A stretch of 64,000 nt of DNA from Mycobacterium dioxanotrophicus (lineage in GTDB: Bacteria > Actinomycetota > Actinomycetes > Mycobacteriales > Mycobacteriaceae). The stretch is from assembly GCF_002157835.1 (NCBI RefSeq), contig NZ_CP020809.1, positions 4,154,001 through 4,218,000 on the forward strand. The letters run 5' to 3'. Under the pieces are notes generated by a model, which ran no database searches, was not told the origin of the DNA, and saw nothing but the letters and a program-made list of their open reading frames with translations. The translations under genes and the position numbers were made by a program. Positions 1 through 64,000 of this stretch are shown piece by piece (the first letter of the stretch is position 1; every line of letters begins with the position of its first letter).

Positions 1-2
1 CC

Positions 3-425
3 GGCAAGCGCCCGGACGGGTCGGTGTACTCCGACGGGATTGCTGCGAACGTCGAGATGTTCGACCTCACGTACCTCGATCCGTCAGCGGTGCGCCGCGG
101 GCAGGAGTTCACATCCGTCGCCCCGCTGTTCTGGCTCGAAGGGGGTGCCCGCGGCGAACGGATCGAAGCCGTGCCGGATGAAGGATGGGCGGTCACCGAT
201 GCGTACGGCGTGCTGTTCGACATCGATGCGCTCACCGGGTTTGCCGCTGTGGTAGCCGATGCCGCGATCGCCGGTCGCGCACCGGCCGTGCTGTTCATCA
301 TCACCGATTCCCCCGCCGAGTACCAGCAGGCCGTAGAGCGCCTACCGGTGGGAATTGACGCGGTCCAGCTGTACGAGGATTACCTGTCGAACTACACGAT
401 CAACACCGTCGGTGATGCGCGGTGA
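3..425 (+). CDS. Type III-like DNA methyltransferase (Mod), C-terminal part
   Basis: The reading frame is open from the window edge, so this is the 3' end of a longer gene. The last ~140 residues contain the YSDGI and FWLEGGARG stretches typical of the C-terminal region of Mod subunits of type III restriction-modification systems, which methylate adenine. The catalytic and AdoMet motifs lie upstream of the window and cannot be checked. The stop overlaps the start of the next gene by 4 bp (GTGA), so the two are translationally coupled; the next gene is a Res-type helicase-nuclease, which supports the assignment. The family call rests mainly on this context. Confidence 0.72.
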   Translation, partial: GKRPDGSVYSDGIAANVEMFDLTYLDPSAVRRGQEFTSVAPLFWLEGGARGERIEAVPDEGWAVTDAYGVLFDIDALTGFAAVVADAAIAGRAPAVLFIITDSPAEYQQAVERLPVGIDAVQLYEDYLSNYTINTVGDAR

Positions 426-2962
426 AGTTCGCGCTGGAGCCCTATCAGGGCAGGGCCGTCGAGTCGGTGCTTGCCAACCTGGCCAAAGCCCGCGCCGGCT
501 ACGAGGACGACGGTGAACGCACAGCTGTCGGGCTCACAGCCCCAACTGGAGCGGGCAAGACGGTCATCGCCACCGCGGTGCTCGAAGGTCTGTACAAAGG
601 CACCCCGACAAGGGCCGCCAACGCAAACATGACCGTGCTTTGGATCACTGACGATCGCTCGCTCAACGCGCAGACGATCAGCAAGATCCACCAGGCGTCC
701 GGCGGCGGGATTGACTTGAACCGAATCCGGTATCTCGGGGAGGAGGACCACCGAACCCTCGCGCCGGGTTTCATCTACTTCGTGCACATCCAGGCGATGC
801 AGAAGAACTCGACGTTGCACGCCACCCGGCCCGACGGCACCCACAACGACCGCCGTACGTACGGCGGCTGGGAGATGATCGCCAACACCGTGCGCGAGCG
901 TGGCGGGGACTTCCTGGTGATCTGGGATGAGGCGCACCGCGGCTCGGGCACCAAGGGCATGGAGCGAAAGTCGATTGCCGGCACCATCGTCGGCGGTGGC
1001 GTCACAAACATCGGGACCATCCAACCGCCCGCGCCGGTAGTTCTGGGCATCTCAGCGACACCGGATCGGTTCCTGGCGGCGATGGACGCCGCGGATCGAA
1101 CCATGCGGCCGGTCGAGGTGAAGGCGGGTGATGTCCGAGAGTCCGGGCTGCTCAAAGACCGTATTCTGCTGCGCAGCGTCGGCGAGTCGCAGACCGCGGA
1201 CAACACGATGCTGGGGCTCGCAGTGGAGGATCTGAGGAGCGCCGACGCCGCCTGGCGGACGCACCACGAGACGACAGGCGACCGTTTGGTGGAGCCGTTG
1301 TTGGTCGTGCAGGTCGAGCCGAAGGTGACCGAAGCGCGGCTCGTGGAGATTCTGTCGGTGATCGAGTCCGCGTGGTCGGAGCTGTCCGACTACGCGGTCG
1401 CCCACGCGTTCGGTGATCCGCATGGTCCGCTCAAGGTCGGTGACCGGACTGTGCGTTACCTGCCGCCGGAGGCGATCTCCGGGGACGACCGAGCGAGGGT
1501 GGTGCTGTTCAAGTCGGCACTCACCACCGGGTGGGACTGCCCACGCGCCGAGGTATTGGTGTCGTTCCAGGGCAAGGACTCGTACACCGAGATCGCTCAG
1601 TTGATCGGCCGGCTGGTTCGGACGCCATTGGCGAAGCGGGTCGATGGCGCTGACCGGCTGAACGAGGTGGCCGCGTATCTGCCAGGCTTCCGCACCGAGC
1701 ATGTGGCCCGGGTCGTGAACGCGCTCACCGAGGACGAGACCGTCGAGGTCGACATCGTGGTGGCACCGGTGATGTGCGGGCGGTCCTCGAAGGTGCCGTC
1801 CGAGGTGTTCGACCTGTTGGACACCGTGCCCTCGTACACACGGCAGCGGGCGACGTTCAGCTCCCGCACGGCGCAACTGCTGCGTCTGGCCGCGGCGCTC
1901 ACCGAGCACGGCCTCGTGGCCCAGGGTTCGGCGAAGGCGAAGCAGTGGATCGTCGACCAGATGCGGGCGGCGGACGGCCAGCGGAGCAACGAGATCGATG
2001 CGAAGGTCACAGACATCATGTCGTTGACCGTCAGCACCACCATGGTCGCCTACGGCGAGACACTCATGCAGAGCGTCGGCAAAGCAGCCATCGCAACCAA
2101 CGAGCGAGACTTGGACGGGTACTTCCGCCACGCCCAGCGGATCCTGCCGGAAGGTTCGGCGAGCTGGTACTTCAACGAGCTCTGCAACGACGGCGAGGAT
2201 GAGATCGACGCCGCTGCGCGGTTGACAGCCATGGCCGAACTGGGCTTCAAGGAGCTCATCGAGACGCAGGCCACCGCGCTAATCAGCACCTGGCGCGAGC
2301 AGCACCGGTCGGAGGTGTCGCGACGTCCACGCCACATACGGGATCAGATCGAGTCGCTCTGGCATCTCGGGGGAATGCCGATGCTGCCCACGACCGTCGA
2401 GGTCCGCGACGTCTACCCGGCCGCAACCGAAAAAGTGCGTGGACAGACCACTGAGCCGATCACTGCCTACCCGTATCACCTATACGTGGTCCCTGACGGC
2501 AAGCCGAACACCGGCGGGTTTCCGGTGGACACCTCTCGGTCGTCCTGGGAGACCGACGTGCTTGAGTCGGAACTCAAGGTGGACACTCTCGTCGGCTGGT
2601 ACAGGAATCCGTCGTCGGGCAAGCACGCACTCGCAGTGCCGTACAAGTTCGGCGACAAGTATCAGCTAATGCACCCGGACTTCTTGTTCTTCCACGATGA
2701 CGCAGACGGAGAGTTCGTCATGGACATAGTGGATCCGCACCGCTACGACCTCGCGGACACCTCGGCGAAGTGGTCGGCACTCGCACGTTACGCACAGGAC
2801 CACTCCGACCGTGTCCGACGGTGTCTGGCCATCATCAGGGTCGGAGGCTCACTGCGGGCGCTCGATTTGAAGATGGACGGCATCGATGAGCGGTTGTTGG
2901 GTGCGACGAACGGCATCCTGATCGAGGCGCTGTTCGCCGCGGAGGGTATGGCGTACCCGTGA
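422..2962 (+). CDS. Type III-like restriction enzyme Res subunit (DEAD/DEAH helicase-nuclease)
   Basis: 846 aa. An SF2 translocase core is visible: Walker A APTGAGKT at residues 40-47, DEAH at 169-172, the motif III-like SATPDRF near 210, and the motif VI-like QLIGRLVRTP near 395. Near the C-terminus, PDF (about 750) followed by DIVDPH (about 770) and a downstream lysine resembles the PD-ExK nuclease region of type III Res proteins. Known members need a Mod partner to recognise and cut unmethylated sites. The GTG start overlaps the methylase stop, so the pair forms one operon ending at the hairpin just downstream. Full length with no visible damage. Likely role: restriction of incoming DNA. 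Confidence 0.82.
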   Translation: MKFALEPYQGRAVESVLANLAKARAGYEDDGERTAVGLTAPTGAGKTVIATAVLEGLYKGTPTRAANANMTVLWITDDRSLNAQTISKIHQASGGGIDLNRIRYLGEEDHRTLAPGFIYFVHIQAMQKNSTLHATRPDGTHNDRRTYGGWEMIANTVRERGGDFLVIWDEAHRGSGTKGMERKSIAGTIVGGGVTNIGTIQPPAPVVLGISATPDRFLAAMDAADRTMRPVEVKAGDVRESGLLKDRILLRSVGESQTADNTMLGLAVEDLRSADAAWRTHHETTGDRLVEPLLVVQVEPKVTEARLVEILSVIESAWSELSDYAVAHAFGDPHGPLKVGDRTVRYLPPEAISGDDRARVVLFKSALTTGWDCPRAEVLVSFQGKDSYTEIAQLIGRLVRTPLAKRVDGADRLNEVAAYLPGFRTEHVARVVNALTEDETVEVDIVVAPVMCGRSSKVPSEVFDLLDTVPSYTRQRATFSSRTAQLLRLAAALTEHGLVAQGSAKAKQWIVDQMRAADGQRSNEIDAKVTDIMSLTVSTTMVAYGETLMQSVGKAAIATNERDLDGYFRHAQRILPEGSASWYFNELCNDGEDEIDAAARLTAMAELGFKELIETQATALISTWREQHRSEVSRRPRHIRDQIESLWHLGGMPMLPTTVEVRDVYPAATEKVRGQTTEPITAYPYHLYVVPDGKPNTGGFPVDTSRSSWETDVLESELKVDTLVGWYRNPSSGKHALAVPYKFGDKYQLMHPDFLFFHDDADGEFVMDIVDPHRYDLADTSAKWSALARYAQDHSDRVRRCLAIIRVGGSLRALDLKMDGIDERLLGATNGILIEALFAAEGMAYP

Positions 2963-2972
2963 CGCGATGGAC

Positions 2973-2982
2973 GTCACGTCCT
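2973..2982 (-). repeat. Intergenic motif AGGACGTGAC, copy 1
   Basis: Core of the AGGACGTGACA motif, 11 bp past the res stop codon and pointing left. The final A of the consensus is replaced by G. Confidence 0.5.
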
Positions 2983-3010
2983 GTAAGCGTCCCGTGATTT
3001 CCGCGTGCAC

Positions 3011-3029
3011 GCCCCAATATAGTTGGGGC
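3011..3029 (+). terminator. Hairpin after the mod-res operon
   Basis: Perfect 7-bp stem GCCCCAA/TTGGGGC with a 5-nt loop, 48 bp past the res stop. No U-tract follows, which is usual for mycobacterial hairpin terminators. Confidence 0.55.
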
Positions 3030-3094
3030 ACAACGTGATCAGTCCGTCACCAGGTAGCCGGCCGCTGCAAAACCTCGGCATGGTCAGCGCACCC

Positions 3095-3104
3095 GTCACG
3101 TCCT
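3095..3104 (-). repeat. Intergenic motif AGGACGTGAC, copy 2
   Basis: Second leftward copy of the core in the res-downstream spacer, about 120 bp from copy 1. The last base differs from consensus. Confidence 0.5.
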
Positions 3105-3294
3105 TGCAGCTGGCGCTGGCCATCACGACGGAGATCAGTCCAGGCATCGCTTGTCTGTCCGGGCGCGCGTGATCACCTGCATTCGTCCGCCCCGCAGGAT
3201 CAACAGGTCGGCAACTCTCCACATCGCCGGGTCGACCGCCTCGGATAGCGCTGGTGGCACCTCCTCGGAACGGCCCAGCGCAAGGTTCGTGCGT

Positions 3295-3513
3295 TTAGCG
3301 GGTTGAGACCTGCGCCGGCCGCTGCGGTGGCGGGTCGTCGGACATAGCAACGGGAAGGCCGGCGAACGCGAGTGCGACCAGCAGCAGGACGCCGATAGCG
3401 GTGGCCACCTCGTCGCCGTGTCGCCGACCGACAATCAGAAAGCAGACGGCGATCCCGGCCGCGAGGATGAGGAGGAGTGCGAACATGCTCATGGCCGGGA
3501 TCATTGCACGCAT
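3295..3513 (-). CDS. Small membrane protein
   Basis: 72 aa with two hydrophobic segments (about residues 9-27 and 38-54) separated by a short charged RRHGDE loop, then a proline-rich tail. Topology suggests a two-pass inner-membrane protein. An internal ATG eight codons in is an equally good start. No family recognised. It lies alone on the minus strand between the restriction operon and the toxin-antitoxin pair. Confidence 0.5.
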   Translation of the reverse strand: MRAMIPAMSMFALLLILAAGIAVCFLIVGRRHGDEVATAIGVLLLVALAFAGLPVAMSDDPPPQRPAQVSTR

Positions 3514-3875
3514 CTAGGACACGGTGACCAGTGTCTATTTCCGTTCCCGGGTACCAACCTTGAGCGTCCACCAGCCCCTCACCGCGGTCGACCGGTCGCT
3601 ACTCCCCCACGTCGTGCACCGAAAACGCGCTCACCAGCGCTTTCCCTGGACTCGCTGCGGGAATGCAAATTCTCGTCGGTCACCGCCGATAAACCGCGAG
3701 TGACTGTGCTCCGGTCCGGGATCGACGCCGGAACCGCGTCCGTCGGCTCCGGTCCCGGCACGCACCGAGCGGCACTGCGTGCCCCATAGTGGCTGGTCAG
3801 AAGTATGTCACGTCCTATTCCCGGGTAGGGACCGGAATGTTGAACGGATGGTCGGTGTTCTGCATGGCGACGGGG
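3514..3875. other. Gene-free spacer
   Basis: No convincing gene on either strand. It holds one copy of the AGGACGTGACA motif at 3806-3816 and otherwise shows nothing recognisable before the promoter of the toxin-antitoxin operon. Confidence 0.4.
3806..3816 (-). repeat. Intergenic motif AGGACGTGACA, copy 3
   Basis: Exact 11-mer reading left, about 290 bp upstream of the small membrane-protein gene. Confidence 0.55.
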
Positions 3876-3904
3876 TTGCACTTACAAGTGACACCCCCTA
3901 GCCT
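3876..3904 (+). promoter_or_regulatory. Candidate promoter of the antitoxin-toxin operon
   Basis: TTGCAC and TAGCCT separated by 17 bp fit a sigma-70-type -35/-10 pair. A short inverted repeat, CACTTACAAGTG (3880-3891), sits inside the spacer and is a plausible autoregulatory operator, as is usual for toxin-antitoxin operons. The antitoxin start lies 26 bp downstream, with GGAGG in front of it. Confidence 0.5.
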
Positions 3905-3929
3905 GGTTAAAGGATGAAGGAGGTGCACC

Positions 3930-4364
3930 GTGACCGCTACGTTGCAGCGCTCGATTGTGGTCGAGCAGCAGGCGGTTGAGCAGGCCAAAGAGGCTGAGCG
4001 GCGGATCGAACACTCCGATGCGCTCGCAGTCCTGCCCGTCAGCGGCAAGCCGATCAAGCTTCCCCGTGAACTGGCTGACCTACTGGGCCAGATCATCTCT
4101 ACGGTTTCGGCCGGAGGCACGGTCACCGTGGGCATGCTCCCCGCAGAGCTGACCACGACTGAAGCTGCAGGACAGCTGGGGGTGTCGCGGACGACGCTGA
4201 TGAAAATGATCCGGCGCGGCGACATCGAAGCACACAGAGTCGGCAGCCACGCACGTCTGCACGCCGAGGATGTCCAAAAGTTCCGTGAGCGTAGACGCGC
4301 TCAGCAGCTGGAAGCTCTGTCTGCGCTCCGGGATCTCGATGAGGAAATGGGCCTGGACACTTAG
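3930..4364 (+). CDS. Excisionase-type helix-turn-helix antitoxin
   Basis: 144 aa. The C-terminal half (about residues 74-123) is a MerR/excisionase-type DNA-binding domain: TTTEAAGQLGVSRTTLMKMI, then an arginine-rich recognition wing and ARLHAEDVQKF. The N-terminal half is helical and may hold the toxin-binding surface. GTG start with AAGGAGG seven bases upstream. It precedes a PIN-domain gene by 29 bp, an order commonly seen for this antitoxin family in actinobacteria. It probably binds its own promoter, where an inverted repeat is visible. Confidence 0.75.
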   Translation: MTATLQRSIVVEQQAVEQAKEAERRIEHSDALAVLPVSGKPIKLPRELADLLGQIISTVSAGGTVTVGMLPAELTTTEAAGQLGVSRTTLMKMIRRGDIEAHRVGSHARLHAEDVQKFRERRRAQQLEALSALRDLDEEMGLDT

Positions 4365-4393
4365 CAGTTCAGGCCTGCAGTACGGTTCCACCT

Positions 4394-4963
4394 ATGCCCG
4401 TGGCACGTGTGCTGATCGATGCCAACGTGATCTATTCGAGGACGCTGCTCGACTGGGTCAGCATGCTTAGCGTCTACGGGAACATGTACGAGGTCGTGTG
4501 GACCGAGGATGTGCTTGCGGAGGCGAGATATCACCTCCGCAAGGACAAACCCGAGATCTCTGACGGGTACTTGACGGCGCGGTTCGACCGCATCCGCAAG
4601 CTCTTCTCTGACGGCCGGATCGACGGCTTTGAGATCACCAACCGCGATCACCCGGATCGCCACGATTGGCATGTCGTGAATGCAGCCGCCTCTGGCGGTG
4701 TCGGCTACCTCGTGACTGACGATGCCAAGTTTGAGCGCCTGGCAGGAAACGATGACCTCGAGTTCGAGACGCACACCGCCGACACTTTCTTGACTCTGGT
4801 CGACGACTCTTCGCCGGGACTGGTCCGGCGGGTAACCGCCGAACAGCATGCGTATTGGAGCGCCAAACCCGGGCACCAGCCGCTTCCTTACGCTCTCAGC
4901 CTGGCCGGAGCACCGGTGTTCGCAGACAGGGTCCAGCAGCGGCTTCAAGAGCTGTTCGGATAG
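4394..4963 (+). CDS. PIN-domain toxin
   Basis: 189 aa. The N-terminus VLIDANVIYS carries the first PIN acidic residue (D9). Further candidates for the metal site are E43, D91 and the D109/D110 pair in YLVTDDAKF. PIN domains are Mg-dependent ribonucleases, and when paired with an antitoxin they act as VapC-like toxins. The protein is longer than a typical VapC (about 130 aa) because of a C-terminal extension of about 60 residues, as seen in the larger PIN proteins that pair with excisionase-like antitoxins. RNA target not predictable. Confidence 0.75.
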   Translation: MPVARVLIDANVIYSRTLLDWVSMLSVYGNMYEVVWTEDVLAEARYHLRKDKPEISDGYLTARFDRIRKLFSDGRIDGFEITNRDHPDRHDWHVVNAAASGGVGYLVTDDAKFERLAGNDDLEFETHTADTFLTLVDDSSPGLVRRVTAEQHAYWSAKPGHQPLPYALSLAGAPVFADRVQQRLQELFG

Positions 4964-5025
4964 CGAGCGACGACATACACCCGCACCGTGGACGCCTCAG
5001 TCTGCGCTCCCGCGGCAGGCTCGCG

Positions 5026-5535
5026 GTGAGCACGTTCAGTAGTTCTGTCGCCGCTGCCGCCGAAGGCACCCCATACAAGGTGACGCCCACCAAACGGGGA
5101 TTCGACGTCGAACTCGACATCGTCAATGCGCATTGGTGGGAGCTGTTTGACCGCGCCGGTCTGCAGTCGAGTTTTCGCTGGCGGGTGCGCGAGCATGCGT
5201 CGTACTACACGATCACCGATCGCCAGGTGCGGATGAAATGGTCGGCCGGAGTCCCCCGGTTCGCATTCTCGTGGGAGATGCAGGGCGGCAGGATCTTCGC
5301 GTTCACCCGGGAGAAGATCTGGGCGCTCTCGGACCGCGGGCGGATCGAGCCGGTCGTCGACTATCGCTTCAACTCGCGCGAGGGCCGTGATCTGATCCGG
5401 ATGGTTGCCCGCCGTCAGGGGCTCAAGGAACGCCAGCCGTGGTCGGTCAACCTCGCCCTCGGCCTCATGCTGATCACCCCCGCATTCTTCGCTGTCTACG
5501 GACTCGTTCAGCTGATCACGCACGCAGTCGGTTGA
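5026..5535 (+). CDS. Membrane-anchored protein of unknown function
   Basis: 169 aa from a GTG at 5026, chosen because an upstream start would overlap the toxin gene and translate into an arginine-rich non-protein-like stretch. The soluble part (residues 15-135) is rich in Trp, Arg and Phe and resembles PH-like membrane-associated folds of small actinobacterial proteins. One C-terminal membrane span (LALGLMLITPAFFAVYGLVQLI). No named family recognised. Confidence 0.55.
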   Translation: MSTFSSSVAAAAEGTPYKVTPTKRGFDVELDIVNAHWWELFDRAGLQSSFRWRVREHASYYTITDRQVRMKWSAGVPRFAFSWEMQGGRIFAFTREKIWALSDRGRIEPVVDYRFNSREGRDLIRMVARRQGLKERQPWSVNLALGLMLITPAFFAVYGLVQLITHAVG

Positions 5536-5635
5536 CCGGACTGTGGCGGAACGTACCCGCGCCGGCACGCCCAGCGTGACGCGTACCGAGGCTCCTGCCG
5601 AACAGGCTGCTGTCGAGCGGACCGCCCGGGCGGTA

Positions 5636-6487
5636 TTACACGCGATCCGCGACGCTGGACAGCACGGGGTGGCTGAAGATCGCGCCATCCAGGCGAATTC
5701 TGGATAGCTGGACATCGTCGAGGACGACGTCCGTCAGGTTGGCACCCCGCAGATCCACATCCGCCAGCACTGCACCGCGGAGGACCGCGCCGGTCAGATT
5801 CGCGAATCGAAGATCGGTGACATTGTCCGGGGCGGCGACGATTTCTGCGCGCTCGAGATTGGCGAACGCGAGATTGGCTCCAACTAGGTCGGCGTTGACC
5901 ATGTTGGTCCTTGATAGGTCCGCATTGACGAACACTGTCCCGCGCGCCGTGATCTTACGGAGGACGGCCCCGAGCAGATTCGCCTTGGTGGCGTTGGCTG
6001 CGCTAAGGGTTGCGCCCGACAGGTTGGCGCCGTCGGCGTTGAGCCCGATGAGGTCCGCTCCGCTGAGGTCTGCGCGGGCCAAGGCTGCGCTCTCGGTGAC
6101 GTGAGCGGCGATTAGTCGGGCTCCGATAAGGGTGGCGCCGGCGAAGATTGATCCCACGATCCTGGCGCCGGCCAGGTCTGCGCCGGCGAGATAGCAACCC
6201 TCGAAATCCGCGCTGCTTAGAACCGCCCGTCGCAGATCCGCGCCAACATAGTCGACCTTGCGAAGGAAACGTGGGAGCAGCAACTGCATTGGCTCATAGA
6301 ATGCTGGGGCGGCATCGGGGAAAGCTGTTGGGTCGCGCAACGCGTCGCAGCACAGGGTGACCGCGTCCTTGGCGTAGCGGGGGCTGGGGTCGTCAGAAAG
6401 ACTGAAAAGCAGCTCGATGCCGCGTTCCCAGGCTTGCCGGTCGGGCGAGTTCAGAGCATCGGTGATCTGGTCGATGAGGCTACGCAT
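5636..6487 (-). CDS. Pentapeptide-repeat protein
   Basis: 283 aa. From about residue 60 almost to the end it is built of A(D/N)LXX pentapeptides (GADLAG, GANLSG, NADLSR and so on), which fold into a right-handed quadrilateral beta helix. The N-terminal ~60 residues are helical and non-repetitive. Some family members (MfpA, Qnr) mimic DNA and protect gyrase; most have no known role. A link to the topoisomerase encoded 14 kb away is possible but not shown. The internal ATG at 6487 was chosen because AGAGGA precedes it. Confidence 0.8.
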   Translation of the reverse strand: MRSLIDQITDALNSPDRQAWERGIELLFSLSDDPSPRYAKDAVTLCCDALRDPTAFPDAAPAFYEPMQLLLPRFLRKVDYVGADLRRAVLSSADFEGCYLAGADLAGARIVGSIFAGATLIGARLIAAHVTESAALARADLSGADLIGLNADGANLSGATLSAANATKANLLGAVLRKITARGTVFVNADLSRTNMVNADLVGANLAFANLERAEIVAAPDNVTDLRFANLTGAVLRGAVLADVDLRGANLTDVVLDDVQLSRIRLDGAIFSHPVLSSVADRV

Positions 6488-6770
6488 GTGGTTCCTCTGG
6501 CGATAGGGGTCGGGGTGGTGGTCAGGCCGCCGCGGGGACATGAAAGTTCGGTGCCGTCAAGGCTTCCCATGTGCCCATCGTGGCAGTGACGGCCGACAAA
6601 CCTGCGCAACTTAGACACCACGCACCAGGCGCGTCGCCCACACCTGGCGCGGGCCTGTGGTGTGGGGGACGCGCTCGTACTGCGGACGATCAGTCCCACG
6701 ATTCCCAGCGGCGCCATCCCAGATCTGCCCGTCGCAGCATGGGCAGCCGGCACAGGTGACCGCCGAATCT

Positions 6771-7094
6771 TCAGTCGCCGATGCGGTTCCAGATCCTGCC
6801 TCGGCCGATACCCACGGCCTCGGCGTGCTTCGCGAAGTCCAGCGGCGAGTCCGGGAACCGCTGCGCGATCGCCGCGATGAGATCGTCACCGAGCGCTTCC
6901 CGAAGTTGTGCCGTCTGGTCGGCGGTGAACGTCTCAGTCGCCTCGTACTCGGACGTTCCGAAGAACTCCTGCACTCCCGGTCCGAGGTCATGCGTCGTGA
7001 TCACCAGCGCGCCAGCATCGTTCAGGTGAGCAGCGCTGTGACGGCGGGTTCCGTCATCGTCGATCGCGTTCTCGAACACGTGTTGATCGGGCAT
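6771..7094 (-). CDS. Small protein, probable immunity-family member
   Basis: 107 aa. The central stretch ALVITTHDLGPGVQEFFGTSEYEAT resembles a conserved HDLG...FFG..EYE block that I associate with small actinobacterial proteins encoded beside secreted toxins. Soluble and acidic, with no signal peptide. It is the last gene in the minus-strand series downstream of the secreted nuclease toxin. Specificity unknown. Confidence 0.55.
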   Translation of the reverse strand: MPDQHVFENAIDDDGTRRHSAAHLNDAGALVITTHDLGPGVQEFFGTSEYEATETFTADQTAQLREALGDDLIAAIAQRFPDSPLDFAKHAEAVGIGRGRIWNRIGD

Positions 7095-7196
7095 CTGACT
7101 ACCTCATCTCCTCCCGCGGGCACGACCCGGAACTCGTGCCATGCCCGAATCATGGCACGGCGGTGTGGCGGGTAGCGCGGGTACACGTGGATCGGT

Positions 7197-7718
7197 CTAC
7201 GCCCAGTTGCGAACGTCGGCGCAGTGCCGGAGGAAGCCGAGCGGAACAGTCGGTTGCAGCACGGATGGCTTCCACCCTGTCGCCTCCTGCACGAAACCAC
7301 CCTTGTCGCCCCGGTCGGGCCGCCACCGCTTGTCGGCGACCGGGAGGCGGTTCCAGTTGATCGGTCCGCCGTCGGCCGTCGACGTCGGCGGATCGAATCT
7401 CGCGTCGTACCGGCTGGTGTTTTCGGCGCCGTGGTCACCGAAGGCCGGCGCACCCGTGAGAAACCCGGATCCCTCAACGAACCAGCTGATCGTGACGAGG
7501 CCGTAGGGGCTCGCACCACGCCTCTGCAGGTACCTGTCCCACTCCTGGAACAGGTCGTAGGCCGAGGTCTCGTCTGGTGTGTGTTCGTCGGAGATCGGGT
7601 CGCAGTCGGCCTCCCATCGCCACCACAGGGGGAAGTCGGAGCGGGTGTATCCGGTGTCCAGTGACACGACGTTCCAGCGGTTCTCGGCTTCGGTGTACGT
7701 GCTGCTCTCATCGCTCAT
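7197..7718 (-). CDS. Hypothetical protein in the immunity array
   Basis: 173 aa from the ATG at 7718, preceded by GAGAGGA. Rich in Trp, Asp and Arg, soluble, without signal or membrane segments. No family recognised. Position and orientation make it a candidate immunity protein or a small accessory gene of the toxin locus. A longer in-frame version would include a low-quality arginine-rich leader and is not favoured. Confidence 0.5.
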   Translation of the reverse strand: MSDESSTYTEAENRWNVVSLDTGYTRSDFPLWWRWEADCDPISDEHTPDETSAYDLFQEWDRYLQRRGASPYGLVTISWFVEGSGFLTGAPAFGDHGAENTSRYDARFDPPTSTADGGPINWNRLPVADKRWRPDRGDKGGFVQEATGWKPSVLQPTVPLGFLRHCADVRNWA

Positions 7719-7851
7719 GTCCACATCCTCTCGCGGCGACCGGGGATGTGACCACCGTCGCCTGGATCGACGCATCCTTCCCTTGAGCTGATGAACGGCC
7801 GCGAGTTCGGGTTCCTCGACGCGAAGCTCGGGAGCGTGGCGCCGCACCGGA

Positions 7852-8331
7852 TTACAGCACGATGTTCTGCGGCCCGACCTCGGCGACGGCCTCGTTGACG
7901 AACTTGACCGCCAGCCCAAGCTCGACGTCCCACGAGCAGTTGTACGTGAGCGCAACCACGCGGTCAGTCGAGCCGCGGCGCGGGAGCGGAACCTGGAAGA
8001 AGTCCGGTGTCACCAGATCTGACAGGCCTTCCATGCCGTCGATGATCGGCATGAGTCGGTCCGCATCGTCACCGAACTGCTCCCGCAGCTCCGGCTGGCG
8101 CCGGAGGTACTCGGCGTACAGGGCATCGTCGGCCTGCGCGCAGAGCTCGGCCCTGCGCGCAGAGAACTGCTCTACAGCGTCACGCTGGACAGGCTCTACC
8201 CGATCGGCTTCATCCCAGCCCCCAAGGGCCATGCGTACGGTCACCTCCCGTCCAACAAACAGGATCGTGTAGGTGCCCTCCCAGCCTCCGGGCTCGCTGT
8301 ATGCGATCGCTCCAAGCACGGTGTCGGTCAC
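7852..8331 (-). CDS. DUF6985-like immunity protein, paralogue 1
   Basis: 159 aa, GTG start. Clearly homologous to the next upstream gene (8436-8909): both share a GWxGxY N-terminus, a basic/acidic helix with QADDA, an LREQFGDDAD-type segment, LVTP.FF, NC.WD followed by GLAVK.VNE, and an identical-length C-terminus ending VGPQxIVL. The pattern resembles the DUF6985 family, often encoded with polymorphic toxins. The tandem duplication suggests immunity to two variants of one toxin. Confidence 0.65.
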   Translation of the reverse strand: MTDTVLGAIAYSEPGGWEGTYTILFVGREVTVRMALGGWDEADRVEPVQRDAVEQFSARRAELCAQADDALYAEYLRRQPELREQFGDDADRLMPIIDGMEGLSDLVTPDFFQVPLPRRGSTDRVVALTYNCSWDVELGLAVKFVNEAVAEVGPQNIVL

Positions 8332-8435
8332 GGTCCGACCCCCTCCGGTCCGTGAGGGAGTCGAACAACGCGCGCCCCTCGGCCGGTGCCTCGCCCTGCT
8401 GGACGAGGCACGACGGTTCGGCAGTCATACGGCAC

Positions 8436-8909
8436 CTACAGCACGATGTCCTGCGGACCAACCTCAACGATCTTCTCGTTGACGAGCTTCACAGCAAGTC
8501 CATGGCTAGGATCCCATGTGCAATTCGACAGCAAGCCAATGACTCTATCGTCTGACACCACAGGCTCGCGGACGAAGAACGCTGTAGGAGTGACTAACTG
8601 GGCCAGGCTCGATTTGTCCGCGAGAACCGGCATGAGCGTATCGGCGCTGTCACCGAACTGCGCGCGCAGTTCCGGTAGACGCTCGTTGTAATAGGCGAAA
8701 ATAGCGTCATCGGCCTGGTTTGACAGGTCGATCTTATGCTCGGTGTACAGCCGCACCGCTTCGCGCTGAATCGGATCGACGGGCTCACCCTCGTCGCCAC
8801 CGAGTTCCATCGGCACCGTCACGTCCTTGCCGAGAAATGGGTACGAGTAGACACCCGCCCACCCGACGGAACTGCTGAAAACGATCTCTCCCAGTATCGG
8901 GTCGATCAC
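8436..8909 (-). CDS. DUF6985-like immunity protein, paralogue 2
   Basis: 157 aa, GTG start with AGGAGG upstream. Sister of the gene at 7852-8331, with conserved sequence throughout and divergence mainly in the first 60 residues. Divergence by point change without frame damage argues that both copies are kept functional. Cytoplasmic by sequence. Confidence 0.65.
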   Translation of the reverse strand: MIDPILGEIVFSSSVGWAGVYSYPFLGKDVTVPMELGGDEGEPVDPIQREAVRLYTEHKIDLSNQADDAIFAYYNERLPELRAQFGDSADTLMPVLADKSSLAQLVTPTAFFVREPVVSDDRVIGLLSNCTWDPSHGLAVKLVNEKIVEVGPQDIVL

Positions 8910-9126
8910 GGTACATCGCCTCCTATCGGGGGAACTGCCCCTCTGTTGAGCTCACCGATGCCACCGACGTGACCTAGCCGGTCATTGGCTATCGATGGTC
9001 GTCTTCGTCGTACTCTTCGAGCGGCGGGCGCGGCTTGCGCATCACCACCACCGCCCGGATCACGCAGCCGATCAGCGCCGCGACGACCGCCAAGAAGAGC
9101 AGCCGTCCCCGCCGTGTAGGCCATGG

Positions 9127-9615
9127 TCAGGAACTCCGTGGATACCAGTCGGGAATCTGGTCGGCGGGGCGAGGATACTTCTCCAAGTCTGCGATGTACG
9201 TCTCGTCTGCGGGCTGCACCGTCCAGTCGGGCCGGGCGTCGTAGTTGTAGTCGAATGCGCACTTGCCGTCCGGCGTCGCCGTCAAGGTGGCCGACAGCCA
9301 AGCCCCTCGGCCCTGAGTGGCCATCAACTCCCGCAGGTTCTTGAACGCCATGATCATGTTGATCGGCGACTTCACTATCTCCGACGTCCCGGCGCTGTTG
9401 GTGAGGGTTACCTGGGACTCGGCGACCGTGTTGGCCTTGCGGTACTCGATGGTGCAGTTCTCCCAGCCTCCGCGTGGAAGGGCCTCGAACAACGCGCGCA
9501 CGACGGCGGTCTGCGCGTCGCCCAGCTGCACCAGGTACGGCGGTTCCTCGGTCACGCGATTGAACCAGTCACCACGTCGCTGTCCCTTCATCTTCGAGCG
9601 GTGGCCGTTACGCAA
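9127..9615 (-). CDS. Probable immunity protein, YezG/DUF600-like
   Basis: 162 aa. The C-terminal half has FDYNYDARPDW followed by Y..DLEKYPRPADQIPDWY, a pattern resembling YezG-like (DUF600) immunity proteins that neutralise contact-dependent or type VII toxins. The start overlaps the end of the GAD-like gene by 8 bp, so the two are probably co-translated. An internal ATG eight codons in is also possible. The specific family assignment is tentative. Confidence 0.55.
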   Translation of the reverse strand: MRNGHRSKMKGQRRGDWFNRVTEEPPYLVQLGDAQTAVVRALFEALPRGGWENCTIEYRKANTVAESQVTLTNSAGTSEIVKSPINMIMAFKNLRELMATQGRGAWLSATLTATPDGKCAFDYNYDARPDWTVQPADETYIADLEKYPRPADQIPDWYPRSS

Positions 9616-10261
9616 CCACGTACCAGTCGTCGCCTATGACCGATCTCAGCAGCGCCATGTGGACATGAATCTGGAACGGGTGGGTGGCCTCCACAATCGC
9701 AGCGCCGCCGACCAGTAGACCCGGCGCGAACCTGTACACCTCGTCGAACCGCAAGTCTCCGAGGTGCTGGTGGGTCCGTTCGAACATGGGCTCCTCGTTC
9801 TTGTCGAAGAACTCGAACCGCTCCATGCTCGACGCACCGAAGAACGACAGCATCGCCCGCTCGAAGCCAGTAGGGGTGAGCATTCTCGCCGGCGGTTTGA
9901 CGAACAGGACTCCACGTACCGGATCAACGATGAGCGAGATCCCGTACCCGGGCGTCCAGAACCAGACCTTCCCGAAAGCGCTTCGGACGAACGGGATGTA
10001 CTGCGCGTCCGCGCCCAGCCGCGGGTGCTGAACTCTATCGAGGAGGACCTCCTCGGTGGTCACCTTCCACTCGATCGGATCGACCAGCCAGGCTGTCCCG
10101 TTCCCGAATCCGGAGAACCCGAACTCCTGCCAGTAGGAGATCAGGCAGTCCGGGACGAGTCCGGTGTAGGCCGTAACGTGCTCGTCAGTGCACGCGGGAC
10201 CGGGGATCGAGAACGGAAGCTTCGTGAGGAACAGTTCGAAATCTTCGTCAGCCACCGTCAC
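9608..10261 (-). CDS. GAD-like/DUF1851 immunity protein
   Basis: 217 aa from a GTG at 10261 (two codons later, another GTG is possible). The N-terminal half has the GAD-like pattern: a short helix, then Y.GLVPDCLISYWQEFGFSGFGNGTAWLVDP. The C-terminal half (VWFWTPGYGISLIVDPVRGVLFV, then FFDKNEEPMFERTHQHLGDLRFDEVYRFAPGLLVGG) matches the DUF1851/Tdi1 type. This two-domain architecture is known for immunity proteins of type VI and polymorphic toxins. Part of the immunity array. Confidence 0.7.
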   Translation of the reverse strand: MTVADEDFELFLTKLPFSIPGPACTDEHVTAYTGLVPDCLISYWQEFGFSGFGNGTAWLVDPIEWKVTTEEVLLDRVQHPRLGADAQYIPFVRSAFGKVWFWTPGYGISLIVDPVRGVLFVKPPARMLTPTGFERAMLSFFGASSMERFEFFDKNEEPMFERTHQHLGDLRFDEVYRFAPGLLVGGAAIVEATHPFQIHVHMALLRSVIGDDWYVVA

Positions 10262-10316
10262 CCCACGGCCGCGCACACCGCGTCGCCCACCCGGCACTCG
10301 CACGGGCCACGGCGGA

Positions 10317-10700
10317 TCAGCATTCTCCAGGCCGTGCACGGAACTGCGGTGGCACGTAGAGGTTCTCGGTCGGAATCTGTCGCCCGGTCGGAATGTCGAA
10401 AATACGAATGCCCGACTCGTCACGCACGACTTCGAGGTCGGAACCCACCTCGAAGTCCCAAATGCCTACAAGCGCGGGTTCGATGTAGCAGACGTCGTTA
10501 TAGTCCACGATCTGCCAACTTTCGCGCTCATTCAGATACTCCGACGTGTCGATTTCGCTCATGATTCGCCAGCCGTTGTCGACACCGGTCTGCGACGGCC
10601 TCCGCCACATCCAGCGCACCCTGCCCCGCCGTTCCATCACATTCGTGGTAGCAAGGCAGGCCCCGGCCTTCGGGATGAACTCGATGTACTCGCCCCTCAC
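10317..10700 (-). CDS. DUF2185/Imm33-like immunity protein
   Basis: 127 aa, GTG start 6 bp after the stop of the ankyrin gene. ACLATTNVMERRGRVRWMWRRP followed by DNGWRIMSEIDTSEYLNE is characteristic of DUF2185 (Imm33-like) immunity proteins. A short C-terminal beta-rich stretch follows. Soluble. Co-transcribed with its neighbours. Confidence 0.68.
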   Translation of the reverse strand: MRGEYIEFIPKAGACLATTNVMERRGRVRWMWRRPSQTGVDNGWRIMSEIDTSEYLNERESWQIVDYNDVCYIEPALVGIWDFEVGSDLEVVRDESGIRIFDIPTGRQIPTENLYVPPQFRARPGEC

Positions 10701-10706
10701 GGTGCT

Positions 10707-11225
10707 CTACGCCTCGTTTCGAGTGGACTCGTACGCTGACACCCTTTCGCGCAACAGCGGCAGGTTCCACGCCGAGTTGAAGATCAAGTCGCGCAAGTAC
10801 CGGCTCGACAGATCAAGATTCGGCTGGTCGAAGATCACGTCGTAGAACGGCACGCAGGCCGTTTCAGGTGACGGCCCGTGCTGGATCAGCACGGCCAACG
10901 GCGGACCGAACCGCTTCGAGAAGAGGTTGATGTCGGCTCCGCCATCGATGAGGCGACGGAGCATAGGGGCCTCGAATGAGGTGTCATGTGTTCGCTGATC
11001 GAACAACACGTGAAGGACGTTGATGCCCTCCGACGCCACCGATGGATCCGCTCCGTCATCGAGAAGTCGCATGGTGATCGCCACCCGCGCCTCCACATCT
11101 CTGTTGGCCACCGACTTGAACAGCAGGGGCCTCCCGCCCGACCAGAGACGTTTTGCGTCGTCAGGGGAGTACTCCTCGAGGAACTCGTCGTAGGTCGCCC
11201 TCTGCGCAGCGTAAAGGAGGCTCAT
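10707..11225 (-). CDS. Ankyrin-repeat protein, probable cognate immunity protein
   Basis: 172 aa. Contains ankyrin-type units: LLDDGADPSVASEGINVLHVLF and LIDGGADINLFSKRFGPPLAVLI. Ankyrin proteins are frequent immunity partners of polymorphic toxins. It is the first gene after the toxin (25 bp gap, AAAGGAGG just before the ATG), the usual place for the cognate immunity gene, so it is the best candidate for neutralising the GH-E nuclease domain. No cysteine cluster or signal peptide. Confidence 0.68.
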   Translation of the reverse strand: MSLLYAAQRATYDEFLEEYSPDDAKRLWSGGRPLLFKSVANRDVEARVAITMRLLDDGADPSVASEGINVLHVLFDQRTHDTSFEAPMLRRLIDGGADINLFSKRFGPPLAVLIQHGPSPETACVPFYDVIFDQPNLDLSSRYLRDLIFNSAWNLPLLRERVSAYESTRNEA

Positions 11226-11250
11226 TGTCCGCTACGTCCACTCTTCTCGC

Positions 11251-13332
11251 TCACGGTCCCTCGTCAATGTGGGATCTGTTCCGGTAGGGATCTTGCACTC
11301 GGAAATTGTTCGGATCGCGATTGATGTTCCAGAACTCCTCGTAACTTAGTTCGCCCCTCAGATAGGCATCCCTGGTAAGACGGTACTCCTCGCCAGGGGG
11401 GTGCCCCATGTCCCACAGCCCTTTTCGAGGGTCGCCGGGCTGCCACTCGATGAGCCGATGACCGTTCTCGACTGTCCAGCCGTCGCCAATGGGACCATTG
11501 GGATGAAGGAGAACCCACTGCTGGTTCTGTCCCGGAGCCGGAAGATCCAGCCGGCCGCCGCTGATCTGATCGAGTTGTTCGTCGCGCGAGATGTGCCAGG
11601 TGTCCTCGACTTGGCCAGGCCCGAACGGCGGTCTGCCGCCGTTCGCGTACGGCAGGCGATCACCGTTGACGTCGTATCCGTAGCTACCGGGTTCCCCATG
11701 CGGCGGTAGCGGTCGAGGAGGTGGCTCGGTTACATCGGAAGGCGCGCGATGCTCTGCCGGTGGGTCCGGATTGTGGTGAACGGGAGGCAGATCCGGAGTG
11801 TGGTGAACGGGAGGCAGATCCGGAGTGTGCGGAACAACCGGCACCACGCCACGTTCCAGCACGCCTGCCTCGGGCAGCGCACCACGTTCCAACGCACCCA
11901 GCTCGGGCAACACCGACTTGCCCAGCAACCCCTCCGCACCCAGAGGTGCCGTGGCGGCCATAGCGGTGGCGTCGAACATCTTGTCGCCGGCGTACTTACC
12001 CGGGTTGTCGATCATCTCCGGTATGTCGTCCACGACCCCGTTGACCGCACCCCACGGTCCCAGCGGCCCCATCGGATCGCGCAGGTGCAGCGGATCCTTC
12101 ATATGGTTTTCGACGGCCGATTCCCCGAGCTGTTGCCATGACTCGGCGACGCCGGGGTGGCCCTCCCCTCCGGTGCCGGTAAGGTTCTGCAGCGTCTCCA
12201 CCGTGGAGTCGAGCCGGTTGTAGAACTGGTCATGAGCTTCGTTGACGAAGTTGTTGAATTTGTCCCCGAGCTTCTCGCCGAGGCTGCGAGTGTCGGCGGG
12301 CGCGGGACCCGGCGTGGTGTCCGGCTTGGCCGGGGTGTGAGCAGCTGAGTCCGCGAGCGCGGCGTTCACCCGCTGCGCATCGGCCACCATGGCATTGACC
12401 TGCGACTCGATCTGGTCGGGCGGTACGCCCTGCTGCCGTAAGAGGTTCCGGGCCTGCGTCTTGAACTGTTCGACTGCCTGCGGGCTTATCGCCGGCGCCG
12501 CGGTGGGCTTCGGTTCTGCCCCGGCGGCCGGAGGATCGTTGGCACCCAACAAGTCTCCCAGGTCGCCGCCGACGTCCCCGGTGGTGGCGGGAGGCTTCTC
12601 GCCGGGTTTCAGCCCCGACTTCTTCGCCGCGTCCTCCACTGACTTCGGTACCGCGAACGGACCAATCTGACCGGTCGCCTGCTCCGCAGGTTTGTCACCC
12701 GCCTCGTCTTTGCGGTCCTCGTCCGGCTTGTCCTGGACCACCTTGTTGTCGACGAGTCGCACGGTGGGCTCGCCGTCACGTCCCTCACCTTCGCCCTCGA
12801 ACCGGATGCCCTCCAGCTCACCGGCCTTCTTCTGCAGCCGTCCCTCCGCGAACATGACGGTCTGGCCGAGCCGCTCGGCGTACCAGCGGATGTCTTCGGC
12901 GTGCTCGGTGGCGGCCCTGTTCCGCTCGACGATCGTGTTGATGTCGTAGCGGCGGGCGTCGGTCACCTTGAGGTGTTCGCTGACCGTGAACCCGTCGTCC
13001 TCGGCTGTGGTGATCGCGGCCACCACCTCGCGCTGCGCGGCGTTGATGTCGGTGACGGCGTCCTCGGCGATGCCGGCGGCTTCGCGCACGACTCCGTTCT
13101 GGTTGCCGGCCACCACACCGTCAGCGGTCGCACGATCCAACGCCGCGTCCTTGGCATCACCCTCCCAGGTGGTTCCGCCCGGGGAGGCGATGTTCTGGCG
13201 GTGCCGGTCGAACACTTCGTCGGACTGGTCGGCGGCGGTGCGCCACCGTGCTGCGGCGTCGGAGAAGTCGACCGTGGTGAGGTCCTCGATCTCCGAACGT
13301 ATGGTGAATCGGCCGGCGGGGGCAGCGCTCAC
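11251..13332 (-). CDS. Type VII-secreted polymorphic toxin with GH-E nuclease domain
   Basis: 693 aa. Residues 1-190 are an alpha-helical ESX/LXG-like domain. Residues 195-420 are a Pro/Ala/Asp-rich linker, then a helical segment, then proline-histidine-rich repeats of the type HTPDLPPVH (about 495-530). The last ~110 residues match the GH-E family of HNH/endonuclease-VII-like nucleases: WQPGDPRKGLWDMGHPPGEEY (G643-H644 pair, following glutamates), the YLRGELSYEEF helix and a terminal NRSH (685-688). The toxin is therefore a predicted DNA/RNA-cleaving effector. The GTG start overlaps the upstream ESX-like gene by 4 bp; candidate immunity genes follow immediately. Likely delivered through an ESX system encoded elsewhere on the element or by the host. 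Confidence 0.82.
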   Translation of the reverse strand: MSAAPAGRFTIRSEIEDLTTVDFSDAAARWRTAADQSDEVFDRHRQNIASPGGTTWEGDAKDAALDRATADGVVAGNQNGVVREAAGIAEDAVTDINAAQREVVAAITTAEDDGFTVSEHLKVTDARRYDINTIVERNRAATEHAEDIRWYAERLGQTVMFAEGRLQKKAGELEGIRFEGEGEGRDGEPTVRLVDNKVVQDKPDEDRKDEAGDKPAEQATGQIGPFAVPKSVEDAAKKSGLKPGEKPPATTGDVGGDLGDLLGANDPPAAGAEPKPTAAPAISPQAVEQFKTQARNLLRQQGVPPDQIESQVNAMVADAQRVNAALADSAAHTPAKPDTTPGPAPADTRSLGEKLGDKFNNFVNEAHDQFYNRLDSTVETLQNLTGTGGEGHPGVAESWQQLGESAVENHMKDPLHLRDPMGPLGPWGAVNGVVDDIPEMIDNPGKYAGDKMFDATAMAATAPLGAEGLLGKSVLPELGALERGALPEAGVLERGVVPVVPHTPDLPPVHHTPDLPPVHHNPDPPAEHRAPSDVTEPPPRPLPPHGEPGSYGYDVNGDRLPYANGGRPPFGPGQVEDTWHISRDEQLDQISGGRLDLPAPGQNQQWVLLHPNGPIGDGWTVENGHRLIEWQPGDPRKGLWDMGHPPGEEYRLTRDAYLRGELSYEEFWNINRDPNNFRVQDPYRNRSHIDEGP

Positions 13333-13589
13333 ACGCTCACCGTGGTGATGGCGTCGCCGCTGTCTCCGTCGGTGGTGTCGTAGCGGGCACCACCGGTGGA
13401 CAGGTCGCCGGCCTGGCCGCTGATCCGGTGGGCCTGGCGTCGGCGTAGCGAGGACAGCGCCGCGTCCATCGCGGCGATGCCGACGTTGCTGGACGTCCCG
13501 CCTTCGCCGGCCAGTGCAGCGGTAGCGACATCGCTGTCGGCGGCTGCGATGCGCAGGCCGTCAGAGTTCACATTCAGTTTGTTTGCCAT
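13329..13589 (-). CDS. Small ESX/WXG100-size partner protein
   Basis: 86 aa from an ATG preceded by GGGGGAT. Small, helical, Ala/Ser-rich, without cysteine or signal peptide, and encoded directly in front of a large secreted toxin with 4-bp overlap. This is the usual arrangement for a WXG100-like co-secretion partner of type VII toxins, although a WXG motif is absent. It probably pairs with the helical N-terminus of the toxin. Confidence 0.6.
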   Translation of the reverse strand: MANKLNVNSDGLRIAAADSDVATAALAGEGGTSSNVGIAAMDAALSSLRRRQAHRISGQAGDLSTGGARYDTTDGDSGDAITTVSV

Positions 13590-14012
13590 GCCAATCCCCC
13601 AACCGGCGAACACCTGGTCGTGAGGCTACCTCACGATTGCTGGGGGACGTGACAATGTTCGGCAACTACGATTTGCGCAGCTTGAGTGGCTGAAACGCCC
13701 AGTCTGTCGAGGCTCACCAGGAGCGCGCCACCGGACACAGCGAACCCGGCGACGAGCTTCCAGGGTTCGTGTCCCGGATCCCGGAGAGCATCGGCACCAC
13801 CCGACCCGTACCGAGGTACGGGTTCGTTCGTTGGTCCGGATGAACTTCTGGCGTCGGCGGCGGCGCGGTTGATCCATCGACGGAACGTGACTGCAGCTAT
13901 CGGGGGTCGAGCGACCCGGAGCAGATCCGCTCGTGGTGACAGTCGCGCCGCGCACGTTCGATTCCCCGAAACCCCACCAACATCCGCACCGTCCCCGGAT
14001 GAAGGAATGCAC
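13590..14012. other. Gene-free spacer between divergent units
   Basis: About 420 bp separating the minus-strand toxin operon from the plus-strand series of small genes. One copy of the 11-bp intergenic motif lies at 13644-13654. No other gene, repeat or hairpin is convincing, though promoters for both directions must lie here. Confidence 0.4.
13644..13654 (+). repeat. Intergenic motif GGGACGTGACA, copy 4
   Basis: One mismatch at the first base from the AGGACGTGACA form. It points right and lies 55 bp upstream of the start of the divergent ESX-partner gene (13589). Confidence 0.55.
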
Positions 14013-14219
14013 ATGGCAGTGAACGTGTGGAACTTGAAGGTAGGCGACAAGGTGCGCGAGAAAGGCAAGGCCTACGACCTGGCCGTGTCGTTCATCTCCC
14101 CACCCATGTCGGGCGGTCGCGCAGAACAACACGGTCCGCGCATCACCGCGCATATCCGCCCGGGTGGATACAGCGTCGACTTCGACGCTCAGACCGCTGA
14201 CCGGTTCGACAACCTGTAG
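14013..14219 (+). CDS. Small hypothetical protein
   Basis: 68 aa starting MAVNVWNLKVGDKVREKG, with GAAGGA before the ATG. The first half resembles a small SH3-like beta barrel (a KVGDKVR pattern). First gene of a rightward series of very short plasmid genes. Function unknown. Confidence 0.55.
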   Translation: MAVNVWNLKVGDKVREKGKAYDLAVSFISPPMSGGRAEQHGPRITAHIRPGGYSVDFDAQTADRFDNL

Positions 14220-14362
14220 CCCGCCGGCCCCGTCGACGAATCCGAGCGCCCGTCGTGCGCTTCCGAACTCTCCCCTGTGCCGGAGACAGGTCCTTTCGGC
14301 TGGAGATGGGCGCACGACGGGCTCGAGTACACACCTTCCCCCAATAGGACTGAGGAGAACTG

Positions 14363-14581
14363 ATGATGCGTAAGAAGACCGTGTTCGACCTGTGCGAGAG
14401 CCACGCCAGCCTAGGCGGCGGCCGTCGCACCGCAGAGATTGTCTGCGAAGGCGGGCCCGCCTACGGATCGCCGTGCACGCCGCGGCCGTGCCGGATCCTG
14501 CCCGGCTCGGACGACTTCGCGGAGTCGGCGACCGATGAGGTGGCTGCCGAGTGGGTCCGCGACTGGGCCATCAACCGGTAG
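14363..14581 (+). CDS. Small cysteine-containing hypothetical protein
   Basis: 72 aa, ATG preceded by TGAGGAGAAC. Contains four cysteines (CESH, VCEGG, PCTPRPC), which might bind metal, and an acidic tail ending EWVRDWAINR. The next gene begins 15 bp after its stop. Confidence 0.55.
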   Translation: MMRKKTVFDLCESHASLGGGRRTAEIVCEGGPAYGSPCTPRPCRILPGSDDFAESATDEVAAEWVRDWAINR

Positions 14582-14595
14582 ACCAGGAGCAATCG

Positions 14596-14886
14596 ATGCA
14601 CGCCACCGTCACCGTCGTCTCGGACACCGAGCACGATCCGTACACCTGCTACTGGGCCGAACTCCGCGACGTTCACGCCGTGGACGCGGCGAACTACTTC
14701 ATCGGCTCCGACAACTGGACGCAGGTCGAAGAAGAGCCGGAACCTGAGGCGCACCCGCACTCCGCGTCGGTCGAACGCGACGGGCACCCTCCGCTGCACT
14801 TCATCGCTGCGGACCCCACAGTCGCGGACACGGCCTCCGATGCGCTCGTGAAGATCCTCGGGCGCGGCCCCGACAGCGTCCACTGA
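14596..14886 (+). CDS. Small acidic hypothetical protein
   Basis: 96 aa from an ATG preceded by CAGGAGC. Acidic mid-region (EEEPEPEAHPHS). Same operon as the preceding short gene. No family recognised. Confidence 0.55.
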   Translation: MHATVTVVSDTEHDPYTCYWAELRDVHAVDAANYFIGSDNWTQVEEEPEPEAHPHSASVERDGHPPLHFIAADPTVADTASDALVKILGRGPDSVH

Positions 14887-14912
14887 ACTTCCCCCAACCC
14901 ACGGAGACCACC

Positions 14913-15014
14913 GTGCCCGTCAACACCCAGACCCTGATCGACTGTCGCGTCGTCGGCGCGTCAGGGAACTGCGTTGCGCATATACGCCCGTCTCGCACCG
15001 CGTCCGCCAATTGA
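14913..15014 (+). CDS. Possible 33-residue ORF
   Basis: GTG start after ACGGAGACC, encoding 33 residues with two cysteines. Spacing and strand fit the small-gene operon, but the length is too short to be sure it is translated. Confidence 0.3.
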   Translation: MPVNTQTLIDCRVVGASGNCVAHIRPSRTASAN

Positions 15015-15138
15015 GTCGGTGTGACTTGGCGGCCCGGGGTGGTGCCAACTTCGCTGGGGATGGCTCCGACGCTGATTTCGCGCGGGCGGGTCCAAAACTC
15101 GGTGGAACCGATCGCGGCCGGGGTGCGTCCAACTGGTT

Positions 15139-15297
15139 GTGGACGAATACGCGGAGGATCTCACTGGGCCGCAGTTGCCACCCGAGGTGGAGGAGTACCT
15201 GGCTGGAGAACGCGAATGGCACAGGCTGCTGCGCAGGACCAGGGCTGTGACGCCGGAGGAGGCCGCCGAGATGCTGATGCCGCGGGCGGGGCAGTGA
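15139..15297 (+). CDS. Small acidic helical protein
   Basis: 52 aa, GTG start. Composition is strongly helical and acidic at the N-terminus (VDEYAEDLTG, PEVEEYLAGEREW) and it has good third-position GC bias. The stop overlaps the next small gene by 4 bp. Confidence 0.4.
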   Translation: MDEYAEDLTGPQLPPEVEEYLAGEREWHRLLRRTRAVTPEEAAEMLMPRAGQ

Positions 15298-15404
15298 CCC
15301 GTTACCGGTACGCCGGCCGGCTACGGACCTGGGTGTTCTCTGGCAACCCGACGCCCTTCCGCGCCAAGGCCCGTAGCACCCGACTGCCCGACGCCCAGCG
15401 GTAG
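15294..15404 (+). CDS. Small basic protein coupled to the previous gene
   Basis: 36 aa, GTG start inside the GTGA overlap with the preceding stop. Basic and aromatic (RYRYAGRLRTWVF). The overlap is the main support. A competing minus-strand frame over the same bases is listed among the rejected items. Confidence 0.35.
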   Translation: MTRYRYAGRLRTWVFSGNPTPFRAKARSTRLPDAQR

Positions 15405-15617
15405 TGCCGCCGAGCTATGTGCCAGCGCAACCGGGATGACAGCGTTCGGGTACAGCCGTATCCGAACACCGTCGAGCAACTCGCAGATTGTGCCGCTGTC
15501 GTTGCCGTACATGGCCGTGACGCCACGCGGGCCGACGATCACGCCGGGAATCTCGCCGCTCACTTCGCACCGCGCCCCACAACCGATGCCGGACGCATCT
15601 CTACGACGATGCCGCCC

Positions 15618-15863
15618 ATGGCCGATATCACCGCGCGCTCGCTGGAACTGTTTCTCGATTACGCCCGCGACGCCGACAACTGGGGCGGGACCCCGCTCGT
15701 AGGCGGCAATGTCGGCGGTTCACGGGAGGACAACGGCAACCTCACGCAACTCAAGCAGGCCGGGCTGGTCACCACGTTCAACCATGATCCGGGCGACACG
15801 TGGATCAGGTTCACCGAGGCTGGCAGAGCGTTGGCCGCAGAACACGGCGTCGAGATGGTCTGA
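15618..15863 (+). CDS. Small protein with winged-helix-like features
   Basis: 81 aa from MADITARSL (an in-frame ATG three codons upstream is also possible). The sequence alternates helices with NLTQLKQAGLVTTF and a W.RFTEAGRALAAEHG tail, reminiscent of small phage/plasmid winged-helix proteins. No strong Shine-Dalgarno sequence is seen. Confidence 0.5.
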   Translation: MADITARSLELFLDYARDADNWGGTPLVGGNVGGSREDNGNLTQLKQAGLVTTFNHDPGDTWIRFTEAGRALAAEHGVEMV

Positions 15864-16040
15864 GGCCGGTTTTCCGCAACGTATTCGTCCCCGTGCCCCA
15901 GCCCTCGCCATGTGCGACACCGGGAGAATCGGTCATGTGGGCCCCACGCGCACACCTGCGAGGACACAGATCGATCGCGTCACAGCGCAAGATCGCGCCC
16001 CGGACTGTGACGGTCGTCATCGGCGGGAAACATCCCGGCC

Positions 16041-16385
16041 GTGAAGTGGATTGAAGCGACCCAAACCGTCGAATTGACGCAGCGCAACGTGACTGCCCTC
16101 GCCGATAAGCTCGACGACCCGCTGTCCTGCCGGACCCTGGTCACGGACTGTCGCCGGATCGCCGTCTGCTCCATCGAGGACTCCGACTGCACCGTCAGGG
16201 ACAAGGCAGCCGCGGCTTCCATCGGGATCGTGCGACTAACCAGGTCCGATCTGGCGGCGCTGGCTTCCCCGGGCGCAGCAGTGGCCGCGGCGGGTGTGAC
16301 CGTGGTCGCCGTCCAGGACAAGGATCACTACAGCGACCGCGCTCCCGGGACTGTCTACATGCCGAGCACTGAGGAGTACCGATGA
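16041..16385 (+). CDS. Hypothetical plasmid protein
   Basis: 114 aa, GTG start. Contains four cysteines in the first half (SCRTL, TDCRRIAVCSIEDSDC) and an alanine-rich helix, ending YMPSTEEYR. The stop overlaps the next gene by 4 bp (ATGA). No family recognised. Confidence 0.5.
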   Translation: MKWIEATQTVELTQRNVTALADKLDDPLSCRTLVTDCRRIAVCSIEDSDCTVRDKAAAASIGIVRLTRSDLAALASPGAAVAAAGVTVVAVQDKDHYSDRAPGTVYMPSTEEYR

Positions 16386-16630
16386 GCCGGACGTACGACC
16401 GCAGCGAGGTTCCCGATCTGTCCGAAATCGGCGGGCACTGGGACCCGCGTCAACCCGAGTACCACCAGACCCCGGGAGGTTTCGTCTCCCCCGGCCGGCT
16501 CGTGGCTCGGATTCCGGGTCGAGATTGGCCCAGTTCCCCCGAAGAGTGCACGGCGGGGCTCCGCGATGCGGAGTGGATCCTGGGCGGTCGGGTCCTGATC
16601 TGCACCGGATGTGGACTCGATGGCACATGA
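16382..16630 (+). CDS. Hypothetical protein coupled to the previous gene
   Basis: 82 aa. Ends with CTGCGL, a possible half zinc site, after a WDPRQPEYHQTPGGF stretch. The 4-bp overlap with the preceding gene shows the two form one unit. Convergent with the PARP gene. Confidence 0.5.
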   Translation: MSRTYDRSEVPDLSEIGGHWDPRQPEYHQTPGGFVSPGRLVARIPGRDWPSSPEECTAGLRDAEWILGGRVLICTGCGLDGT

Positions 16631-16720
16631 TCGCGTCTTTTGTCCGCCACGCTCTCAGCCGGTCGCGAAGGGCAACACGGGGCGTATTTCCTCCGGACTG
16701 ATACGCCTACCATGGCGTGC

Positions 16721-18025
16721 TCATTGGAACTCGCACAGATGGGTGAGCTTGATCTGATCGGTGCGCCAAACGATCATCTCGTTGTTGAGCACACCGCAGT
16801 GGCCGCCGCGGATGTAGAGCGAGTCGAACTTGCGGCCTTTATCGTCGGTGCCGGTGCGGGATCTGCGTACCAAATCAGACCCGTATGAGCCCGCAGTGGA
16901 GCGGCATTCCCGGCCCATCACCACGTCGGCGAGGAACATCAGAGGATTGCCCTGTCCACCACGACCCCGCTGCCCAGGGGCACTGCCGATCGCGTAGTTG
17001 AGGCTTTTCGTTGACTGGTCGGAGAAGTAGACACCGTCGCCAAACATGCGGCCGGTCGTGTTGTAGGCACCTGCCGTCGCCGGTGGGCAGATCAAGCCGG
17101 TACGCAAGATCGAGAGCACATTCCCCGTGGTGGTTCCGTGCCACAACTCACGCGTGTGTTTGAGCGAGTCCTTACGGGCGTCCCAGGCTGCGCCATCGCC
17201 GTCGACGAGAGCCCACACACGGCGCAGTTTGAGCCGATTCGCGGCGTGCATGGAGTTGCGAGAATGATCGAACTTCGCTGCAATGCGTGCGAAATCCTCA
17301 TCCCCCGTTCCCAGTTCGGTCATCGTGTGACGGAACGGGATTGCCACATTCTCAGCCTCGTCGTCGTCGGCAGCCGCGGTTGACATGACGACCGCCGATT
17401 CCAACGCGTCAAGTAGGTCGTCCTGCTGTCGGCACCATGTGGACGTCACCCAGTCCGTCTCGCGAACGTTGGCGATTTTCTGCGGGATCAACGTCAGGTA
17501 CCTCTCCACTGCCCAGCGGTCGTATCCGGAACGCAACTGGGCGAGTGCTGACCGCGCCGCGGTGATTTGGTCAAGCGACACGGGTCCCAGTGCGGTAGTC
17601 ACCGATCCGCTGTCGCTGACCGTGATTCGGCCACCGGTGGCGCTGTCGATAGCGTGCCTGTTGTAGCGGACCAGCTGGTCCAGCAGCTCGGCTGACGCCG
17701 ATGGCACGGCACCGGGGAACAGACCGGCAGCGACGTGGCGACGCAACGCGCCGTTTGCTGCGTGAGGTTTGCACGCCCGGGTGGAGGCTCCGTCGAACAC
17801 GGTGTAGCCCTTGCGCAGCTTCTCATCGAGCTTGGCCCGGAAACTGCCGTGTCCGGGGTAGGTGCGGGCCTGGGCATTGCCAGCGCCGATGCGGCCCCAC
17901 CGTGCCAGTGTCGATCCGTCAGGCATCCTCGACAGCTCGTAGAACTTGTTGTTGTTGCCGGCCGCGTTGACCTGGATCAAGGTCACGGTCTCGACTGCAT
18001 TGGTGGGCGTCGTGGCGGTGGTCAT
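16721..18025 (-). CDS. Bacterial poly(ADP-ribose) polymerase with WGR domain
   Basis: 434 aa. An N-terminal WGR domain (about residues 12-90, with ARWGRIG at 41-47) precedes a helical PARP regulatory-like region and a C-terminal ADP-ribosyltransferase domain. The H-Y-E catalytic signature of true poly-ADP-ribosylating enzymes is visible: H296 in LWHGTT, Y333 in GVYFSD followed by SLNY, and E416 in NNEMIVW before the terminal strand. WGR domains sense DNA ends in PARP1-3, so this enzyme probably modifies proteins or DNA ends on DNA damage. PARPs are rare in bacteria. ATG start with GGGGAGAAG upstream; a 17-bp palindrome shared with other operons of the element lies 20 bp before the start codon. 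Confidence 0.9.
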   Translation of the reverse strand: MTTATTPTNAVETVTLIQVNAAGNNNKFYELSRMPDGSTLARWGRIGAGNAQARTYPGHGSFRAKLDEKLRKGYTVFDGASTRACKPHAANGALRRHVAAGLFPGAVPSASAELLDQLVRYNRHAIDSATGGRITVSDSGSVTTALGPVSLDQITAARSALAQLRSGYDRWAVERYLTLIPQKIANVRETDWVTSTWCRQQDDLLDALESAVVMSTAAADDDEAENVAIPFRHTMTELGTGDEDFARIAAKFDHSRNSMHAANRLKLRRVWALVDGDGAAWDARKDSLKHTRELWHGTTTGNVLSILRTGLICPPATAGAYNTTGRMFGDGVYFSDQSTKSLNYAIGSAPGQRGRGGQGNPLMFLADVVMGRECRSTAGSYGSDLVRRSRTGTDDKGRKFDSLYIRGGHCGVLNNEMIVWRTDQIKLTHLCEFQ

Positions 18026-18045
18026 GTTCTTCTCCCCGTCTGGTT

Positions 18046-18062
18046 ATCTCTAAAATAGAGAT
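18046..18062 (-). promoter_or_regulatory. 17-bp palindromic operator, PARP copy
   Basis: ATCTCTAAAATAGAGAT, which on the gene strand reads ATCTCTATTTTAGAGAT: 7-bp perfect arms around TTT. It lies 20 bp before the PARP ATG. One of six copies on the element. Confidence 0.75.
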
Positions 18063-18163
18063 TAGAGGACAGGTGTGACAAGCAGTCGCACACGACCGCC
18101 AACGCGGCTTGGTCGTGGCATTGGCAATCTGATGAGTCGGCGAGTGAAGCGTCCGATTAACGG

Positions 18164-18192
18164 CACTCGTGACGGCAGCTGCGTCACGAGTG
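18164..18192. repeat. Inverted repeat with TGACG core
   Basis: Arms CACTCGTGACG and CGTCACGAGTG, 11 bp each and perfect, separated by 7 bp. Each arm contains the TGACG core of the surrounding heptamer repeats. Confidence 0.7.
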
Positions 18193-18411
18193 CTGCACCG
18201 ATACGACCGGCCGCCGCGTCACCTGACGCAGTGACTTGACGCGGCTGAGCGCATTGCAGACGGACTCGTGACGCAGCTGCGTGATGCAGTACTGCATCAC
18301 GCGCACACGGAAAACGTTCCGCGAAGCTGTACCGCGTCACACGGTTCATGACGCACCGCTTCTGCATTGGTGACGCAATCACCGCGGGCACCGATGCGTC
18401 AGCGTGACGCA
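18180..18411. repeat. Cluster of TGACGCA heptamers
   Basis: Exact copies start at 18224, 18269, 18349, 18371 and 18405 (plus) and at 18180 and 18395 (minus), with several one-mismatch copies between. Roughly 0.03 exact copies would be expected by chance in this length. Five more lie in the adjacent DUF2637 gene. Confidence 0.75.
18279..18302. repeat. 24-bp perfect palindrome
   Basis: Half-site GCGTGATGCAGT followed directly by its reverse complement, without a spacer, in the middle of the TGACGCA cluster. No run of U follows, so a protein-binding site is more likely than a terminator. Confidence 0.75.
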
Positions 18412-18646
18412 AAGCAGTTCTTCTGGCGCCCCGGAGTTTCGTGGCTACCAAACAGCTGCGGAGAAAGGCGCCAGCGCCCAGCTGCGCCACCGATCGATGG
18501 ATGTGGAAACCGGCCGGGGTGTCGCATGCTGTCGCGAAAACCGGTAGGTCGGATGTGCGGATACTCCCCCCGCCGGCCACCCAGGGCGCGACGGCAGCTG
18601 GCGACTTCAACGGAGACTGCGAGCATTTAGCAACGTGATCATTGAG

Positions 18647-18656
18647 GGACGTGACA
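18647..18656 (+). repeat. Intergenic motif GGACGTGACA, copy 5
   Basis: Preceded by G, so it matches the GGGACGTGACA form. It points right, toward the DUF2637 gene about 580 bp downstream, with the 12-bp array between. Confidence 0.55.
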
Positions 18657-18887
18657 GCTCGCCATCGGTCCGCGCCAACCGCTGCCGCAGGTGCAGATAC
18701 AACCCCGGCTAGTCAAGGACGTCCCGCGAGCCGGCGACCTACATGCGCCCATCAGTCGGCGCGGAATTCGAGCCGCAACGGGTGCGCCTCCGCTCCGCTG
18801 ATCCCGCCGTGCGCGAGCACGTCGGCGGTTGGTTCGCAGCGGATGGGTAGGGGCAGTCAGCCGCCGCCAAAGACTTTGAGGGAAGCC

Positions 18888-18995
18888 GTATCTGGTGTCG
18901 TATCGGCATTTGTATCTACCTGTGTAGGTATCGCTGTATCGACCTCTGTAGCGAAGTCCGTAGTGTGCGCTGTAGCGCGGCCTGTAGCGCGGAGC
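18888..18995. repeat. 12-bp-periodic GTA array (nine units)
   Basis: GTA occurs at 18888, 18900, 18912, 18924, 18936, 18948, 18960, 18972 and 18984, exactly 12 bp apart, usually followed by TC or GC, while the other bases of each unit vary. The spacing is a multiple of three, so it also gives a V-x-x-x pattern on one strand and a Y-x-x-R pattern on the other. Neither frame has a convincing start, so I treat it as a DNA-level repeat with an open question about coding. Confidence 0.7.
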
Positions 18996-19237
18996 CGTCT
19001 TCGAACAAATACTCCTCACGCATGCGCGTTACGACATCGTGCGGCCTATAGGAGGCTCGCATCAGCCGGCCGACGATGCGAAAGGCCTGTAGCACTGTCG
19101 CTTATGGGTGTCACAGCTCGCAGTACCCCAAAAATCGCCCCTTGTCCGATGCGCGTCCTGCACCCGAATCGTGTTGCAACTTCTGGTTTCCTGTTCGCGG
19201 CCGCCGCACCCAGCGCACGGGCCAGAAAGGGAATGCG

Positions 19238-20269
19238 GTGACCCCCTACGAAATACACACACGCGTACGTCGCCTGTTGTGGGCGCTGCTGGCATTCGCC
19301 ACCACCGCTAGCCTGTCTGGAAACGTTGCTCGGACTGTGATCACGCACTCCGGTGCTGCCGCTGTCGGACCGATTGTCGCAGCCGCGCTGGCACCGTTCG
19401 CACTGTTGAGTCTCACTCACCTGCTTGGCTTGTGGTCGCATATCGCCGCACGTGGTCCGACCTACTGGTGCTTCCTTGTCGCGATCATTGCCCTGTCCGC
19501 CACGGCATTCAGGCTCTCGTTCGACGCACTGCGATCGCTAGCCATCGAGTACGGATACACGGCGAACGAGGCGGCTCTCTTCCCCGTGATGATCGATGGA
19601 ATCATCGCGGTCTGCACTCTCGGACTAGTCGTGCTGACACGTATCGAGATCGCCGCGATGGCACACCAAAGTGCCGCATCTGACGCACACACTGACGCAA
19701 CCAATGACGCACCTGACGCAGCACGCCACCTCACCTCTCGTCTGCGTGGCTGCATCACCACCGCGGTGCATCGCTTCAACCGGAGCGGGCCGGTGACGCA
19801 AGCCCGGCCCGCGGTGATGCAGCGAAACGACGCTCGTGAAGCACCTGTTGACGCGACGCATCGCGACGCAACGCCCGCCATCACACGTGACGGGGCGCAT
19901 CAGAACCAGACACCCGCAACGCTGCCACCACGTGGTCTTGAAGCACCCACATCCGCTTCGCCACTGTCCACGTCTGAACCGGCCGCCACTTCGGGCAGCG
20001 ACCAAACGAACCGCCCACAGCCAAAAAGCTCGACGTACCCCGCGCCCCGACGGTCGCAGCTGTCGCGGTCCAAACACGCCGCTTTGGCTCACCAGCTCGT
20101 CGACTCGAAGCGTGTCGCCGCTGCCCCCGACATGATCTGCGCCGTCCTGGATCACAACGCGGAAAAGAAGCCGAGTCGGGAGATTGCAGCTGAACTCGGT
20201 ACGTCACCGAGCAAGGTTCAGAGGATCCTTCGCGCAGCACGAGAAGCACAGCAGTCGGGCTTGGATTGA
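19238..20269 (+). CDS. DUF2637 (SpdB-like) membrane protein with C-terminal helix-turn-helix
   Basis: 343 aa from a GTG preceded by AGAAAGGGA. The first ~150 residues contain four membrane segments (LLWALLAFATTASLSGNVA; VGPIVAAALAPFALLSLTHLL; WCFLVAIIALSATAFRLSF; FPVMIDGIIAVCTLGLVVL) in the DUF2637 arrangement, found in spread proteins of Streptomyces conjugative plasmids. A polar linker follows, then a C-terminal HTH (PSREIAAELGTSPSKVQRIL, about 305-330). Likely role: DNA-binding membrane component in intramycelial or intercellular plasmid transfer. The linker coding sequence itself carries TGACGCA heptamers identical to those upstream. Confidence 0.75.
   Translation: MTPYEIHTRVRRLLWALLAFATTASLSGNVARTVITHSGAAAVGPIVAAALAPFALLSLTHLLGLWSHIAARGPTYWCFLVAIIALSATAFRLSFDALRSLAIEYGYTANEAALFPVMIDGIIAVCTLGLVVLTRIEIAAMAHQSAASDAHTDATNDAPDAARHLTSRLRGCITTAVHRFNRSGPVTQARPAVMQRNDAREAPVDATHRDATPAITRDGAHQNQTPATLPPRGLEAPTSASPLSTSEPAATSGSDQTNRPQPKSSTYPAPRRSQLSRSKHAALAHQLVDSKRVAAAPDMICAVLDHNAEKKPSREIAAELGTSPSKVQRILRAAREAQQSGLD
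19681..19800 (+). repeat. TGACGCA heptamers inside the DUF2637 gene
   Basis: Exact copies at 19681, 19693, 19705, 19714 and 19794, the first three spaced 12 bp apart and encoding DA-rich linker peptide (SDAHTDATNDAPDAA). Same heptamer as the non-coding cluster 1.3 kb upstream. Confidence 0.65.
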
Positions 20270-20517
20270 ACTTTGCTCGCCGCTTCCTGACCCGCGTTGG
20301 AATTGATAACAGCGAGCGATTCCGCGGCGCGGTCCGGCCGTTCTCGCTTCCCCGGCGTGTCGTGCTCGCTCCCTGGGCCAACACACCTCGCGCAGGCAAG
20401 GTGTCCCAGAAACGCATCCAGGTCCGACCGATCCGCGACTGCGATCCCAGATGCGCCTCCCCCGGACCAAGAAGGTGCGCGGCACCAGCCCCCGCCGCCG
20501 ACGGAAGGATCTAGTCA

Positions 20518-22539
20518 GTGAGCTACACCGCCGCGGATGTCATCGAGCTCGACGACATCCAGCACACCCGGATGCGGCCACAGGTCAACCTCGGTGCGAG
20601 GGTCTACCAGACCGCCGCTCGCGAGATCGTCGACAACGCCGTGGAAGAGGCAGGTGCTCACGGGTCCACGGTGTCGATCATCTTGAGATCCGACGGATCG
20701 TTCACCGTCACCGATGACGGCCGGGGCTTACCTGTTGACTCCGACCCGGCCGGCAAGAACGGCATCGTCAAAACACTGGGCACGGCGCGGTCAGGTGGGA
20801 AGTTCACCGCGCATGCCGACGCCGAGTCCACCGGTGCCGGCCTCAACGGGATCGGTGCTGCCGCCGCGGTGTTCATCTCCCGACGCACTGACGTCACCGT
20901 GTACCGCGCCGGGAAAACGTACAAGCAGAGCTTTGGTGGTGGGTATCCTGGCCGCTTCGCGGGTGACGGCTTCAATCCCGACGCCGACTTCACCCGCGAT
21001 GACACTCAGAAGCTGCGTGGACTGTCCAACGGCGAGCCCGCCGTGCACGGCACCTCTGTACGCATGCTGCTCGACCCGTCGGTGGCCCCCGACACCGCAC
21101 TCGACATCACCGAGGTTCTGCTGCGTGCCCACGCGGCGGTGCGCATGACCCAAAACGTGCGCCTGACCGTGATCGACGAAGGCTGGCCAGGCGGCCCCTT
21201 GCCCGCAGCTTTGTTGGGGTCATTCTCCGGGCCTTGGGGTACGGGCGCAGTGCTGGACTTCATGTGTGCCTGCGCGCAGACCCCCATACCCACGCTTCGG
21301 TCCTCTGTCGAAGGCCGCGGGGAGTATGTGACCGGTCGTGGGCCTACGCCGTTTCGCTGGTCGCTGACGGCCGGACCGGCCGAGCCCGCAACGGTGTCCT
21401 CCTTCTGCAACACCGTCTACACCGCTGATGGCGGATCGCATCTCAACGCGGCTGTAAAAGGACTGACCGAGGCCCTGGCGTCCCGCGCCGCGCGGCTGCG
21501 CGACCTCGGCCTGGCCAAAGGAGAGGATGGCCCCGAGCCGCAGGACTTCGCCGCGGTTACCGCACTGGCCGTTGACACCCGCGCGCCTGATGTCTCCTGG
21601 AACGGCCAAGACAAAACCGGAGTGTCGTCACGGTCTCTGAACACGGCAATGGCGACCGACGTGGCGCGCAGCACCGCGGTGTGGTCGGCCAACCCGGCGA
21701 ACACCGACACCGTGACCGTGTGGACGAAACTCGCTCTCGAAGCCGCACGCGCTCGCCGCAGTGCTGAGGGGGCCAAATCTCGGTCCCGTGCGGCATCTAA
21801 AGCCAAGGGGCTGGGGACGAATCTGTCACTGCCGCCAAAGCTGCTGCCCTGCCGTGAAACTGGCCGCGGTTCTGGAGCGGAACTGTTCATAGCAGAGGGT
21901 GACTCGGCTCTGGGCACCATCAAGGCCGCGCGGGACGCAACGTTCCAGGCAGCGTTCCCGCTCAAGGGCAAACCACCGAACGTCTACGGGTGGACGGTCG
22001 CAAAAGCTCGCGGTAAGGAGGAATTTCAGGCGATCGAGCGGATTCTCGACTGCGGGGTACGTGACCATTGCGACCCGGAGAAGTGCCGGTACGACAAGAT
22101 TCTTTTCGCCTCCGACGCCGATCCCGATGGGGGCAACATCAACTCGTCGCTGATCTCGATGTTCCTCGACTTCTACCGGCCTCTAGTCGAAGCCGGCATG
22201 GTCTACGTCACCCTTCCGCCGCTGTTCGTGGTCTCCGACAGCTCGCAGCGCATCTACTGCCAGGACGACGCCGAACGTGACGTCGCCGTAGCTCGATTGA
22301 GGTCAGGAGGCCGGTCGAGGGTCGAGGTGCAACGCAACAAAGGCCTCGGCGAGATGAACGCCGACGACTTCTGGAACACCGTGCTGGACCCAGGTCAGCG
22401 GACCGTTATTCAGGTACGCCCCGACGCCCTCGGCGGCGCACTGCACCACACCTTGTTCGGCGGGGCTCCTGAAGGCCGGCGCACGTGGATGGCCGACGCC
22501 GCTTCGCGCATTGATACCTCGTCCTTGGACCTGGATTAG
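20518..22539 (+). CDS. Type IIA topoisomerase, ATPase/TOPRIM subunit (GyrB/ParE-like)
   Basis: 673 aa. GHKL ATPase domain: N-box REIVDNAVEEA near residue 40, DDGRGLPVD near 67-75, TGAGLNGIGAAAAV near 105. Transducer domain follows. TOPRIM: IAEGDSALG near 457, LKGKPPNVYG near 483 and the acidic metal site SDADPDGGN near 531. C-terminal QRNKGLGEMNADDFW near 604. All main catalytic elements are present. The N-terminal strap is divergent from chromosomal GyrB. GTG start with GGAAGGA upstream. The partner subunit starts 12 bp after the stop. Likely role: resolving supercoils or catenanes of the large replicon; an atypical second type II topoisomerase is also known in M. smegmatis, and this pair may be related. 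Confidence 0.9.
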   Translation: MSYTAADVIELDDIQHTRMRPQVNLGARVYQTAAREIVDNAVEEAGAHGSTVSIILRSDGSFTVTDDGRGLPVDSDPAGKNGIVKTLGTARSGGKFTAHADAESTGAGLNGIGAAAAVFISRRTDVTVYRAGKTYKQSFGGGYPGRFAGDGFNPDADFTRDDTQKLRGLSNGEPAVHGTSVRMLLDPSVAPDTALDITEVLLRAHAAVRMTQNVRLTVIDEGWPGGPLPAALLGSFSGPWGTGAVLDFMCACAQTPIPTLRSSVEGRGEYVTGRGPTPFRWSLTAGPAEPATVSSFCNTVYTADGGSHLNAAVKGLTEALASRAARLRDLGLAKGEDGPEPQDFAAVTALAVDTRAPDVSWNGQDKTGVSSRSLNTAMATDVARSTAVWSANPANTDTVTVWTKLALEAARARRSAEGAKSRSRAASKAKGLGTNLSLPPKLLPCRETGRGSGAELFIAEGDSALGTIKAARDATFQAAFPLKGKPPNVYGWTVAKARGKEEFQAIERILDCGVRDHCDPEKCRYDKILFASDADPDGGNINSSLISMFLDFYRPLVEAGMVYVTLPPLFVVSDSSQRIYCQDDAERDVAVARLRSGGRSRVEVQRNKGLGEMNADDFWNTVLDPGQRTVIQVRPDALGGALHHTLFGGAPEGRRTWMADAASRIDTSSLDLD

Positions 22540-22551
22540 GAGCTCCACACC

Positions 22552-24681
22552 GTGACTGCCACAGAACAGAACCGCGACCTTGTGCTCGAGCAGAGCGCCG
22601 AGGACTACTGGAACCGATACCAACTCACCTTCGCGCTCTACAGCGTCAGCGATCGTGCGATACCGTCAGCATTCGACGGTCTCAAACCTGGACAGCGCCG
22701 TCTGCTGTACCAGATGCACGCCTCAAAGCTGCTGCCGGGCAACAAGCCGCAGAAGTCGTCGAAGGTCTGCTCGGCGGTTACCGGCAACCTGCACCCGCAC
22801 GGTGGTGCAGCGATGTATGGCGCAGCGGCGCTTCTGGCCGCCGACTTCCAGCGCGTCAAAATCATTGACGGACAGGGAGCTTTCCCGCGCATTCAAGGTG
22901 ACATACCGGCCGCCGACCGATACACAGAAATGCGCCTGTCCCCAACGGGTGCCGCGCTGACCTCTGAACTCGGAGACCACGCGGTACCGATGACCCATAC
23001 GTTCGACGGGGAATGGATTGAGCCGGTCGTGCTGCCGGCGCAATTCCCGTTCCTGCTCTGCAACGGTGCCGTCGGCATCGCCGAAGGTTGGGCCACCAAG
23101 GTTCCCGCACACAACCCCCGCGAGGTAATGGCGGCGTGCCGGGCACTACTGGCTGATCCACAGCTGCCCGATGACGCGCTTATGGAACTGCTGCCTGGCC
23201 CCGACTGGGGTTGCGGGGCATCCGTGGTCGGTTCCGACGGGCTGCGCGACTACATCACCACCGGAAAAGGTGCGTTCACCGTACGCGGCACGACGGTGAT
23301 CGACGGTAAGACGATCACGATCACTGAGCTTCCGCCCGGCGTTGCCAGTTCCACTGTGCAGGAACGAATCCGTGCTCTAGTCGAGTCGGGGGAAGCCCCG
23401 GGCATCGCCGACATGTCCGACCTGACCGACCGCCGCAACGGACTACGCATTGCAGTCACAGTAAAGCGCGGGCACGATCCTGAGACGGTGCGTGACCAGC
23501 TGCTGGCCCAGACTCCGCTGGAAGGCACGTTCGCAGCCAGCGTGGTTGCGCTTGATGGTGACCGGGTTCCGCGCTGGTGGACTGTGCGCGAACTGATCTC
23601 GGCGTTTTTGTCCCTGCGTGATTCAGTGGTGTTGCGCCGCAGCGAGTACCGGCTGGAGAAGGTCGAGGCGCGGCGACACCTGGTGGCCGGCCTGATGGCG
23701 GTGCACTTGGACATCGACGCCGCCGTGACGATCATCCGCGGCTCCGATACCGTCGACGACGCACGCACTGGGCTGCAAGCGCGGTTCACGATCGACGCAG
23801 AGCAGGCCGACTACGTACTGGCGATGCAGCTGCGCCGACTGACCCGGCTCGATGTGCTGGAACTGCAGGCTGAATCGAAGAAGCTGGATGCTGAACACGC
23901 CACGCTCACCCGACTGGTCTCGTCACCGACCGAGCGCCGCACCGTGATCGACGCGGAGCTGGTCGAGACGACAAGACTGTTCAACGCGCCCGAGTTCGAT
24001 CGCCGTACGCACCTGGACTTCGATGCTGTTCCGCTCTCCGGTGGGAGCTCCGACGACGGCCCCCGTGAGCGCACGATCAACAAGAACTGGCGACTCGATG
24101 ATCGGGGCGTGTTCTCCGACAGTCACGGTGAGTTGCTCTCGAGTGGTCTCGGCTGGGCGGTATGGACTGACGGCAGAGTGAAACTGACTGACGGCAAAGG
24201 ACTGCCGACAAAGACACGCGACGTTCCAGTCGCCCCAGATATCACCGGGCTGCTGTGCTCCGGAGTGTTGACCCCCGGTGCGCACCTCGGACTGATCACC
24301 CGACGCGGCAAGGTCTTGCGACTGGATCCCGCAACCGTTAATCCACAGGGCGCCGCCGGCAACGGGGTGGTCGGCGTCAAGCTGGCGGCCGATGGAGGTG
24401 ACGCGGTGATCGCCGCGTTCCCGCTCACTGGAGCTGAGTCTGAAGCGATCTTGTCGATCTCAGAGAAGGGCTGGAAAGTCACTGCTGTCTGGGATATTCC
24501 GACGAAAGGACGTGGCGGTAGCGGTGTCGGATTCCATCAGTTCATCAGCGGTGAGAGCATGCTCGTTTCTACGGTCGCCTCCACCACCGGCTTCGTGCGT
24601 GACGGAAAACCCGTACGCGCCGAGAAGCGAGCGAAGGCCTCGGTGAAGGGCGCAGCTACCGGAGTGGCTCCGGCGAACTGA
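22552..24681 (+). CDS. Type IIA topoisomerase, DNA-cleavage subunit (GyrA/ParC-like)
   Basis: 709 aa. Winged-helix/tower core with LKPGQRRLLYQM near 45-54, HPHGG at 81-85 and the active-site tyrosine Y124 in ADRYTEMRLSP. The coiled-coil segment with VLAMQLRRLTRLDVLELQAESKKL follows near 425-450. The C-terminal ~200 residues form degenerate beta-propeller blades; a canonical GyrA box (QRRGGKG) is not seen, so relaxation or decatenation is more likely than strong negative supercoiling. Co-transcribed with the ATPase subunit, AGGAG before the GTG. Ends at a strong hairpin. Confidence 0.9.
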   Translation: MTATEQNRDLVLEQSAEDYWNRYQLTFALYSVSDRAIPSAFDGLKPGQRRLLYQMHASKLLPGNKPQKSSKVCSAVTGNLHPHGGAAMYGAAALLAADFQRVKIIDGQGAFPRIQGDIPAADRYTEMRLSPTGAALTSELGDHAVPMTHTFDGEWIEPVVLPAQFPFLLCNGAVGIAEGWATKVPAHNPREVMAACRALLADPQLPDDALMELLPGPDWGCGASVVGSDGLRDYITTGKGAFTVRGTTVIDGKTITITELPPGVASSTVQERIRALVESGEAPGIADMSDLTDRRNGLRIAVTVKRGHDPETVRDQLLAQTPLEGTFAASVVALDGDRVPRWWTVRELISAFLSLRDSVVLRRSEYRLEKVEARRHLVAGLMAVHLDIDAAVTIIRGSDTVDDARTGLQARFTIDAEQADYVLAMQLRRLTRLDVLELQAESKKLDAEHATLTRLVSSPTERRTVIDAELVETTRLFNAPEFDRRTHLDFDAVPLSGGSSDDGPRERTINKNWRLDDRGVFSDSHGELLSSGLGWAVWTDGRVKLTDGKGLPTKTRDVPVAPDITGLLCSGVLTPGAHLGLITRRGKVLRLDPATVNPQGAAGNGVVGVKLAADGGDAVIAAFPLTGAESEAILSISEKGWKVTAVWDIPTKGRGGSGVGFHQFISGESMLVSTVASTTGFVRDGKPVRAEKRAKASVKGAATGVAPAN

Positions 24682-24694
24682 TCGGGCACGCACG

Positions 24695-24721
24695 GCCCCT
24701 GGGGTTGTCGGCACCAGGGGC
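24695..24721 (+). terminator. Hairpin after the topoisomerase operon
   Basis: Perfect 8-bp stem GCCCCTGG/CCAGGGGC, 11-nt loop, 13 bp beyond the stop codon. Confidence 0.65.
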
Positions 24722-25160
24722 TGCCGCGTCTGGGCATCGTGATCGGCACCAAGGCGGCCGGCGGCCGGACCGCGCATCAATTCCAGATCTCGGCACTCCT
24801 CGCGCAGTCGAGCGTGTTCGTTAATCCTGCAGCTGAAGTCAATCAACGCTGCGCACGTTGTCGCACAAGAATGCGAGGGCAGCCCAGGCCCCAGAAGCCG
24901 ATCCTGCGGCGTTGACGCCAACCGTGGCGGCCTCGTCCGGCCAGCAGCTCCGCGGCGTACCCGAGATCCGGGAGGAGACAGGCGTTGACCAACTGCGACC
25001 GGGCGAAGGCCGTGGCGACGCAGCGCGGCGGTTTGAGGACGAAACGGACCAGGCTGACCGGCACCCGATCCACACCACGTAAATTCGTGTAACCCATCGG
25101 GGTGGGACATCACCCTGTGTTCGTGGGTGATTCGAACGGACGCAGGGGGCAGGGGGCTGG
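24722..25160. other. Spacer without a supported gene
   Basis: About 440 bp. Short frames are open on both strands but none has a convincing Shine-Dalgarno sequence, codon bias or recognisable motif. It may hold a decayed gene; the promoter for the lipoprotein gene presumably lies at the right end. Confidence 0.35.
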
Positions 25161-25826
25161 ATGCGGAAGGTGCCGACGAAGGCGATCGCTCTTCTTCTTG
25201 TGGTGCTGGTTGCGACATTCGTGGCCGGGTGCCAGGAATCGCCCCAGAAACCAACGTGCAGAGACGATAGCTCTTCCCTTCACGGAGCACTCAGGGATGC
25301 CACGAATGCCGCCTGCGAGGCGGAATATGCCTGGTACCAGGCTCAAGAAGATCGATCGCTGCCGAGAAAGCTGGCTGACGGAGACAAGGATTCCTGGTCG
25401 ATAGTTGCTGGAGCCTTGCTTCTCGTTGCCGGTATCGCCGGTATCGCCGTAGGACGATCAAAACGCAGCAATGCCCCATCGACAGAGGCGGAACAACCTC
25501 CCGGCCAGGAGTCGGCTTCCGTGACGCCCACTCCTGAGTCAGCGGCGGCTGCACTGCTGGATTCCGACGGAGGCTGCACCCGTGCTCGATGGGCGACCGT
25601 CGGCGCGTGCGCCGCAGTCGGCATGCCGGACGCGCTGGTTCTCGCCAGAGTCGACCCGCGACCAGACGGGGACGCTGAAGTTATTCTCGAGCTTCGGGGA
25701 ATCACTGAAGGAACGGCCATGTCCCTGGTCAAAAGCCACCTGCTTGCGGCGTGGGGTGTTCGGTCGGTGCGCGGCATCGGCCTGTCCCGAGACGGTCTGT
25801 TCCAAGTGACAGTCAGCAACCACTGA
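25161..25826 (+). CDS. Predicted lipoprotein with second membrane segment
   Basis: 221 aa. N-terminal signal peptide with a lipobox ending VAGC (C24). A second hydrophobic span near residues 79-98 (WSIVAGALLLVAGIAGIAVG) precedes a Pro/Glu-rich linker and a soluble C-terminal domain of about 80 residues. The two hydrophobic regions mean it may be an integral protein instead of a classical lipoprotein. No family recognised. Confidence 0.6.
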   Translation: MRKVPTKAIALLLVVLVATFVAGCQESPQKPTCRDDSSSLHGALRDATNAACEAEYAWYQAQEDRSLPRKLADGDKDSWSIVAGALLLVAGIAGIAVGRSKRSNAPSTEAEQPPGQESASVTPTPESAAAALLDSDGGCTRARWATVGACAAVGMPDALVLARVDPRPDGDAEVILELRGITEGTAMSLVKSHLLAAWGVRSVRGIGLSRDGLFQVTVSNH

Positions 25827-26096
25827 CTATGCGCTGACATCCTGGGACTGGGTCTTCACCCAGATTTCCCGCGCACCTTCAGCGTCGATGATCCCGACAA
25901 GTGCCGGGTACCCGGCTTCAAGCCGTTCGACGGCGGCACCCAACACGAAGGGCCCGGGAAGCAGTTCCGCGATCAGTTCGTCGACGGTCAGCGCTCGCCC
26001 ATCAGTGGACCCGCCACGCACCTCGAACTGTTTCCCATCACCTGCCACGCGCAATCGCTGCATCAGGTCGGTTTCCGTGGCGGTGATGGTGGTCAT
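25827..26096 (-). CDS. Small hypothetical protein, likely under GntR control
   Basis: 89 aa, ATG start. Soluble, with TVDELIAELLPGPFVLG in the middle. Convergent with the lipoprotein gene (no gap). The spacer upstream of its start carries TCTAGAC sites like those at the GntR promoter, so it is probably regulated by the adjacent GntR protein. Confidence 0.5.
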   Translation of the reverse strand: MTTITATETDLMQRLRVAGDGKQFEVRGGSTDGRALTVDELIAELLPGPFVLGAAVERLEAGYPALVGIIDAEGAREIWVKTQSQDVSA

Positions 26097-26192
26097 ATTC
26101 CGAATGCCCTTCCTGCTGCGGTTATCTCACGTCACTGCGTCCTTGGTGGTGGCGCAAATGAGAGTCCGGTCGGCTGATCCGATGGACCCTTC

Positions 26193-26226
26193 TCTAGACG
26201 AGTTGAGCATACATAGACGTCTAGAC
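26193..26226. promoter_or_regulatory. Candidate GntR operator sites, left
   Basis: TCTAGAC at 26193-26199 and a palindromic GTCTAGAC at 26219-26226 (overlapping AGACGTCT), about 100-130 bp upstream of the 89-aa gene and just beyond the 3' end of the GntR gene. The same core occurs at the GntR/Nudix intergenic region. Confidence 0.55.
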
Positions 26227-26268
26227 AAGTTCTAGGCACAGCGGGCCATCAAAAGGGTTTTCGGGGAT

Positions 26269-27063
26269 TTAGCGCGCCGAGAATTCGTATTCGAGCAGGT
26301 AGGAAGGTGCAACTTTCACGGTGTCGCAAACTTCGACCGCCACATCGTTCACGTCGTAGGCGGTACGCAGCACGGTCAAGACGGGCACGCCCAGACCGAT
26401 GTTGAGCACACGGCGTTCGTCGGGGGTGGGCATCCGTGCTCCAACCTCCTCAGTGAACCGTGCTAGAACGTGCCCGGATTCTTCGAGACGCGCATAGATG
26501 CCGCCGGGACCCGTGTCGGTTTGTTCGATCGCGGTGCCGGCAGCAAAAGCCACCGGGATGTAGGAAACGGCGGTCTCGATTGGCTGTCCGTCCGCCAGGT
26601 AACGCCGCGACCGTACAACGACGTCATCGCTGACGGGAACGCGAAGTCTCTCGGCGACGACGGAACCTGGCTTCTGTCGCCGAACAGTGATGCTGTCGAC
26701 GCGGGGAGAATAACCGGACTTCTCAGCTTCAACGCTGAACGCGGCCTTGCCCTCGTCACGATGCCTGCGCGCGAACCGATCAGAGGCCAGCCGCCGAATC
26801 GGTGGACGTGCCTGCACAAAAACACCACGACCGTGTTCGGAGACAACAAGCCCCTCGCCGCGCAGTTCCTGCACTGCCTGCCGGACAGTCATGCGCGCTA
26901 CACCGAAATGCTCGATCAGGTCCGCTTCGGAGGGAAGCCGCTCGCCGGCCGCAAACTGGTGCGACTCGATAGCTGCACGCAAAACCGCCGCGATCTGACG
27001 ATACGGCGGACGGTCGTCCGTCTTGTCGATCCCGTCAAGTTGCAGCACGTGTCGGCCTTTCAT
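26269..27063 (-). CDS. GntR/HutC-family repressor, KorSA-like
   Basis: 264 aa. N-terminal winged helix (about residues 17-85: PPYRQIAAVLRAAIESHQFAAGERLPSEADL, then FGVARMTVRQAVQELRGEGLV and the HGRGVFV wing) followed by a UTRA ligand-binding domain (about 110-260). In the conjugative element pSAM2, a GntR-family regulator (KorSA) controls replication/transfer and is linked to a Nudix protein (Pif); this divergent GntR/Nudix pair has the same composition. TCTAGAC sites flank the gene on both sides, which implies autoregulation. Confidence 0.8.
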   Translation of the reverse strand: MKGRHVLQLDGIDKTDDRPPYRQIAAVLRAAIESHQFAAGERLPSEADLIEHFGVARMTVRQAVQELRGEGLVVSEHGRGVFVQARPPIRRLASDRFARRHRDEGKAAFSVEAEKSGYSPRVDSITVRRQKPGSVVAERLRVPVSDDVVVRSRRYLADGQPIETAVSYIPVAFAAGTAIEQTDTGPGGIYARLEESGHVLARFTEEVGARMPTPDERRVLNIGLGVPVLTVLRTAYDVNDVAVEVCDTVKVAPSYLLEYEFSAR

Positions 27064-27069
27064 GGCATA

Positions 27070-27088
27070 TCTAGACGACTAGCCTAGA
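27070..27088. promoter_or_regulatory. Candidate GntR operator, GntR/Nudix intergenic region
   Basis: TCTAGACGACTAGCCTAGA, an imperfect palindrome with TCTAGAC core only 7 bp upstream of the GntR start codon, so it probably overlaps the transcription start. Confidence 0.6.
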
Positions 27089-27141
27089 GGTATCGCTCAC
27101 GCGTGTCACGAAGTAGCACCCGAGTCAATGGAGGTCGGACG

Positions 27142-27570
27142 GTGGCAGACACACCGAAACACTCGGTCAGTGTGGCAGGGATCGTCGTCGACAGCGACAA
27201 TCGAGTTCTCGTCATTCGACGTGACGACAACGGCCGGTGGGAAGCTCCCGGTGGCGTTCTGGAGCTGGATGAATCGTTCGAGGACGGTGTACGGCGTGAG
27301 GTTCGCGAAGAGACCGGTTTGCAGGTCGACGTCGAGCAGCTGACCGGCGTCTACAAGAATCTCAGCCGCGGCATTGTTGCGCTGGTTTTTCGGTGCCGCC
27401 CTGTCGCCGGTGAGGTTCACCCGACCGACGAGGCTCAAGACGTCCGCTGGATGACCAGGGACCAGGTCGAGGCCGCGATGACGCCAGCGTTCGCCATCCG
27501 GGTGATCGATGCGTTCGACGGCACGGTCCACACACGAATTCACGATGGCACCAACCTGGTCACCGCCTGA
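27142..27570 (+). CDS. Nudix hydrolase, Pif-like
   Basis: 142 aa from a GTG at 27142, chosen because GGAGG lies 7 bp upstream; an in-frame GTG at 27103 would add 13 residues. Complete Nudix box, starting at GGVLELDE and continuing through REVREETGL, about residues 37-60, hydrolysing nucleoside diphosphates linked to another moiety. In pSAM2 the Nudix protein Pif blocks redundant transfer between cells that already carry the element, so an entry-immunity role is the favoured guess here. Divergent from the GntR gene with a shared operator. Confidence 0.8.
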   Translation: MADTPKHSVSVAGIVVDSDNRVLVIRRDDNGRWEAPGGVLELDESFEDGVRREVREETGLQVDVEQLTGVYKNLSRGIVALVFRCRPVAGEVHPTDEAQDVRWMTRDQVEAAMTPAFAIRVIDAFDGTVHTRIHDGTNLVTA

Positions 27571-27684
27571 ACACGCGCTGTCCAGGCGATTCTAGGTGGC
27601 GATCTCGGTCCTGCCGCGCCGCGCGTCGATCAGCCGCCTCCTGAGGCGGATTCTCACGGTGCCCCGACCTCACAAAGGATCACC

Positions 27685-28182
27685 GTGACCCGCACTCAGG
27701 ACCAGCTGTTCGACACGTTCCTGGACGACGCCTGCGCCAACCTCACCAGCGCCGGCATCCTCGCGCCGCCGCACACCTGTGACAGTGTCGCCGAACCCGC
27801 ATCGCTGGCTGGCGAGTTCCACCGGTTCATCTCCGGCATCGGCTCCCCTTTCAGCGACCGGGCAGAGGCCGCCGAAGTGGCACTGGATGCGGTGGCGTCG
27901 GTCATCGCCGGATTGCCGTGGCCGCAGTGGATGCACGAGCCTGCAGACACAATCGGCAAGCAGGGTTACCGCGCCGAGGCCCTTCTCCTGATATGCGCAC
28001 TCGCCGAGGATGCCGAACCCGCGCACGTTCGCGACTGGTACAACTCCCGCAGCGGTTTGTGGGACGACCCGGGATATGACCGCAGCAGTGACGCCGCCGC
28101 GGCGCTTGGGCGCATCGGTGAACTCGCCGGCGAGGCGGCTGGTCGCGCGGACGGTTACTTGGCATGCCTCACCGAGGCGTAG
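27685..28182 (+). CDS. Hypothetical plasmid protein
   Basis: 165 aa, GTG start preceded by AAAGGATC. Helical, acidic, soluble: VALDAVASVIAGLPWPQWMHEPADTIGKQGYRAEALLL. No family recognised. First gene of a rightward run of short genes. Confidence 0.55.
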   Translation: MTRTQDQLFDTFLDDACANLTSAGILAPPHTCDSVAEPASLAGEFHRFISGIGSPFSDRAEAAEVALDAVASVIAGLPWPQWMHEPADTIGKQGYRAEALLLICALAEDAEPAHVRDWYNSRSGLWDDPGYDRSSDAAAALGRIGELAGEAAGRADGYLACLTEA

Positions 28183-28294
28183 CAGACCACCGGAGTCCGT
28201 GCCCGCAATATCCAACTCCGCGCCCTTCCGTGGACGGGTCCGAAACCGTGGCACGCTGCCCTTCGATCAGCAACTCTGGGAAAGGCGGCAGCCC

Positions 28295-28450
28295 ATGGCA
28301 TTGTTCAACGTCTTATCGAGCGTCGTCGAACTGATCGAGGCCCCGACAGCTGAGGCGGCCATCGCAGATCTGAACACGCGCCTTCGGAGGGCCGGTTTCG
28401 AACTATACGATGGTCAACCGTCGAACGCTTTCGAGAGTGAGCCGCAGTGA
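28295..28450 (+). CDS. Small hypothetical protein
   Basis: 51 aa, ATG with GGGAAAGGCGG upstream. MALFNVLSSVVELIEAPTAEAAIADLNTRLRRAGFEL looks like a small alpha/beta fold. Unknown function. Confidence 0.5.
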   Translation: MALFNVLSSVVELIEAPTAEAAIADLNTRLRRAGFELYDGQPSNAFESEPQ

Positions 28451-28682
28451 CACGGCACTGAACTCGCCAATGCTGGATACCGCGGGCCCTTCGTCAGGTT
28501 CCTCATCCCGGGAATCGTCGACGGTCTACTGACGGCCACACCGGGCCGGACCACCCCGACTACTCCCCGTCACGGCATCCGCGAAGATGCCGCCGGGTGC
28601 AAACGGTGATCGCCAACGTCGATGCAGCCCTGCCCTTCCCAATCACCGACCAGGTTCCGCAGAGCATCGTCTCGGCGCTGCG

Positions 28683-29234
28683 ATGGTGATCCTTGGGTTC
28701 GGACTGCTACCGGACGGATCGCTGCGTGATGGGTTGATCGATCGGCTGCGTCAGGGATGGGCGGTGGCGCAAGCGTATCCGGCGATGCGGGGTGCGGTTT
28801 CCGGTGTCGATTCACGTGGCGGACGCACCGCAGCTGCGGCCACGCGCGCATGTCTGATCGGCGGAAGTATGTCGGCACAACGCATCCTTACCGAGCGCAC
28901 GTCAACATCAACCACATCCAATGCTGCAGCGCCGCTGCGCCGTTCGATGATCGTCTCGGGCACGGTGCTGATCACCTCCCCGGACCATCTGCGCCGCGCG
29001 ATCGCTGATTTCCTGGCGGCCGCCGCAGCAGTGCAAGCGGTCTTGGCCAGCCTCGGACCGGTTCCGGGCCCGACCAGGTCGCGCCCGTCCACGCCGATGC
29101 CTGGGCTGTCGCAGGTATCTGAGCTACGCGCCTGGCGGCCCGCTCTTCCGGCGCCCATGCCACGATCAGCGGGCGTATCACTCACCGCGGCAACGGAAGG
29201 GGACCCACGACATGGACCAGGAGTTCGTCGCTGA
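28683..29234 (+). CDS. Low-confidence hypothetical ORF
   Basis: 183 aa if translated from the ATG at 28683. Some stretches look protein-like (DGLIDRLRQGWAVAQAYPAMRGAV and FLAAAAAVQAVLASLGPVPGP), but codon bias is mixed and the end overlaps the next gene by 23 bp. It could be a decayed gene. The region from 28451 to 28682 has nothing clearer. Confidence 0.3.
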   Translation: MVILGFGLLPDGSLRDGLIDRLRQGWAVAQAYPAMRGAVSGVDSRGGRTAAAATRACLIGGSMSAQRILTERTSTSTTSNAAAPLRRSMIVSGTVLITSPDHLRRAIADFLAAAAAVQAVLASLGPVPGPTRSRPSTPMPGLSQVSELRAWRPALPAPMPRSAGVSLTAATEGDPRHGPGVRR

Positions 29235-29364
29235 CGACGTTCACGTGTACGGATTCAGCGGTCCTGCTCAGGATCGAGTACTGATCGCCACGGCCGAGTC
29301 GCCAACCTGGGCGAAGACGATCGCCGAGCTTCTCACCCGCGACCCTGACGCTTATGTCGTCTGA
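29212..29364 (+). CDS. Small hypothetical protein
   Basis: 50 aa, ATG preceded by GGAAGGGGA. MDQEFVADDVHVYGF. Good codon bias; the stop overlaps the next start region by 11 bp. Confidence 0.5.
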   Translation: MDQEFVADDVHVYGFSGPAQDRVLIATAESPTWAKTIAELLTRDPDAYVV

Positions 29365-29614
29365 GCCCGCGGCACACCCATTCAGGGTCGGGGACCGCGT
29401 CACGCGTCGAGGCGGCTCCGGTGTCGAGGGCGAGGTGCTCGCCGACAGTGGATCCATGGGCGGACTGAACCCGGTCCCCGGCTGGGAACCGGGAACTCCA
29501 CGCCCGCCTGCCGCCACCACCGGTCTCATCCCCGTGTTCTGGATGGACCGCGACCGCGGGGTTCACGAATGGTGGGAGGACCCTGCTGGGCTGGAAGTCG
29601 CGCCGCCTTGCTAG
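29354..29614 (+). CDS. Small SH3-like hypothetical protein
   Basis: 86 aa. FRVGDRVTRRGGSGVEGEVLADSGSMGG resembles a small SH3/KOW-type barrel; the C-terminal part is Trp/Asp-rich (FWMDRDRGVHEWWEDPAGLEV). Overlaps the previous gene; same operon. Confidence 0.5.
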   Translation: MSSEPAAHPFRVGDRVTRRGGSGVEGEVLADSGSMGGLNPVPGWEPGTPRPPAATTGLIPVFWMDRDRGVHEWWEDPAGLEVAPPC

Positions 29615-29660
29615 GTGCGTGTTCTACCGCGCTGGTTACACGGTCCAGCGTGGAGACGTC

Positions 29661-29840
29661 TTACTCCCGGAGTTCCTCCACGGCGCGGACCACGCGGCGA
29701 TGAATATCGGAGCCCTCGCTGATGGCCCGGCCCACGTGATTCATCACGAAGTACGACCCGTCCGATCGGCGGCTTGCCGTGTACCACTTGCGGCCGTCGA
29801 CCACTTCGTAGAGCTGGTCTTCGATCAGCCGCGCCTTCAC
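29661..29840 (-). CDS. Small basic hypothetical protein
   Basis: 59 aa, GTG start inside the 4-bp overlap with the stop of the upstream zinc-ribbon-like gene. VKARLIEDQLYEVVDGRKWYTA, then SYFVMNHVGRAIS. Good GC bias at third positions. Function unknown. Confidence 0.55.
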   Translation of the reverse strand: MKARLIEDQLYEVVDGRKWYTASRRSDGSYFVMNHVGRAISEGSDIHRRVVRAVEELRE

Positions 29841-30025
29841 GGTGCACCGTCCCGCAGGATGTTGTCGGCTTCGGCGGGGTCTTCAGGTTCGAATCCGGTG
29901 CAATAGCAGACGCGTTCGCGGCCGAACTCGACAACGAACGCAACGCACGACGAGGATGCTCCGATGTGCTCGTCATGTTCATGCGGACAATCGGCACACG
30001 TGCCGGTGGTGACCGGCGCCGTCAC
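29837..30025 (-). CDS. Small cysteine-rich (zinc-binding?) protein
   Basis: 62 aa, GTG with GGAGGATC upstream. Cysteines in CADCPHEHDEH, SSSC and CYC could form a zinc site with the histidines. Translationally coupled to the next gene. A copy of the 17-bp palindrome lies about 80 bp upstream of the start, so the pair is part of the shared regulon. Confidence 0.55.
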   Translation of the reverse strand: MTAPVTTGTCADCPHEHDEHIGASSSCVAFVVEFGRERVCYCTGFEPEDPAEADNILRDGAP

Positions 30026-30104
30026 AGCGATCCTCCGCCTGCGCCGCAGTCTGCCACGGCGCCATCGAATGGGACCGACATGCGCTTCCCCCCCCGAGGC
30101 CAGT

Positions 30105-30121
30105 ATCTCTATTTTAGATAC
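30105..30121 (-). promoter_or_regulatory. 17-bp palindromic operator, 30-kb copy (imperfect)
   Basis: ATCTCTATTTTAGATAC. The core is conserved; the right arm differs by two bases, but with flanking GT it forms GTATCT/AGATAC arms. About 80 bp before the start of the 29837-30025 gene. Confidence 0.6.
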
Positions 30122-30178
30122 TACCACCAAAGTGCGGATATTGCGCCAAAAACCGACTCGTACCAGCAGCGACGCTAC

Positions 30179-30189
30179 TGTCACGTCCT
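30179..30189 (-). repeat. Intergenic motif AGGACGTGACA, copy 6
   Basis: Exact 11-mer pointing left, toward the two-gene unit at 29661-30025, about 60 bp upstream of the 17-bp palindrome. Confidence 0.6.
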
Positions 30190-30212
30190 ACGGCCCGCTG
30201 CGGGGGAACGCG

Positions 30213-30722
30213 CTAGGGACATAGGACGGTAATGACAAAAGACCGGACGACCGTGGTAGTCGACCCATCCGATTCGACTACCGCAGCGCTGCCCCGCACG
30301 GTGAAAGCATCGTTGCTGCGGCTCGCCACAGCGTCAGATCCGGCTACGTCGGAGGCATACCGCAGCGTGACACCGTCCACGGTGCCCAGGTCAACCTGCT
30401 CGACGATCGGCTCGTGTGCGTCGGTGAGGGTGGCGGTGATCTTGGGTTTGCCGGTGCCGATGACGATGTGCACTTTTCCGCCATCGGTGCTGCATGCCAC
30501 TGTGGGCTCGATGTCGAGCGTTGCTCCGCCGACCGAGACGGTAGCCGCACTCGGACCGGGCGCGGCGGTGCGACTGGTCCTCGATGGAACGTCGCCGGCG
30601 ACGGGCGCCGGTTCCGCGCCACATCCGGCGGCCACCGCGGCGGACATGACGGCAGCGGCAGTGATCAACGAACCGACCTTCTTGATGCCGTAACGGCAGC
30701 TGCCAGGGGACGAATCGATCAT
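30213..30722 (-). CDS. LpqH-type 19 kDa lipoprotein antigen homologue
   Basis: 169 aa. Signal peptide with lipobox AAGC (C34). The mature part follows the pattern of the mycobacterial 19-kDa family: ACSTDGGKVHIVIGTGKPKITATLTDAHEPIVEQVDLGTVDGVTLRYAS, then a terminal SFVITVLC. LpqH-family lipoproteins are surface antigens restricted largely to mycobacteria and are TLR2 agonists in M. tuberculosis. This is the clearest genus marker in the window. A plasmid-borne copy could alter the cell surface or help mating contact; this is speculative. Confidence 0.8.
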   Translation of the reverse strand: MIDSSPGSCRYGIKKVGSLITAAAVMSAAVAAGCGAEPAPVAGDVPSRTSRTAAPGPSAATVSVGGATLDIEPTVACSTDGGKVHIVIGTGKPKITATLTDAHEPIVEQVDLGTVDGVTLRYASDVAGSDAVASRSNDAFTVRGSAAVVESDGSTTTVVRSFVITVLCP

Positions 30723-30927
30723 CAGATCCCCACTCTTGACAAGTCGGATCGTTGTTGGCGGCGGACGTTAAACCGACCGATACCAGCACCAGACACTTGA
30801 TGCGGCTCCTCAGTCGGCGACTGGTCGACATCGATCACTGTTCCCAGGATTCCGCTCCAAACCTCACTCCCGATGTCGCCTTGACTGATCTCAATGTGGT
30901 TACGGCTCTGACATTCCGACATTCTGG

Positions 30928-31209
30928 TCAGTCCCCCGCCAGTTCGGGGAACAGACGAGCCGCCGCTTCGTCCGCGGCCAGTTGTGCGGTTTCGAGACCG
31001 TCGTCGCCGTCTATGCTTCCCTGTTCGATGACGCGCCCGCAGGATCCGTCCTGCACCGACCAGTGGTAGGAGTAGGGCAGGGTTCGGTCACCGTCAAGTT
31101 CGGGGTCGATCAGATCGAATGCGACGTAGGCCATGATCCGATCGCCGCCGACTTCGCGGCGGTAGCAGGCCCGGCCGCCCCAGGTATCGCCGCGAACCCA
31201 GCCGCTCAT
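30928..31209 (-). CDS. Hypothetical protein coupled to the next gene upstream
   Basis: 93 aa from MSGWVRGDTWGGRACYRR; the ATG overlaps the stop of the upstream gene by 4 bp. Beta-rich N-terminus, acidic C-terminal helix. No family recognised. Confidence 0.5.
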   Translation of the reverse strand: MSGWVRGDTWGGRACYRREVGGDRIMAYVAFDLIDPELDGDRTLPYSYHWSVQDGSCGRVIEQGSIDGDDGLETAQLAADEAAARLFPELAGD

Positions 31210-31481
31210 CGCCGTGCCGTCCACTGCAGCTGCGCGGTCGGGCTGGCGTTGCCGGTCGCGAGAACCGTGACGCCGCTTCGAACTTCCCACTCCCCGGCGC
31301 TACGCGACTGCACCAGCCGCGCGCCCTGCGCTGCGGGGTAATCAGCGAGTTCGGCGTTGACGCGCCGCACGTCGTCGTCGGTCAGCTCAGCTGTGCGGGT
31401 GATGGTGAACGTGACGTTGTCGGCGCCGATCGGATCATCGACGGTCAAGGTGACGTTTCCCCGATGAAAGGTGTTGATCAC
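31206..31481 (-). CDS. Hypothetical protein
   Basis: 91 aa. Beta-strand-rich (RGNVTLTVDDPIGADNVTFTITRTAEL) with a C-terminal WEVRSGVTVLATGNASPTAQLQW. Start of a two-gene minus-strand unit. Confidence 0.5.
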   Translation of the reverse strand: MINTFHRGNVTLTVDDPIGADNVTFTITRTAELTDDDVRRVNAELADYPAAQGARLVQSRSAGEWEVRSGVTVLATGNASPTAQLQWTARR

Positions 31482-31585
31482 GGTCCCCCGTTTCCTTGTG
31501 ATCGCTGCATGAGCTGTCTACCCCCGCGGGCACGTGGCCTGGGTTTGCGGCGCGATGATGTCAGTGCCGGCGGAACTTTGGTGAC

Positions 31586-31633
31586 AGCCGGGTGGTGCGG
31601 GATCCCGCGTCGGTCGCATCGCACCACCCGGCT
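31586..31633 (-). terminator. Long hairpin between minus-strand operons
   Basis: Perfect 14-bp stem AGCCGGGTGGTGCG/CGCACCACCCGGCT with a 20-nt loop, downstream of the 31745-32571 operon and 105 bp before the next gene. Strong intrinsic-terminator-like structure. Confidence 0.65.
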
Positions 31634-31649
31634 GGAGTCCGAGCAGGAG

Positions 31650-31696
31650 GCACCGGCTACTGAATCGCAGCGATTCGATGGGCGTTGAGCCGGTGC
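31650..31696 (-). terminator. Second hairpin with nested stem
   Basis: Outer stem GCACCGGCT/AGCCGGTGC (9 bp) encloses an inner GAATCG/CGATTC stem. With the preceding 14-bp hairpin it forms a tandem structure after the operon. Confidence 0.5.
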
Positions 31697-31744
31697 TCGT
31701 GAGAAATCGAAGTGCGGCAGCCGGTAACGCGAGAGGTGCCGAAC

Positions 31745-32200
31745 TCAGTCATCCCGTCCCCGAACTGCGTCGATAACTGCGCCGAAGATGCTTTTGGGAA
31801 ACTCTCCGCCGGTGACCTGCCCTGACCCGTAGACACGAACACGGTTGTCCTCGGGCGCGTCGACATGCAGACTTCCCTCGTTGTCGATTGTCACCTTGGT
31901 GTGGCCGTCGGTGAGGACGTGAGCACTGGCGGCGGGGCGCACCTTGAGTGAGTTGCCCCAAGATGACCGGAATTCGATCGTGACGTGGCCGGACTCGACG
32001 ATGAACCGCGGAATACCGCTCCACACCACGATTGTCAGCTCGTTGCCGGGTGTGACGTTGATGGGATATTCCGGTGACACGTCTCGTGTCTTGATGTGGT
32101 TCCAGTCCACTCTGCGGCGGATACCGGTGACTCGTCGCAGGTTCAGCGCCGACACGCCTTCGCGGTGTGTGGCCGGCTTACGGCAATCGATCTCGGTCAT
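31745..32200 (-). CDS. Hypothetical protein
   Basis: 151 aa. Basic N-terminus, beta-rich middle (PINVTPGNELTIVVWSGIPRFIVESGHVTIEF), acidic C-terminus. The ATG overlaps the stop of the upstream gene. Cytoplasmic. No family recognised. Confidence 0.5.
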   Translation of the reverse strand: MTEIDCRKPATHREGVSALNLRRVTGIRRRVDWNHIKTRDVSPEYPINVTPGNELTIVVWSGIPRFIVESGHVTIEFRSSWGNSLKVRPAASAHVLTDGHTKVTIDNEGSLHVDAPEDNRVRVYGSGQVTGGEFPKSIFGAVIDAVRGRDD

Positions 32201-32571
32201 GGTGTTTTCTCCTGGATTCGGAACTGCTTGAGCTCGGCGCGGAGCTGGTCAAGGCTGTCGAACGGCGCTCCGGTGTGTTCAGGGGAATGCGCCCACGGAC
32301 GATCGCGGCAGTAGTCCATGACTGCGCCGATGTCCCAGTCACTTTTTGGCAGCACGTATTTCTGCATACCGTGCTCCAGCGAATGCTTGTGGAGCTTGAT
32401 TTCCGGCTGGTCGTAGGTCGAGTGACGATAGGCCTTGATCGCGCCTTCGCGGGTCACCGAGGTGACGAGACCCACGCTGATAGTGGTTCGGTCGTAGGAA
32501 GCTTGACCGATCATGGCCACCCGCCCATTGCGCACGAACACGACTCCGTCACCGCGTTTGAAACTCGTCAT
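32197..32571 (-). CDS. Hypothetical protein
   Basis: 124 aa from the ATG at 32571, preceded by GGAGGTGCTTCCC. KRGDGVVFVRNGRVAMIGQASYDRTTISVGLVTSVTREG suggests a small beta-barrel; the C-terminus is helical. Coupled to the next gene by an ATGA overlap. Confidence 0.5.
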   Translation of the reverse strand: MTSFKRGDGVVFVRNGRVAMIGQASYDRTTISVGLVTSVTREGAIKAYRHSTYDQPEIKLHKHSLEHGMQKYVLPKSDWDIGAVMDYCRDRPWAHSPEHTGAPFDSLDQLRAELKQFRIQEKTP

Positions 32572-32653
32572 GGGAAGCACCTCCGACTCTCATGCCGTCG
32601 CGGGATCTCGAACGCGAGTCCGGAAAACGTCTGCCCTACATTGTCTCCGTGCA

Positions 32654-33361
32654 TTAGAGTTCCCCAATCCAGTTGGGGCGGTGCCACTGTGGGTGTTCGT
32701 TGGTGCCGCCGCGAAGATTGACCGGCATGATGACACCGATGAAGGCGTCTCCGATCGTGACCAGGATGTTCTTCTGCGACTTGCCATGGACGTCGTCGCG
32801 CGTCACCAGGACCATCGGGGAGTCCTCGACGACGACTGCGAACTTGGCGATCTGCTTGGGGTTGAGGCCAGTCACCGCGCGCGGCACACCTTCGGTTGAC
32901 TCGGGGAAGAGGGCTTGCCAACGCGGGAAATAGACGTCAGTGTCCTCGGCGATCAGTGTCTCCCCGGAACTGAACACGAATTCGGCATAGTTGCCGGCCG
33001 GATTCACCGCTACAGTCCGCGTCCAGCGGTCACTTTTGAGCGTGCGGCTCAGCCGTATCAGTTCTTTGGCGTCGTCGAGCGAGACATTGAGCCCGAACAC
33101 CGGCCCCGGCTGGTTGTCGAACTGCGATGGCGACGGGATGTCACATTCCCTGCTGAGCTCAGTGATCCACTTTGCCTTCGAGACGCCCATGGCCTTCCCG
33201 TCGGTGGCCACCGAGAGCAGGTTTTCACCGAATGAGGTCAGATGAATCTGGTGGTAGCTCTTGGCCGCTCCGGTGTATGCGAGCACTTTGTCGTGCTCGG
33301 CGAATGCCATCGCCTGCTTGATGATCCGGTACAAGTCGGCAGTGAACAGAACATTGCTCAT
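32654..33361 (-). CDS. Sliding-clamp (DnaN)-like protein
   Basis: 235 aa. ENLLSVATDGKAMGV and VYFPRWQALFPES resemble clamp motifs (SxxATDxxRL and YPxxxxLFP), and IGDAFIGVIMPVNL near the C-terminus resembles the terminal IMPVRL strand of bacterial beta clamps. It is shorter than chromosomal DnaN (about 400 aa), closer to the size of phage T4 gp45 (228 aa). If it is a clamp, it would tether the element's DNA polymerase or, as in T4, coactivate a sigma factor. A 17-bp operator copy lies 57 bp upstream. Family call moderate. Confidence 0.5.
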   Translation of the reverse strand: MSNVLFTADLYRIIKQAMAFAEHDKVLAYTGAAKSYHQIHLTSFGENLLSVATDGKAMGVSKAKWITELSRECDIPSPSQFDNQPGPVFGLNVSLDDAKELIRLSRTLKSDRWTRTVAVNPAGNYAEFVFSSGETLIAEDTDVYFPRWQALFPESTEGVPRAVTGLNPKQIAKFAVVVEDSPMVLVTRDDVHGKSQKNILVTIGDAFIGVIMPVNLRGGTNEHPQWHRPNWIGEL

Positions 33362-33417
33362 CCTCGCAAGCCTTTCGACAGTTGACTGCGCTGGTCGATC
33401 TCCCCGCCATCAGGGTA

Positions 33418-33434
33418 TTCTCTATTTTAGAGAT
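33418..33434 (-). promoter_or_regulatory. 17-bp palindromic operator, clamp-gene copy
   Basis: TTCTCTATTTTAGAGAT: perfect TCTCTA/TAGAGA arms around TTT, upstream of the clamp-like gene and just after the helicase gene. Confidence 0.75.
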
Positions 33435-33494
33435 TCGCAATCGTTGGCCCTGCCAGGATCGCCAGGCGCGCCTCACCCCCGCGCGGAGGGTCAC

Positions 33495-36400
33495 TCATCG
33501 CCGCACCTCGTCCAACGTGGACACTAATTCAAATGGCAGTCCGCTTCTCTCAGCAGCATGCTTGACCGAATACCCTTGATCTAAAAGTGATTTGGCCCAA
33601 GCCTCCGCTTCGGGTGCCGCCGACATAGCGCGGTCAACTCGCTTGTTTCGCCGTGTGGGCGATTTCTTCGTTCCCGGCTTCTTCGCTGGCGGTACCGGGG
33701 GCGGGGTCAAGTCGCCGTCCAGCGACTCGAACCAGACATGGACGAGTTTGGCCTGGGCGATGGTTATGGGCTTGCCGCTGATCGGTGTGTTGGCCATACT
33801 GCTGTAACCGAGCGCTGCGGTCAGCTGCTGGCGTGTCCAACCCGCCGCTGCGGCCTGGTTGAGCAGCATCCAGGTGGGCACCGGGTCGTCGACCTGCGCG
33901 TTGTAGTCACGGATACCTTGACGGCCCCGGGACCGCTGCACTGTCCGCACCGCGCGGACGTCGTCCGCGGTGAGGTCAAGCAGTATGCGGCGATGTAGTT
34001 TGCTGCACCGGGGCTCCGCTGCCCGCCCAACGAGCAGCGACACGAGACCTCGCGAAACACATGCAGCCGCGGCGATCGCACCGATCGTGAACGTGGCATC
34101 AGATCGGTCCTTGCTTGCCTCCAACGCAAGCAAGCCTTGGAGGTGTTCACGGACGTCCTGCGCGGACACCCAATCAGCGCGGTACGTCGCTCGCCGCTCT
34201 GATGCGGCGCGTCGCATGTAACTGCGGTTCTCGGTGACGCAGACAACGCAGCGGCAACCCTGGTGAAATCCACGGGTGCTGTGGTCGGTGACGCCCGGCT
34301 TTGGACCTGTGATCATGTCGGTGCCGCCCTGCCCGGGTGAACCCCAGGTCCATCCAGTGAATCGTTCGATAGCGCTATCCTGCGGCCGAAAGTCTCCGCG
34401 CTTGCGCCGAGACCGGGTGGCCGCACACCACTGGTACAGCTCGAAACGCTTGCCCTCGACGTCCTCGACGGTCCCAATCGGCATCCTCGCCAGTGTGCCG
34501 TGCTTGGCGATGTACTGATTGCACGCCATTTCCGCTATCTGCCAATGAGTTTCCGATGGCTTCCACAGGAAGCGCCGTTCCCCTCTGCGGCCGGTCGGTG
34601 TCGATGCCAGTAGGACCGATTCCAGGATCGATGGCAGTGTCCCGCAGATCTTGCGGCGCCGAACTGTTCCGAGCCAAGCGTCGAGGTCTATGTCATCCTC
34701 GATGTGCCCCGGTGGGACATCGGCGTGACCTTCCCACGCGGCGAAGGAGCGAAATGCCGCCACGCCGGCTTGATCGACCTCTGACAACGGATACCAGTCC
34801 CAGCCCGGCATCTGCCGAAGTGCCTCGGTGATCCAGCTGTCCAGCTCGTTGTCCCAGTACTTGCACAGCTGCGTCGCCACCCACAACCGCAGTGGACGGT
34901 TCAGTCCGTCAACATATCCCGTGAAAATCGACTCACCGGGTGCCGTGTCATCGAGGCTTCCCCGATCAGTGCAAACAGCGCGGAGCCGGTCCAGGGTTCG
35001 CTCGTCGGAGGCCTCTTTCGCATCCCATCGCCAGCCGTTGACCGATTCAAGCCTCTTGCGGCGGTCTTCGTCGAGCATCCCATCACGGAATAGAATGCGC
35101 TGCAGCATGATCCACTGTCCAAACTCGTTAGACTGTGTGGTAATCCTCGCGGCTGATCCCAGCCTGTCCGTCTCTTCACAGAGCCGCTGAAAGTTACGCT
35201 CCCACACTGACGAAGTGCGCTGCAGCAGGCGCGTGACTATCGTCCCGGGCTGTTCACCGGTGACTTCCAACCAGTCCAGAGCGTCCGCATTAATGCAACT
35301 GTTGGTACCGGTGCGGCGTGCCCTGTCGATGTCGTGACCGATCCGCGAGTCATGGGCCCGCAGCCCTTGCAGAACCCGCCACACGTGGGTGTAGGAGGAC
35401 GTGGACAGCTGGTCCTGATCATCAGCTTCGGGATCGAGAATCAGCGGAATGACGATGGTGCCGTGGGATTTTCCGGGATGCTTACGCAAGGCTCGACCAA
35501 TGGCCTGGATGATTCCCACCTGACTGGTGCGTGGATCGGCGAACACGACGGCGTCGACTGCCGGCACGTCGATGCCCTCACGCAGGCACTGCGACGAGGC
35601 AACCACAGTGATCCCATCCGTCCGTGTATCGGCGAGTCTGGCCAGGATCTTCACGCGCTCTGAGTCGTGCATTGAACCGTCAACGGCGAGCGCACGGATA
35701 GGTGTGCCGTCCACATCGATGAGTGCGCTGACACGTTCAGCGAATGCCCGTGCAGAATCGACTCGATTGTGAAAAGTCAGGATGCGCCGCACACCGTACC
35801 GGCGCGCTACATCGAGCAGCGCGGCCAACGCAGCTCGCTCTCCGGTCGCTTCCCCTGCTGGTTCGGTTGTGGTGGTCACCAAGACGCGGTAGTCGGCCAA
35901 CAATCCAGCGCTGACGGCTTCCCCCACATTCAGGGTGTATGCAATCTCCCCGAACAACTCAGTGTCATCCATGGATCTTGCGACCGCACTCGCTCCGGAC
36001 AAATCGTCGATGGCCTCAGCGCCGCCACGGCTTTTCAGGACTATGGGCGTTGCCGTTGCGAATACTCGGCGCCGCGCCAGCACACCGCGCGGATCGAGCA
36101 CTGGGAGAAATGCAGCGTTGGTGCGGCCGGCAAGGTGGTGAGCCTCGTCAGCGACCACCAGATCCAGGGGTCGTCCGCTGCGCGTCAAGCCGATCCCGTC
36201 AGCGACCACTTGCGAGGAATGGTAAGTGGACACCACGAGAGACATGGACGCACCGGATGTCTCAACACGCTCAAGGAACCCGGCAACCACCTCACTTCGG
36301 GTGGTTACGTTGCCGTCTTGGTCGTGTTGCCCTTCGAACGGGTCGATTCCGTCAACGCCGATTTCCGCGCGCCCGGCATCCGTTGTCGGATCTGAACATA

Positions 36401-36671
36401 CGGCCAGTACGCGCACGCCAGGTATGACGCGTCGCCACTCGGCGATGGTCTGTGCCACCAACGCAATGCTGGGCGTGAACACCGCGACCGTGCGGGCCCC
36501 GACTTCGAGCGCTTGCCACGGTCCGATGAGAGTCTTACCGGTACCGCATGCCATCCGCAGCTGCGCTCGTTCCCCCGCATCGGCTAACCCGTCGAGCGCG
36601 GCACGTTGATGCGGACGCGGTTGCGGCACAGCATCACTGATCGGTGCATGCTCCTGCAGTAGCGCAGTCAT
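33495..36671 (-). CDS. DEAH-box helicase with helicase-associated domains
   Basis: 1058 aa. SF2 core: Walker A ACGTGKT near 42, DEAH at about 175, QAIGRALRKHPGK as motif VI near 395. After the core come helicase-associated repeats (FAAWEGHADVPPGHIEDDIDLDAWLG and related, about 600-790), found in actinobacterial DEAH helicases of plasmids and defence islands. A CRCVVC cysteine cluster near 815 and several HTH-like segments follow toward the C-terminus. The ATG overlaps the stop of the upstream sigma-factor fragment by 4 bp, so the two are translationally coupled. Role: remodelling or replication of the element's DNA. Confidence 0.8.
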   Translation of the reverse strand: MTALLQEHAPISDAVPQPRPHQRAALDGLADAGERAQLRMACGTGKTLIGPWQALEVGARTVAVFTPSIALVAQTIAEWRRVIPGVRVLAVCSDPTTDAGRAEIGVDGIDPFEGQHDQDGNVTTRSEVVAGFLERVETSGASMSLVVSTYHSSQVVADGIGLTRSGRPLDLVVADEAHHLAGRTNAAFLPVLDPRGVLARRRVFATATPIVLKSRGGAEAIDDLSGASAVARSMDDTELFGEIAYTLNVGEAVSAGLLADYRVLVTTTTEPAGEATGERAALAALLDVARRYGVRRILTFHNRVDSARAFAERVSALIDVDGTPIRALAVDGSMHDSERVKILARLADTRTDGITVVASSQCLREGIDVPAVDAVVFADPRTSQVGIIQAIGRALRKHPGKSHGTIVIPLILDPEADDQDQLSTSSYTHVWRVLQGLRAHDSRIGHDIDRARRTGTNSCINADALDWLEVTGEQPGTIVTRLLQRTSSVWERNFQRLCEETDRLGSAARITTQSNEFGQWIMLQRILFRDGMLDEDRRKRLESVNGWRWDAKEASDERTLDRLRAVCTDRGSLDDTAPGESIFTGYVDGLNRPLRLWVATQLCKYWDNELDSWITEALRQMPGWDWYPLSEVDQAGVAAFRSFAAWEGHADVPPGHIEDDIDLDAWLGTVRRRKICGTLPSILESVLLASTPTGRRGERRFLWKPSETHWQIAEMACNQYIAKHGTLARMPIGTVEDVEGKRFELYQWCAATRSRRKRGDFRPQDSAIERFTGWTWGSPGQGGTDMITGPKPGVTDHSTRGFHQGCRCVVCVTENRSYMRRAASERRATYRADWVSAQDVREHLQGLLALEASKDRSDATFTIGAIAAAACVSRGLVSLLVGRAAEPRCSKLHRRILLDLTADDVRAVRTVQRSRGRQGIRDYNAQVDDPVPTWMLLNQAAAAGWTRQQLTAALGYSSMANTPISGKPITIAQAKLVHVWFESLDGDLTPPPVPPAKKPGTKKSPTRRNKRVDRAMSAAPEAEAWAKSLLDQGYSVKHAAERSGLPFELVSTLDEVRR

Positions 36672-37100
36672 GCCGCCACCTGCTGCTCGCCACGAAGTTT
36701 GGCCATCGCCTTTTGAATGAGCCCGCGGACCTTGACGACGGGGAGCCGATACTTGTCGGCAACATCTGTCACCGCCTGTGGCTCTCCCGTATCCAGACCG
36801 AACACCTCGGAAATGACTCGCCGCTCGCGATGAGAGAGCCGCTCCATCAACTGCGAAAGCTGCTGGGCGGCAGTGTCATGGGCATCATCCCGGTCGCCAC
36901 AGTCTCGACCTGCCAGGAGGTCGAGCAGGCTGGAGGAGCCATCTCGACCTCCCCCGCTAAGCGGTGCGTCCAGCGAGACTGCACGGGACATCATGGCGTG
37001 CATCTGAGCGATGCCCATTTCGCTGATACCCATCGCAGCTGCGAGATCGGCATCGTTGGGCGTCCTACCCCGAATTTTTCGCGGAATGTTGCCTTTGGCG
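36668..37100 (-). pseudogene. Sigma-70-family factor, C-terminal fragment (regions 3-4)
   Basis: In-frame continuation from about 37100 reads GNIPRKIRGRTPNDADLAAAMGIS, then AVSLDAPLSG (region 3), followed by region 4: LSHRERRVISEVFGLDTGEPQAVTDVADKYRLPVVKVRGLIQKAMAKLR. The matching N-terminal half lies on the far side of the IS1380-type element, same strand. An internal ATG at 37033 might still give a region-4-only peptide, which could preserve translation into the coupled helicase gene. The exact break point is uncertain. Confidence 0.75.
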
Positions 37101-38680
37101 GTGTGTAGATAAGCGAAAGTGCCTGTCCTGCAAGGGATAATTGGACTTCTCTACGGTTCAAAGATCCTGACGGGAAGGCACTTCGCAGGTGAAGAATATC
37201 GCGGCCGCATCGCGGGTGAAAGTGTCGGCCGACGGCCATGGCGTCGTGTCGCATGCCGGGATGGGCCTGCTACGTGAACTGGCCGATCGGACCGGGTTAT
37301 CGGCGCAGGTCACGGCTGCTTTGGCCGACACCTACCGCGGGCCGTGGGTGTATGCGCCCGGAGACGTGTTCGCTGATCTGGCGGCTGCGGTTGCTGACGG
37401 GGCGGACTGCATCGACGGGGTCGGCCAGCTCTGCGGCGACCGTGAGCACGCCTTCGGTGCGAAAGCCTCGACGACCACGATGTGGCGGCTGGTCGATGAG
37501 CGCATCGACGCCGCACACCTACCCGCGGTGCGGGCGGCCCGAGCGGGCGCGCGGGCGGCGGCCTGGGCCGCCGGTGCCGCCCCCGCTCCGGGTGACTGGC
37601 TGCACATCGACATCGACGCCACCCTGGTGATCGATCACTCCGACAACAAAGGCGGTGCGACGCCGACCTGGAAGAAGTCGTTCGGGCACCATCCGCTGCT
37701 GGCATTTCTGGACCGCCCCGAGATCGCCGGCGGGGAAGCCCTGGCCGGGCTGCTACGCACCGGCAACGCCGGCTCCAACACCGCCAGCGACCACGTCATC
37801 GTGCTGGCCCAAGCGCTGGCAGCGCTGCCCGCGGCCTGGCGACCCGACCCCAGGGCTGGCGATCATCCCGACAAGCCCAAGGTGCTGGTGCGCTGCGACA
37901 CCGCCGGAGCCACCCACACCTTCGCCGACGCCTGCCGGGCCGCCGGGGTGGGGTTCTCCTTCGGTTACCCCGTCGACTGGCGCGTCCAAGACGCGGTGGA
38001 CACCCTCAACCTCGCCGAGGGCTGGTACCCGGCGATCGGCACCGCCGGCGGTCTCCGCGACGGCGCCTGGATCGCCGAAGCCACCACCCTGGTCAACCTG
38101 TCGTCGTGGCCACCGGGCACGCGGCTGATCCTGCGCAAAGAAAGGCCGCATCCGGGCGCCCAGCTGCGATTCACCGACGCCGACGGGATGCGGATCACAG
38201 CGTTCATCACCGACACACCACCCGGCGTCGTGTCAGGACAGGTCGCCGGCCTGGAACTGCGCCACCGTCAGCACGCCCGCGTCGAAGACCGCATCCGCGA
38301 ACTCAAAGCCACCGGCCTGCGCAACCTGCCCTGCCACTCATTTTGGGCCAACGCCGCATGGCTGGAAATCGCCCTCACCGCCGCCGACCTGGTCACCTGG
38401 TGCCGACTCATCGGATTCCGCACCCACCCGGGCCTGGCCCGCACCGAGATCGCCACCTTCCGCTACCGGGTCCTCCACGTCGCCGCCCGCATCACCCGCA
38501 GCGCCCGCCAAACATGCCTACGTCTCGACGCCACCTGGCGATGGGCCGCCCAGATCGCGACCGCCTGGCAGCACATCCGCACCGCCTTCGACTGATCCAC
38601 AGCTCATCTGATCCAACTGACGAAAGGCCCACTGGCCCTGGGAAAGCCCGCCCAGCCCGGCGATAAGGGACCACCCCGCC
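37101..38680 (+). mobile_element. IS1380-family insertion sequence
   Basis: One transposase gene on the plus strand, inserted in a minus-strand sigma gene. I could not identify convincing terminal inverted repeats, so the ends are estimates based on where sigma-factor similarity stops. A hairpin AAGTGCC/GGCACTT precedes the transposase start (about 37115-37182). Confidence 0.7.
37189..38595 (+). CDS. IS1380-family transposase
   Basis: 468 aa, GTG start preceded by CTTCGCAGG. N-terminal LRELADRTGLSAQVTAALADTYRGPWVYAPGDVFADLAAAVADGADCIDGVGQL and TTMWRLVDERID are typical of the family; the RNase H-like DDE core begins at LHIDIDATLVIDHSDNKGGA, then WKKSFGHHPLLAFLD. The C-terminal HRQHARVEDRIRELKATGLRNLPCHSFWANAAWLEIAL matches the last catalytic block. 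Full length and apparently intact, so transposition may be recent. Confidence 0.88.
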   Translation: MKNIAAASRVKVSADGHGVVSHAGMGLLRELADRTGLSAQVTAALADTYRGPWVYAPGDVFADLAAAVADGADCIDGVGQLCGDREHAFGAKASTTTMWRLVDERIDAAHLPAVRAARAGARAAAWAAGAAPAPGDWLHIDIDATLVIDHSDNKGGATPTWKKSFGHHPLLAFLDRPEIAGGEALAGLLRTGNAGSNTASDHVIVLAQALAALPAAWRPDPRAGDHPDKPKVLVRCDTAGATHTFADACRAAGVGFSFGYPVDWRVQDAVDTLNLAEGWYPAIGTAGGLRDGAWIAEATTLVNLSSWPPGTRLILRKERPHPGAQLRFTDADGMRITAFITDTPPGVVSGQVAGLELRHRQHARVEDRIRELKATGLRNLPCHSFWANAAWLEIALTAADLVTWCRLIGFRTHPGLARTEIATFRYRVLHVAARITRSARQTCLRLDATWRWAAQIATAWQHIRTAFD

Positions 38681-39268
38681 ACGCCCCGTGACCGCAGAAG
38701 CCACCTCACGGCCCATCTTGCCCCAACGCTCCACCGCAATCACCTTGGACGAAAAATCGAGGCTACCCAGGTCAATACCCAGCTGGTAGGTGACCATAAG
38801 CAGTTCCCTGCAACGCGCCTGGTCGCTGGAAGACAGCGCGGCGGGGGTTGCCTTGGCGATCGCTCGCTGTTGATGGAGACGCACCCAATGAAGCGCGTAC
38901 GTGGAGAACTTGAATCCCTGTGTGTAGTCGAATTTTTGAACAGCCCGAATGACGCCGAGCATCCCTTCGGCGGTGAGGTCTTCCACGGTCAGCAACGCAC
39001 TGGCGCCCCTTACCGCCCGCTTACGCGCCCACCACGCGGACAGACGAACATTCGCGGTCACGAAATGCTCGAATGCAGCTTGACCATCCGCGGCGACCAA
39101 TCTCAACTGTGCCGGGGTGTACGGCGAGGCTCCCTTGGCGAGTAGGAACTGTGCGTACAAGCCGGCCTCTATCCGCTTGGCAAGCTCCACCTCTTGCTCC
39201 GCGGTCAACAACTCGGGGAGATCCTTGGGAACATCCGTCTGCTTCACCAAATGCATGGCTGTGCTCAC
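38681..39268 (-). pseudogene. Sigma-70-family factor, N-terminal fragment (regions 1.2-2)
   Basis: Reads LPELLTAEQEVELAKRIEAGLYAQ (region 1.2), AFEHFVTANVRLSAWWARKR (2.1), LTVEDLTAEGMLGVIRAVQKFDYTQGFKFSTYALHWVRLHQQRAIA (2.2-2.4), then IAVERWGKMGREVA before similarity ends near the IS. The frame stays open through the IS edge to 38492, so a truncated protein could be made. Start GTG 39268 overlaps the stop of the preceding small gene (GTGA). Regions 2 and 4 are now on separate fragments, so a normal sigma factor cannot be produced. Confidence 0.78.
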
Positions 39269-39423
39269 ACCTCCCTGAGACGCGACACAATCGCGTGCGG
39301 GCCGTAGATGACGTACCCCGCTCGGACTCCTCCACCGGGGGGATCCTCTGTGCGGGGCCGAGCCGGACCCTCGAAGAAGGCTCCCGCCCGAAGAGGCTCA
39401 GCGTGGATCGCGGCAGTCCTCAT
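39265..39423 (-). CDS. Small protein coupled between rIIB-like and sigma genes
   Basis: 52 aa. The ATG overlaps the rIIB-like stop (ATGA) and the TGA overlaps the sigma start (GTGA), so it is locked into the operon at both ends; this is the main support. MRTAAIHAEPLRAGAFFEG, ending YVIYGPHAIVSRLREV. Function unknown. Confidence 0.6.
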   Translation of the reverse strand: MRTAAIHAEPLRAGAFFEGPARPRTEDPPGGGVRAGYVIYGPHAIVSRLREV

Positions 39424-40469
39424 AGCGACCACTGTTCCGGCACGCACGGCGTCTCCCCCAGCGGTACAACGATTTCCTCGATTTCCTCCTCGTCGCTACC
39501 CGCGTACTCATCGCAGGGCTGGTCGCCCTGTTGTTCATCACCTTCGTGGTCTTCGTGGTATTCGTCGTCGTCGTCCGAATCACCGAATGACACCACGACG
39601 CCGAACGTCGGACGCGGCTTATTCCCTTCGCGGCGGGCGTACTCGTCGGACGCCTCGAAATCAGGCACCGTACGGATGTGCTCAATCACCGCGTCCGAGA
39701 TCTGCTCACCGTCGTGGCGAGCGGCGACCGTCAGGCGACACACCCGCATCTTTTGCGCGTTGTGATCGGCGGGCACCGACACCACATCGGCTGGGTCCAC
39801 CAACACCACCAGCATCTGCTCGCTGAAATCGCTGGCGTAGGTGTAGGTTCCGACATGCAGACCGACCGAGCACGCCGAGTGCCTGTCCGGGTTGACGAGG
39901 TCACGGTCCATCCACACCGTCGCACCGACCGGGTACGGAATGTTCCCGGTGATGGTCTCGCTGGTGCCGTCCTGGTGGACCACCGTCACCGCCTCACGAC
40001 CGGCGTGCGCCGAGAAGCCATCGTTGCGTACCGACTTGTAGCCGACGATCAGCCCGTCGGTGGTCAGCACGAAGCCTCCGGCTTTGAGCCAGCCGAACAG
40101 CTGTGAACGCGATGCGGCCGACGGGTTGCGCTCCAGACGGCGCAGGAACGCCCCCAGTGGTGCCATGTCGGCGGTCTCGCGGGCAAGCCGCAGCGCGGTA
40201 GACAGCACTGTCTCGGCCACCGGGTCACCGTGAGTGACCCTGTAGGCGTCGTCGTCGTTACCGTCCACTACCGACACCGCCTCGGCGACGGCTGCTTTTA
40301 CGGTGACCCGCACCACCTCGACCAGGCTCTTGACGGTGGCGAAGTCCTGGCCGTGGTCATCAACGAGGTAGGTCCGCACGTTCCGGTAGGCGGGATCGGC
40401 GGAGCCGACCATCACGGTGTCATCGCCTTCGGTGACGATGATGGAGTTGGCGTCGATGAATGCGCGCAT
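39420..40469 (-). CDS. Phage rIIB-like protein
   Basis: 349 aa from the ATG at 40469. The middle (about residues 130-270) has the rIIB pattern: LGAFLRRLERNPSA, LFGWLKAGGFVLTTDGLIVGYKSVRNDG, VGATVWMDRDLVNPD, then CSVGLHVGTYTYASDF, LVVLVDPADVVSVPADHNAQKMRVCRL. The C-terminus is a very acidic tail (DSDDDDEYHEDHEGDEQ). rIIB works with rIIA in T4 development and the rII genes are famous for sensitivity to lambda Rex exclusion; the biochemical role is not settled. It lies 43 bp downstream of the rIIA-like gene. Confidence 0.72.
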   Translation of the reverse strand: MRAFIDANSIIVTEGDDTVMVGSADPAYRNVRTYLVDDHGQDFATVKSLVEVVRVTVKAAVAEAVSVVDGNDDDAYRVTHGDPVAETVLSTALRLARETADMAPLGAFLRRLERNPSAASRSQLFGWLKAGGFVLTTDGLIVGYKSVRNDGFSAHAGREAVTVVHQDGTSETITGNIPYPVGATVWMDRDLVNPDRHSACSVGLHVGTYTYASDFSEQMLVVLVDPADVVSVPADHNAQKMRVCRLTVAARHDGEQISDAVIEHIRTVPDFEASDEYARREGNKPRPTFGVVVSFGDSDDDDEYHEDHEGDEQQGDQPCDEYAGSDEEEIEEIVVPLGETPCVPEQWSL

Positions 40470-40512
40470 GGTGTGTTTCCTTGTCTTTTCGAAGCTCGAT
40501 GGGAGATACCGG

Positions 40513-42585
40513 TCAGGCAGCGTTAGCGGAGGCGTTGTCGGCGGTGGGCAATCGCGGCGGGGTGTGCACGATGTAGTCCACAAACTGCCGGCGGTCGAAT
40601 TCAGAGACGTTGCTGCGCATGTGGTCCAGCAGCGGGTACGCCTTGTTCAGTGCTGTAGTCATCTGCCGCACCTCGGTCAGGGCGTCGCTGCCGACCCCCA
40701 GGACAGCCGCACGGGCCATTACCGTGGCATGGTCAGCGGACAGCGCCCGGCGTGCAGTCTCGATCTCGGCAAGGCGCACCACCATCTCGCGCAGCGGGTG
40801 GCCCGGGGCGATCCGGGCCACCGCATCGGTGGCGAGCGCCAGGCGCATCTTGTCGCCGGTCCAGTAGGGCTGCACATCCACCGCAGCAGCGATACGTTCG
40901 ATGTCGGTCCAGCCGGCGGACTCGGTGTCGAACCGCGCCCGCGCCCACTGGTGATAGGGCTGCGCCTCGGGGACCGCAGCCAGCAGCGGACCCGGCTTGC
41001 GCCGCCCCAGGTAGACCGCAACAGCCTGCGAGGAGTCCAGTCGGGAATCGTGGCTGTAGCGGGGGTCGCCCTCGACGTACCAGACCGGCAACCCGAGCGC
41101 GGCGATCTCCGCACCGGTGAGGGTCTGCCGGGTCTGCGGCCCGCCATCCGTGGCGACCATGCGGGTCTCGTATCCGGACAGCCCGCTGCGCGGTGCGCGC
41201 TTAGTTGTCGTGGCCGACAGCCACTCGGTGAAGCTGTAGACGGTGACACCGGGGGTGTCGGCACTGATCGGCCATACCTGTCCGGTAACGGTGTCGCCTT
41301 CTCCCAGGATCGGCAGATCGAGGCGATCGGAGCCTTCGACGATTGGGACCACCCACCGAGCCTCAGCGTGCGTTTCAGCCATCAGCGTGGCGAAGCTTCG
41401 CAGGCCGCGTCGCGCGGGAACATCGGTAACCACCACAACGTCTTTGAGGACTCGCTCGGCCCCCAACGCGGTGAACACCACCTCGCCGGCCTCGGCGATC
41501 TTCCAGCGACGCCGGTTGGTGCGGCGCCCCTTGTCCGACCCATGCCTCACCCCAGAACCCGCAGGCACCACGGCGTGAAACGGGACCGGCAGCAGATCGG
41601 CGCGGGCCACATCGCCCAGGATGCTGGCACGCAGGGTCGCAGCGGCGTGCACGTCGGTCAGGGCCAGGGTCGCCACCTTTTCCTCAAGGTCTCCGTAGAC
41701 CTGCGCGAACGTCTCGAGCGCGGCGTCCACGGCGCTCAGCGTGCGCTCGGTGGCGACCACTGATTCGCGACTGGGGGTGTGATCGAACGATCCGATGGGC
41801 AGTTCGATCACCGCCGCCTGCAACCGCGTGGCTGCGAGGACTCGGTTAACCACCTCTGGAACGGCGTCGAACAGGGTGCCGCCGGACAGCACCGCGACAG
41901 TGCGATCCCCCGCGCGCAGGCAGCCGACGGGTCCGACCCAACGCAGCCCGCCCGACAGGCTCGCCACCGGCTTGCCGTCCACAAGTACGGTGCCTTCGGG
42001 GTGTGCCGAGGCGACCTCACGAATGACCGTGTTCCACTTGTCGAGCTGGCCTGCGACTTCCACGGCGACGGTGATCGTGGTGCCGTTGGGCAGGTCACTG
42101 GGCGCATCAGCGAGCAGCACCTGGTGGGTGAGATCACGAGCGGCGCGCACCAGTGTGCGGCGGCCGTCCTTGATTGTGTCCACCAGGAACGATTCGGCCA
42201 CTGTGAGAGCCGATTTCGCGCCGACACCAAGACCGCCGATCTGGTCGTTGCTGTCGCGCTTGGTCGAAGCGGCGAACGCCAGGAACGTGGCTTCAACCTC
42301 GGCGGCGGACATACCGATACCGGCATCAGTGACAATGAAGTTGGGTTCCAGTTCGGTTGGGCTGGTCACCTGCACCGGGTCGGTGCTGCCCGCCACGCGG
42401 GTCGCATCTACGGCGTTGGAGACGTACTCGCGCACCACCGCCAGGCGGCGGTCGGCGTAAAGGTTGATGAGAATGTCCATCATGCGCCGCGCCCCCTCGG
42501 GGTCCACGCGGCTGGCCATCGTTGGCGCCGAAGCGGTGACATCGCCAGTGGTGACCAGTGTCGAAACGGGGGCGGGAAGACGCAT
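40513..42585 (-). CDS. Phage rIIA-like GHKL ATPase
   Basis: 690 aa. N-terminal Hsp90/GHKL ATPase fold: VVREYVSNAVDATR near 58-71, VTDAGIGMSAAEVEATFLAFAASTKR near 94-119, IGGLGVGAKSALTVAESFLV near 125-144, GTTITVAVEV. This combination with the adjacent rIIB-like gene is characteristic of phage rIIA proteins (T4 rIIA is 725 aa). First gene of an operon running rIIA, rIIB, small ORF, sigma, helicase. A 17-bp palindrome lies 28 bp upstream of the ATG. GAGCTTGAG-type weak ribosome site only. Confidence 0.75.
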   Translation of the reverse strand: MRLPAPVSTLVTTGDVTASAPTMASRVDPEGARRMMDILINLYADRRLAVVREYVSNAVDATRVAGSTDPVQVTSPTELEPNFIVTDAGIGMSAAEVEATFLAFAASTKRDSNDQIGGLGVGAKSALTVAESFLVDTIKDGRRTLVRAARDLTHQVLLADAPSDLPNGTTITVAVEVAGQLDKWNTVIREVASAHPEGTVLVDGKPVASLSGGLRWVGPVGCLRAGDRTVAVLSGGTLFDAVPEVVNRVLAATRLQAAVIELPIGSFDHTPSRESVVATERTLSAVDAALETFAQVYGDLEEKVATLALTDVHAAATLRASILGDVARADLLPVPFHAVVPAGSGVRHGSDKGRRTNRRRWKIAEAGEVVFTALGAERVLKDVVVVTDVPARRGLRSFATLMAETHAEARWVVPIVEGSDRLDLPILGEGDTVTGQVWPISADTPGVTVYSFTEWLSATTTKRAPRSGLSGYETRMVATDGGPQTRQTLTGAEIAALGLPVWYVEGDPRYSHDSRLDSSQAVAVYLGRRKPGPLLAAVPEAQPYHQWARARFDTESAGWTDIERIAAAVDVQPYWTGDKMRLALATDAVARIAPGHPLREMVVRLAEIETARRALSADHATVMARAAVLGVGSDALTEVRQMTTALNKAYPLLDHMRSNVSEFDRRQFVDYIVHTPPRLPTADNASANAA

Positions 42586-42612
42586 CTCAAGCTCCTGAAG
42601 GGGTGTCGGTCG

Positions 42613-42629
42613 ATCTCTATTTTAGAGAT
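42613..42629 (-). promoter_or_regulatory. 17-bp palindromic operator, rIIA-like operon copy
   Basis: ATCTCTATTTTAGAGAT, perfect 7-bp arms, identical to the PARP copy on the gene strand, 28 bp before the rIIA-like start. Confidence 0.78.
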
Positions 42630-42685
42630 TACACACAGCCACCGACAAGTTCGCGTTATGCGATAAAAGCGGCGTTAGTCAGCCA

Positions 42686-42997
42686 CTAGTCAGTCAAGAT
42701 TCCGTCCTCGACCAACCACTGAACCAGGCGCGCTGCAACTGTGGGCGTGTGCGGCCACCCCAATGCGCGCAGATCGTCACTGGGACCAGGAATGCGACGT
42801 TCGATCGCCGGCTCCAGCACCGCGATGCACCACATAACCGGATCGGGTACCCACTGCGCGGGACCGAGACCACCCATGAGCGCGGCGGCGAACTGCCGTG
42901 CCACGCAGGCGCGGTCGGGCCAGCCGAGATCATCGGCGGTGCGGCCGGCCAGGAATAGCGCCGCTTCGGCTGCGACTCGCGATGCGCTCTCAGACAT
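42686..42997 (-). CDS. Hypothetical protein
   Basis: 103 aa, ATG with AAGGAG upstream. Helical, Trp-rich, cytoplasmic (ALFLAGRTADDLGWPDRACVARQFAAAL). It lies directly upstream of the rIIA-like operon on the same strand. No family recognised. Confidence 0.5.
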   Translation of the reverse strand: MSESASRVAAEAALFLAGRTADDLGWPDRACVARQFAAALMGGLGPAQWVPDPVMWCIAVLEPAIERRIPGPSDDLRALGWPHTPTVAARLVQWLVEDGILTD

Positions 42998-43128
42998 GGG
43001 TTCTCCTTGCATTTCAGGCGGACATCGTGAGCAGGAAACCATTTCCCGGCCGCTCGACCTAGCCGCATGCACCGACACACCGGGCCACGGCCCGCCGCCG
43101 CTCACCGGCTGCGACTCGCCCGAAGGAA

Positions 43129-43139
43129 AGGACGTGACA
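43129..43139 (+). repeat. Intergenic motif AGGACGTGACA, copy 7
   Basis: Exact 11-mer pointing right, about 100 bp upstream of the start of the two-gene unit at 43238-43668. Confidence 0.6.
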
Positions 43140-43237
43140 GCCACCGGCCCAGGCTCGTCGCGCCGCGTGCGCCTGCCCATGAAGTCACTTGACACTGTGA
43201 CGACGCACCTCGCCCCCCTACGAAAGGAACCGCCCCC

Positions 43238-43468
43238 GTGCAGATCACCGTGAAATTCACCGACGTCTATGACGGCCAGGAGTATCCACGCACAGAGACC
43301 TTCGACGTGCCGGCTCCGACCGGCGACCTCGACGAGTGGGCCGATGAACATCTGCGCCCACGCACTGGCAGCAATGCCGCTGCCGACGAGTCCGGCTACT
43401 TCGCCGAGATCGCCACCTGCTCCGCCGATCCGGGGCTGGTCGGCCGCGAATTTAGCTGGGACGTCTGA
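43238..43468 (+). CDS. Small hypothetical protein
   Basis: 76 aa, GTG start after GAAAGGAACC. Acidic, beta-rich (MQITVKFTDVYDGQEYPRTETFDV). The stop overlaps the next start (TGATG). Confidence 0.52.
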   Translation: MQITVKFTDVYDGQEYPRTETFDVPAPTGDLDEWADEHLRPRTGSNAAADESGYFAEIATCSADPGLVGREFSWDV

Positions 43469-43668
43469 TGGCCTGGGAACTGACCACCGCCGACCCAAGT
43501 GCGGGCGGGCCTGTAGTCACGCGCCACGCCACCTACGACGAGGTGATCGACCACATTCGCGCCACCTACGATCCCGGCGGCTATTACGCCGACGAGGGCA
43601 GCGGGAGTCTGCAGAACTACCTCCACGGCGAGGGATACGAGTTCGACTACCGCGAACTCGACAACTGA
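43468..43668 (+). CDS. Small acidic hypothetical protein
   Basis: 66 aa, tyrosine- and glutamate-rich C-terminus (YLHGEGYEFDYRELDN). Directly coupled to the preceding gene. Unknown. Confidence 0.52.
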   Translation: MAWELTTADPSAGGPVVTRHATYDEVIDHIRATYDPGGYYADEGSGSLQNYLHGEGYEFDYRELDN

Positions 43669-43699
43669 AAAGACCGCAGGATGCAGTGGATGTTCAGGA

Positions 43700-43724
43700 C
43701 GCACCTGTCGTCAGTTCAGGTGCG
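43700..43724 (+). terminator. Hairpin after the 43-kb small-gene pair
   Basis: 8-bp stem CGCACCTG/CAGGTGCG with a 9-nt loop, 31 bp beyond the stop codon. Confidence 0.55.
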
Positions 43725-43880
43725 CCCGTGAGGCTTTAGCACGGCGACTTTCGCGTGGACCAGAGCACACGCCGGTGCTCACGGGTGCATAACAACGCCT
43801 GAACGCGGCTCTGAACAGGACCCGGTGTGGCGGCCAGCGCGGCGGGAACGGCGTGATGCGGAGAAGCCCCTTCGGTGATA

Positions 43881-43897
43881 TTCTCTATTTTAGAGAT
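43881..43897 (+). promoter_or_regulatory. 17-bp palindromic operator, 44-kb copy
   Basis: TTCTCTATTTTAGAGAT, in the 293-bp spacer (43725-44017) before a run of small genes; the first start lies 120 bp downstream. Confidence 0.72.
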
Positions 43898-44017
43898 TTA
43901 CGAAGAGCGGTCACCAACCCTGTCGCGAGACCCACAGAACCCCGAACCGCCTCCACAGTTGCCACGGTCGATCACCGCTCCAACGCCGTCAACCAGAACA
44001 GACAAGGAATGTCACCT

Positions 44018-44266
44018 GTGTCCGCATCAACGCTAAAGCCCGCACTCCCCGACTGGGCACAAGTTCTCCCACAGCATCTGGCCCCCGGGACTCTGGAGGG
44101 CCGAAGTGTGATCTTCTACCGCCACATTGACGGGGTGTTCTGGGACTCCGCGTGCCGGATGTGCCGGGGGCGCACCGCTGTCAACGAGCTCATGCCCAAT
44201 CACCGCCCCTCTCCAGCATGTCGCTCCGGCGGCCACCACCACTGCACCTGCGACGCCTGCTTCTGA
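44018..44266 (+). CDS. Cysteine/histidine-rich small protein
   Basis: 82 aa from a GTG at 44018, favoured over the ATG at 44009 because AAGGA then has normal spacing. CRMCRG and a terminal CRSGGHHHCTCDACF block carry enough Cys/His for one or two zinc sites. First gene after a 17-bp operator. Confidence 0.55.
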   Translation: MSASTLKPALPDWAQVLPQHLAPGTLEGRSVIFYRHIDGVFWDSACRMCRGRTAVNELMPNHRPSPACRSGGHHHCTCDACF

Positions 44267-44283
44267 AAGGGAAGGGATGAACG

Positions 44284-44472
44284 ATGCGCGTATTCGGACG
44301 GGATCTGCAAGAGGGCGACGTGGTTGTTCTCAGCGGCGTGAACTGTCGCATCCAGTCCATCCTCGGCGGCGATTCGTACCGGGATCTGTTCACTGACAAG
44401 GGCTACCACCTCGTCAAACCCGGTTTCACCTACACGGTGTTGGAGCGCGGCGGCGTCGCAACCAAGGTCTGA
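44284..44472 (+). CDS. Small hypothetical protein
   Basis: 62 aa, ATG preceded by GGGAAGGGATGAACG. MRVFGRDLQEGDVVVLSGVNCRIQSI looks like a small beta-barrel of the KOW/SH3 type. Same operon as the Cys/His-rich gene. Confidence 0.5.
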   Translation: MRVFGRDLQEGDVVVLSGVNCRIQSILGGDSYRDLFTDKGYHLVKPGFTYTVLERGGVATKV

Positions 44473-44571
44473 GAATTCCGCGCCCAAACTTTCCCGGGGC
44501 CGGGTCCGCGGCACTGTCGTCCTGCGCCGTTATATTGCGACTCACACGTTGCATGCAGGTCGGAGGGAAAG

Positions 44572-45561
44572 ATGGCTGGACGTTCGCACCGGTGGGATGC
44601 ATTCAGCATGCCGTGGATCGCCGAGGCACTCGCAGATTCCGAACGCCGCTACCAGGCCTCGATCGACGAGATCGACACCGTCCCAGACGAGATGAAGAAC
44701 CACCCCACCCGGCCGTACATGAAGATGTTCGCCGACAACATCGCTGACGCCGAGCTGTACTGGATGAGCCGCACAGCGGCATCCGTTGCAGCTGACCTCG
44801 CCAGCCGCGATATGCCGGAGACCACTTTCCAAGAGCTGATCACCACGTCAGATCTGGCACCAGTCGGGCTGATGCTGTGGCCGAAACCGCTGGCAACATT
44901 CAGTTGGCGAAGCATTGACATGAAGGACGCGGGCCAATCAACGGTTCCGGTCACCTGGGACGGTATCGCGTGGATCTACGACCAGACCCACATCACCAGC
45001 TACCTGCTCTCCCAGATGCGCGATCCACGCAAGCACGGACAGCTCAGCGACATGCGCCCCAGAACATCACCAGGAAAAGTCCTCCGCTTCGACCAGCACG
45101 AGCTAGCCACAGTGGTCGACCGCGGTTCCGGCGTCCTCGACCTCGTAAGCCCGCTCGACGACCCCGAACTGAATCAGTCCGGACCACCCACACTGACCGC
45201 CACAGTGCTCTCACTGCTGGCACTGATCGGTCAGCAGCGCGTTGTCAGCCAGAAACGGGTCAACACTGGCCCGGCCAAGAAATCGGCCCGCACCGCGCGC
45301 AACGACGTCACGATGCTCGACATTCTGCGCCCACCCGGGGTCAGCGGCGTCAACGGCAACCCAGACAACGACGATCGCGCCTACCGTCGGTGGTTCGTAC
45401 GTGGCCACTACAAACACCAACCACACGGCCCACAAAACAGCCTGCGCAAACTGATCTACGTCTCCCTGCACACCGCCGGCCATCCCGACGCACCCGACCC
45501 GACCGGCCCACCGCCGCCACGTGTCTCAGGCGTGTACGGAAAGAAGTTCAAGCGCCGGTAG
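44572..45561 (+). CDS. Plasmid/phage protein of unknown function
   Basis: 329 aa, ATG with GGAGGGAAAG upstream. N-terminal two-thirds helical/mixed; a conserved-looking C-terminal block YRRWFVRGHYKHQPHGPQNSLRKLIYVSLHTAGHPDAP resembles a motif seen repeatedly in actinobacterial phage and plasmid proteins whose function is unknown. Ends with a basic tail (KKFKRR). Convergent with the multi-HTH gene. Confidence 0.6.
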   Translation: MAGRSHRWDAFSMPWIAEALADSERRYQASIDEIDTVPDEMKNHPTRPYMKMFADNIADAELYWMSRTAASVAADLASRDMPETTFQELITTSDLAPVGLMLWPKPLATFSWRSIDMKDAGQSTVPVTWDGIAWIYDQTHITSYLLSQMRDPRKHGQLSDMRPRTSPGKVLRFDQHELATVVDRGSGVLDLVSPLDDPELNQSGPPTLTATVLSLLALIGQQRVVSQKRVNTGPAKKSARTARNDVTMLDILRPPGVSGVNGNPDNDDRAYRRWFVRGHYKHQPHGPQNSLRKLIYVSLHTAGHPDAPDPTGPPPPRVSGVYGKKFKRR

Positions 45562-45586
45562 CACTCCGGCTACAGTTTCACCCCGA

Positions 45587-47788
45587 TCAGCCCGCGCGGC
45601 CGTACTCGTCGACACGGTTCCCCTGCTGGTCGACGAGCTGGTATTCCTGCCACGGTTCCAGCTCTGGGGCGCGGCCGCCACGCAAATGCTCGACAGTGAC
45701 CGGGATCGGTGTCCGCGGCAGGTCACCGCGGCACTGTCGCAGCCGGATCGCGGTACGAACGCTCTTGTCCGACACCAGGAACCCGCCATGGTTGACGGGG
45801 AAGTCGCGCTGTATCCATGCCCCGCCCTCGATGCGGCACCAACGCTGCTTGGCCGCTTCGATCGCCAACAACGCTCCGCGTTCGATCATGCGCAGCACGG
45901 TTCGTTCACTGACGCCGAGGTGGTTGGCCGTGTCATTGACAGTCTGGTTGTAGCCACCGAACCGCTTATGTTCGATCGTTCGATACGGCCGGGCCGTCTG
46001 CCGGTAGCGCGCCAAACCGGGGCCGTAAACCTCGCTTTCATGCAATCGATGGTTCCCCGACCCGAAGCGCACCGCGTGCAAGGTTCCGATCCTGACCAGA
46101 TAGCGAACCTCAGATGCGGGTCGCTCGACGATCTGGGCGGCCTGGTCAAAGGTGAGGTATTCCGCGGTGACGTTGCGCCGTTGACGCGGATCACCGATCC
46201 TCAGTTTCGGGCACATCCGCGCCACCTTGGCACTGAACACCCCTGCCGCAACCAGGTCGACGGTGCGGATCCGAAGATCGCGGCCGCGGCGCTGGGCCGG
46301 CAGCAGCCCTTCGGCGACAAGCGCCTCGATGACATTCGGTCGGGTGCCGGCGAACGCAGCTGCGCTGGAACGCGTGTGCAGCGCCAATGCGGGGTCGATG
46401 TCGGGTTGGCTCCACTTCAGCCACGCCAGGAAGTTCTCCATGTGCGCCTCGGTCAGATTCGCCCCCCGTTCAGCAGCAGCGCGACGGCGGTCGCGAGCCT
46501 CGGCGGCGCGTGCCGGTTTGGCGGCCTGGGCGGCAACGAGCGCATCCACCTCATGGCGCCGCAACCACAGCTTGGACCCGGAGGTTACTATTTCGAGCTT
46601 GCCAGCAGCGGCACGGCGGCGCAGGGTGCGTACGGTGACACCGATCTTGTCGGCGGCCATCGCGATCGGCACCAGCAGTGGGTCTTTCATCAAACCGCCG
46701 GGCGGAAGGCCCCGAGACTTGCGGACCTTGTCGCTGCGCAGCTGGAGCACAGCGAACAAGTCGTCTTGACAGACCCGCGTCGTCCCAGCGATGGTCCAGG
46801 TGATGGCCCCTCCGCGCTGCAACGCCTTGCGGGTCCCCGAGGCGCTGATCCCCATCATCGAGGCGGCATCGGCCATAGTGAAGCATTGCAGGCCTGACAC
46901 CTGGTCGCGGATCATTTTGTTTTTGCGCCGAAGCAGGCCGGGAGCGACACCATTGGTCCGGCGGCGGTTCTCGGCGATCGCCGCGCGGACTTCGGCATCG
47001 ATGCGATACGCCTCCTCGAAATAGATGCGGCGCAGCGAGGATTTCTCGTAAGGAATCCCCCACACCATCAGGATGTCTTCGGGGATCATCGCCCGTTCAC
47101 GCCGGCCCACGCAGCGCCACAACAGGTGACGGGGCTTCACATCGGGGTTGGCTTTGGCCAACTTGCGCCACCATCGCCACATCGTTTGTGGGTGCACCCG
47201 CAGTGTTCGTGCCACCTGCTCGACTGGCACACCGCGGTCGAGTGCTCCGCGAGGTCGGTCTGTGGCCCACCCGCAACCAAGTTCGGCGGGCAGGCCGGCT
47301 GCCAAGATGTTGCCCATCGCCCACACATAGTCCGACCGGATACGGATCGTTCCGAACATCCGCAGCGCGGGCAGGCCGCCACCCCGGGCCATGCGGCGGA
47401 CCCGAGCCATCCCCAGTCCCAGCTCTGCCGCTGCCTCGGCGAGGGTCAGCATGCGGACCGGCTGGTTGTAACTCGATGGGTAGAAACCCCGGTTGGGGTT
47501 CGGGGCGCCCAGCAATGCGTCGATCTCACCGGCGCGGTCGGCCGGCAGCGGTTCGGCATCGAGGTCGCGTCCGGGGTAGAGAAGTTCGGTGACCAGCTCC
47601 CGGTCGTCGACTGACGGCGGAGCGGGCACCTCGAGCCGCGTCTGCTGCTCTTGTTGGTCCTCGTATACCGCCATCGCAGTCATGGCCTGCAGCATCATCT
47701 GGCGCTCTTCGGCGGTCAGGCCTTCGCACGCGGAACGGAGCCACTCGGGCAGCTCGTCGAAGTCGCACTGGGTGTAATCCGCGGCCAT
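45587..47788 (-). CDS. Multi-helix-turn-helix DNA-binding protein (candidate replication/partition protein)
   Basis: 733 aa from MAADYTQCDF (an upstream in-frame ATG at 47869 gives a basic 27-residue leader; no good ribosome site decides). About seven HTH units, mostly of the MerR/excisionase type, can be read at roughly residues 114-160 (LTLAEAAAELGLGMARVRRM), 190-215 (VEQVARTLRVHPQTMWRW), 303-348 (MADAASMMGISASGTRKAL), 373-418 (IAMAADKIGVTVRTLRRRA), 470-515, 545-590 (TFDQAAQIVERPASEVRYLV) and 615-660 (NDTANHLGVSERTVLRMI). Such a protein would contact many sites at once, as replication initiators or DNA-bridging factors do. No polymerase, helicase or nuclease motif is visible. The putative origin lies just upstream. 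Confidence 0.65.
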   Translation of the reverse strand: MAADYTQCDFDELPEWLRSACEGLTAEERQMMLQAMTAMAVYEDQQEQQTRLEVPAPPSVDDRELVTELLYPGRDLDAEPLPADRAGEIDALLGAPNPNRGFYPSSYNQPVRMLTLAEAAAELGLGMARVRRMARGGGLPALRMFGTIRIRSDYVWAMGNILAAGLPAELGCGWATDRPRGALDRGVPVEQVARTLRVHPQTMWRWWRKLAKANPDVKPRHLLWRCVGRRERAMIPEDILMVWGIPYEKSSLRRIYFEEAYRIDAEVRAAIAENRRRTNGVAPGLLRRKNKMIRDQVSGLQCFTMADAASMMGISASGTRKALQRGGAITWTIAGTTRVCQDDLFAVLQLRSDKVRKSRGLPPGGLMKDPLLVPIAMAADKIGVTVRTLRRRAAAGKLEIVTSGSKLWLRRHEVDALVAAQAAKPARAAEARDRRRAAAERGANLTEAHMENFLAWLKWSQPDIDPALALHTRSSAAAFAGTRPNVIEALVAEGLLPAQRRGRDLRIRTVDLVAAGVFSAKVARMCPKLRIGDPRQRRNVTAEYLTFDQAAQIVERPASEVRYLVRIGTLHAVRFGSGNHRLHESEVYGPGLARYRQTARPYRTIEHKRFGGYNQTVNDTANHLGVSERTVLRMIERGALLAIEAAKQRWCRIEGGAWIQRDFPVNHGGFLVSDKSVRTAIRLRQCRGDLPRTPIPVTVEHLRGGRAPELEPWQEYQLVDQQGNRVDEYGRAG

Positions 47789-47963
47789 GGCCGCCAACGT
47801 AATGGCCACACGCGGATGCGCTTTCCCACGACGCGGGGCACGCCGAGCGGCCGACGGAGAGCACGACATGCTCGAACAAAATTTCGATACACCGGTCTCG
47901 TGTCCGGTTCCTGGTTTCCGGCTGGATTTGTCGGATGTAAATTGTCCCGGCCGCGCTGAACCT

Positions 47964-48010
47964 CCCCGTGTTTCGATGTAAATTACCCGTTTGACCTGCG
48001 GTAACTGTCA
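47964..48010. repeat. Long inverted repeat, left arm
   Basis: 47 bp. Reverse complement matches 48259-48305 with about six mismatches; the longest exact block is TGACAGTTACCGCAGGTCAA. Confidence 0.78.
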
Positions 48011-48088
48011 CCGATCCGGTCAATTCACCGCTCGGCTGGGTAAACACGCATCTGTCGTGGCAAGTGGGGGTGCCTCCGGCAGCGGATA

Positions 48089-48105
48089 TTCTCTGTTTCA
48101 GAGAG
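48089..48105. promoter_or_regulatory. 17-bp palindromic operator, origin copy (variant)
   Basis: TTCTCTGTTTCAGAGAG: TCTCTG/CAGAGA arms around TTT, a compensated base change at the inner position, which argues for selection on the dyad. Confidence 0.65.
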
Positions 48106-48116
48106 AATGCAGGTAA

Positions 48117-48128
48117 AGATACGTATCT
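48117..48128. repeat. 12-bp palindrome in the origin candidate
   Basis: AGATACGTATCT, perfect, in the AT-rich core. Confidence 0.55.
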
Positions 48129-48258
48129 ATAACAACTAACTAATGAGCTTTCACCTATAGACCCTGTTTCCTCCTGTCACGCCGGGTTTTCAGAGGCACC
48201 CCCCATTCCCACGACAGCTACGCATTGGTGCAGGTGAACCGAAAAGTCACCGATTTAC

Positions 48259-48305
48259 TGACAGTTACCGCAGGTCAAATGGGAAATTTACGGTGAAACT
48301 CGGGG
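48259..48305. repeat. Long inverted repeat, right arm
   Basis: Partner of 47964-48010; see that entry. Confidence 0.78.
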
Positions 48306-48395
48306 AGGTCTAGCTAGCAGCGGCCCGCCGCGAAGACCAACATCGAGCAGACGTTCGGAAGGGGGAACGGGTGTGCTGTCCTGCACTTGCGCCGC

Positions 48396-48560
48396 ATGAA
48401 CGAGCACTGGCGCAACCTTGACGCAGTGGCGGCCCAGAGCCCGGTCTACGCATCCTGGATGGTGGATGGATCAGTAATCGCGCCGGCCCGGAGGGTGGTG
48501 AAACCACCCCGTCCGGTGGTGTGGCCCGCCGGCGCCCGGATCAGGTCAGCTCACGAGTAG
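48396..48560 (+). CDS. Small hypothetical protein
   Basis: 54 aa, ATG start: MNEHWRNLDAVAAQSPVYASWMVDG, then a basic proline-rich tail. Good third-position GC. Overlaps the end of the convergent membrane-protein gene by 15 bp. Support is compositional only. Confidence 0.4.
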   Translation: MNEHWRNLDAVAAQSPVYASWMVDGSVIAPARRVVKPPRPVVWPAGARIRSAHE

Positions 48561-48953
48561 CTGCGCTGAGTCCCATGGTGTGGCTTCGGTGGCCGCCTCG
48601 ACCAGATTGCCGTCGACATCGAAGCCTACGAACAGGGTTCCGATCTTGCCGCTGGAGCTGGCGGTCACCGTCGCCCGCCCGCCCTTGCGAGCGCTGACCA
48701 GCGATGGGGAGCTGTCGTCGAGGATCATGAAATCTGTCCCGGCGAACCGGACCCGCTTGGCCACCAGCGACGCTGGCGCCACGCCTTCACGCTCTTCGTG
48801 CTGTACCTCCGACCAGATCTTTCGGAGACCGACGACGATTGCGGCCGCTCCCCCAAACGCGAGCCAGGCGGGGCCACCTTCGGAAAAGTAGAAGGCCACC
48901 GCGAGCAGACCAACGCTCGTGAAGAGTGCACCGCTGGGGTCGTGCTGTTTCAT
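48546..48953 (-). CDS. Small membrane protein with soluble C-terminal domain
   Basis: 135 aa from the ATG at 48953 (AAAGGAG upstream). Two hydrophobic segments near residues 9-25 and 29-44, then a soluble domain of about 85 residues. Divergent from the protease gene, with a copy of the 11-bp motif on each side of the shared spacer. Confidence 0.58.
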   Translation of the reverse strand: MKQHDPSGALFTSVGLLAVAFYFSEGGPAWLAFGGAAAIVVGLRKIWSEVQHEEREGVAPASLVAKRVRFAGTDFMILDDSSPSLVSARKGGRATVTASSSGKIGTLFVGFDVDGNLVEAATEATPWDSAQLLVS

Positions 48954-49047
48954 GGTCCGCTCCTTTCGTCGTATCCGTTCGGATGTGCAAGTGTTGCCTG
49001 CTGCGAGCAAATCTAACGCGGCAGGCGCCGAACATGCTCACGTTGGC

Positions 49048-49058
49048 TGTCACGTCCT
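49048..49058 (-). repeat. Intergenic motif AGGACGTGACA, copy 8
   Basis: Exact, pointing left toward the small membrane-protein gene about 95 bp away. With copy 9 it forms a divergent pair. Confidence 0.65.
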
Positions 49059-49093
49059 CTGTCTGTCAGGCGCCCATTAGCCGGATTCTCAAA

Positions 49094-49104
49094 AGGACGT
49101 GACA
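49094..49104 (+). repeat. Intergenic motif AGGACGTGACA, copy 9
   Basis: Exact, pointing right toward the protease gene 43 bp away. Confidence 0.65.
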
Positions 49105-49147
49105 ACGCGTGCGCAGGCCAATAGCACACAGGTGCGACAATTGAGCG

Positions 49148-49975
49148 ATGAACAGGCGCACGGCACTGTTGGCGGCTGTGGTGGTTACGGCCGGCGCAGC
49201 GGTGTCGGCATGCTCGTCCAGCGATGCCGCCGAGAGCGCTCCTGCACCTGTTTCACAAGCGGTTCCCACAGCGGAGACTGCGAAGGATCCGGCGGCACTC
49301 GCACAGCAGTGGATTGACGTGGGCGGAACCGCTGTCCCCCAAGCAGATGCGGCCGGCATCCAATATGGTGCGCAGCCTTACCCAGGTATCAACATCGGAC
49401 AAGGTCAGATCGGCACCTCACCAAACAAGTGCACTCTCGGACCACTGGCCCGACGGATCGCCGACGGCGATTACGTTTTCGTGACCGCTGGCCACTGCGA
49501 CGAACACCCTGGGGCGGTGGTCAGCATTTGGTCCGGGCCCAACGGCGAAGGCCCGAAAGTCGTGGGAACGCTCGCCGGAAAGCTCGATAATGACGCGGAT
49601 CAGGATTCAGCACTGCTGGAGACCGTCCTCGCACCCACACCAGACGCGACCAAGATCGCGGGCAAGTTCCCCGTCGCGCGCGTGATGCCTGTGGACGAGG
49701 TGCGGAAGTTGCCGGCCGGCACCCCGGTATGTGTCGACGGTGCGCGCAGCGGGGTCGTGTGTAGACCGCTGATTCGGCCCGACCGGGACACGATCAAGTA
49801 CGAGTTCGTCGGCATCGAAGGAGACAGCGGTGCCCCGGTCTTCCTCGTCGGCACCGACAATCGGGCTGTGCTGATCGGGATCCTCAAAGGCGAAGACGGC
49901 CTGACCGGACTTGGTGAAGCCACATACCTCGCACCGGCGCTCGACCGCCTCGGTGTCGAAATCGTCACCGGCTGA
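49148..49975 (+). CDS. Secreted lipoprotein, trypsin-like serine protease
   Basis: 275 aa. Signal peptide with lipobox VSAC (C22), Ser/Ala/Pro-rich linker, then a chymotrypsin-fold protease: H116 in VTAGHC, D153 in DQDSALL and S227 in GDSGAP. Cysteines 95/117 and 195/205 could form disulphides. Anchored outside the membrane, it could process ESX substrates or surface proteins; it is not a subtilisin-like mycosin, so it is not the ESX core protease. Encoded just upstream of the ESX accessory cluster. Confidence 0.8.
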   Translation: MNRRTALLAAVVVTAGAAVSACSSSDAAESAPAPVSQAVPTAETAKDPAALAQQWIDVGGTAVPQADAAGIQYGAQPYPGINIGQGQIGTSPNKCTLGPLARRIADGDYVFVTAGHCDEHPGAVVSIWSGPNGEGPKVVGTLAGKLDNDADQDSALLETVLAPTPDATKIAGKFPVARVMPVDEVRKLPAGTPVCVDGARSGVVCRPLIRPDRDTIKYEFVGIEGDSGAPVFLVGTDNRAVLIGILKGEDGLTGLGEATYLAPALDRLGVEIVTG

Positions 49976-49999
49976 CACACGGTTACAGCCGCCGGTCGC

Positions 50000-50025
50000 C
50001 TCGGGGCCACAGCTGAAACCCCGAG
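50000..50025. terminator. Bidirectional hairpin
   Basis: 7-bp stem CTCGGGG/CCCCGAG, 12-nt loop, between the convergent protease and antitoxin genes. Confidence 0.6.
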
Positions 50026-50037
50026 CGAGGCAAGCGA

Positions 50038-50349
50038 TCAGATCGCCAGCGGGATGCGGGTCCCGTCGGGGCGCTTGACCACCAGCTCCAACTCACCGCC
50101 GGTAGCCTCGACGTACTTGCGCAAGGTCGACACCTGCGCGGCGGCGATCTGCCCGTGCTCCATCTGGGAGACCCTGTTCTGGCCGACGCCGATGAGCACG
50201 GCGAGGGCCTTCTGCGTGTAGCCGGCGTCCTCACGAAGCTGGCGGAGGCGGTACTCGGCTGCCTCGCGCTCCATCTCGGCGGCGCCGCGGGCGATGCGTT
50301 CGCGACGCTCCACGGGCAGACCGGACAGTAGTTCGTCGAGTGTGCTCAT
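50038..50349 (-). CDS. HigA-type XRE antitoxin
   Basis: 103 aa from the ATG at 50349. XRE/Cro HTH at about residues 36-88 (LREDAGYTQKALAVLIGVGQNRVSQMEHGQIAAAQVSTLRKYVEATGGEL). The ATG overlaps the toxin stop by 4 bp; toxin-first order is the HigBA arrangement. Probably represses its own promoter together with the toxin. Confidence 0.78.
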   Translation of the reverse strand: MSTLDELLSGLPVERRERIARGAAEMEREAAEYRLRQLREDAGYTQKALAVLIGVGQNRVSQMEHGQIAAAQVSTLRKYVEATGGELELVVKRPDGTRIPLAI

Positions 50350-50747
50350 CGTCTCTTCCCCTTCCGCTGCTTCTTCTGTTTCTTCTTCTCGGTAGTCCGT
50401 TCCAGGTGCCGGTCGAATAGATCGTCCGCCGCCGGAACGTTGTCCCGGTACCACTTGTTCCAGTCGCCGGTCTTGTCACCGGCGATCAGTGTGATCGCGT
50501 GCGATTGCAGGTCGAACGCGAACAGGATGCGCAACTGCCGGCTTCCGCCGGGGCTGCGCGGGCGCAACTCTTTCATGTTCTGGTGCCGCGAGTGGTGGAT
50601 GCGGTCCACGAACGGTCGACCCGCGGTGGGGCCGTTGTTGGCCAAGTACTCCAACGCCGACAGGACGCTGTCCTGCGTGGCTTCGTCCAAGCCGATGATC
50701 CAGTCGTGGATCAGTGTCGTGTCCACCTCCCACCGTCGCGTCGGCAC
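50346..50747 (-). CDS. HigB/RelE-superfamily toxin
   Basis: 133 aa, GTG start. ALEYLANNGPTAGRPFVDRIHHSRHQNMKELRPRSPGGSRQLRILFAFD matches the phage-derived Gp49/HigB-like RelE fold, with the usual basic catalytic surface; the long lysine-rich tail (EKKKQKKQRKGKRR) is unusual and may aid ribosome or RNA contact. Predicted mRNA interferase. Confidence 0.78.
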   Translation of the reverse strand: MPTRRWEVDTTLIHDWIIGLDEATQDSVLSALEYLANNGPTAGRPFVDRIHHSRHQNMKELRPRSPGGSRQLRILFAFDLQSHAITLIAGDKTGDWNKWYRDNVPAADDLFDRHLERTTEKKKQKKQRKGKRR

Positions 50748-50859
50748 AGGACCAGAATATCACTCAGAACTGATACTAGCTAGAACTGATGTCTGCCGCC
50801 TCGACCTTCAGCCCGCGCCGCGCTCGTCCCACATCCCTTGACCAGCTCACACTCTCGTT

Positions 50860-52263
50860 ATGGAACCCGAAGATCCTGATCTCTCGTTCGCCGATCTTGG
50901 CTTGAGCAAAACCTTCGGTGACCTATCGGCGGGCTACCACGACACAGCGACGCAGTTGAACACTGGCATCGCGGCCATGTCAGCCGAGGTTTCCGGCACA
51001 ACCCCGACCGCGAAACTTGACGGGTTGCGCAGTTCCCAAGCTGAGGTGCAACGTCTCGGTGACGTCCTCGGTGTCATGGCCAAGGCGGCCGCGGCGATGG
51101 AGGCTGCCGCCAAGGCATGGCGTGACGGCGTCGAAACCGGCCACTACGACAAGACGTGGCTCACTTGGCTGCGTGCGCAGCTTGATTCGAAGCGCACAGC
51201 GATGGCTGACGCCGAGACTGAGCTTCAGAACGCTCAGAGCTCCGAAGACTCGGAACGTATCACCAAAGCCCGCACCGCCGTGTCGAACGCAACGAGCGAT
51301 TTCATTGCGGCGCAACGGGATTACGACGACGCGAAGGCCGCCCGCAAGACTGCCGACGAAACACTCGATGCCGCCGTCGCCGAAGCAACAGAGCAGCTCA
51401 ACGGTGGGGTGGCCGCGGTCGGTGGGGCAGGCCACGACAAGCGCATGTCCGGGGAAGGCAACTTCAGCAACACCCCCGATAATCCGGGCACCACTTCATC
51501 CCGCCCCGCCGGCTCCCCCGCGGGTTCCCCCGGCAACGCGGCCCCGAGTTCAGCCAAAGCGGCTGGTGCCGCTGCGCCCGGCAGCGGCACATCGCCCGAC
51601 ACTCGGTCGTCGAGTTCCGGTGGCGTGGACCCGGTCGCGGTTCTTAACGCATTGCGCCAGCAGCCTGCCGCGGGACAGCAGCAACAGCCTGCCGGGACCG
51701 GTCAACAGCCCGTAGCGACTGCACAGCCGGTGTCGTCCACCCAGCCGGGGAAGAACGACAAATCCGATGCAATCACAAACTCTGACCTCGACAACGCATT
51801 CGGAACACCTCCAGGTCTGGCTGCCCTGGCGACCACGCCAACTCCGCCGTCTCGGGTTTCGGTACCGTCACCGGCTAGCGGGCACGCAGCCGGGCCGGCC
51901 GAAGTGTCCGGTGGCCCCACCGGGAACTCGGTACAGGGGATGAAGACCGAAACGAACGTGACTGGCCGGCCCGAAGGCGCGACGGCGCAGACGCGTCTCA
52001 GTGCCAGCGACGCCACCAATGCGACGGGCAAGTTGGGAACCCCCACTGCCGCCGCGCCTCACGGCCCCGGTGGGATACCGATCGCGCCTGGTATAGGCGG
52101 TGTGCCGCAGGGCGGCGGCAGCACGAAACAGGCTGACCCGGTTCGGGTTCGGCAGGTCGGCCCTGACGTCGCGGAAGTTTGGGGTGAACAAACCATCGCC
52201 GAGTCGGTCCGTGGCGGAACGATAGCGAAAAAGGACCCGCTGGATCCAGGAAACGTGGCGTAA
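50860..52263 (+). CDS. ESX-associated substrate-like protein
   Basis: 467 aa. The first ~190 residues are helical and coiled-coil-like (AQLDSKRTAMADAETELQNAQSSEDSERITKAR) and begin with an ESX-size helical hairpin. From about 195 to 440 the protein is Pro/Gly/Ala/Ser/Gln-rich and low-complexity, with a short conserved-looking end (VRQVGPDVAEVWGEQTIAESVR). The helical head plus disordered tail recalls EspB-like ESX substrates, but no definite family match is claimed. First gene of the ESX accessory cluster. Confidence 0.55.
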   Translation: MEPEDPDLSFADLGLSKTFGDLSAGYHDTATQLNTGIAAMSAEVSGTTPTAKLDGLRSSQAEVQRLGDVLGVMAKAAAAMEAAAKAWRDGVETGHYDKTWLTWLRAQLDSKRTAMADAETELQNAQSSEDSERITKARTAVSNATSDFIAAQRDYDDAKAARKTADETLDAAVAEATEQLNGGVAAVGGAGHDKRMSGEGNFSNTPDNPGTTSSRPAGSPAGSPGNAAPSSAKAAGAAAPGSGTSPDTRSSSSGGVDPVAVLNALRQQPAAGQQQQPAGTGQQPVATAQPVSSTQPGKNDKSDAITNSDLDNAFGTPPGLAALATTPTPPSRVSVPSPASGHAAGPAEVSGGPTGNSVQGMKTETNVTGRPEGATAQTRLSASDATNATGKLGTPTAAAPHGPGGIPIAPGIGGVPQGGGSTKQADPVRVRQVGPDVAEVWGEQTIAESVRGGTIAKKDPLDPGNVA

Positions 52264-52345
52264 CACCTGGAAGCTGCGTTCATCTGGCCGATGCGGAAGT
52301 GAAAAGGGCTCGACGCGCCCCCACGCTGCAGGCACAATTCAGGTC

Positions 52346-52783
52346 ATGCAGCTCACCAGGCTGACGATGTACACCCCGGCATCGATCATCGCGCACGTCT
52401 CCGCCGGGTACGCCGCCATGTTCGGCGTCGAACCTGAGCTTGGCTCCGACGAGAGCGGTGCGTACACGACCGTCACATCCGCAGAAGGCCTCACGCTCGA
52501 ACTACGCCCGGTGCAGCCCGGCGACGGCCGCATGTCCACTGTCACCCGCTTGGAGTTCCGCGGCACTGATGCCCATGAGGCCGCCGACCGCCTACACGAT
52601 GAGACCCACGGCGTACAGCATCACTTGTTCGGCGGCCGGTGGGAGACGCTGGCGGGCACCACGATCCGCATGATCGCAGACGGAGACGAGCCCGACAATG
52701 CGGAGAAGGCCCGCATCAGCGCCGCGATCCAGCGCGGTGAGTTGGAGGCCGAGATCGCGCGCATGCATTCCCGGCAGACGTGA
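52346..52783 (+). CDS. Hypothetical protein
   Basis: 145 aa, ATG start. N-terminal STAND-like repeats are absent; it reads as a soluble alpha/beta protein (LTLELRPVQPGDGRMSTVTRLEFRGTDAHEAADRLHDETHGVQHHLFGG). Unknown function; between two ESX-related blocks. Confidence 0.5.
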   Translation: MQLTRLTMYTPASIIAHVSAGYAAMFGVEPELGSDESGAYTTVTSAEGLTLELRPVQPGDGRMSTVTRLEFRGTDAHEAADRLHDETHGVQHHLFGGRWETLAGTTIRMIADGDEPDNAEKARISAAIQRGELEAEIARMHSRQT

Positions 52784-52812
52784 CGCGTGTGGAGCCCACA
52801 CCCGCGGCCTAA

Positions 52813-52962
52813 TCACCTGGCCGGTTCGACGCTGACGGCGTCGTGCTCGATCCGGTCGGCGGCGTAGCTCGTGTGAGTGTCGGCGATGCGGGCTCCGATC
52901 GCATCGTCCGCGTCGTCGGTTTCGAATTCCACCTTCTCGCCGGTGATTCGGTTCTGCACCAT
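52813..52962 (-). CDS. Small acidic hypothetical protein
   Basis: 49 aa, ATG start: MVQNRITGEKVEFETDDADDAIGARIA. Strong third-position GC and acidic composition support coding. Weak ribosome site. Confidence 0.42.
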   Translation of the reverse strand: MVQNRITGEKVEFETDDADDAIGARIADTHTSYAADRIEHDAVSVEPAR

Positions 52963-52989
52963 GCACTACCTGGTGGGATCTTCTCTGGC

Positions 52990-53199
52990 TCAGTCGACTT
53001 CGGTGAACGGGCCGACGAGGCGACTGAAGCTCTCCATGGACTTCTGGCCTCGCCATCCGTCCCGGTCGGCCTCGCCTTTCGACTCGTCGAGCCACATGGC
53101 GCGGCTTTCGTCCCAGGACCATGTGCCGCCGCAGCGGGCGCGCCAGGCTCGGTCGCGGTGAACTGGTAACAGAACCGGGACGGTGCACGGGGTGTCCAA
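52990..53199 (-). CDS. Small hypothetical protein with TTG start
   Basis: 69 aa. The TTG at 53199 follows AGGAGG at ideal spacing (6 nt), which decides the start; an ATG in another frame overlapping this ribosome site gives an arginine-rich shadow. CGGTWSWDESRAMWLDESKGEADRDGW is Trp/Asp/Glu-rich. Unknown function. Confidence 0.48.
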   Translation of the reverse strand: MDTPCTVPVLLPVHRDRAWRARCGGTWSWDESRAMWLDESKGEADRDGWRGQKSMESFSRLVGPFTEVD

Positions 53200-53444
53200 G
53201 GGAGTCCTCCTGGTCCATCGGGTCTCGTGGAATGTACGGTAGGCGGCCGAGCCGCACCCCGTCACCAGCGGCGCGGGCCTCCGTAGCCCGTTCCTGAGGC
53301 TGTCGCCTGGTGGGGCCAGTCCGCGCCGCGGCGATCCTTCGGTTCCCGATCGCCTTACACTGCGGATGCCGATTGAGGTGCCATGTCGTTTGCTACGACA
53401 CACTGATGGTATCCGCGACGGCATCGAACGAGAGGCGGCGCGCA

Positions 53445-53786
53445 ATGGGCGGCAATGAAGGCTCGATCGCAGTCGACAAGGCTGCATTGGATCGGGACAT
53501 AGCGGAGATCAAGCGGATCGCAGCTGAGCTGCGCGGGTTCGTCAAGACGTTCGACGCCGTTGGGGCAGCGGCGGAATCTGATGCCAAGACGTTCACCGCC
53601 GATGGTGCGGTCTCCCCCGTCTACACACCCGTGGTCGCTTCGCTGAAGGCGTGGGCGGCCGCGTTGAAGGACGCGATCACCGCCACCTGCGACAGCGCCG
53701 AGAACTGCGCCGACACCGCCAAGGCGAAGGGCTACGCCATGGTCGGCATCGACCTGAAGGCCGCTGACGACGTCCGCAAGGCCTGA
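53445..53786 (+). CDS. ESX/WXG100-size helical protein
   Basis: 113 aa from MGGNEGSIAV, with GAGAGG upstream (an in-frame ATG 13 codons earlier is possible). Two amphipathic helices around a central DGAVSPVYTPVV turn; no strict WXG. Size, helix content and position at the head of a five-gene series ending in an NlpC/P60 protein suggest a type VII substrate or chaperone partner. Confidence 0.58.
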   Translation: MGGNEGSIAVDKAALDRDIAEIKRIAAELRGFVKTFDAVGAAAESDAKTFTADGAVSPVYTPVVASLKAWAAALKDAITATCDSAENCADTAKAKGYAMVGIDLKAADDVRKA

Positions 53787-53815
53787 CTGGGCACCGGGGA
53801 CTGAGGAGGACAGGG

Positions 53816-54412
53816 ATGAGCGAGGATGGCGCGGACAATGTCGCTATCGGCGACAAGTTCGGCGATGCGTGGCAGAAACTCGACACCGTCGCAAAAGCGT
53901 TGGCCAGTGTGGCAACCGAAACCGAGACGGCCGCGACAACCGTGGCGTCGAAAAGCAGCAGCAGCAGCCCGGCTGCGGGCGCGGTTCCCGGTACGTCAGC
54001 CCCCTTGGTGCCGTTGGCCTCCGCGTTCAACGACACAATGGCCAACCTAAAGACACGAGCGAAATCCAAGGAATCTTCGGTGCGTTCGGATGTGACCGGG
54101 CTGCAGACTTGGGCCAAGACGACGCACAACATCGATGTCACCGCGGCTGCCGCAGTTCCCGGCGCCGGCGGCTCCGAACCCACCCCGAAGGCCGGTACCG
54201 CTGATTCCCCGGCCACGGGCACTCCCAACAGTGCACCGCTGCTTCCGGTGACACCACCTCCATCTCCGCCCGGCACGGTGCCGGCGGCCCCGGGATCCTC
54301 GATCTTCGCTGGACCTTACGGCGACTCCTCGGCCCCGGCCCCGGCAACGACGCCGAAGCCGAATCCGCTGACACCCGATCCGTCGATACCGCCCGCGTTC
54401 TCGATGAAGTAG
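53816..54412 (+). CDS. ESX-cluster protein with proline-rich tail
   Basis: 198 aa, ATG preceded by GAGGAGGACAGGG. Residues 1-110 helical, 115-198 Pro/Ala/Thr-rich disordered tail ending in AFSMK. Looks like a secreted or surface-exposed ESX substrate. Not assigned to a named family. Confidence 0.52.
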   Translation: MSEDGADNVAIGDKFGDAWQKLDTVAKALASVATETETAATTVASKSSSSSPAAGAVPGTSAPLVPLASAFNDTMANLKTRAKSKESSVRSDVTGLQTWAKTTHNIDVTAAAAVPGAGGSEPTPKAGTADSPATGTPNSAPLLPVTPPPSPPGTVPAAPGSSIFAGPYGDSSAPAPATTPKPNPLTPDPSIPPAFSMK

Positions 54413-54451
54413 ACCCGAAACGACTTCGAGACGGCTCTGAAAGGACAAACT

Positions 54452-54790
54452 GTGGCAAACGAAGTCACTATCAGCTCGCCCGAACAGTTCCAGGCGACCC
54501 TGAACACGCTCACAACGCTGCGCGGTCAGCTCGACTCGGCGCTGAAGGCCTCCGACGCGGTGACCGAGGCAGCCGAGGCAGCCGCCAAGCCCGGCACCGG
54601 CGCTTCGGACGAAATCGCCCCGGCACTTGAGCCTTTCACCTCATCGCTGCACACAGACATCACCAAGGTAAATGAGTTGGTAAACGCCGGTGGCGGCTCT
54701 ATCGGGTCGGTGACCTCAGACCTGGCGGCGCTTCTGCGGGGAATCACGGGCACCGACGCGACAGCGGCCGAGACAGCGAGGGCGGTCTGA
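54452..54790 (+). CDS. ESX/WXG100-size helical protein
   Basis: 112 aa, GTG start after GAAAGGAC. Entirely helical, Ala/Thr-rich, with no signal peptide (LNTLTTLRGQLDSALKASDAVTEAAEAAAK). The stop is two bases before the next ATG, so it is coupled to the NlpC/P60 gene. Probable secretion partner. Confidence 0.58.
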   Translation: MANEVTISSPEQFQATLNTLTTLRGQLDSALKASDAVTEAAEAAAKPGTGASDEIAPALEPFTSSLHTDITKVNELVNAGGGSIGSVTSDLAALLRGITGTDATAAETARAV

Positions 54791-54791
54791 C

Positions 54792-55730
54792 ATGGCAGGG
54801 GAAATCAGCAGCAACGAGCTGGTCATCACCGAGCCCGGCAAGATCGCGCAGGATCTGCCGGCCAGCTCCGGCGGTACCGCCGGCAGCCCCGGCGTACATC
54901 CCGGACTAACAGCTGCGGTCGACGACACCACCAAAGACGGTGAGCGAGCGCGCGACAAGGTCAAGGAGGGCTCGGACAAGACCAGCAAGTTTGGCGAGGG
55001 CGTCAAAAGCATCGACAAGAAGGGCGGCGACGGTGTCAATGCGATCCCCGCTGCCTTGCTCAGCGCGTTCGGTGCCGGAGCGAGTTCGCTGCTCGGCGGT
55101 GCCGGCAACCTTGGTTCGGGGATGCAGATGCCGCAGGTGCCGTCTTCCAGTCCCGGTGGATCGATCAATTCGCCCCTGTCCAGTCCGAACGGTGCGCAGG
55201 CACTGTCCAAATTGCTCGGTGGCGACGGCTCGATGGGCACGGGTTCTCTCACCGCCAAGGGCAAGGTCGGCGCGGGCGGGCCGACTTCACCTGGCTCCAC
55301 CGAGTACCAGCAGCGGATCATCGAGCTAGCTAAACAGGTTGTCGCTGAAGGAATTCCGTACGCATGGGGTGGAGGTAGCATCGACGGGCCCAGCCAGGGC
55401 ATCAGCGACGGCGGAGCGGCCGACGCCGCGGGCGACTACGACAAGATCGGGTTCGATTGCTCGGCGCTTGCCCGTTACCTCGTATACCAGGCATCCGGAG
55501 TGGAGATTCCCCGCGTGTCCGGCGAGCAGTATGCGGCTGGGCAGCTCGTGAGTGCCGCCGACGCGCGTCCCGGTGATCTCGCCTTCGATGACAACCCAGA
55601 TCACCACGTCATGGTTTATGTCGGTGACGGCCAGGTTGTCGAAGCCCAACAGTCTGGGACCAATGTCATGTTCAGCGACGCCGCAAGCCGCGGGGCTACT
55701 CAATTCGTGCGCGTGGTCAGCGACTCGTAG
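54792..55730 (+). CDS. NlpC/P60 cell-wall hydrolase, ESX-linked
   Basis: 312 aa. N-terminal ~170 residues are low-complexity and Gly/Ser-rich after a short helical segment; no classical signal peptide. The C-terminal NlpC/P60 domain has the catalytic cysteine C223 in DKIGFDCSALARY and histidine H270 or H271 in NPDHHVMVYVGDG. These enzymes cut peptidoglycan stem peptides. Without a Sec signal and encoded among ESX proteins, it is probably exported by type VII secretion and may open the wall for secretion or conjugation. Confidence 0.78.
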   Translation: MAGEISSNELVITEPGKIAQDLPASSGGTAGSPGVHPGLTAAVDDTTKDGERARDKVKEGSDKTSKFGEGVKSIDKKGGDGVNAIPAALLSAFGAGASSLLGGAGNLGSGMQMPQVPSSSPGGSINSPLSSPNGAQALSKLLGGDGSMGTGSLTAKGKVGAGGPTSPGSTEYQQRIIELAKQVVAEGIPYAWGGGSIDGPSQGISDGGAADAAGDYDKIGFDCSALARYLVYQASGVEIPRVSGEQYAAGQLVSAADARPGDLAFDDNPDHHVMVYVGDGQVVEAQQSGTNVMFSDAASRGATQFVRVVSDS

Positions 55731-55834
55731 GCCGCGCCGGGCCCGCCGCCGGTGGACCCCAGCCCCCAATATGGCAACACGACACGCACCCCATCTCCGG
55801 CGGTGCGGCCTGACAGAGAGGACGGAACCGCTCC

Positions 55835-57925
55835 GTGTCCCCCACTGACATTCCCCCCGTCCCCACCCCGCACTCCGCCGAGATCATCGGTACCAACTTC
55901 CCGACCACGTCGGAGACGCAGACGGTGGCTTCGGCGTTGCAGTTGTTCGAGCAATCCGCCGCATCGGTTGGCACGGGCAACACCGCTGAGGTGATGTACG
56001 CGCTGATCGAAGCCAACGCCACCGGTAACACTCCTGATCAGCTGCTCTCCGGGTTCACTGAGGACCAGCGGGCGGCGTTTGACCGGGCACTGGCGCAGCT
56101 GAATATGGGTAACGGTGCCAGTGTGATGGCACAGGACATCCTTAACACCAAGATCCAACTCAACGGTGTGGCCACGACTTTCGAGACGGCCGTGGAGGAG
56201 TTGATCGCGTCCTACGCCGGGTCGGGCGGTCCCAACTCGCCCAAGAACCAGGCCGAGTTCACGCAGAAATACAACGAGTTGCTGCAGGCGGCCAAGGACC
56301 AGGCCGACCAGATCGGTGGCAACCACAACAGCACCCAGGAGGAGTTGGTCAGCGGCGTACAGAAGGGAGCTACACCCACCATTCCTTCGACGATGGCTCC
56401 GATGCCTGAGAACGGCCAGATGGTGCCCGGAATGCCCGATGGCGCTCTGGCGTCGCTGCTGCAGAACGTCGGCGGCCAGGTGTCGAAGGTGGGATCCGGG
56501 ATGCCTAACCTGGGTCAGCAGGCCCAACCGCTCGTCCAGGCCGGGCAGTCGGTGATCCAGGATCTGATGAAGAAGCTGCCCGGCAACAACGGCGTGCCGA
56601 TCAGCGACGACGCACTGTCACGGCTCACCAAAGCCTCAGGGCTTGCCGATAGCAGCAACCCGCTATCGGGACCGCGCGCAGACAAGACCGGAAGTTCCGA
56701 GAACAACAGCACCGCGGGATCTCCACTCGGCCGCCCACTCAGCGGGTCACGTGACGGGGAGAACGCGCGCTACACCCCCACAGGAACCTCCCCCAAAGAG
56801 GAGGAAAGTCCAGTCGAGGTGCCCGCAGGGGAAACTCGGGCCGATACGCCATCGGAACCGGCAACCACTGCGGCACCGCCACCGGCAGCACCAACCACGA
56901 CTCTGTCCTCGGGCGAGGCAGTCAGCGGCAACAGCTCGTTGTCGACGCCAACGACCCATGTCTCCTCGGGTGACGCGGGCGCAGGTACCAACACGCTGAG
57001 TCCGGGCACAGGTGCGCCCGGGTCATCGGTGTCCCCGGGCGTGCCGATGGCACCCGCGATGGGTCCGATGATGGGGCCAATGGGTGGCGGACTGGGCGGC
57101 CTGGGGGCTACTGGCGGCGCAGCCGGTGTACGTCCTACCAGTGGTCCCGCGATCAAGCCCGGGAAGGATTCCGATTCCGTCGCGTATGTGCCAAAGGAAC
57201 GTGAAACCCCTAGGGAACTTTTCGATTTCGGAGCGGATCTCAAAGGCCTTGACCATGCCACGGACATGGACCTGGTCGCAGCGTCTATCGTCGCGGGAAT
57301 CTACCGGGCGCACCGCCGAGAGGGCCGAGTCATCCAGGTGGCTGTGGGGGTGAACAGCTCCGAGGCAGTGTTCGTCACCGGTGACGGTCTCGGATTTCTG
57401 GCGCCGGGTATGCGGGCCGCACCACACCTGATTCCGTTGATTACCAAGGTCTCCGATGGATTCGCCGCCCGGTGGCTGGGGTGTGACCAGCCGTGGCGGC
57501 CATTGCTGGAGGCGGTGGCGGTCGGTGTCGTCGGCCCGTTCGACGCAGTGGTGGCCACCGACCCCGAAGCTGCCCGCAGCGGGGTGTTGGTGCTCTCGGA
57601 GCAGGAGATCGACGCGGTGAACATCGCCGCCGGCTCCAAAGACCGTTGGGGTTTCGATGCGATCGACCCTGAAGACATCGACGACACCCTGACCTATCTG
57701 TCCACGGTGTGGGGTCGCCCCGTGCAGGCAGCGGCGGATCTGGAACGTCTGGTCAGTCAAGCCCGATGGACCGGCGGTGCGGGGCCGGGCCGGTATCCCC
57801 GGATGTGGGCCCGCTACCTGCTGTCGGCGGCGCTGGCCGACCGCACCGCCGGAGACATCGACGATGCCCGTTACGCGCTGCGCTGCGCGCTGCGGGTCCC
57901 TGAGCCTTTCGGAGGTGGGCAGTGA
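55835..57925 (+). CDS. EspK-like ESX-associated protein
   Basis: 696 aa, GTG start. Architecture: helical N-terminus (about 1-190), Pro/Gly/Ser/Thr-rich disordered middle (about 190-440), then a conserved globular end of about 250 residues beginning RELFDFGADLKGLDHATDMDLVAASIVAGIYRAHRREG and containing AVFVTGDGLGFLAPGMRAAPHLIPLI and WLGCDQPWRPLLEAV. This resembles EspK and related DUF5631/DUF5632-type mycobacterial ESX proteins in layout. Likely helps target substrates to an ESX machine. The stop overlaps the next gene (GTGA). Confidence 0.6.
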   Translation: MSPTDIPPVPTPHSAEIIGTNFPTTSETQTVASALQLFEQSAASVGTGNTAEVMYALIEANATGNTPDQLLSGFTEDQRAAFDRALAQLNMGNGASVMAQDILNTKIQLNGVATTFETAVEELIASYAGSGGPNSPKNQAEFTQKYNELLQAAKDQADQIGGNHNSTQEELVSGVQKGATPTIPSTMAPMPENGQMVPGMPDGALASLLQNVGGQVSKVGSGMPNLGQQAQPLVQAGQSVIQDLMKKLPGNNGVPISDDALSRLTKASGLADSSNPLSGPRADKTGSSENNSTAGSPLGRPLSGSRDGENARYTPTGTSPKEEESPVEVPAGETRADTPSEPATTAAPPPAAPTTTLSSGEAVSGNSSLSTPTTHVSSGDAGAGTNTLSPGTGAPGSSVSPGVPMAPAMGPMMGPMGGGLGGLGATGGAAGVRPTSGPAIKPGKDSDSVAYVPKERETPRELFDFGADLKGLDHATDMDLVAASIVAGIYRAHRREGRVIQVAVGVNSSEAVFVTGDGLGFLAPGMRAAPHLIPLITKVSDGFAARWLGCDQPWRPLLEAVAVGVVGPFDAVVATDPEAARSGVLVLSEQEIDAVNIAAGSKDRWGFDAIDPEDIDDTLTYLSTVWGRPVQAAADLERLVSQARWTGGAGPGRYPRMWARYLLSAALADRTAGDIDDARYALRCALRVPEPFGGGQ

Positions 57926-58104
57926 CGCAGGTTGAGCCGTTGATTGTCGGCGGGATACCGCTGGTGCGGCTGTCGGGCACGGTGACTGAACGAAGTGGCG
58001 CCGAACTCGCGTCCAAGGTGATGGGCGCGATCTTCTACTCGAGCCACGAGGTGCGTCCGTTGTCCCTGCAGCAGCCCCGGTTGGCCGACAAAACACCCCC
58101 GTGA
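57922..58104 (+). CDS. Small protein, possibly a truncated gene
   Basis: 60 aa, GTG coupled to the EspK-like stop. The first half looks folded (VEPLIVGGIPLVRLSGTVTERSGAELASKVMGAIF), then it ends abruptly; it may be the N-terminal remnant of a longer protein. Confidence 0.45.
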   Translation: MTQVEPLIVGGIPLVRLSGTVTERSGAELASKVMGAIFYSSHEVRPLSLQQPRLADKTPP

Positions 58105-58164
58105 CGCCATGCGTCGCCACGCGGCCAGGTACGCAGTTGGGCTACCGATTTGCCAGGCGCACTG

Positions 58165-58174
58165 GAGGACATGA
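58165..58174 (+). repeat. Intergenic motif variant (A)GGACATGACA, copy 10
   Basis: One substitution (CGTGACA to CATGACA). Points right toward the PE-like gene about 130 bp downstream. Confidence 0.5.
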
Positions 58175-58304
58175 CATTTCGACAGTGCCCGCGACACGGC
58201 ACATCGACCGTCGCTGGAGTGAAGACGTGGAATGATTTCAGCTAGAGCAAACTCGGCCAGCTCCCGTCCAGGGCCGATGATCGCGAACGTGAGGAGAGAA
58301 AACG

Positions 58305-58610
58305 ATGACCATTGGAGTAAGCAGCTTCGCCGACGTTGTCGGCCAGGTGTCCGGACTGATCACCGAGACGACCGGATTCACGGCGGCAGCTGGGACCGCG
58401 ACCGCCGCCGCTGCGGCGGTCACCCCGCCCGGAAACGACGCCGACTCGGCAATGGCGGTCACTCAGCAGGCCGTGACGACCGCCGATTTCATCGCGATGC
58501 TCGGGTTGGGCATCGAGCAGCTTGGTGAGCGTGCCGCCGAGACCGCTAGTGTCAACGGCACTTTCGAGGCACTCAACGCCGCCGGTGGACTCGCGGCTAT
58601 GGCTGTTTGA
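58305..58610 (+). CDS. PE-family-like protein
   Basis: 101 aa, ATG preceded by GAGGAGAGAAAACG. Almost purely helical and Ala-rich, no signal peptide, same length as a PE domain. The PPE gene 1.1 kb downstream would supply the partner. A canonical N-terminal PE motif is not obvious, so the call rests on size, composition and pairing. Followed by two strong hairpins. Confidence 0.58.
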   Translation: MTIGVSSFADVVGQVSGLITETTGFTAAAGTATAAAAAVTPPGNDADSAMAVTQQAVTTADFIAMLGLGIEQLGERAAETASVNGTFEALNAAGGLAAMAV

Positions 58611-58615
58611 TCTGA

Positions 58616-58649
58616 CCCGTCTCCGGAAATCCCCCTCGCCGGAGACGGG
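58616..58649 (+). terminator. Strong hairpin after the PE-like gene
   Basis: Perfect 11-bp stem CCCGTCTCCGG/CCGGAGACGGG, 12-nt loop, starting 6 bp past the stop codon. Confidence 0.72.
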
Positions 58650-58655
58650 CCGGCT

Positions 58656-58702
58656 CGATGCCGCTGGTTTCATTGCCTCCCCGGCAAGAACCAGCGGCAT
58701 CG
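58656..58702 (+). terminator. Second strong hairpin
   Basis: Perfect 14-bp stem CGATGCCGCTGGTT/AACCAGCGGCATCG with a 19-nt loop, only 6 bp after the first. Two such stems in tandem would strongly separate PE-like from downstream expression, or protect an RNA end. Confidence 0.62.
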
Positions 58703-58816
58703 CTAGTTTTCGGAGGCGGTTCCGGACGCGCCGCGGGACATAGTGCACAGCCGCCCCTGGTTACGGTGCTCGCACGGTGGCCGCTGCAGGGGCAGTCGCC
58801 GGCGGAAGGAGCCGAA

Positions 58817-59587
58817 GTGCGTGAGATGTGGGAACTGCCACGGCCAAGTGCGGGCAGCCGTGCGACCCGCGTCGTGTTGACGCTGGCGCTGGTGTGGGCA
58901 ACGGTGGCGGTCCCACTGACCGTCTGGCTGGCTTTGCGTACCCCGCCACCAGAACCGGTGCCAGCCACCCGAACCCCGTCGGTGCTCGAAGCCGCAGCGT
59001 TGCGCTACGCCGGCCAGACCCTGTCGACGGGGCCGGTGACACTGGCCTCGACGGTGACGACGGCGACCGCGCGGCTGGAGGTTCAAGAAACCGCCGATCC
59101 CTCACACGCCGTCTCCTACGGAAAAGTGCGCTCAGGTACGCAGACCGCCGAGCTGTTGGTGATCGGCACCCGTGTGCTGCTGCGAGGTGATTCGGCGTTT
59201 TGGTCCAGTGTCGGTGTCCCCACCGCAGAGCCCGGGTGGATCGAAGTCGGTGACCGTCTCGGACGCATCCCGTTCCCACTGTCCGAGGCCATCACGGCAC
59301 TGGGCGCAGACAAGGTGGAGGTGAACACCCCTGCGGCCGGGTCGGACACGATGACGGCGCGTATCGGCAACTTGGTCGCCGACTTCAACGCGGCGGGGGT
59401 ATCAGCGTTGACTGTCAGAGGACGCAGTGCGGCGGTGACGCGTGCCCCCGCCGACGCACCTGCCCGCGTGTCGGCAGTGGCGGGCTCCGATCCGGCCGCG
59501 GCGAAATTGGTCGGCGCTTCCGGATCACTGACGGTTTCGGCGCCGCCCGCGCCGGAGCCCCCACCAGTTCCGGCCCCGGGTTCCTGA
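58817..59587 (+). CDS. Membrane-anchored protein in the PE/PPE locus
   Basis: 256 aa from a GTG with GAAGGAG upstream. One N-terminal membrane segment (VVLTLALVWATVAVPLTVWLAL, about 18-39) with the rest outside: a beta-rich domain (ARLEVQETADPSHAVSYGKV, TAELLVIGTRVLLRGDSAFWSSVGVP, then PGWIEVGDRLGRIPFPLSEAI) and a Pro-rich tail. The pattern resembles LppX/LprG-like or mycobacterial surface proteins only loosely. Between the PE-like and PPE genes. Confidence 0.58.
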   Translation: MREMWELPRPSAGSRATRVVLTLALVWATVAVPLTVWLALRTPPPEPVPATRTPSVLEAAALRYAGQTLSTGPVTLASTVTTATARLEVQETADPSHAVSYGKVRSGTQTAELLVIGTRVLLRGDSAFWSSVGVPTAEPGWIEVGDRLGRIPFPLSEAITALGADKVEVNTPAAGSDTMTARIGNLVADFNAAGVSALTVRGRSAAVTRAPADAPARVSAVAGSDPAAAKLVGASGSLTVSAPPAPEPPPVPAPGS

Positions 59588-59627
59588 CCACCGGCCGCTG
59601 GTCTTTCGAAAACCGCTGTCAGCGAGG

Positions 59628-59637
59628 GGACATGACA
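59628..59637 (+). repeat. Intergenic motif variant (G)GGACATGACA, copy 11
   Basis: Same CATGACA variant as copy 10. Points right toward the PPE gene 90 bp downstream. Confidence 0.5.
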
Positions 59638-59726
59638 GCCTCAGCGGTCCGTGTCCGCGTTGTCGGGCACAGTTTCCCGGTGGCACCCTGGCCAGCACAC
59701 CCCGACTGCATGAGAGGCAGACGCAA

Positions 59727-60956
59727 ATGACGGCACAACCCTGGTCCCTGCCGCCCGAGCTGAGCGCAGGGATGCTCGAAACCGGTTCTACAGGGGCGAC
59801 GTGGGCAGCCGCGTCGGCCGCGTGGATGGGTCTGGCGTCGACCACCTTGGCAACACTGGGCATCGTTGGCGAACAAATGATGGCCTCACTGTCGTCCATC
59901 TCGGGGATGCGTTCGGCCATCCAATCAGCAGCAACGCCACCCTTCATGACCTGGCTGGCTTCCATGGCTGCGATCGCGTTCAAACAGGCGGCGATCAATG
60001 CTGTAGTTGCCGAAAGTTATGGAATGTCGCGGACATCGATGATCCCGTCCGAGCAGTCAATCAACAATCGCGTGCGGGAGCTGGCAGCCGAGTCGACCAA
60101 CTTCTTCGGGCAGAACACACCGCTGATCGGCGAGCTCAATGGCGAGTACGCCGCATACACCGCCCAGAACACCATGATTGGAACCACTTACGGCGAGGTG
60201 ATCACGGCGGCGACGCTACCGGTGCCGATCCCGCCTCCGCCGCCGCTGAGCAACGCAGCGTCCGCTGTCGCCGACGGTGCTCAGGCGGTGCAAGGGGCTA
60301 CCAATATGGTGAGCAGCGCCGGACAGGGAGCTTCACAAGCGGCCACGCAGGCCACTTCGGCGGTTACCGATACGGGCGCGAGCACGGCCGGCACCTCCTC
60401 GGACATGACCTCGATGCTGGGACAGTTCGGTTCGGTGCTGTCGAGCCCGATGCAGATGGCCTCCAGCTTGCCGCAGTCGTTTCAGCAGCTGCTGTCGGCA
60501 CCGATGCAGATGTTCGGGTCGTTGTCCGGTATGGGTGATCTGCTCAACGGCGGATCGACCGGAAGTTCCTTCGCGCCTGCGACGTTGGCCGGCGGCGGAG
60601 GTCTTCCACTGGGCAGTAACGGGATCAACTCTGCCTCGATGGGTGCCGGCGGGGGCGGCGGAGTCCCCGGAATGGGGGGCATGGGATCGCCGTTGATGGC
60701 CAAGCCTACTGGCTCCAGTGACAGTGTCAGTGCGCGGAATACAGTGCTGTCCGGCGTGTCAAATGTCGCCCAGGAGAAAGTGATCGGCAGCGCCCCGGTG
60801 GGAACCCCGGGTTCGGGGATGGCACCAGGAGCCGGCGCCGCTGGTGCTGGCGCACGTGACCGCAGCCGCTCCGATTCGGTCGTTCTGTCGTACGCCGGCA
60901 GCGGGGACATCCCACGCCGGGCCGCCGAGGGTAATGAGCGCGAGCAGTTCGCTTGA
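59727..60956 (+). CDS. PPE-family protein
   Basis: 409 aa, ATG start. N-terminus PWSLPPELSAGMLETGSTGATWAAASAAWMGLAST has the Pro-Pro-Glu signature and the following helices of the ~180-residue PPE domain (SWxxLS-like AAWMGLA near 32). C-terminus is Gly/Ser/Met-rich (GGGGLPLGSNGINSASMG, GGMGSPLMAK). PPE proteins are secreted as PE-PPE heterodimers by ESX systems with an EspG chaperone and are nearly confined to slow-growing and related mycobacteria. Good genus evidence. Confidence 0.82.
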   Translation: MTAQPWSLPPELSAGMLETGSTGATWAAASAAWMGLASTTLATLGIVGEQMMASLSSISGMRSAIQSAATPPFMTWLASMAAIAFKQAAINAVVAESYGMSRTSMIPSEQSINNRVRELAAESTNFFGQNTPLIGELNGEYAAYTAQNTMIGTTYGEVITAATLPVPIPPPPPLSNAASAVADGAQAVQGATNMVSSAGQGASQAATQATSAVTDTGASTAGTSSDMTSMLGQFGSVLSSPMQMASSLPQSFQQLLSAPMQMFGSLSGMGDLLNGGSTGSSFAPATLAGGGGLPLGSNGINSASMGAGGGGGVPGMGGMGSPLMAKPTGSSDSVSARNTVLSGVSNVAQEKVIGSAPVGTPGSGMAPGAGAAGAGARDRSRSDSVVLSYAGSGDIPRRAAEGNEREQFA

Positions 60957-60964
60957 GCGGCACT

Positions 60965-61442
60965 TCAAGCCACGTTTCCCACTGCATCGCCGCCGAGGAC
61001 GGCCAGTGCCGCCGGCTCCGCTGGCTCAGGGTCACAGACCGCATACAGCGTGGTGTGATGCTTGGTGACATCTGAGCCAATCACCGCTAGCCGGGTTCCA
61101 GCCGGGAGCATCACCGCGTAGCCGCGGCGGGTGCGCACCGCGACACCGCGACGTACGCGTGCCTTCAGGGCAAGCCGGTGGCCTTCCCCGGGCACGACAT
61201 CCTGGTCGATGCGTCCCAGCGTCGGTGCCGTCAATGTTGCGCCACCGGCGCTGCGCAACTCAGCGGCGAGAGCGCTCACGTCCTGCCATGCAGGGGTCGC
61301 GAAGTTGATGGTGACTTCGACTTCAGTACCGAAATCGAAAGGCTCTGCAGCAGCGAGCAGCGTTATCTCGTCACGGTGCACGTTCGGTGATGGCGCTAAA
61401 GAAGACTGCCCAGAGATGCTAAGCGAAATTGCCCAGTTGGCT
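60965..61442 (-). pseudogene. Truncated ESX-locus gene, 5' end removed by IS21-type element
   Basis: The frame enters from the right across the IS edge and codes for about 155 residues: SISGQSSLAPSPNVHRDEITLLAAAEPFDFGTEVEVTINFATP, then VRTRRGYAVMLPAGTRLAVIGSD. No start codon fits a normal N-terminus, and the first codons belong to the IS end (NLLTLAT). The C-terminal beta pattern with LPAGTRLAVIG is found in some ADP-ribosyltransferase-like domains, but this is only suggestive. Its missing part should lie beyond the right edge of the IS. Confidence 0.55.
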
Positions 61443-61455
61443 TGAGTGGCTAAGG

Positions 61456-61755
61456 TTAGCAGGTTCGTCGTTGCAGGGGAACGATTGTGCCGTCGCCGGG
61501 GGTGCTGGGGCGGGCAGCTTCTGGAGTGGTCAGCAAAGCGACGATGGTGATGGGTTCGCCGCAATGCGGGCAGGAACGGGTGGCGGCCGGCTGTGGGGCG
61601 GGTGGCCGGGCCTCGGTGACGGTGGCGGCGGTGTCGCTGTGTTTGCGTTGCTCCCAGGCGTGTTTGCGGCAGCGGTCTGAGCAGTAGATCTTGGTCGGTG
61701 TGGTGGCGGTGAATTCGGTCCAGCAGGCTTGGCAGGAACGGGTCTCAGCTGACAT
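61456..61755 (-). CDS. Small zinc-ribbon protein carried by the IS
   Basis: 99 aa from MSAETRSCQACWTEF. Two CxxC pairs, CQACW and CSDRC, then CPHCGEP, make two likely zinc ribbons (the first is of the kind seen in small transposon-associated proteins). The ATG overlaps the istB stop by 11 bp. A third ORF of this kind is known in some mycobacterial IS21 relatives; role unknown. Confidence 0.6.
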   Translation of the reverse strand: MSAETRSCQACWTEFTATTPTKIYCSDRCRKHAWEQRKHSDTAATVTEARPPAPQPAATRSCPHCGEPITIVALLTTPEAARPSTPGDGTIVPLQRRTC

Positions 61756-62554
61756 GGGCGGCGACCGCCTTACGCATCGTTTCGGCGGTGGCTTGGTGGT
61801 TGCGCAGCCGGTAGCTGGGTCCGTCGATACCGACCACGGTGGCGCGGTGCAGTAGCCTGTCCAACATGGCGGCTGCGACGGTGGCGTCTCCGAAAGCGGT
61901 TGCCCAGTCAGCGATCCCAACATTGGTTGTCAGAATCGTACTCGACTTCAGATACCGTTGGTTGATCACCTGGAACAACGCGGATGCCCCATCGCCGGGC
62001 AGCGGAAGGTAGCCAAGTTCGTCAATCACCAACAGTTTCGGTCCGGCGAAGAACCGCATGCAGGTGTGCCAGCGGCCTTCCAGGGCGGCTTTGTGGCAGC
62101 GGGCCGCCAGGTCGGCGGCGGTGGTGAAATACACCCGGTGGCCGGCCTCGACCGCGCCGCGGGCCAACGCGACGGCCAGCATGGTCTTGCCGACCCCGGG
62201 TGGGCCGACGAACAGCACGTTGGCCGCGTCGTCGAGGAAGCGCAGACTGGCCAGGTCGTTGATCAGTTTGGCGTCGACCCCGGGCTGGGCGGCGAAATCG
62301 AAATCGGCCATGGTCCAGGGTTCGGGCAGACAGGCGAACCGCAACCGTGAGGTCAGCCGGCGGGCTTCGGTGGCGTTGACCTCGATCTCCAACAGCCGCT
62401 CCAAAGCGGCGGTCAGGGACAGGTTTTCGGCGCGGGCGGCATCGAGGATGCGGGGTAGCGCTTCGGCTGCGTCGCCGAGTTTCAGATAGGACAGATGTGC
62501 CCGGAGTTGTTGGTATCGGCGGGCTTCGCTCATCTGTGGGACGGTTTTGCTCAA
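61745..62554 (-). CDS. istB: IstB-type transposition helper ATPase
   Basis: 269 aa, TTG start after AGGAG. AAA+/DnaA-like ATPase: Walker A GPPGVGKT near 117, Walker B LLVIDELGYL near 175, sensor ILTTN near 207, arginine finger region near the C-terminus. IstB selects the target and activates the IstA transposase in IS21 elements. Full length, undamaged. Confidence 0.88.
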   Translation of the reverse strand: MSKTVPQMSEARRYQQLRAHLSYLKLGDAAEALPRILDAARAENLSLTAALERLLEIEVNATEARRLTSRLRFACLPEPWTMADFDFAAQPGVDAKLINDLASLRFLDDAANVLFVGPPGVGKTMLAVALARGAVEAGHRVYFTTAADLAARCHKAALEGRWHTCMRFFAGPKLLVIDELGYLPLPGDGASALFQVINQRYLKSSTILTTNVGIADWATAFGDATVAAAMLDRLLHRATVVGIDGPSYRLRNHQATAETMRKAVAAHVS

Positions 62555-62559
62555 GGGGG

Positions 62560-63922
62560 TTACTCCTGGTTCTGTTCGGTTGGATGGTGTTGGGGAACAA
62601 CGGATAGCCGTGCTGCGGTCGCCGCATAGACGGCCAGATCGATCACTACCTTCTGGGCGGGATCGTTCGCCGGGGCACCACGCAGCCGCGCGGCCTCGGC
62701 AACGGCGGCCACCGAGGGCGGTCGCCGGGTCTTATGAGTGCAAGGCCTGGCCGTCGAGAACCCGATAGCACTGCCTGTTCGAGCGCGACGACGTGACCGG
62801 CATCGCGCACCACCGCGCCGCTGCCGTCGACCGCGCGGCGGTGCGCGGCAACAACGGCTCCCGATGCCGTGGTCAATTGCACGGTGTCAGAGCCCAGGCG
62901 GTGGGTGACGGTCACCGTGGCCCCGGCCAGCCCCGGCGGCACCGAGTACTGATTGCCCCGCCAGGACACCAACGCTTGTGGAGTGACGATGCGGTGTTCG
63001 GTCAACTCGGCCGGATACGAACCCGTCGGCAGTGACCGTAGTGGTTCGGCATCGGCCAGGGCGCCGACGGTGGTGGCCTGCCCGTCGCGGCGCCGGCGGC
63101 GCCCGTCGAGCTTCACGCACAGCCGGTCCAGCGACGCCTGGGCTTGCTCGATCGTGGTGTCGTCGGTGACGGTGCGCCACCAGCGTTGGGCGGCAGCGTG
63201 ATTGGACTTCTCCACCACACCCTTGCGGTTGCCCCGTCGTGGCGGGCACACATCGACGGCGACAGCGTAGTGTTTGGCCACCCCGGCGAACGCCGCGGTG
63301 ATCCGGCCCGATTCGGGATGACATACCGTGGCCATCCGGTCGAACCGCCACCGCTGGGTGACCCCACCCAACCGGATGCTGACCGCCTCGATCGCTTCCA
63401 CGACGTGCGCGAAGTCCTCGGCCGGGGCCAGCGCCCCGCGCCAGCGGCTCGAATGGGCCAACGCCCCGACCAGCAGGTGGGCATGCCGGTCAGCCGCCCA
63501 CGATGCTGGTGGATCGGGCAGCTCGACCCAGTCCCACTGAGTCTCGACCCCGGCGGATGATCGATGACCGCGACGTCGCGGCCCTTGACCGACTGACACG
63601 GCTCGCAATGCGGTCGCAGCCCCAGGTTTCGGATTGCCAGGGTCAGCGACGGATACGAGCCGGTAAAACCTAGCTCGACGAGTTCGTCGAACAGGGTTGA
63701 GGCCCACAGGTGCGGATCGTCAGCCAGGCGGATCCGGCAGTACTCGACGAACGGATCGATCACCAGCGGTTCAGAGCGTTGGCGTTGCCCGGGTACTCGT
63801 TCCCCAGCCAGATAGGCCCGAACGGTTCGGCGATTGATCCCGAGATGGCGAGCGATCGCCGATATCGACCAACCCTGCTCCCGAAGCGCATGCGCTTCCA
63901 CATCACCCTCCAGCGACAGCAA
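62560..63922 (-). pseudogene. istA: IS21-family transposase IstA, frameshifted
   Basis: N-terminus EAHALREQGWSISAIARHLGINRRTVRAYL is the IS21 HTH; the DDE core lies around TQWDWVELPDPP and VGALAHS. Two frame changes break it: near 63550 (after VIDHPPG, the sequence resumes in another frame at VETQWDW) and near 62750 (AVLSG, resuming at STARPCTHKTRRPPS). Read through both, the protein ends in EQNQE and TAA 8 bp before istB, as expected. Either the element is dead or the two single-base differences are sequencing errors. Confidence 0.75.
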
Positions 63923-64000
63923 ACGACGGCCCTCCCATTCATCAGCGGAAACACAACTCCGCTGACGATGAGCAGAACCCCGACAAGCAGTCCGACGACA

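Follow-up and report, generated by a model that had tools for sequence, protein, structure and literature searches.

A 17-bp palindrome marks a putative element-wide regulon on a 278-kb integrated element of Mycobacterium dioxanotrophicus

The window (the whole stretch of DNA that was analysed, 64,000 nucleotides from contig NZ_CP020809.1 of M. dioxanotrophicus) lies within a 278-kb element that is integrated in the chromosome at a tRNA-Val gene and possesses a tyrosine integrase. The plasmid setting envisaged in a preliminary description of this DNA has thus been replaced by that of an integrated chromosomal element. Further cargo of the element includes an EccC-like type VII secretion protein (1409 aa; EccCa 471 bits and EccCb 293 bits, both under the curated cut-offs), an array of 31 tRNA genes (L037:1306-11881) and a tmRNA gene; within the window, no Rfam family was found at gathering score. 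The window contains genes for a WGR-PARP protein, rIIA- and rIIB-like proteins, a helicase and a protein with a sigma-70 region 4, along with copies of a 17-bp palindrome with the consensus of about WTCTCTRWWWYAGAGAW (Table 1).

Table 1. Palindromic sites, promoter elements, genes and repeat in the window (window coordinates)
Feature	Position	Strand	Remarks
Putative operator of the WGR-PARP gene, exact palindrome	18046..18062	-	20 bp before ATG
PARP promoter elements, TTGTCA (18076-18081) - 11 nt - TAATCT (18059-18064)	18059..18081	-	TAATCT overlaps the operator edge
WGR and PARP catalytic domain protein, 434 aa	16721..18025	-	PF00644 1.7e-21; PF05406 6.6e-7
Putative operator, 2 mismatches	30105..30121	-	
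62-aa Cys-rich ORF, GTG start, possible target of the 30105 site	29837..30025	-	79 bp downstream; skipped by gene caller; weak assignment
Putative operator of the 235-aa gene	33418..33434	-	56 bp upstream; kept in G123
235-aa protein, earlier 'clamp-like'	32654..33361	-	PHROGs family named RusA-like Holliday junction resolvase, 1.2e-13
Putative operator of rIIA, exact palindrome	42613..42629	-	27 bp upstream; kept in G123, G037, G377
rIIA promoter elements, TTGTCG (42643-42648) - 11 nt - TAATCT (42626-42631)	42626..42648	-	
rIIA-like protein, 690 aa	40513..42585	-	phrog_612 2.2e-55
rIIB-like protein, 349 aa	39420..40469	-	phrog_609 4e-39; no Pfam match
121-aa protein, sigma-70 region 4 only	36668..37033	-	PF04545 2.5e-7
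SF2 helicase with helicase-associated repeats	33495..36671	-	
Putative operator, TA in front	43881..43897	+	
85-aa Cys/His-rich ORF, possible target of the 43881 site	44009..44266	+	111 bp downstream; skipped by gene caller; weak assignment
Operator-like 17-mer TTCTCTGTTTCAGAGAG inside dispersed repeat	48089..48105	+	
Dispersed repeat of ~0.5 kb, present in four copies on the element	47845..48345	+	other copies around C1:4084439, 4126444, 4319249

Searched at up to three mismatches, ATCTCTATTTTAGAGAT is present in the window at 18046, 30105, 33418, 42613 and 43881, while 100 shuffles gave a mean of 0.00 matches. The preliminary description had listed six copies; five of them stand, but the one at 48089 carries four mismatches to ATCTCTATTTTAGAGAT and is picked up by a looser pattern only. 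With 18 matches in the window against 15.7 expected, that looser pattern (CTCTN7AGAG, one mismatch) shows no enrichment, and half-site patterns alone are therefore uninformative. The 48089 copy is not independent either. An identical 17-mer is present in all four element copies of the repeat of about 0.5 kb, and its dyad is degraded in three repeat copies of G156, so that the paired CTG/CAG change previously put forward as proof of a dyad is weak evidence; we dropped this copy both as an independent operator and as an argument for the dyad.

A motif search of the whole replicon, proposed at the outset as a check, bore out the restriction of the palindrome to the element. In the 8.08-Mb genome, WTCTCTATTTTAGAGAT at up to three mismatches matches 22 distinct places, 20 of them in the 278-kb element (four being copies within the dispersed repeat) and two elsewhere, with a single match for the reversed control. 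The exact 13-bp core occurs seven times, always within C1:4103315-4345580 (reversed control 0). A weight matrix, built from 16 own sites and hence circular in its fit to these but not to relatives, found 17 sites in the element (reversed-matrix count 0). None of the 17 is located inside a called gene (76% of the element is called coding), as had been noticed before for the copies in the window. No called gene starts within 250 bp of own sites 4184105 (window 30105), 4197881 (window 43881) and 4223799, and at site 4077038 two gene calls disagree. The palindrome is not a product of chance.

With regard to the genes behind the window sites, the distance of 20 bp to the PARP gene agrees with that reported earlier; those to rIIA and to the 235-aa gene had been given as 28 and 57 bp, one more than we find. 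The latter gene product had been called clamp-like, a label without support: Pfam gave no match, the PDB nothing below E 0.45, and PHROGs a match to a family named RusA-like resolvase. Cys-rich and Cys/His-rich reading frames do follow the sites at 30105 and 43881, for which a zinc-ribbon-like pair and a Cys/His-rich operon had been proposed, but both assignments are weak because the gene caller picked neither ORF. The site at 42613 precedes rIIA, as described; however, the supposed rIIA/rIIB/sigma/helicase operon is split by an opposite-strand ORF, IS-like by eye, between rIIA/rIIB and the sigma and helicase genes, and control of the latter two from this site is accordingly doubtful.

Inspection of 59 sites disclosed common promoter anatomy. 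TA stands directly before the site in 48 of the 59 (background 1.4%), and TTGTC, with at most one mismatch, is positioned at -19 in 17 of the 59, other offsets reaching a mean of 0.8 and a maximum of 4. This box is 11 nt from a TA-containing hexamer (48/59) and 18 nt from a central TANNNT (41/59). A function of the TTGTC box as a usual -35 element was rejected, the spacing to the TA-containing hexamer being only 11 nt. Four operator-less plasmids have [AT]TGTCG - 11 nt - TAGAAT before rIIA, and because these palindrome-less plasmids keep TANNNT at 11 nt, the hexamer at that distance is favoured over the central TANNNT as the candidate -10 element. Whole-sequence counts of the promoter form are mixed, and wide use of that form beyond the sites is not shown: the strict form, counted without a control, occurs 12 times in W03, six times in W01 and four times in the own sequence, and a looser form, set against its reversed control, gave among others 18 v 6 (W03), 12 v 8 (W01), 8 v 9 (own), 8 v 1 (G123_C1), 2 v 5 (G123_C2) and 7 v 10 (G037_C11).

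Within the genus, 16 of 396 genomes, counting the own one, match the palindrome at no more than one mismatch, and five of them have 10-17 matches (controls 0). The sites recur at orthologous promoters, with protein identities of 45-77% in distant relatives. A site precedes the orthologues of own site-bearing genes in 14 of 14 cases in the near relative G123, in 6 of 6 in G156, in 4 of 9 in G037 and, on partial contigs, in 4 of 8 in G377; the Tsukamurella plasmids W05 and W06 contribute 3 of 4 and 1 of 2, respectively. For orthologues of other genes, the corresponding figures are 0/203 (G123), 2/115 (G156), 1/119 (G037), 0/57 (G377), 2/45 (W05) and 0/73 (W06). The site before the PARP orthologue is found in G123, G037, G377, G156 and W06; the counterpart of the 30105 site in G123 has TA in front and is followed, at a distance of 24 bp, by a 46-aa ORF. 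Four plasmids with an rIIA of about 50% identity and without an XRE protein of the family described below have a single poor site match. Since the sites are located at promoters, are kept at orthologous promoters and, of 22 near-matches, fall elsewhere in the genome only twice, the comparison supports the view that the palindrome marks an element-specific regulon that would include DNA-metabolism, PARP and rII genes and is essentially absent from the remaining chromosome. The observation made in the preliminary description is thereby confirmed, and its interpretation is partly supported.

Two small XRE genes of the element, g122 (C1:4124452-4124781) and g125 (C1:4127959-4128462), encode candidate binders. 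Their helix-turn-helix domains were recognized as PF01381 (g122, 2.5e-10; 109 aa, a single HTH by Pfam) and PF13560 (g125, 5e-8), and the family, about 90-170 aa in length with one member of 346 aa, shares the segment VLSRIExGxRPCR with the invariant pattern V-S..E-G-R..R..E. Paralogues with this common recognition segment number two here and three each in G037 and G377. The palindrome is situated 29 bp before g122 in the own element and in G123, 17 bp before the family gene in G156 and before one G037 paralogue, and 23 bp before that in W05. Only a weak site lies upstream of g125, none precedes the C11/C33 paralogues of G037/G377, and the best-hit g122 orthologues of these two genomes have no site within 180 bp. 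A search with the single sequence of g122 has no discriminating power, since it picks up ordinary XREs in 384 of 396 genomes; a family profile has, scoring above 90 bits in 8 of 44 genomes or records, among them six of the eight genomes with at least two sites. Its eight rows all derive from the site-bearing genomes G000, G156, G037 and G298, so that the independent hits are G123, G377, G214, G176 and W05 only. Among 24 hand-picked genomes without sites (at up to one mismatch), two have a family member: G176, with no such palindrome near its XRE gene, and G214, chosen for its g122 match, with TCTC half-sites and one GTCTC-n7-GAGAC palindrome near it. Similarity of these XREs to described repressors is weak and mostly confined to the HTH domain; g122 matched seven PDB sequences (best 1.3e-4) and, at HTH level, 38 phage records (best 3e-4), and the profile gave 25 pattern matches in viral contigs with 0 confirmed relatives.

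The XRE-family search led to Tsukamurella W05, the only plasmid record in which both XREs have relatives. This amounts to a test of prediction, as the plasmid was chosen by its XRE relatives and scanned for sites afterwards: W05 and its PARP-bearing sister plasmid W06 from the same isolate have 17 + 12 = 29 sites (reversed control 0), which precede XRE, PARP, WGR-ligase and tmRNA genes. W06, with its 12 sites, encodes no XRE of the family (best score 16.8 bits). There are 11 further plasmid records matching g122; the site counts cover W05 and W06 alone. Predicted site and candidate regulator family hence occur together in Mycobacteriaceae and Tsukamurellaceae.

We regard the palindrome as the probable operator of an element-wide regulon bound by the element-encoded small XRE (Cro/CI-type) family, a reading to which we assign a probability of roughly 0.75. 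The operator would cover the -10 and start of its promoters, of which many read TTGTCG - 11 nt - TANNNT; the small XRE proteins would bind it as dimers, repress their own gene and keep the DNA-repair, replication, translation and rII-type genes of the element silent until an inducing signal relieves them. What is seen in the sequence are the sites, their promoter position, their conservation at orthologous promoters and the co-occurrence with XREs in another bacterial family; repression is proposed from the overlap with promoters, and binding, dimerisation and the inducing signal are inferred as well. The single repressor of the preliminary description fares well as far as an element DNA-binding protein is suggested by co-occurrence, but with two to three paralogues it may be a set.

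An unlikely alternative accepts the operator but has a different element-encoded DNA-binding protein occupy it, with g122 and g125 merely linked; this could be g333, which is XRE-like but longer, the GntR-like g181 or a protein that escaped recognition. Another protein may indeed bind the palindrome in G313 (seven matrix sites in the 60 kb examined; best family score 49 bits) and G353 (four in 50 kb; 46 bits), because sites are present there without a g122-family XRE, and relatives of g333 also occur in G123, G156, G037 and G377. However, it was the g122-family search that led to the Tsukamurella sites, and the operator precedes one family XRE gene each in the own element, G123, G156, G037 and W05, whereas the 150 bp upstream of g333 are free of sites and, of the relatives compared, G123 and G156 alone gave tblastn matches to g181.

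Slightly less probable still is a positive role, the palindrome serving an activator, or a switch between activation and repression, on promoters without a good -35. TTGTC at one fixed place, too near the TA-containing hexamer for a usual -35, could call for extra help. Yet repressors classically act where the palindrome lies, across the -10 and the predicted start, and the rIIA promoter elements persist in four plasmids that have no palindrome, so that the promoter seems not to need it.

KorA and KorB are global regulators of broad-host plasmids with replicon-wide operators, which the dispersed palindromes resemble in outline. Nevertheless, a partition or KorB-type (ParB family) site set is very improbable, as the sites lie at promoters and neither the element nor W05 or W06 matches ParB_N (PF02195), a domain that G000 shows just twice, once at C1:6367 and once on contig C3. 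Least credible is chance or a transposon relic that spread AT-rich palindromes inside repeats: four copies do lie in the dispersed repeat, and single exact matches, one per stretch, occur among those listed in many unrelated genomes and viral contigs (listings made up mostly of unrelated records and uninformative on breadth), but this origin is refuted for the promoter sites, with shuffle and reversed controls at 0 or 1, conservation at orthologous promoters, and 39 analysed promoter sites whose flanks share little besides the promoter elements.

A more far-reaching model, which we offer tentatively and consider less likely than its negation, is a lysogeny-like switch in giant conjugation-type elements of Mycobacteriales. 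Two antagonistic, CI/Cro-like XRE paralogues acting on common dispersed operators would switch the element from silence to a phage-like programme (tmRNA, tRNAs, DNA ligase, PARP, helicases, rII) and back, and the same operators might confer superinfection immunity between elements. The 0.5-kb repeat, which sits between the two XRE genes in the own element, G123 and G156, could then belong to the switch or serve as an origin.

The proposed XRE operator system has several counterparts. XRE (Cro/CI-like) systems of temperate phages and ICEs consist of a small HTH repressor, palindromic operators over promoters and an operator at its own promoter. A comparable layout, with a putative repressor and putative operators and again in an integrated mobile element, is seen here, but the compact switch is replaced by 17 sites at separate promoters over 278 kb and two or more XRE paralogues. 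Many sites across an actinobacterial mobile genome are also a feature of the immunity system of Cluster A mycobacteriophages, in which one repressor, a monomer with two DNA-binding domains, is reported to have more than 20 sites (operators and stoperators) across the genome, some of them in promoters and others in short gaps between genes (PMC9283540). Those sites are asymmetric, oriented 13-mers, unlike the 17-bp palindrome at promoters. The giant mycobacterial tRNA-array plasmids with type VII/IV secretion (PMC12803027) share an array of about 30 tRNA genes, an EccC-type protein and several helicases with the present element, but are linear free replicons without TraA relaxase, whereas the present element is integrated at tRNA-Val and has a tyrosine integrase; that text contains 0 occurrences of 'repressor', 'promoter' or 'palindrom'. 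By description rather than sequence, the element also resembles ICEMyc226, a T7SS-bearing integrative element of Mycolicibacterium (388 kb, 64% G+C) which has a DDE-type integrase in place of a tyrosine integrase (PMC7478629). Passages of PMC7478629, PMC12803027, PMC8190616 and PMC9283540 make no mention of the control of these elements, the operator is absent from titles and abstract openings of the literature found on such elements and regulators, and literature text containing the 13-bp core came only from three papers with unrelated titles.

If the XRE reading is true, it would provide a concrete operator and a candidate regulator for elements of ~260-300 kb with tRNA arrays and type VII secretion, and a ready list of co-regulated genes, several without assigned function, for guilt-by-regulation tests. 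A bacterial PARP, a WGR-type DNA ligase, rIIA/rIIB and an element-borne tmRNA would be tied to one programme. ARAGORN reported no tmRNA in the matching stretch L096 of G123, where an overlapping 42-aa frame and the site are kept; in the own element and in W05, the predicted 5' end of the tmRNA follows the palindrome at a distance of 4-5 nt.

The 17-bp AT-rich palindrome ATCTCTATTTTAGAGAT, or near variants of it with up to three mismatches, is present in the window at positions 18046, 30105, 33418, 42613 and 43881 (100 shuffles gave a mean of 0.00), and the preliminary description was right on this observation. For the copy that it placed at 48089, a similar 17-mer exists, but this differs at four positions, is found with a looser pattern only, and is part of a dispersed repeat of about 0.5 kb present in four copies. 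The motif search that had been proposed as a check was run on the whole genome, 8.08 Mb in five contigs. It found the 13-bp core seven times, each within C1:4103315-4345580 of the chromosome (reversed pattern: 0), and WTCTCTATTTTAGAGAT, at up to three mismatches, at 22 distinct places. Twenty of these lie in the element described below, four of them being the repeat copies; the remaining two, C1:871508 and 4668975, are chromosomal but outside it (reversed control: 1). A weight matrix built from 16 promoter sites of this genome and their reverse complements scored 17 sites within the element; the fetched flanks had none, and the reversed matrix gave no match. The claim that no copy lies inside a gene stood as well: none of the 17 matrix sites falls in a called gene (binomial P 2e-11; called coding 76%). 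The reading of the sites as an element-wide regulon holds up well.

The window, C1:4154001-4218000, is part of an integrated mobile element. The idea of a free plasmid had to be abandoned, since C1:3994001-4418000 contains a 278-kb chromosomal block with a G+C content of about 64% versus about 67%, a 44-bp direct repeat at its borders, the right copy of which runs into the 3' end of a tRNA-Val gene, and a tyrosine integrase adjoining the right end. Among the 314 genes called (by a simple custom codon-score caller, which misses genes) are those for an EccC-like protein scoring under the curated cut-offs, a GyrB-like protein, a Prim-Pol, SF2 and UvrD-type helicases, rIIA, rIIB, a WGR-PARP and a WGR-DNA ligase; the element also has a tRNA cluster of 31 genes and encodes a tmRNA. 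The giant linear plasmids of M. avium, in the parts of their description available to us, carry a tRNA array, type VII/IV secretion genes and several helicases, and on this described gene content they look like free-living kin of the element (PMC12803027). Between rIIB and the genes for the sigma-region-4 protein and the helicase lies a 468-aa ORF (window 37189-38595) that runs on the opposite strand and looks IS-like by eye; another ORF, at C1:4303048-4304454, matches it in length and N-terminus.

Features of the element and their coordinates
Feature	Coordinates	Remarks
Perfect 44-bp direct repeat bounding the element	C1:4072419-4072462 and 4350687-4350730	outside the window
WGR domain + ATP-dependent DNA ligase domain protein	C1:4107810-4108883	operator 26 bp upstream
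g122, XRE protein, 109 aa	C1:4124452-4124781	site 29 bp upstream; near tRNA array
g125, XRE protein, 167 aa	C1:4127959-4128462	weak site 35 bp upstream; near tRNA array
Element-borne tmRNA	C1:4131916-4132340	Rfam RF00023, 86.8 bits; tag ANDNDSLVSDADLAEIEAFANGDVLVCA
Dispersed repeat of ~0.5 kb	window 47845-48345	contains the 48089 copy; long imperfect inverted arms

The genes behind the sites encode the WGR-PARP, the WGR-ligase, a UvrD-type helicase, rIIA, an XRE regulator, the tmRNA, a DUF3310 protein, a 235-aa protein and small proteins of unknown function; for the sites at 4184105, 4197881 and 4223799, no called gene start was found within 250 bp. When the element and eight relatives are taken together, three of 98 sites fall within a called gene. 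One of them (G123 C2:33878) precedes the counterpart of a 42-aa frame that overlaps our tmRNA, and a second (G377 C33:29405) lies 23 bp before a PARP orthologue detected by tblastn, so that the gene call over it is doubtful; the third (G037 C5:11228, score 17.8) is probably due to chance.

Matches with at most one mismatch occur in 16 of 396 same-genus genomes, the present one included (control: 0 in all). Five of these (our own, G037, G123, G156 and G377) have 10-17 matches, G313 and G353 three each, G298 two, and eight genomes one each. We compared orthologous promoters, accepting own sites within 150 bp and orthologue sites within 180 bp. Where our gene has a site, so does the orthologue in 14/14 cases in G123, 4/9 in G037, 4/8 in G377, 6/6 in G156, and, on the Tsukamurella plasmids 13 and 8, in 3/4 and 1/2; where our gene lacks one, the respective values are 0/203, 1/119, 0/57, 2/115, 2/45 and 0/73. 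The site is therefore kept at orthologous promoters (Fisher P 7e-9 for G156, 6e-5 for G037, 0.002 for plasmid 13 and 0.03 for plasmid 8). Four plasmids whose rIIA is 50-53% identical to ours have no match at up to three mismatches, save one poor three-mismatch case in W02; for two of them, W03 and W01, the corresponding values are 0/3 and 0/1 for genes with a site and 0/31 and 0/23 for genes without.

Fifty-nine sites from our genome, G037, G156 and both Tsukamurella plasmids were given the orientation of whichever called gene starts nearest to them, within 60 bp. TA precedes the palindrome directly in 48 of them (background 1.4%), and TTGTC, with one mismatch allowed, begins at -19 in 17; at the other offsets it averages 0.8 and never exceeds 4. 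In the four palindrome-free plasmids rIIA is preceded by [AT]TGTCG - 11 nt - TAGAAT, and TTGTC[AG]-11-TANNNT occurs 12 times in W03 and six times in W01, several of these ahead of genes, with looser counts mixed relative to the control. Most simply read, one lineage has placed an operator over the -10 and start region of a conserved promoter; from its position, a site so placed would be expected to repress. A 121-aa protein with sigma-70 region 4 only (window 36668-37033) is possibly an element-specific transcription factor for TTGTCG promoters. Downstream of several TTGTCGG-N-TANNNT promoters in W03 and W01 comes a conserved leader like GGTGcAGGGCAaGCCAatcgcGGCgGGCCCACC, which might be another operator or form an RNA hairpin.

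The preliminary description had postulated a single repressor. A candidate XRE regulator with a site before its own gene was found, but there are two paralogues, g122 and g125. In an alignment, the segment V[LMV]SRIExGxRPCRxxE recurs in their relatives from G123, G156, G037 and G377, and G298 has a variant form of it; we take this segment to cover the recognition helix of the XRE fold. A profile built from eight family members, all from site-bearing genomes, scored above 90 bits in eight of 44 genomes or records among the matches listed (our own, G037, G123, G156, G377, G298, G176 and G214), the next best match reaching 62 bits and the rest less than 50. By class, again among the matches listed, members occur in 6/8 genomes with two or more sites, 0/8 with one site, 2/24 hand-picked site-free genomes and 0/4 plasmids. 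G214, one of the site-free genomes, had been chosen for its g122 match, and GTCTCTA half-sites and one GTCTC-n7-GAGAC palindrome lie upstream of its XRE gene; no similar half-site or palindrome was seen in the region before that of G176.

The link between the XRE family and the palindrome finds its strongest single support in Tsukamurella. Among 72,556 plasmid records, g125 matched one and g122 twelve, the same record being on top (45-49% identity): T. tyrosinosolvens NCTC13231 plasmid 13 (NZ_LR134455.1). The other eleven records match g122 alone (E 3e-6 to 1e-4). For the PARP gene, plasmid 8 from this isolate (NZ_LR134450.1) gave the best plasmid match, at 72.5%. Neither plasmid had entered the motif definition, and the site count covered these two. 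Plasmid 13 has 17 matrix sites and plasmid 8 has 12 (reversed control: 0), none inside called genes. Sites are placed 23 bp ahead of an XRE start, 15 bp ahead of the PARP start, 36 bp ahead of the start of the WGR-ligase (kept with its site on plasmid 13 at 65% identity) and just before a tmRNA. Plasmid 13 has genes for two members of the family, at 92 and 74 bits; none was found on plasmid 8 (best 16.8 bits), where control would hence need to act in trans.

The main evidence against the XRE proteins as binders is that no family member was found in G313 and G353, which have seven and four matrix sites. These sites, of nearly the same palindrome, lie on separate elements, and near those of G313 are several small genes resembling excisionase-like HTH genes by eye. 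With fair confidence, we regard the XRE family as the regulator of the palindrome sites, likely acting as a repressor. To the overall explanation, an XRE operator network across the element, we assign a probability of about three in four, a figure tempered by the site-bearing origin of all profile members and by the tmRNA spacing. The operator ends 4 nt before the predicted tmRNA end in our element and 5 nt before it on plasmid 13, whose tmRNA tag resembles ours, and this ruler rests on these two elements because ARAGORN found no tmRNA in stretch L096 of G123, though the 42-aa frame and the site are kept there.

So read, XRE operators would form a network that extends across a giant actinobacterial element. 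The operator was not found mentioned in the titles, abstract openings and passages searched, and may still be published. The nearest multi-site mycobacterial system met, in the passages available, is that of the cluster A phage stoperators, which are asymmetric and bound by a monomer (PMC9283540), in contrast to the palindrome here.

All four copies of the 0.5-kb repeat in our element carry an identical 17-mer. Four copies are present in G123 and three diverged ones, with a degraded palindrome, in G156; weak matches without the palindrome occur in G037 (two), G377 (one) and plasmid 8 (one, partial). An origin, a small RNA gene and a MITE-like element are candidates for its nature. In our genome, G123 and G156, one copy sits between both XRE genes, where it may mark a control region.
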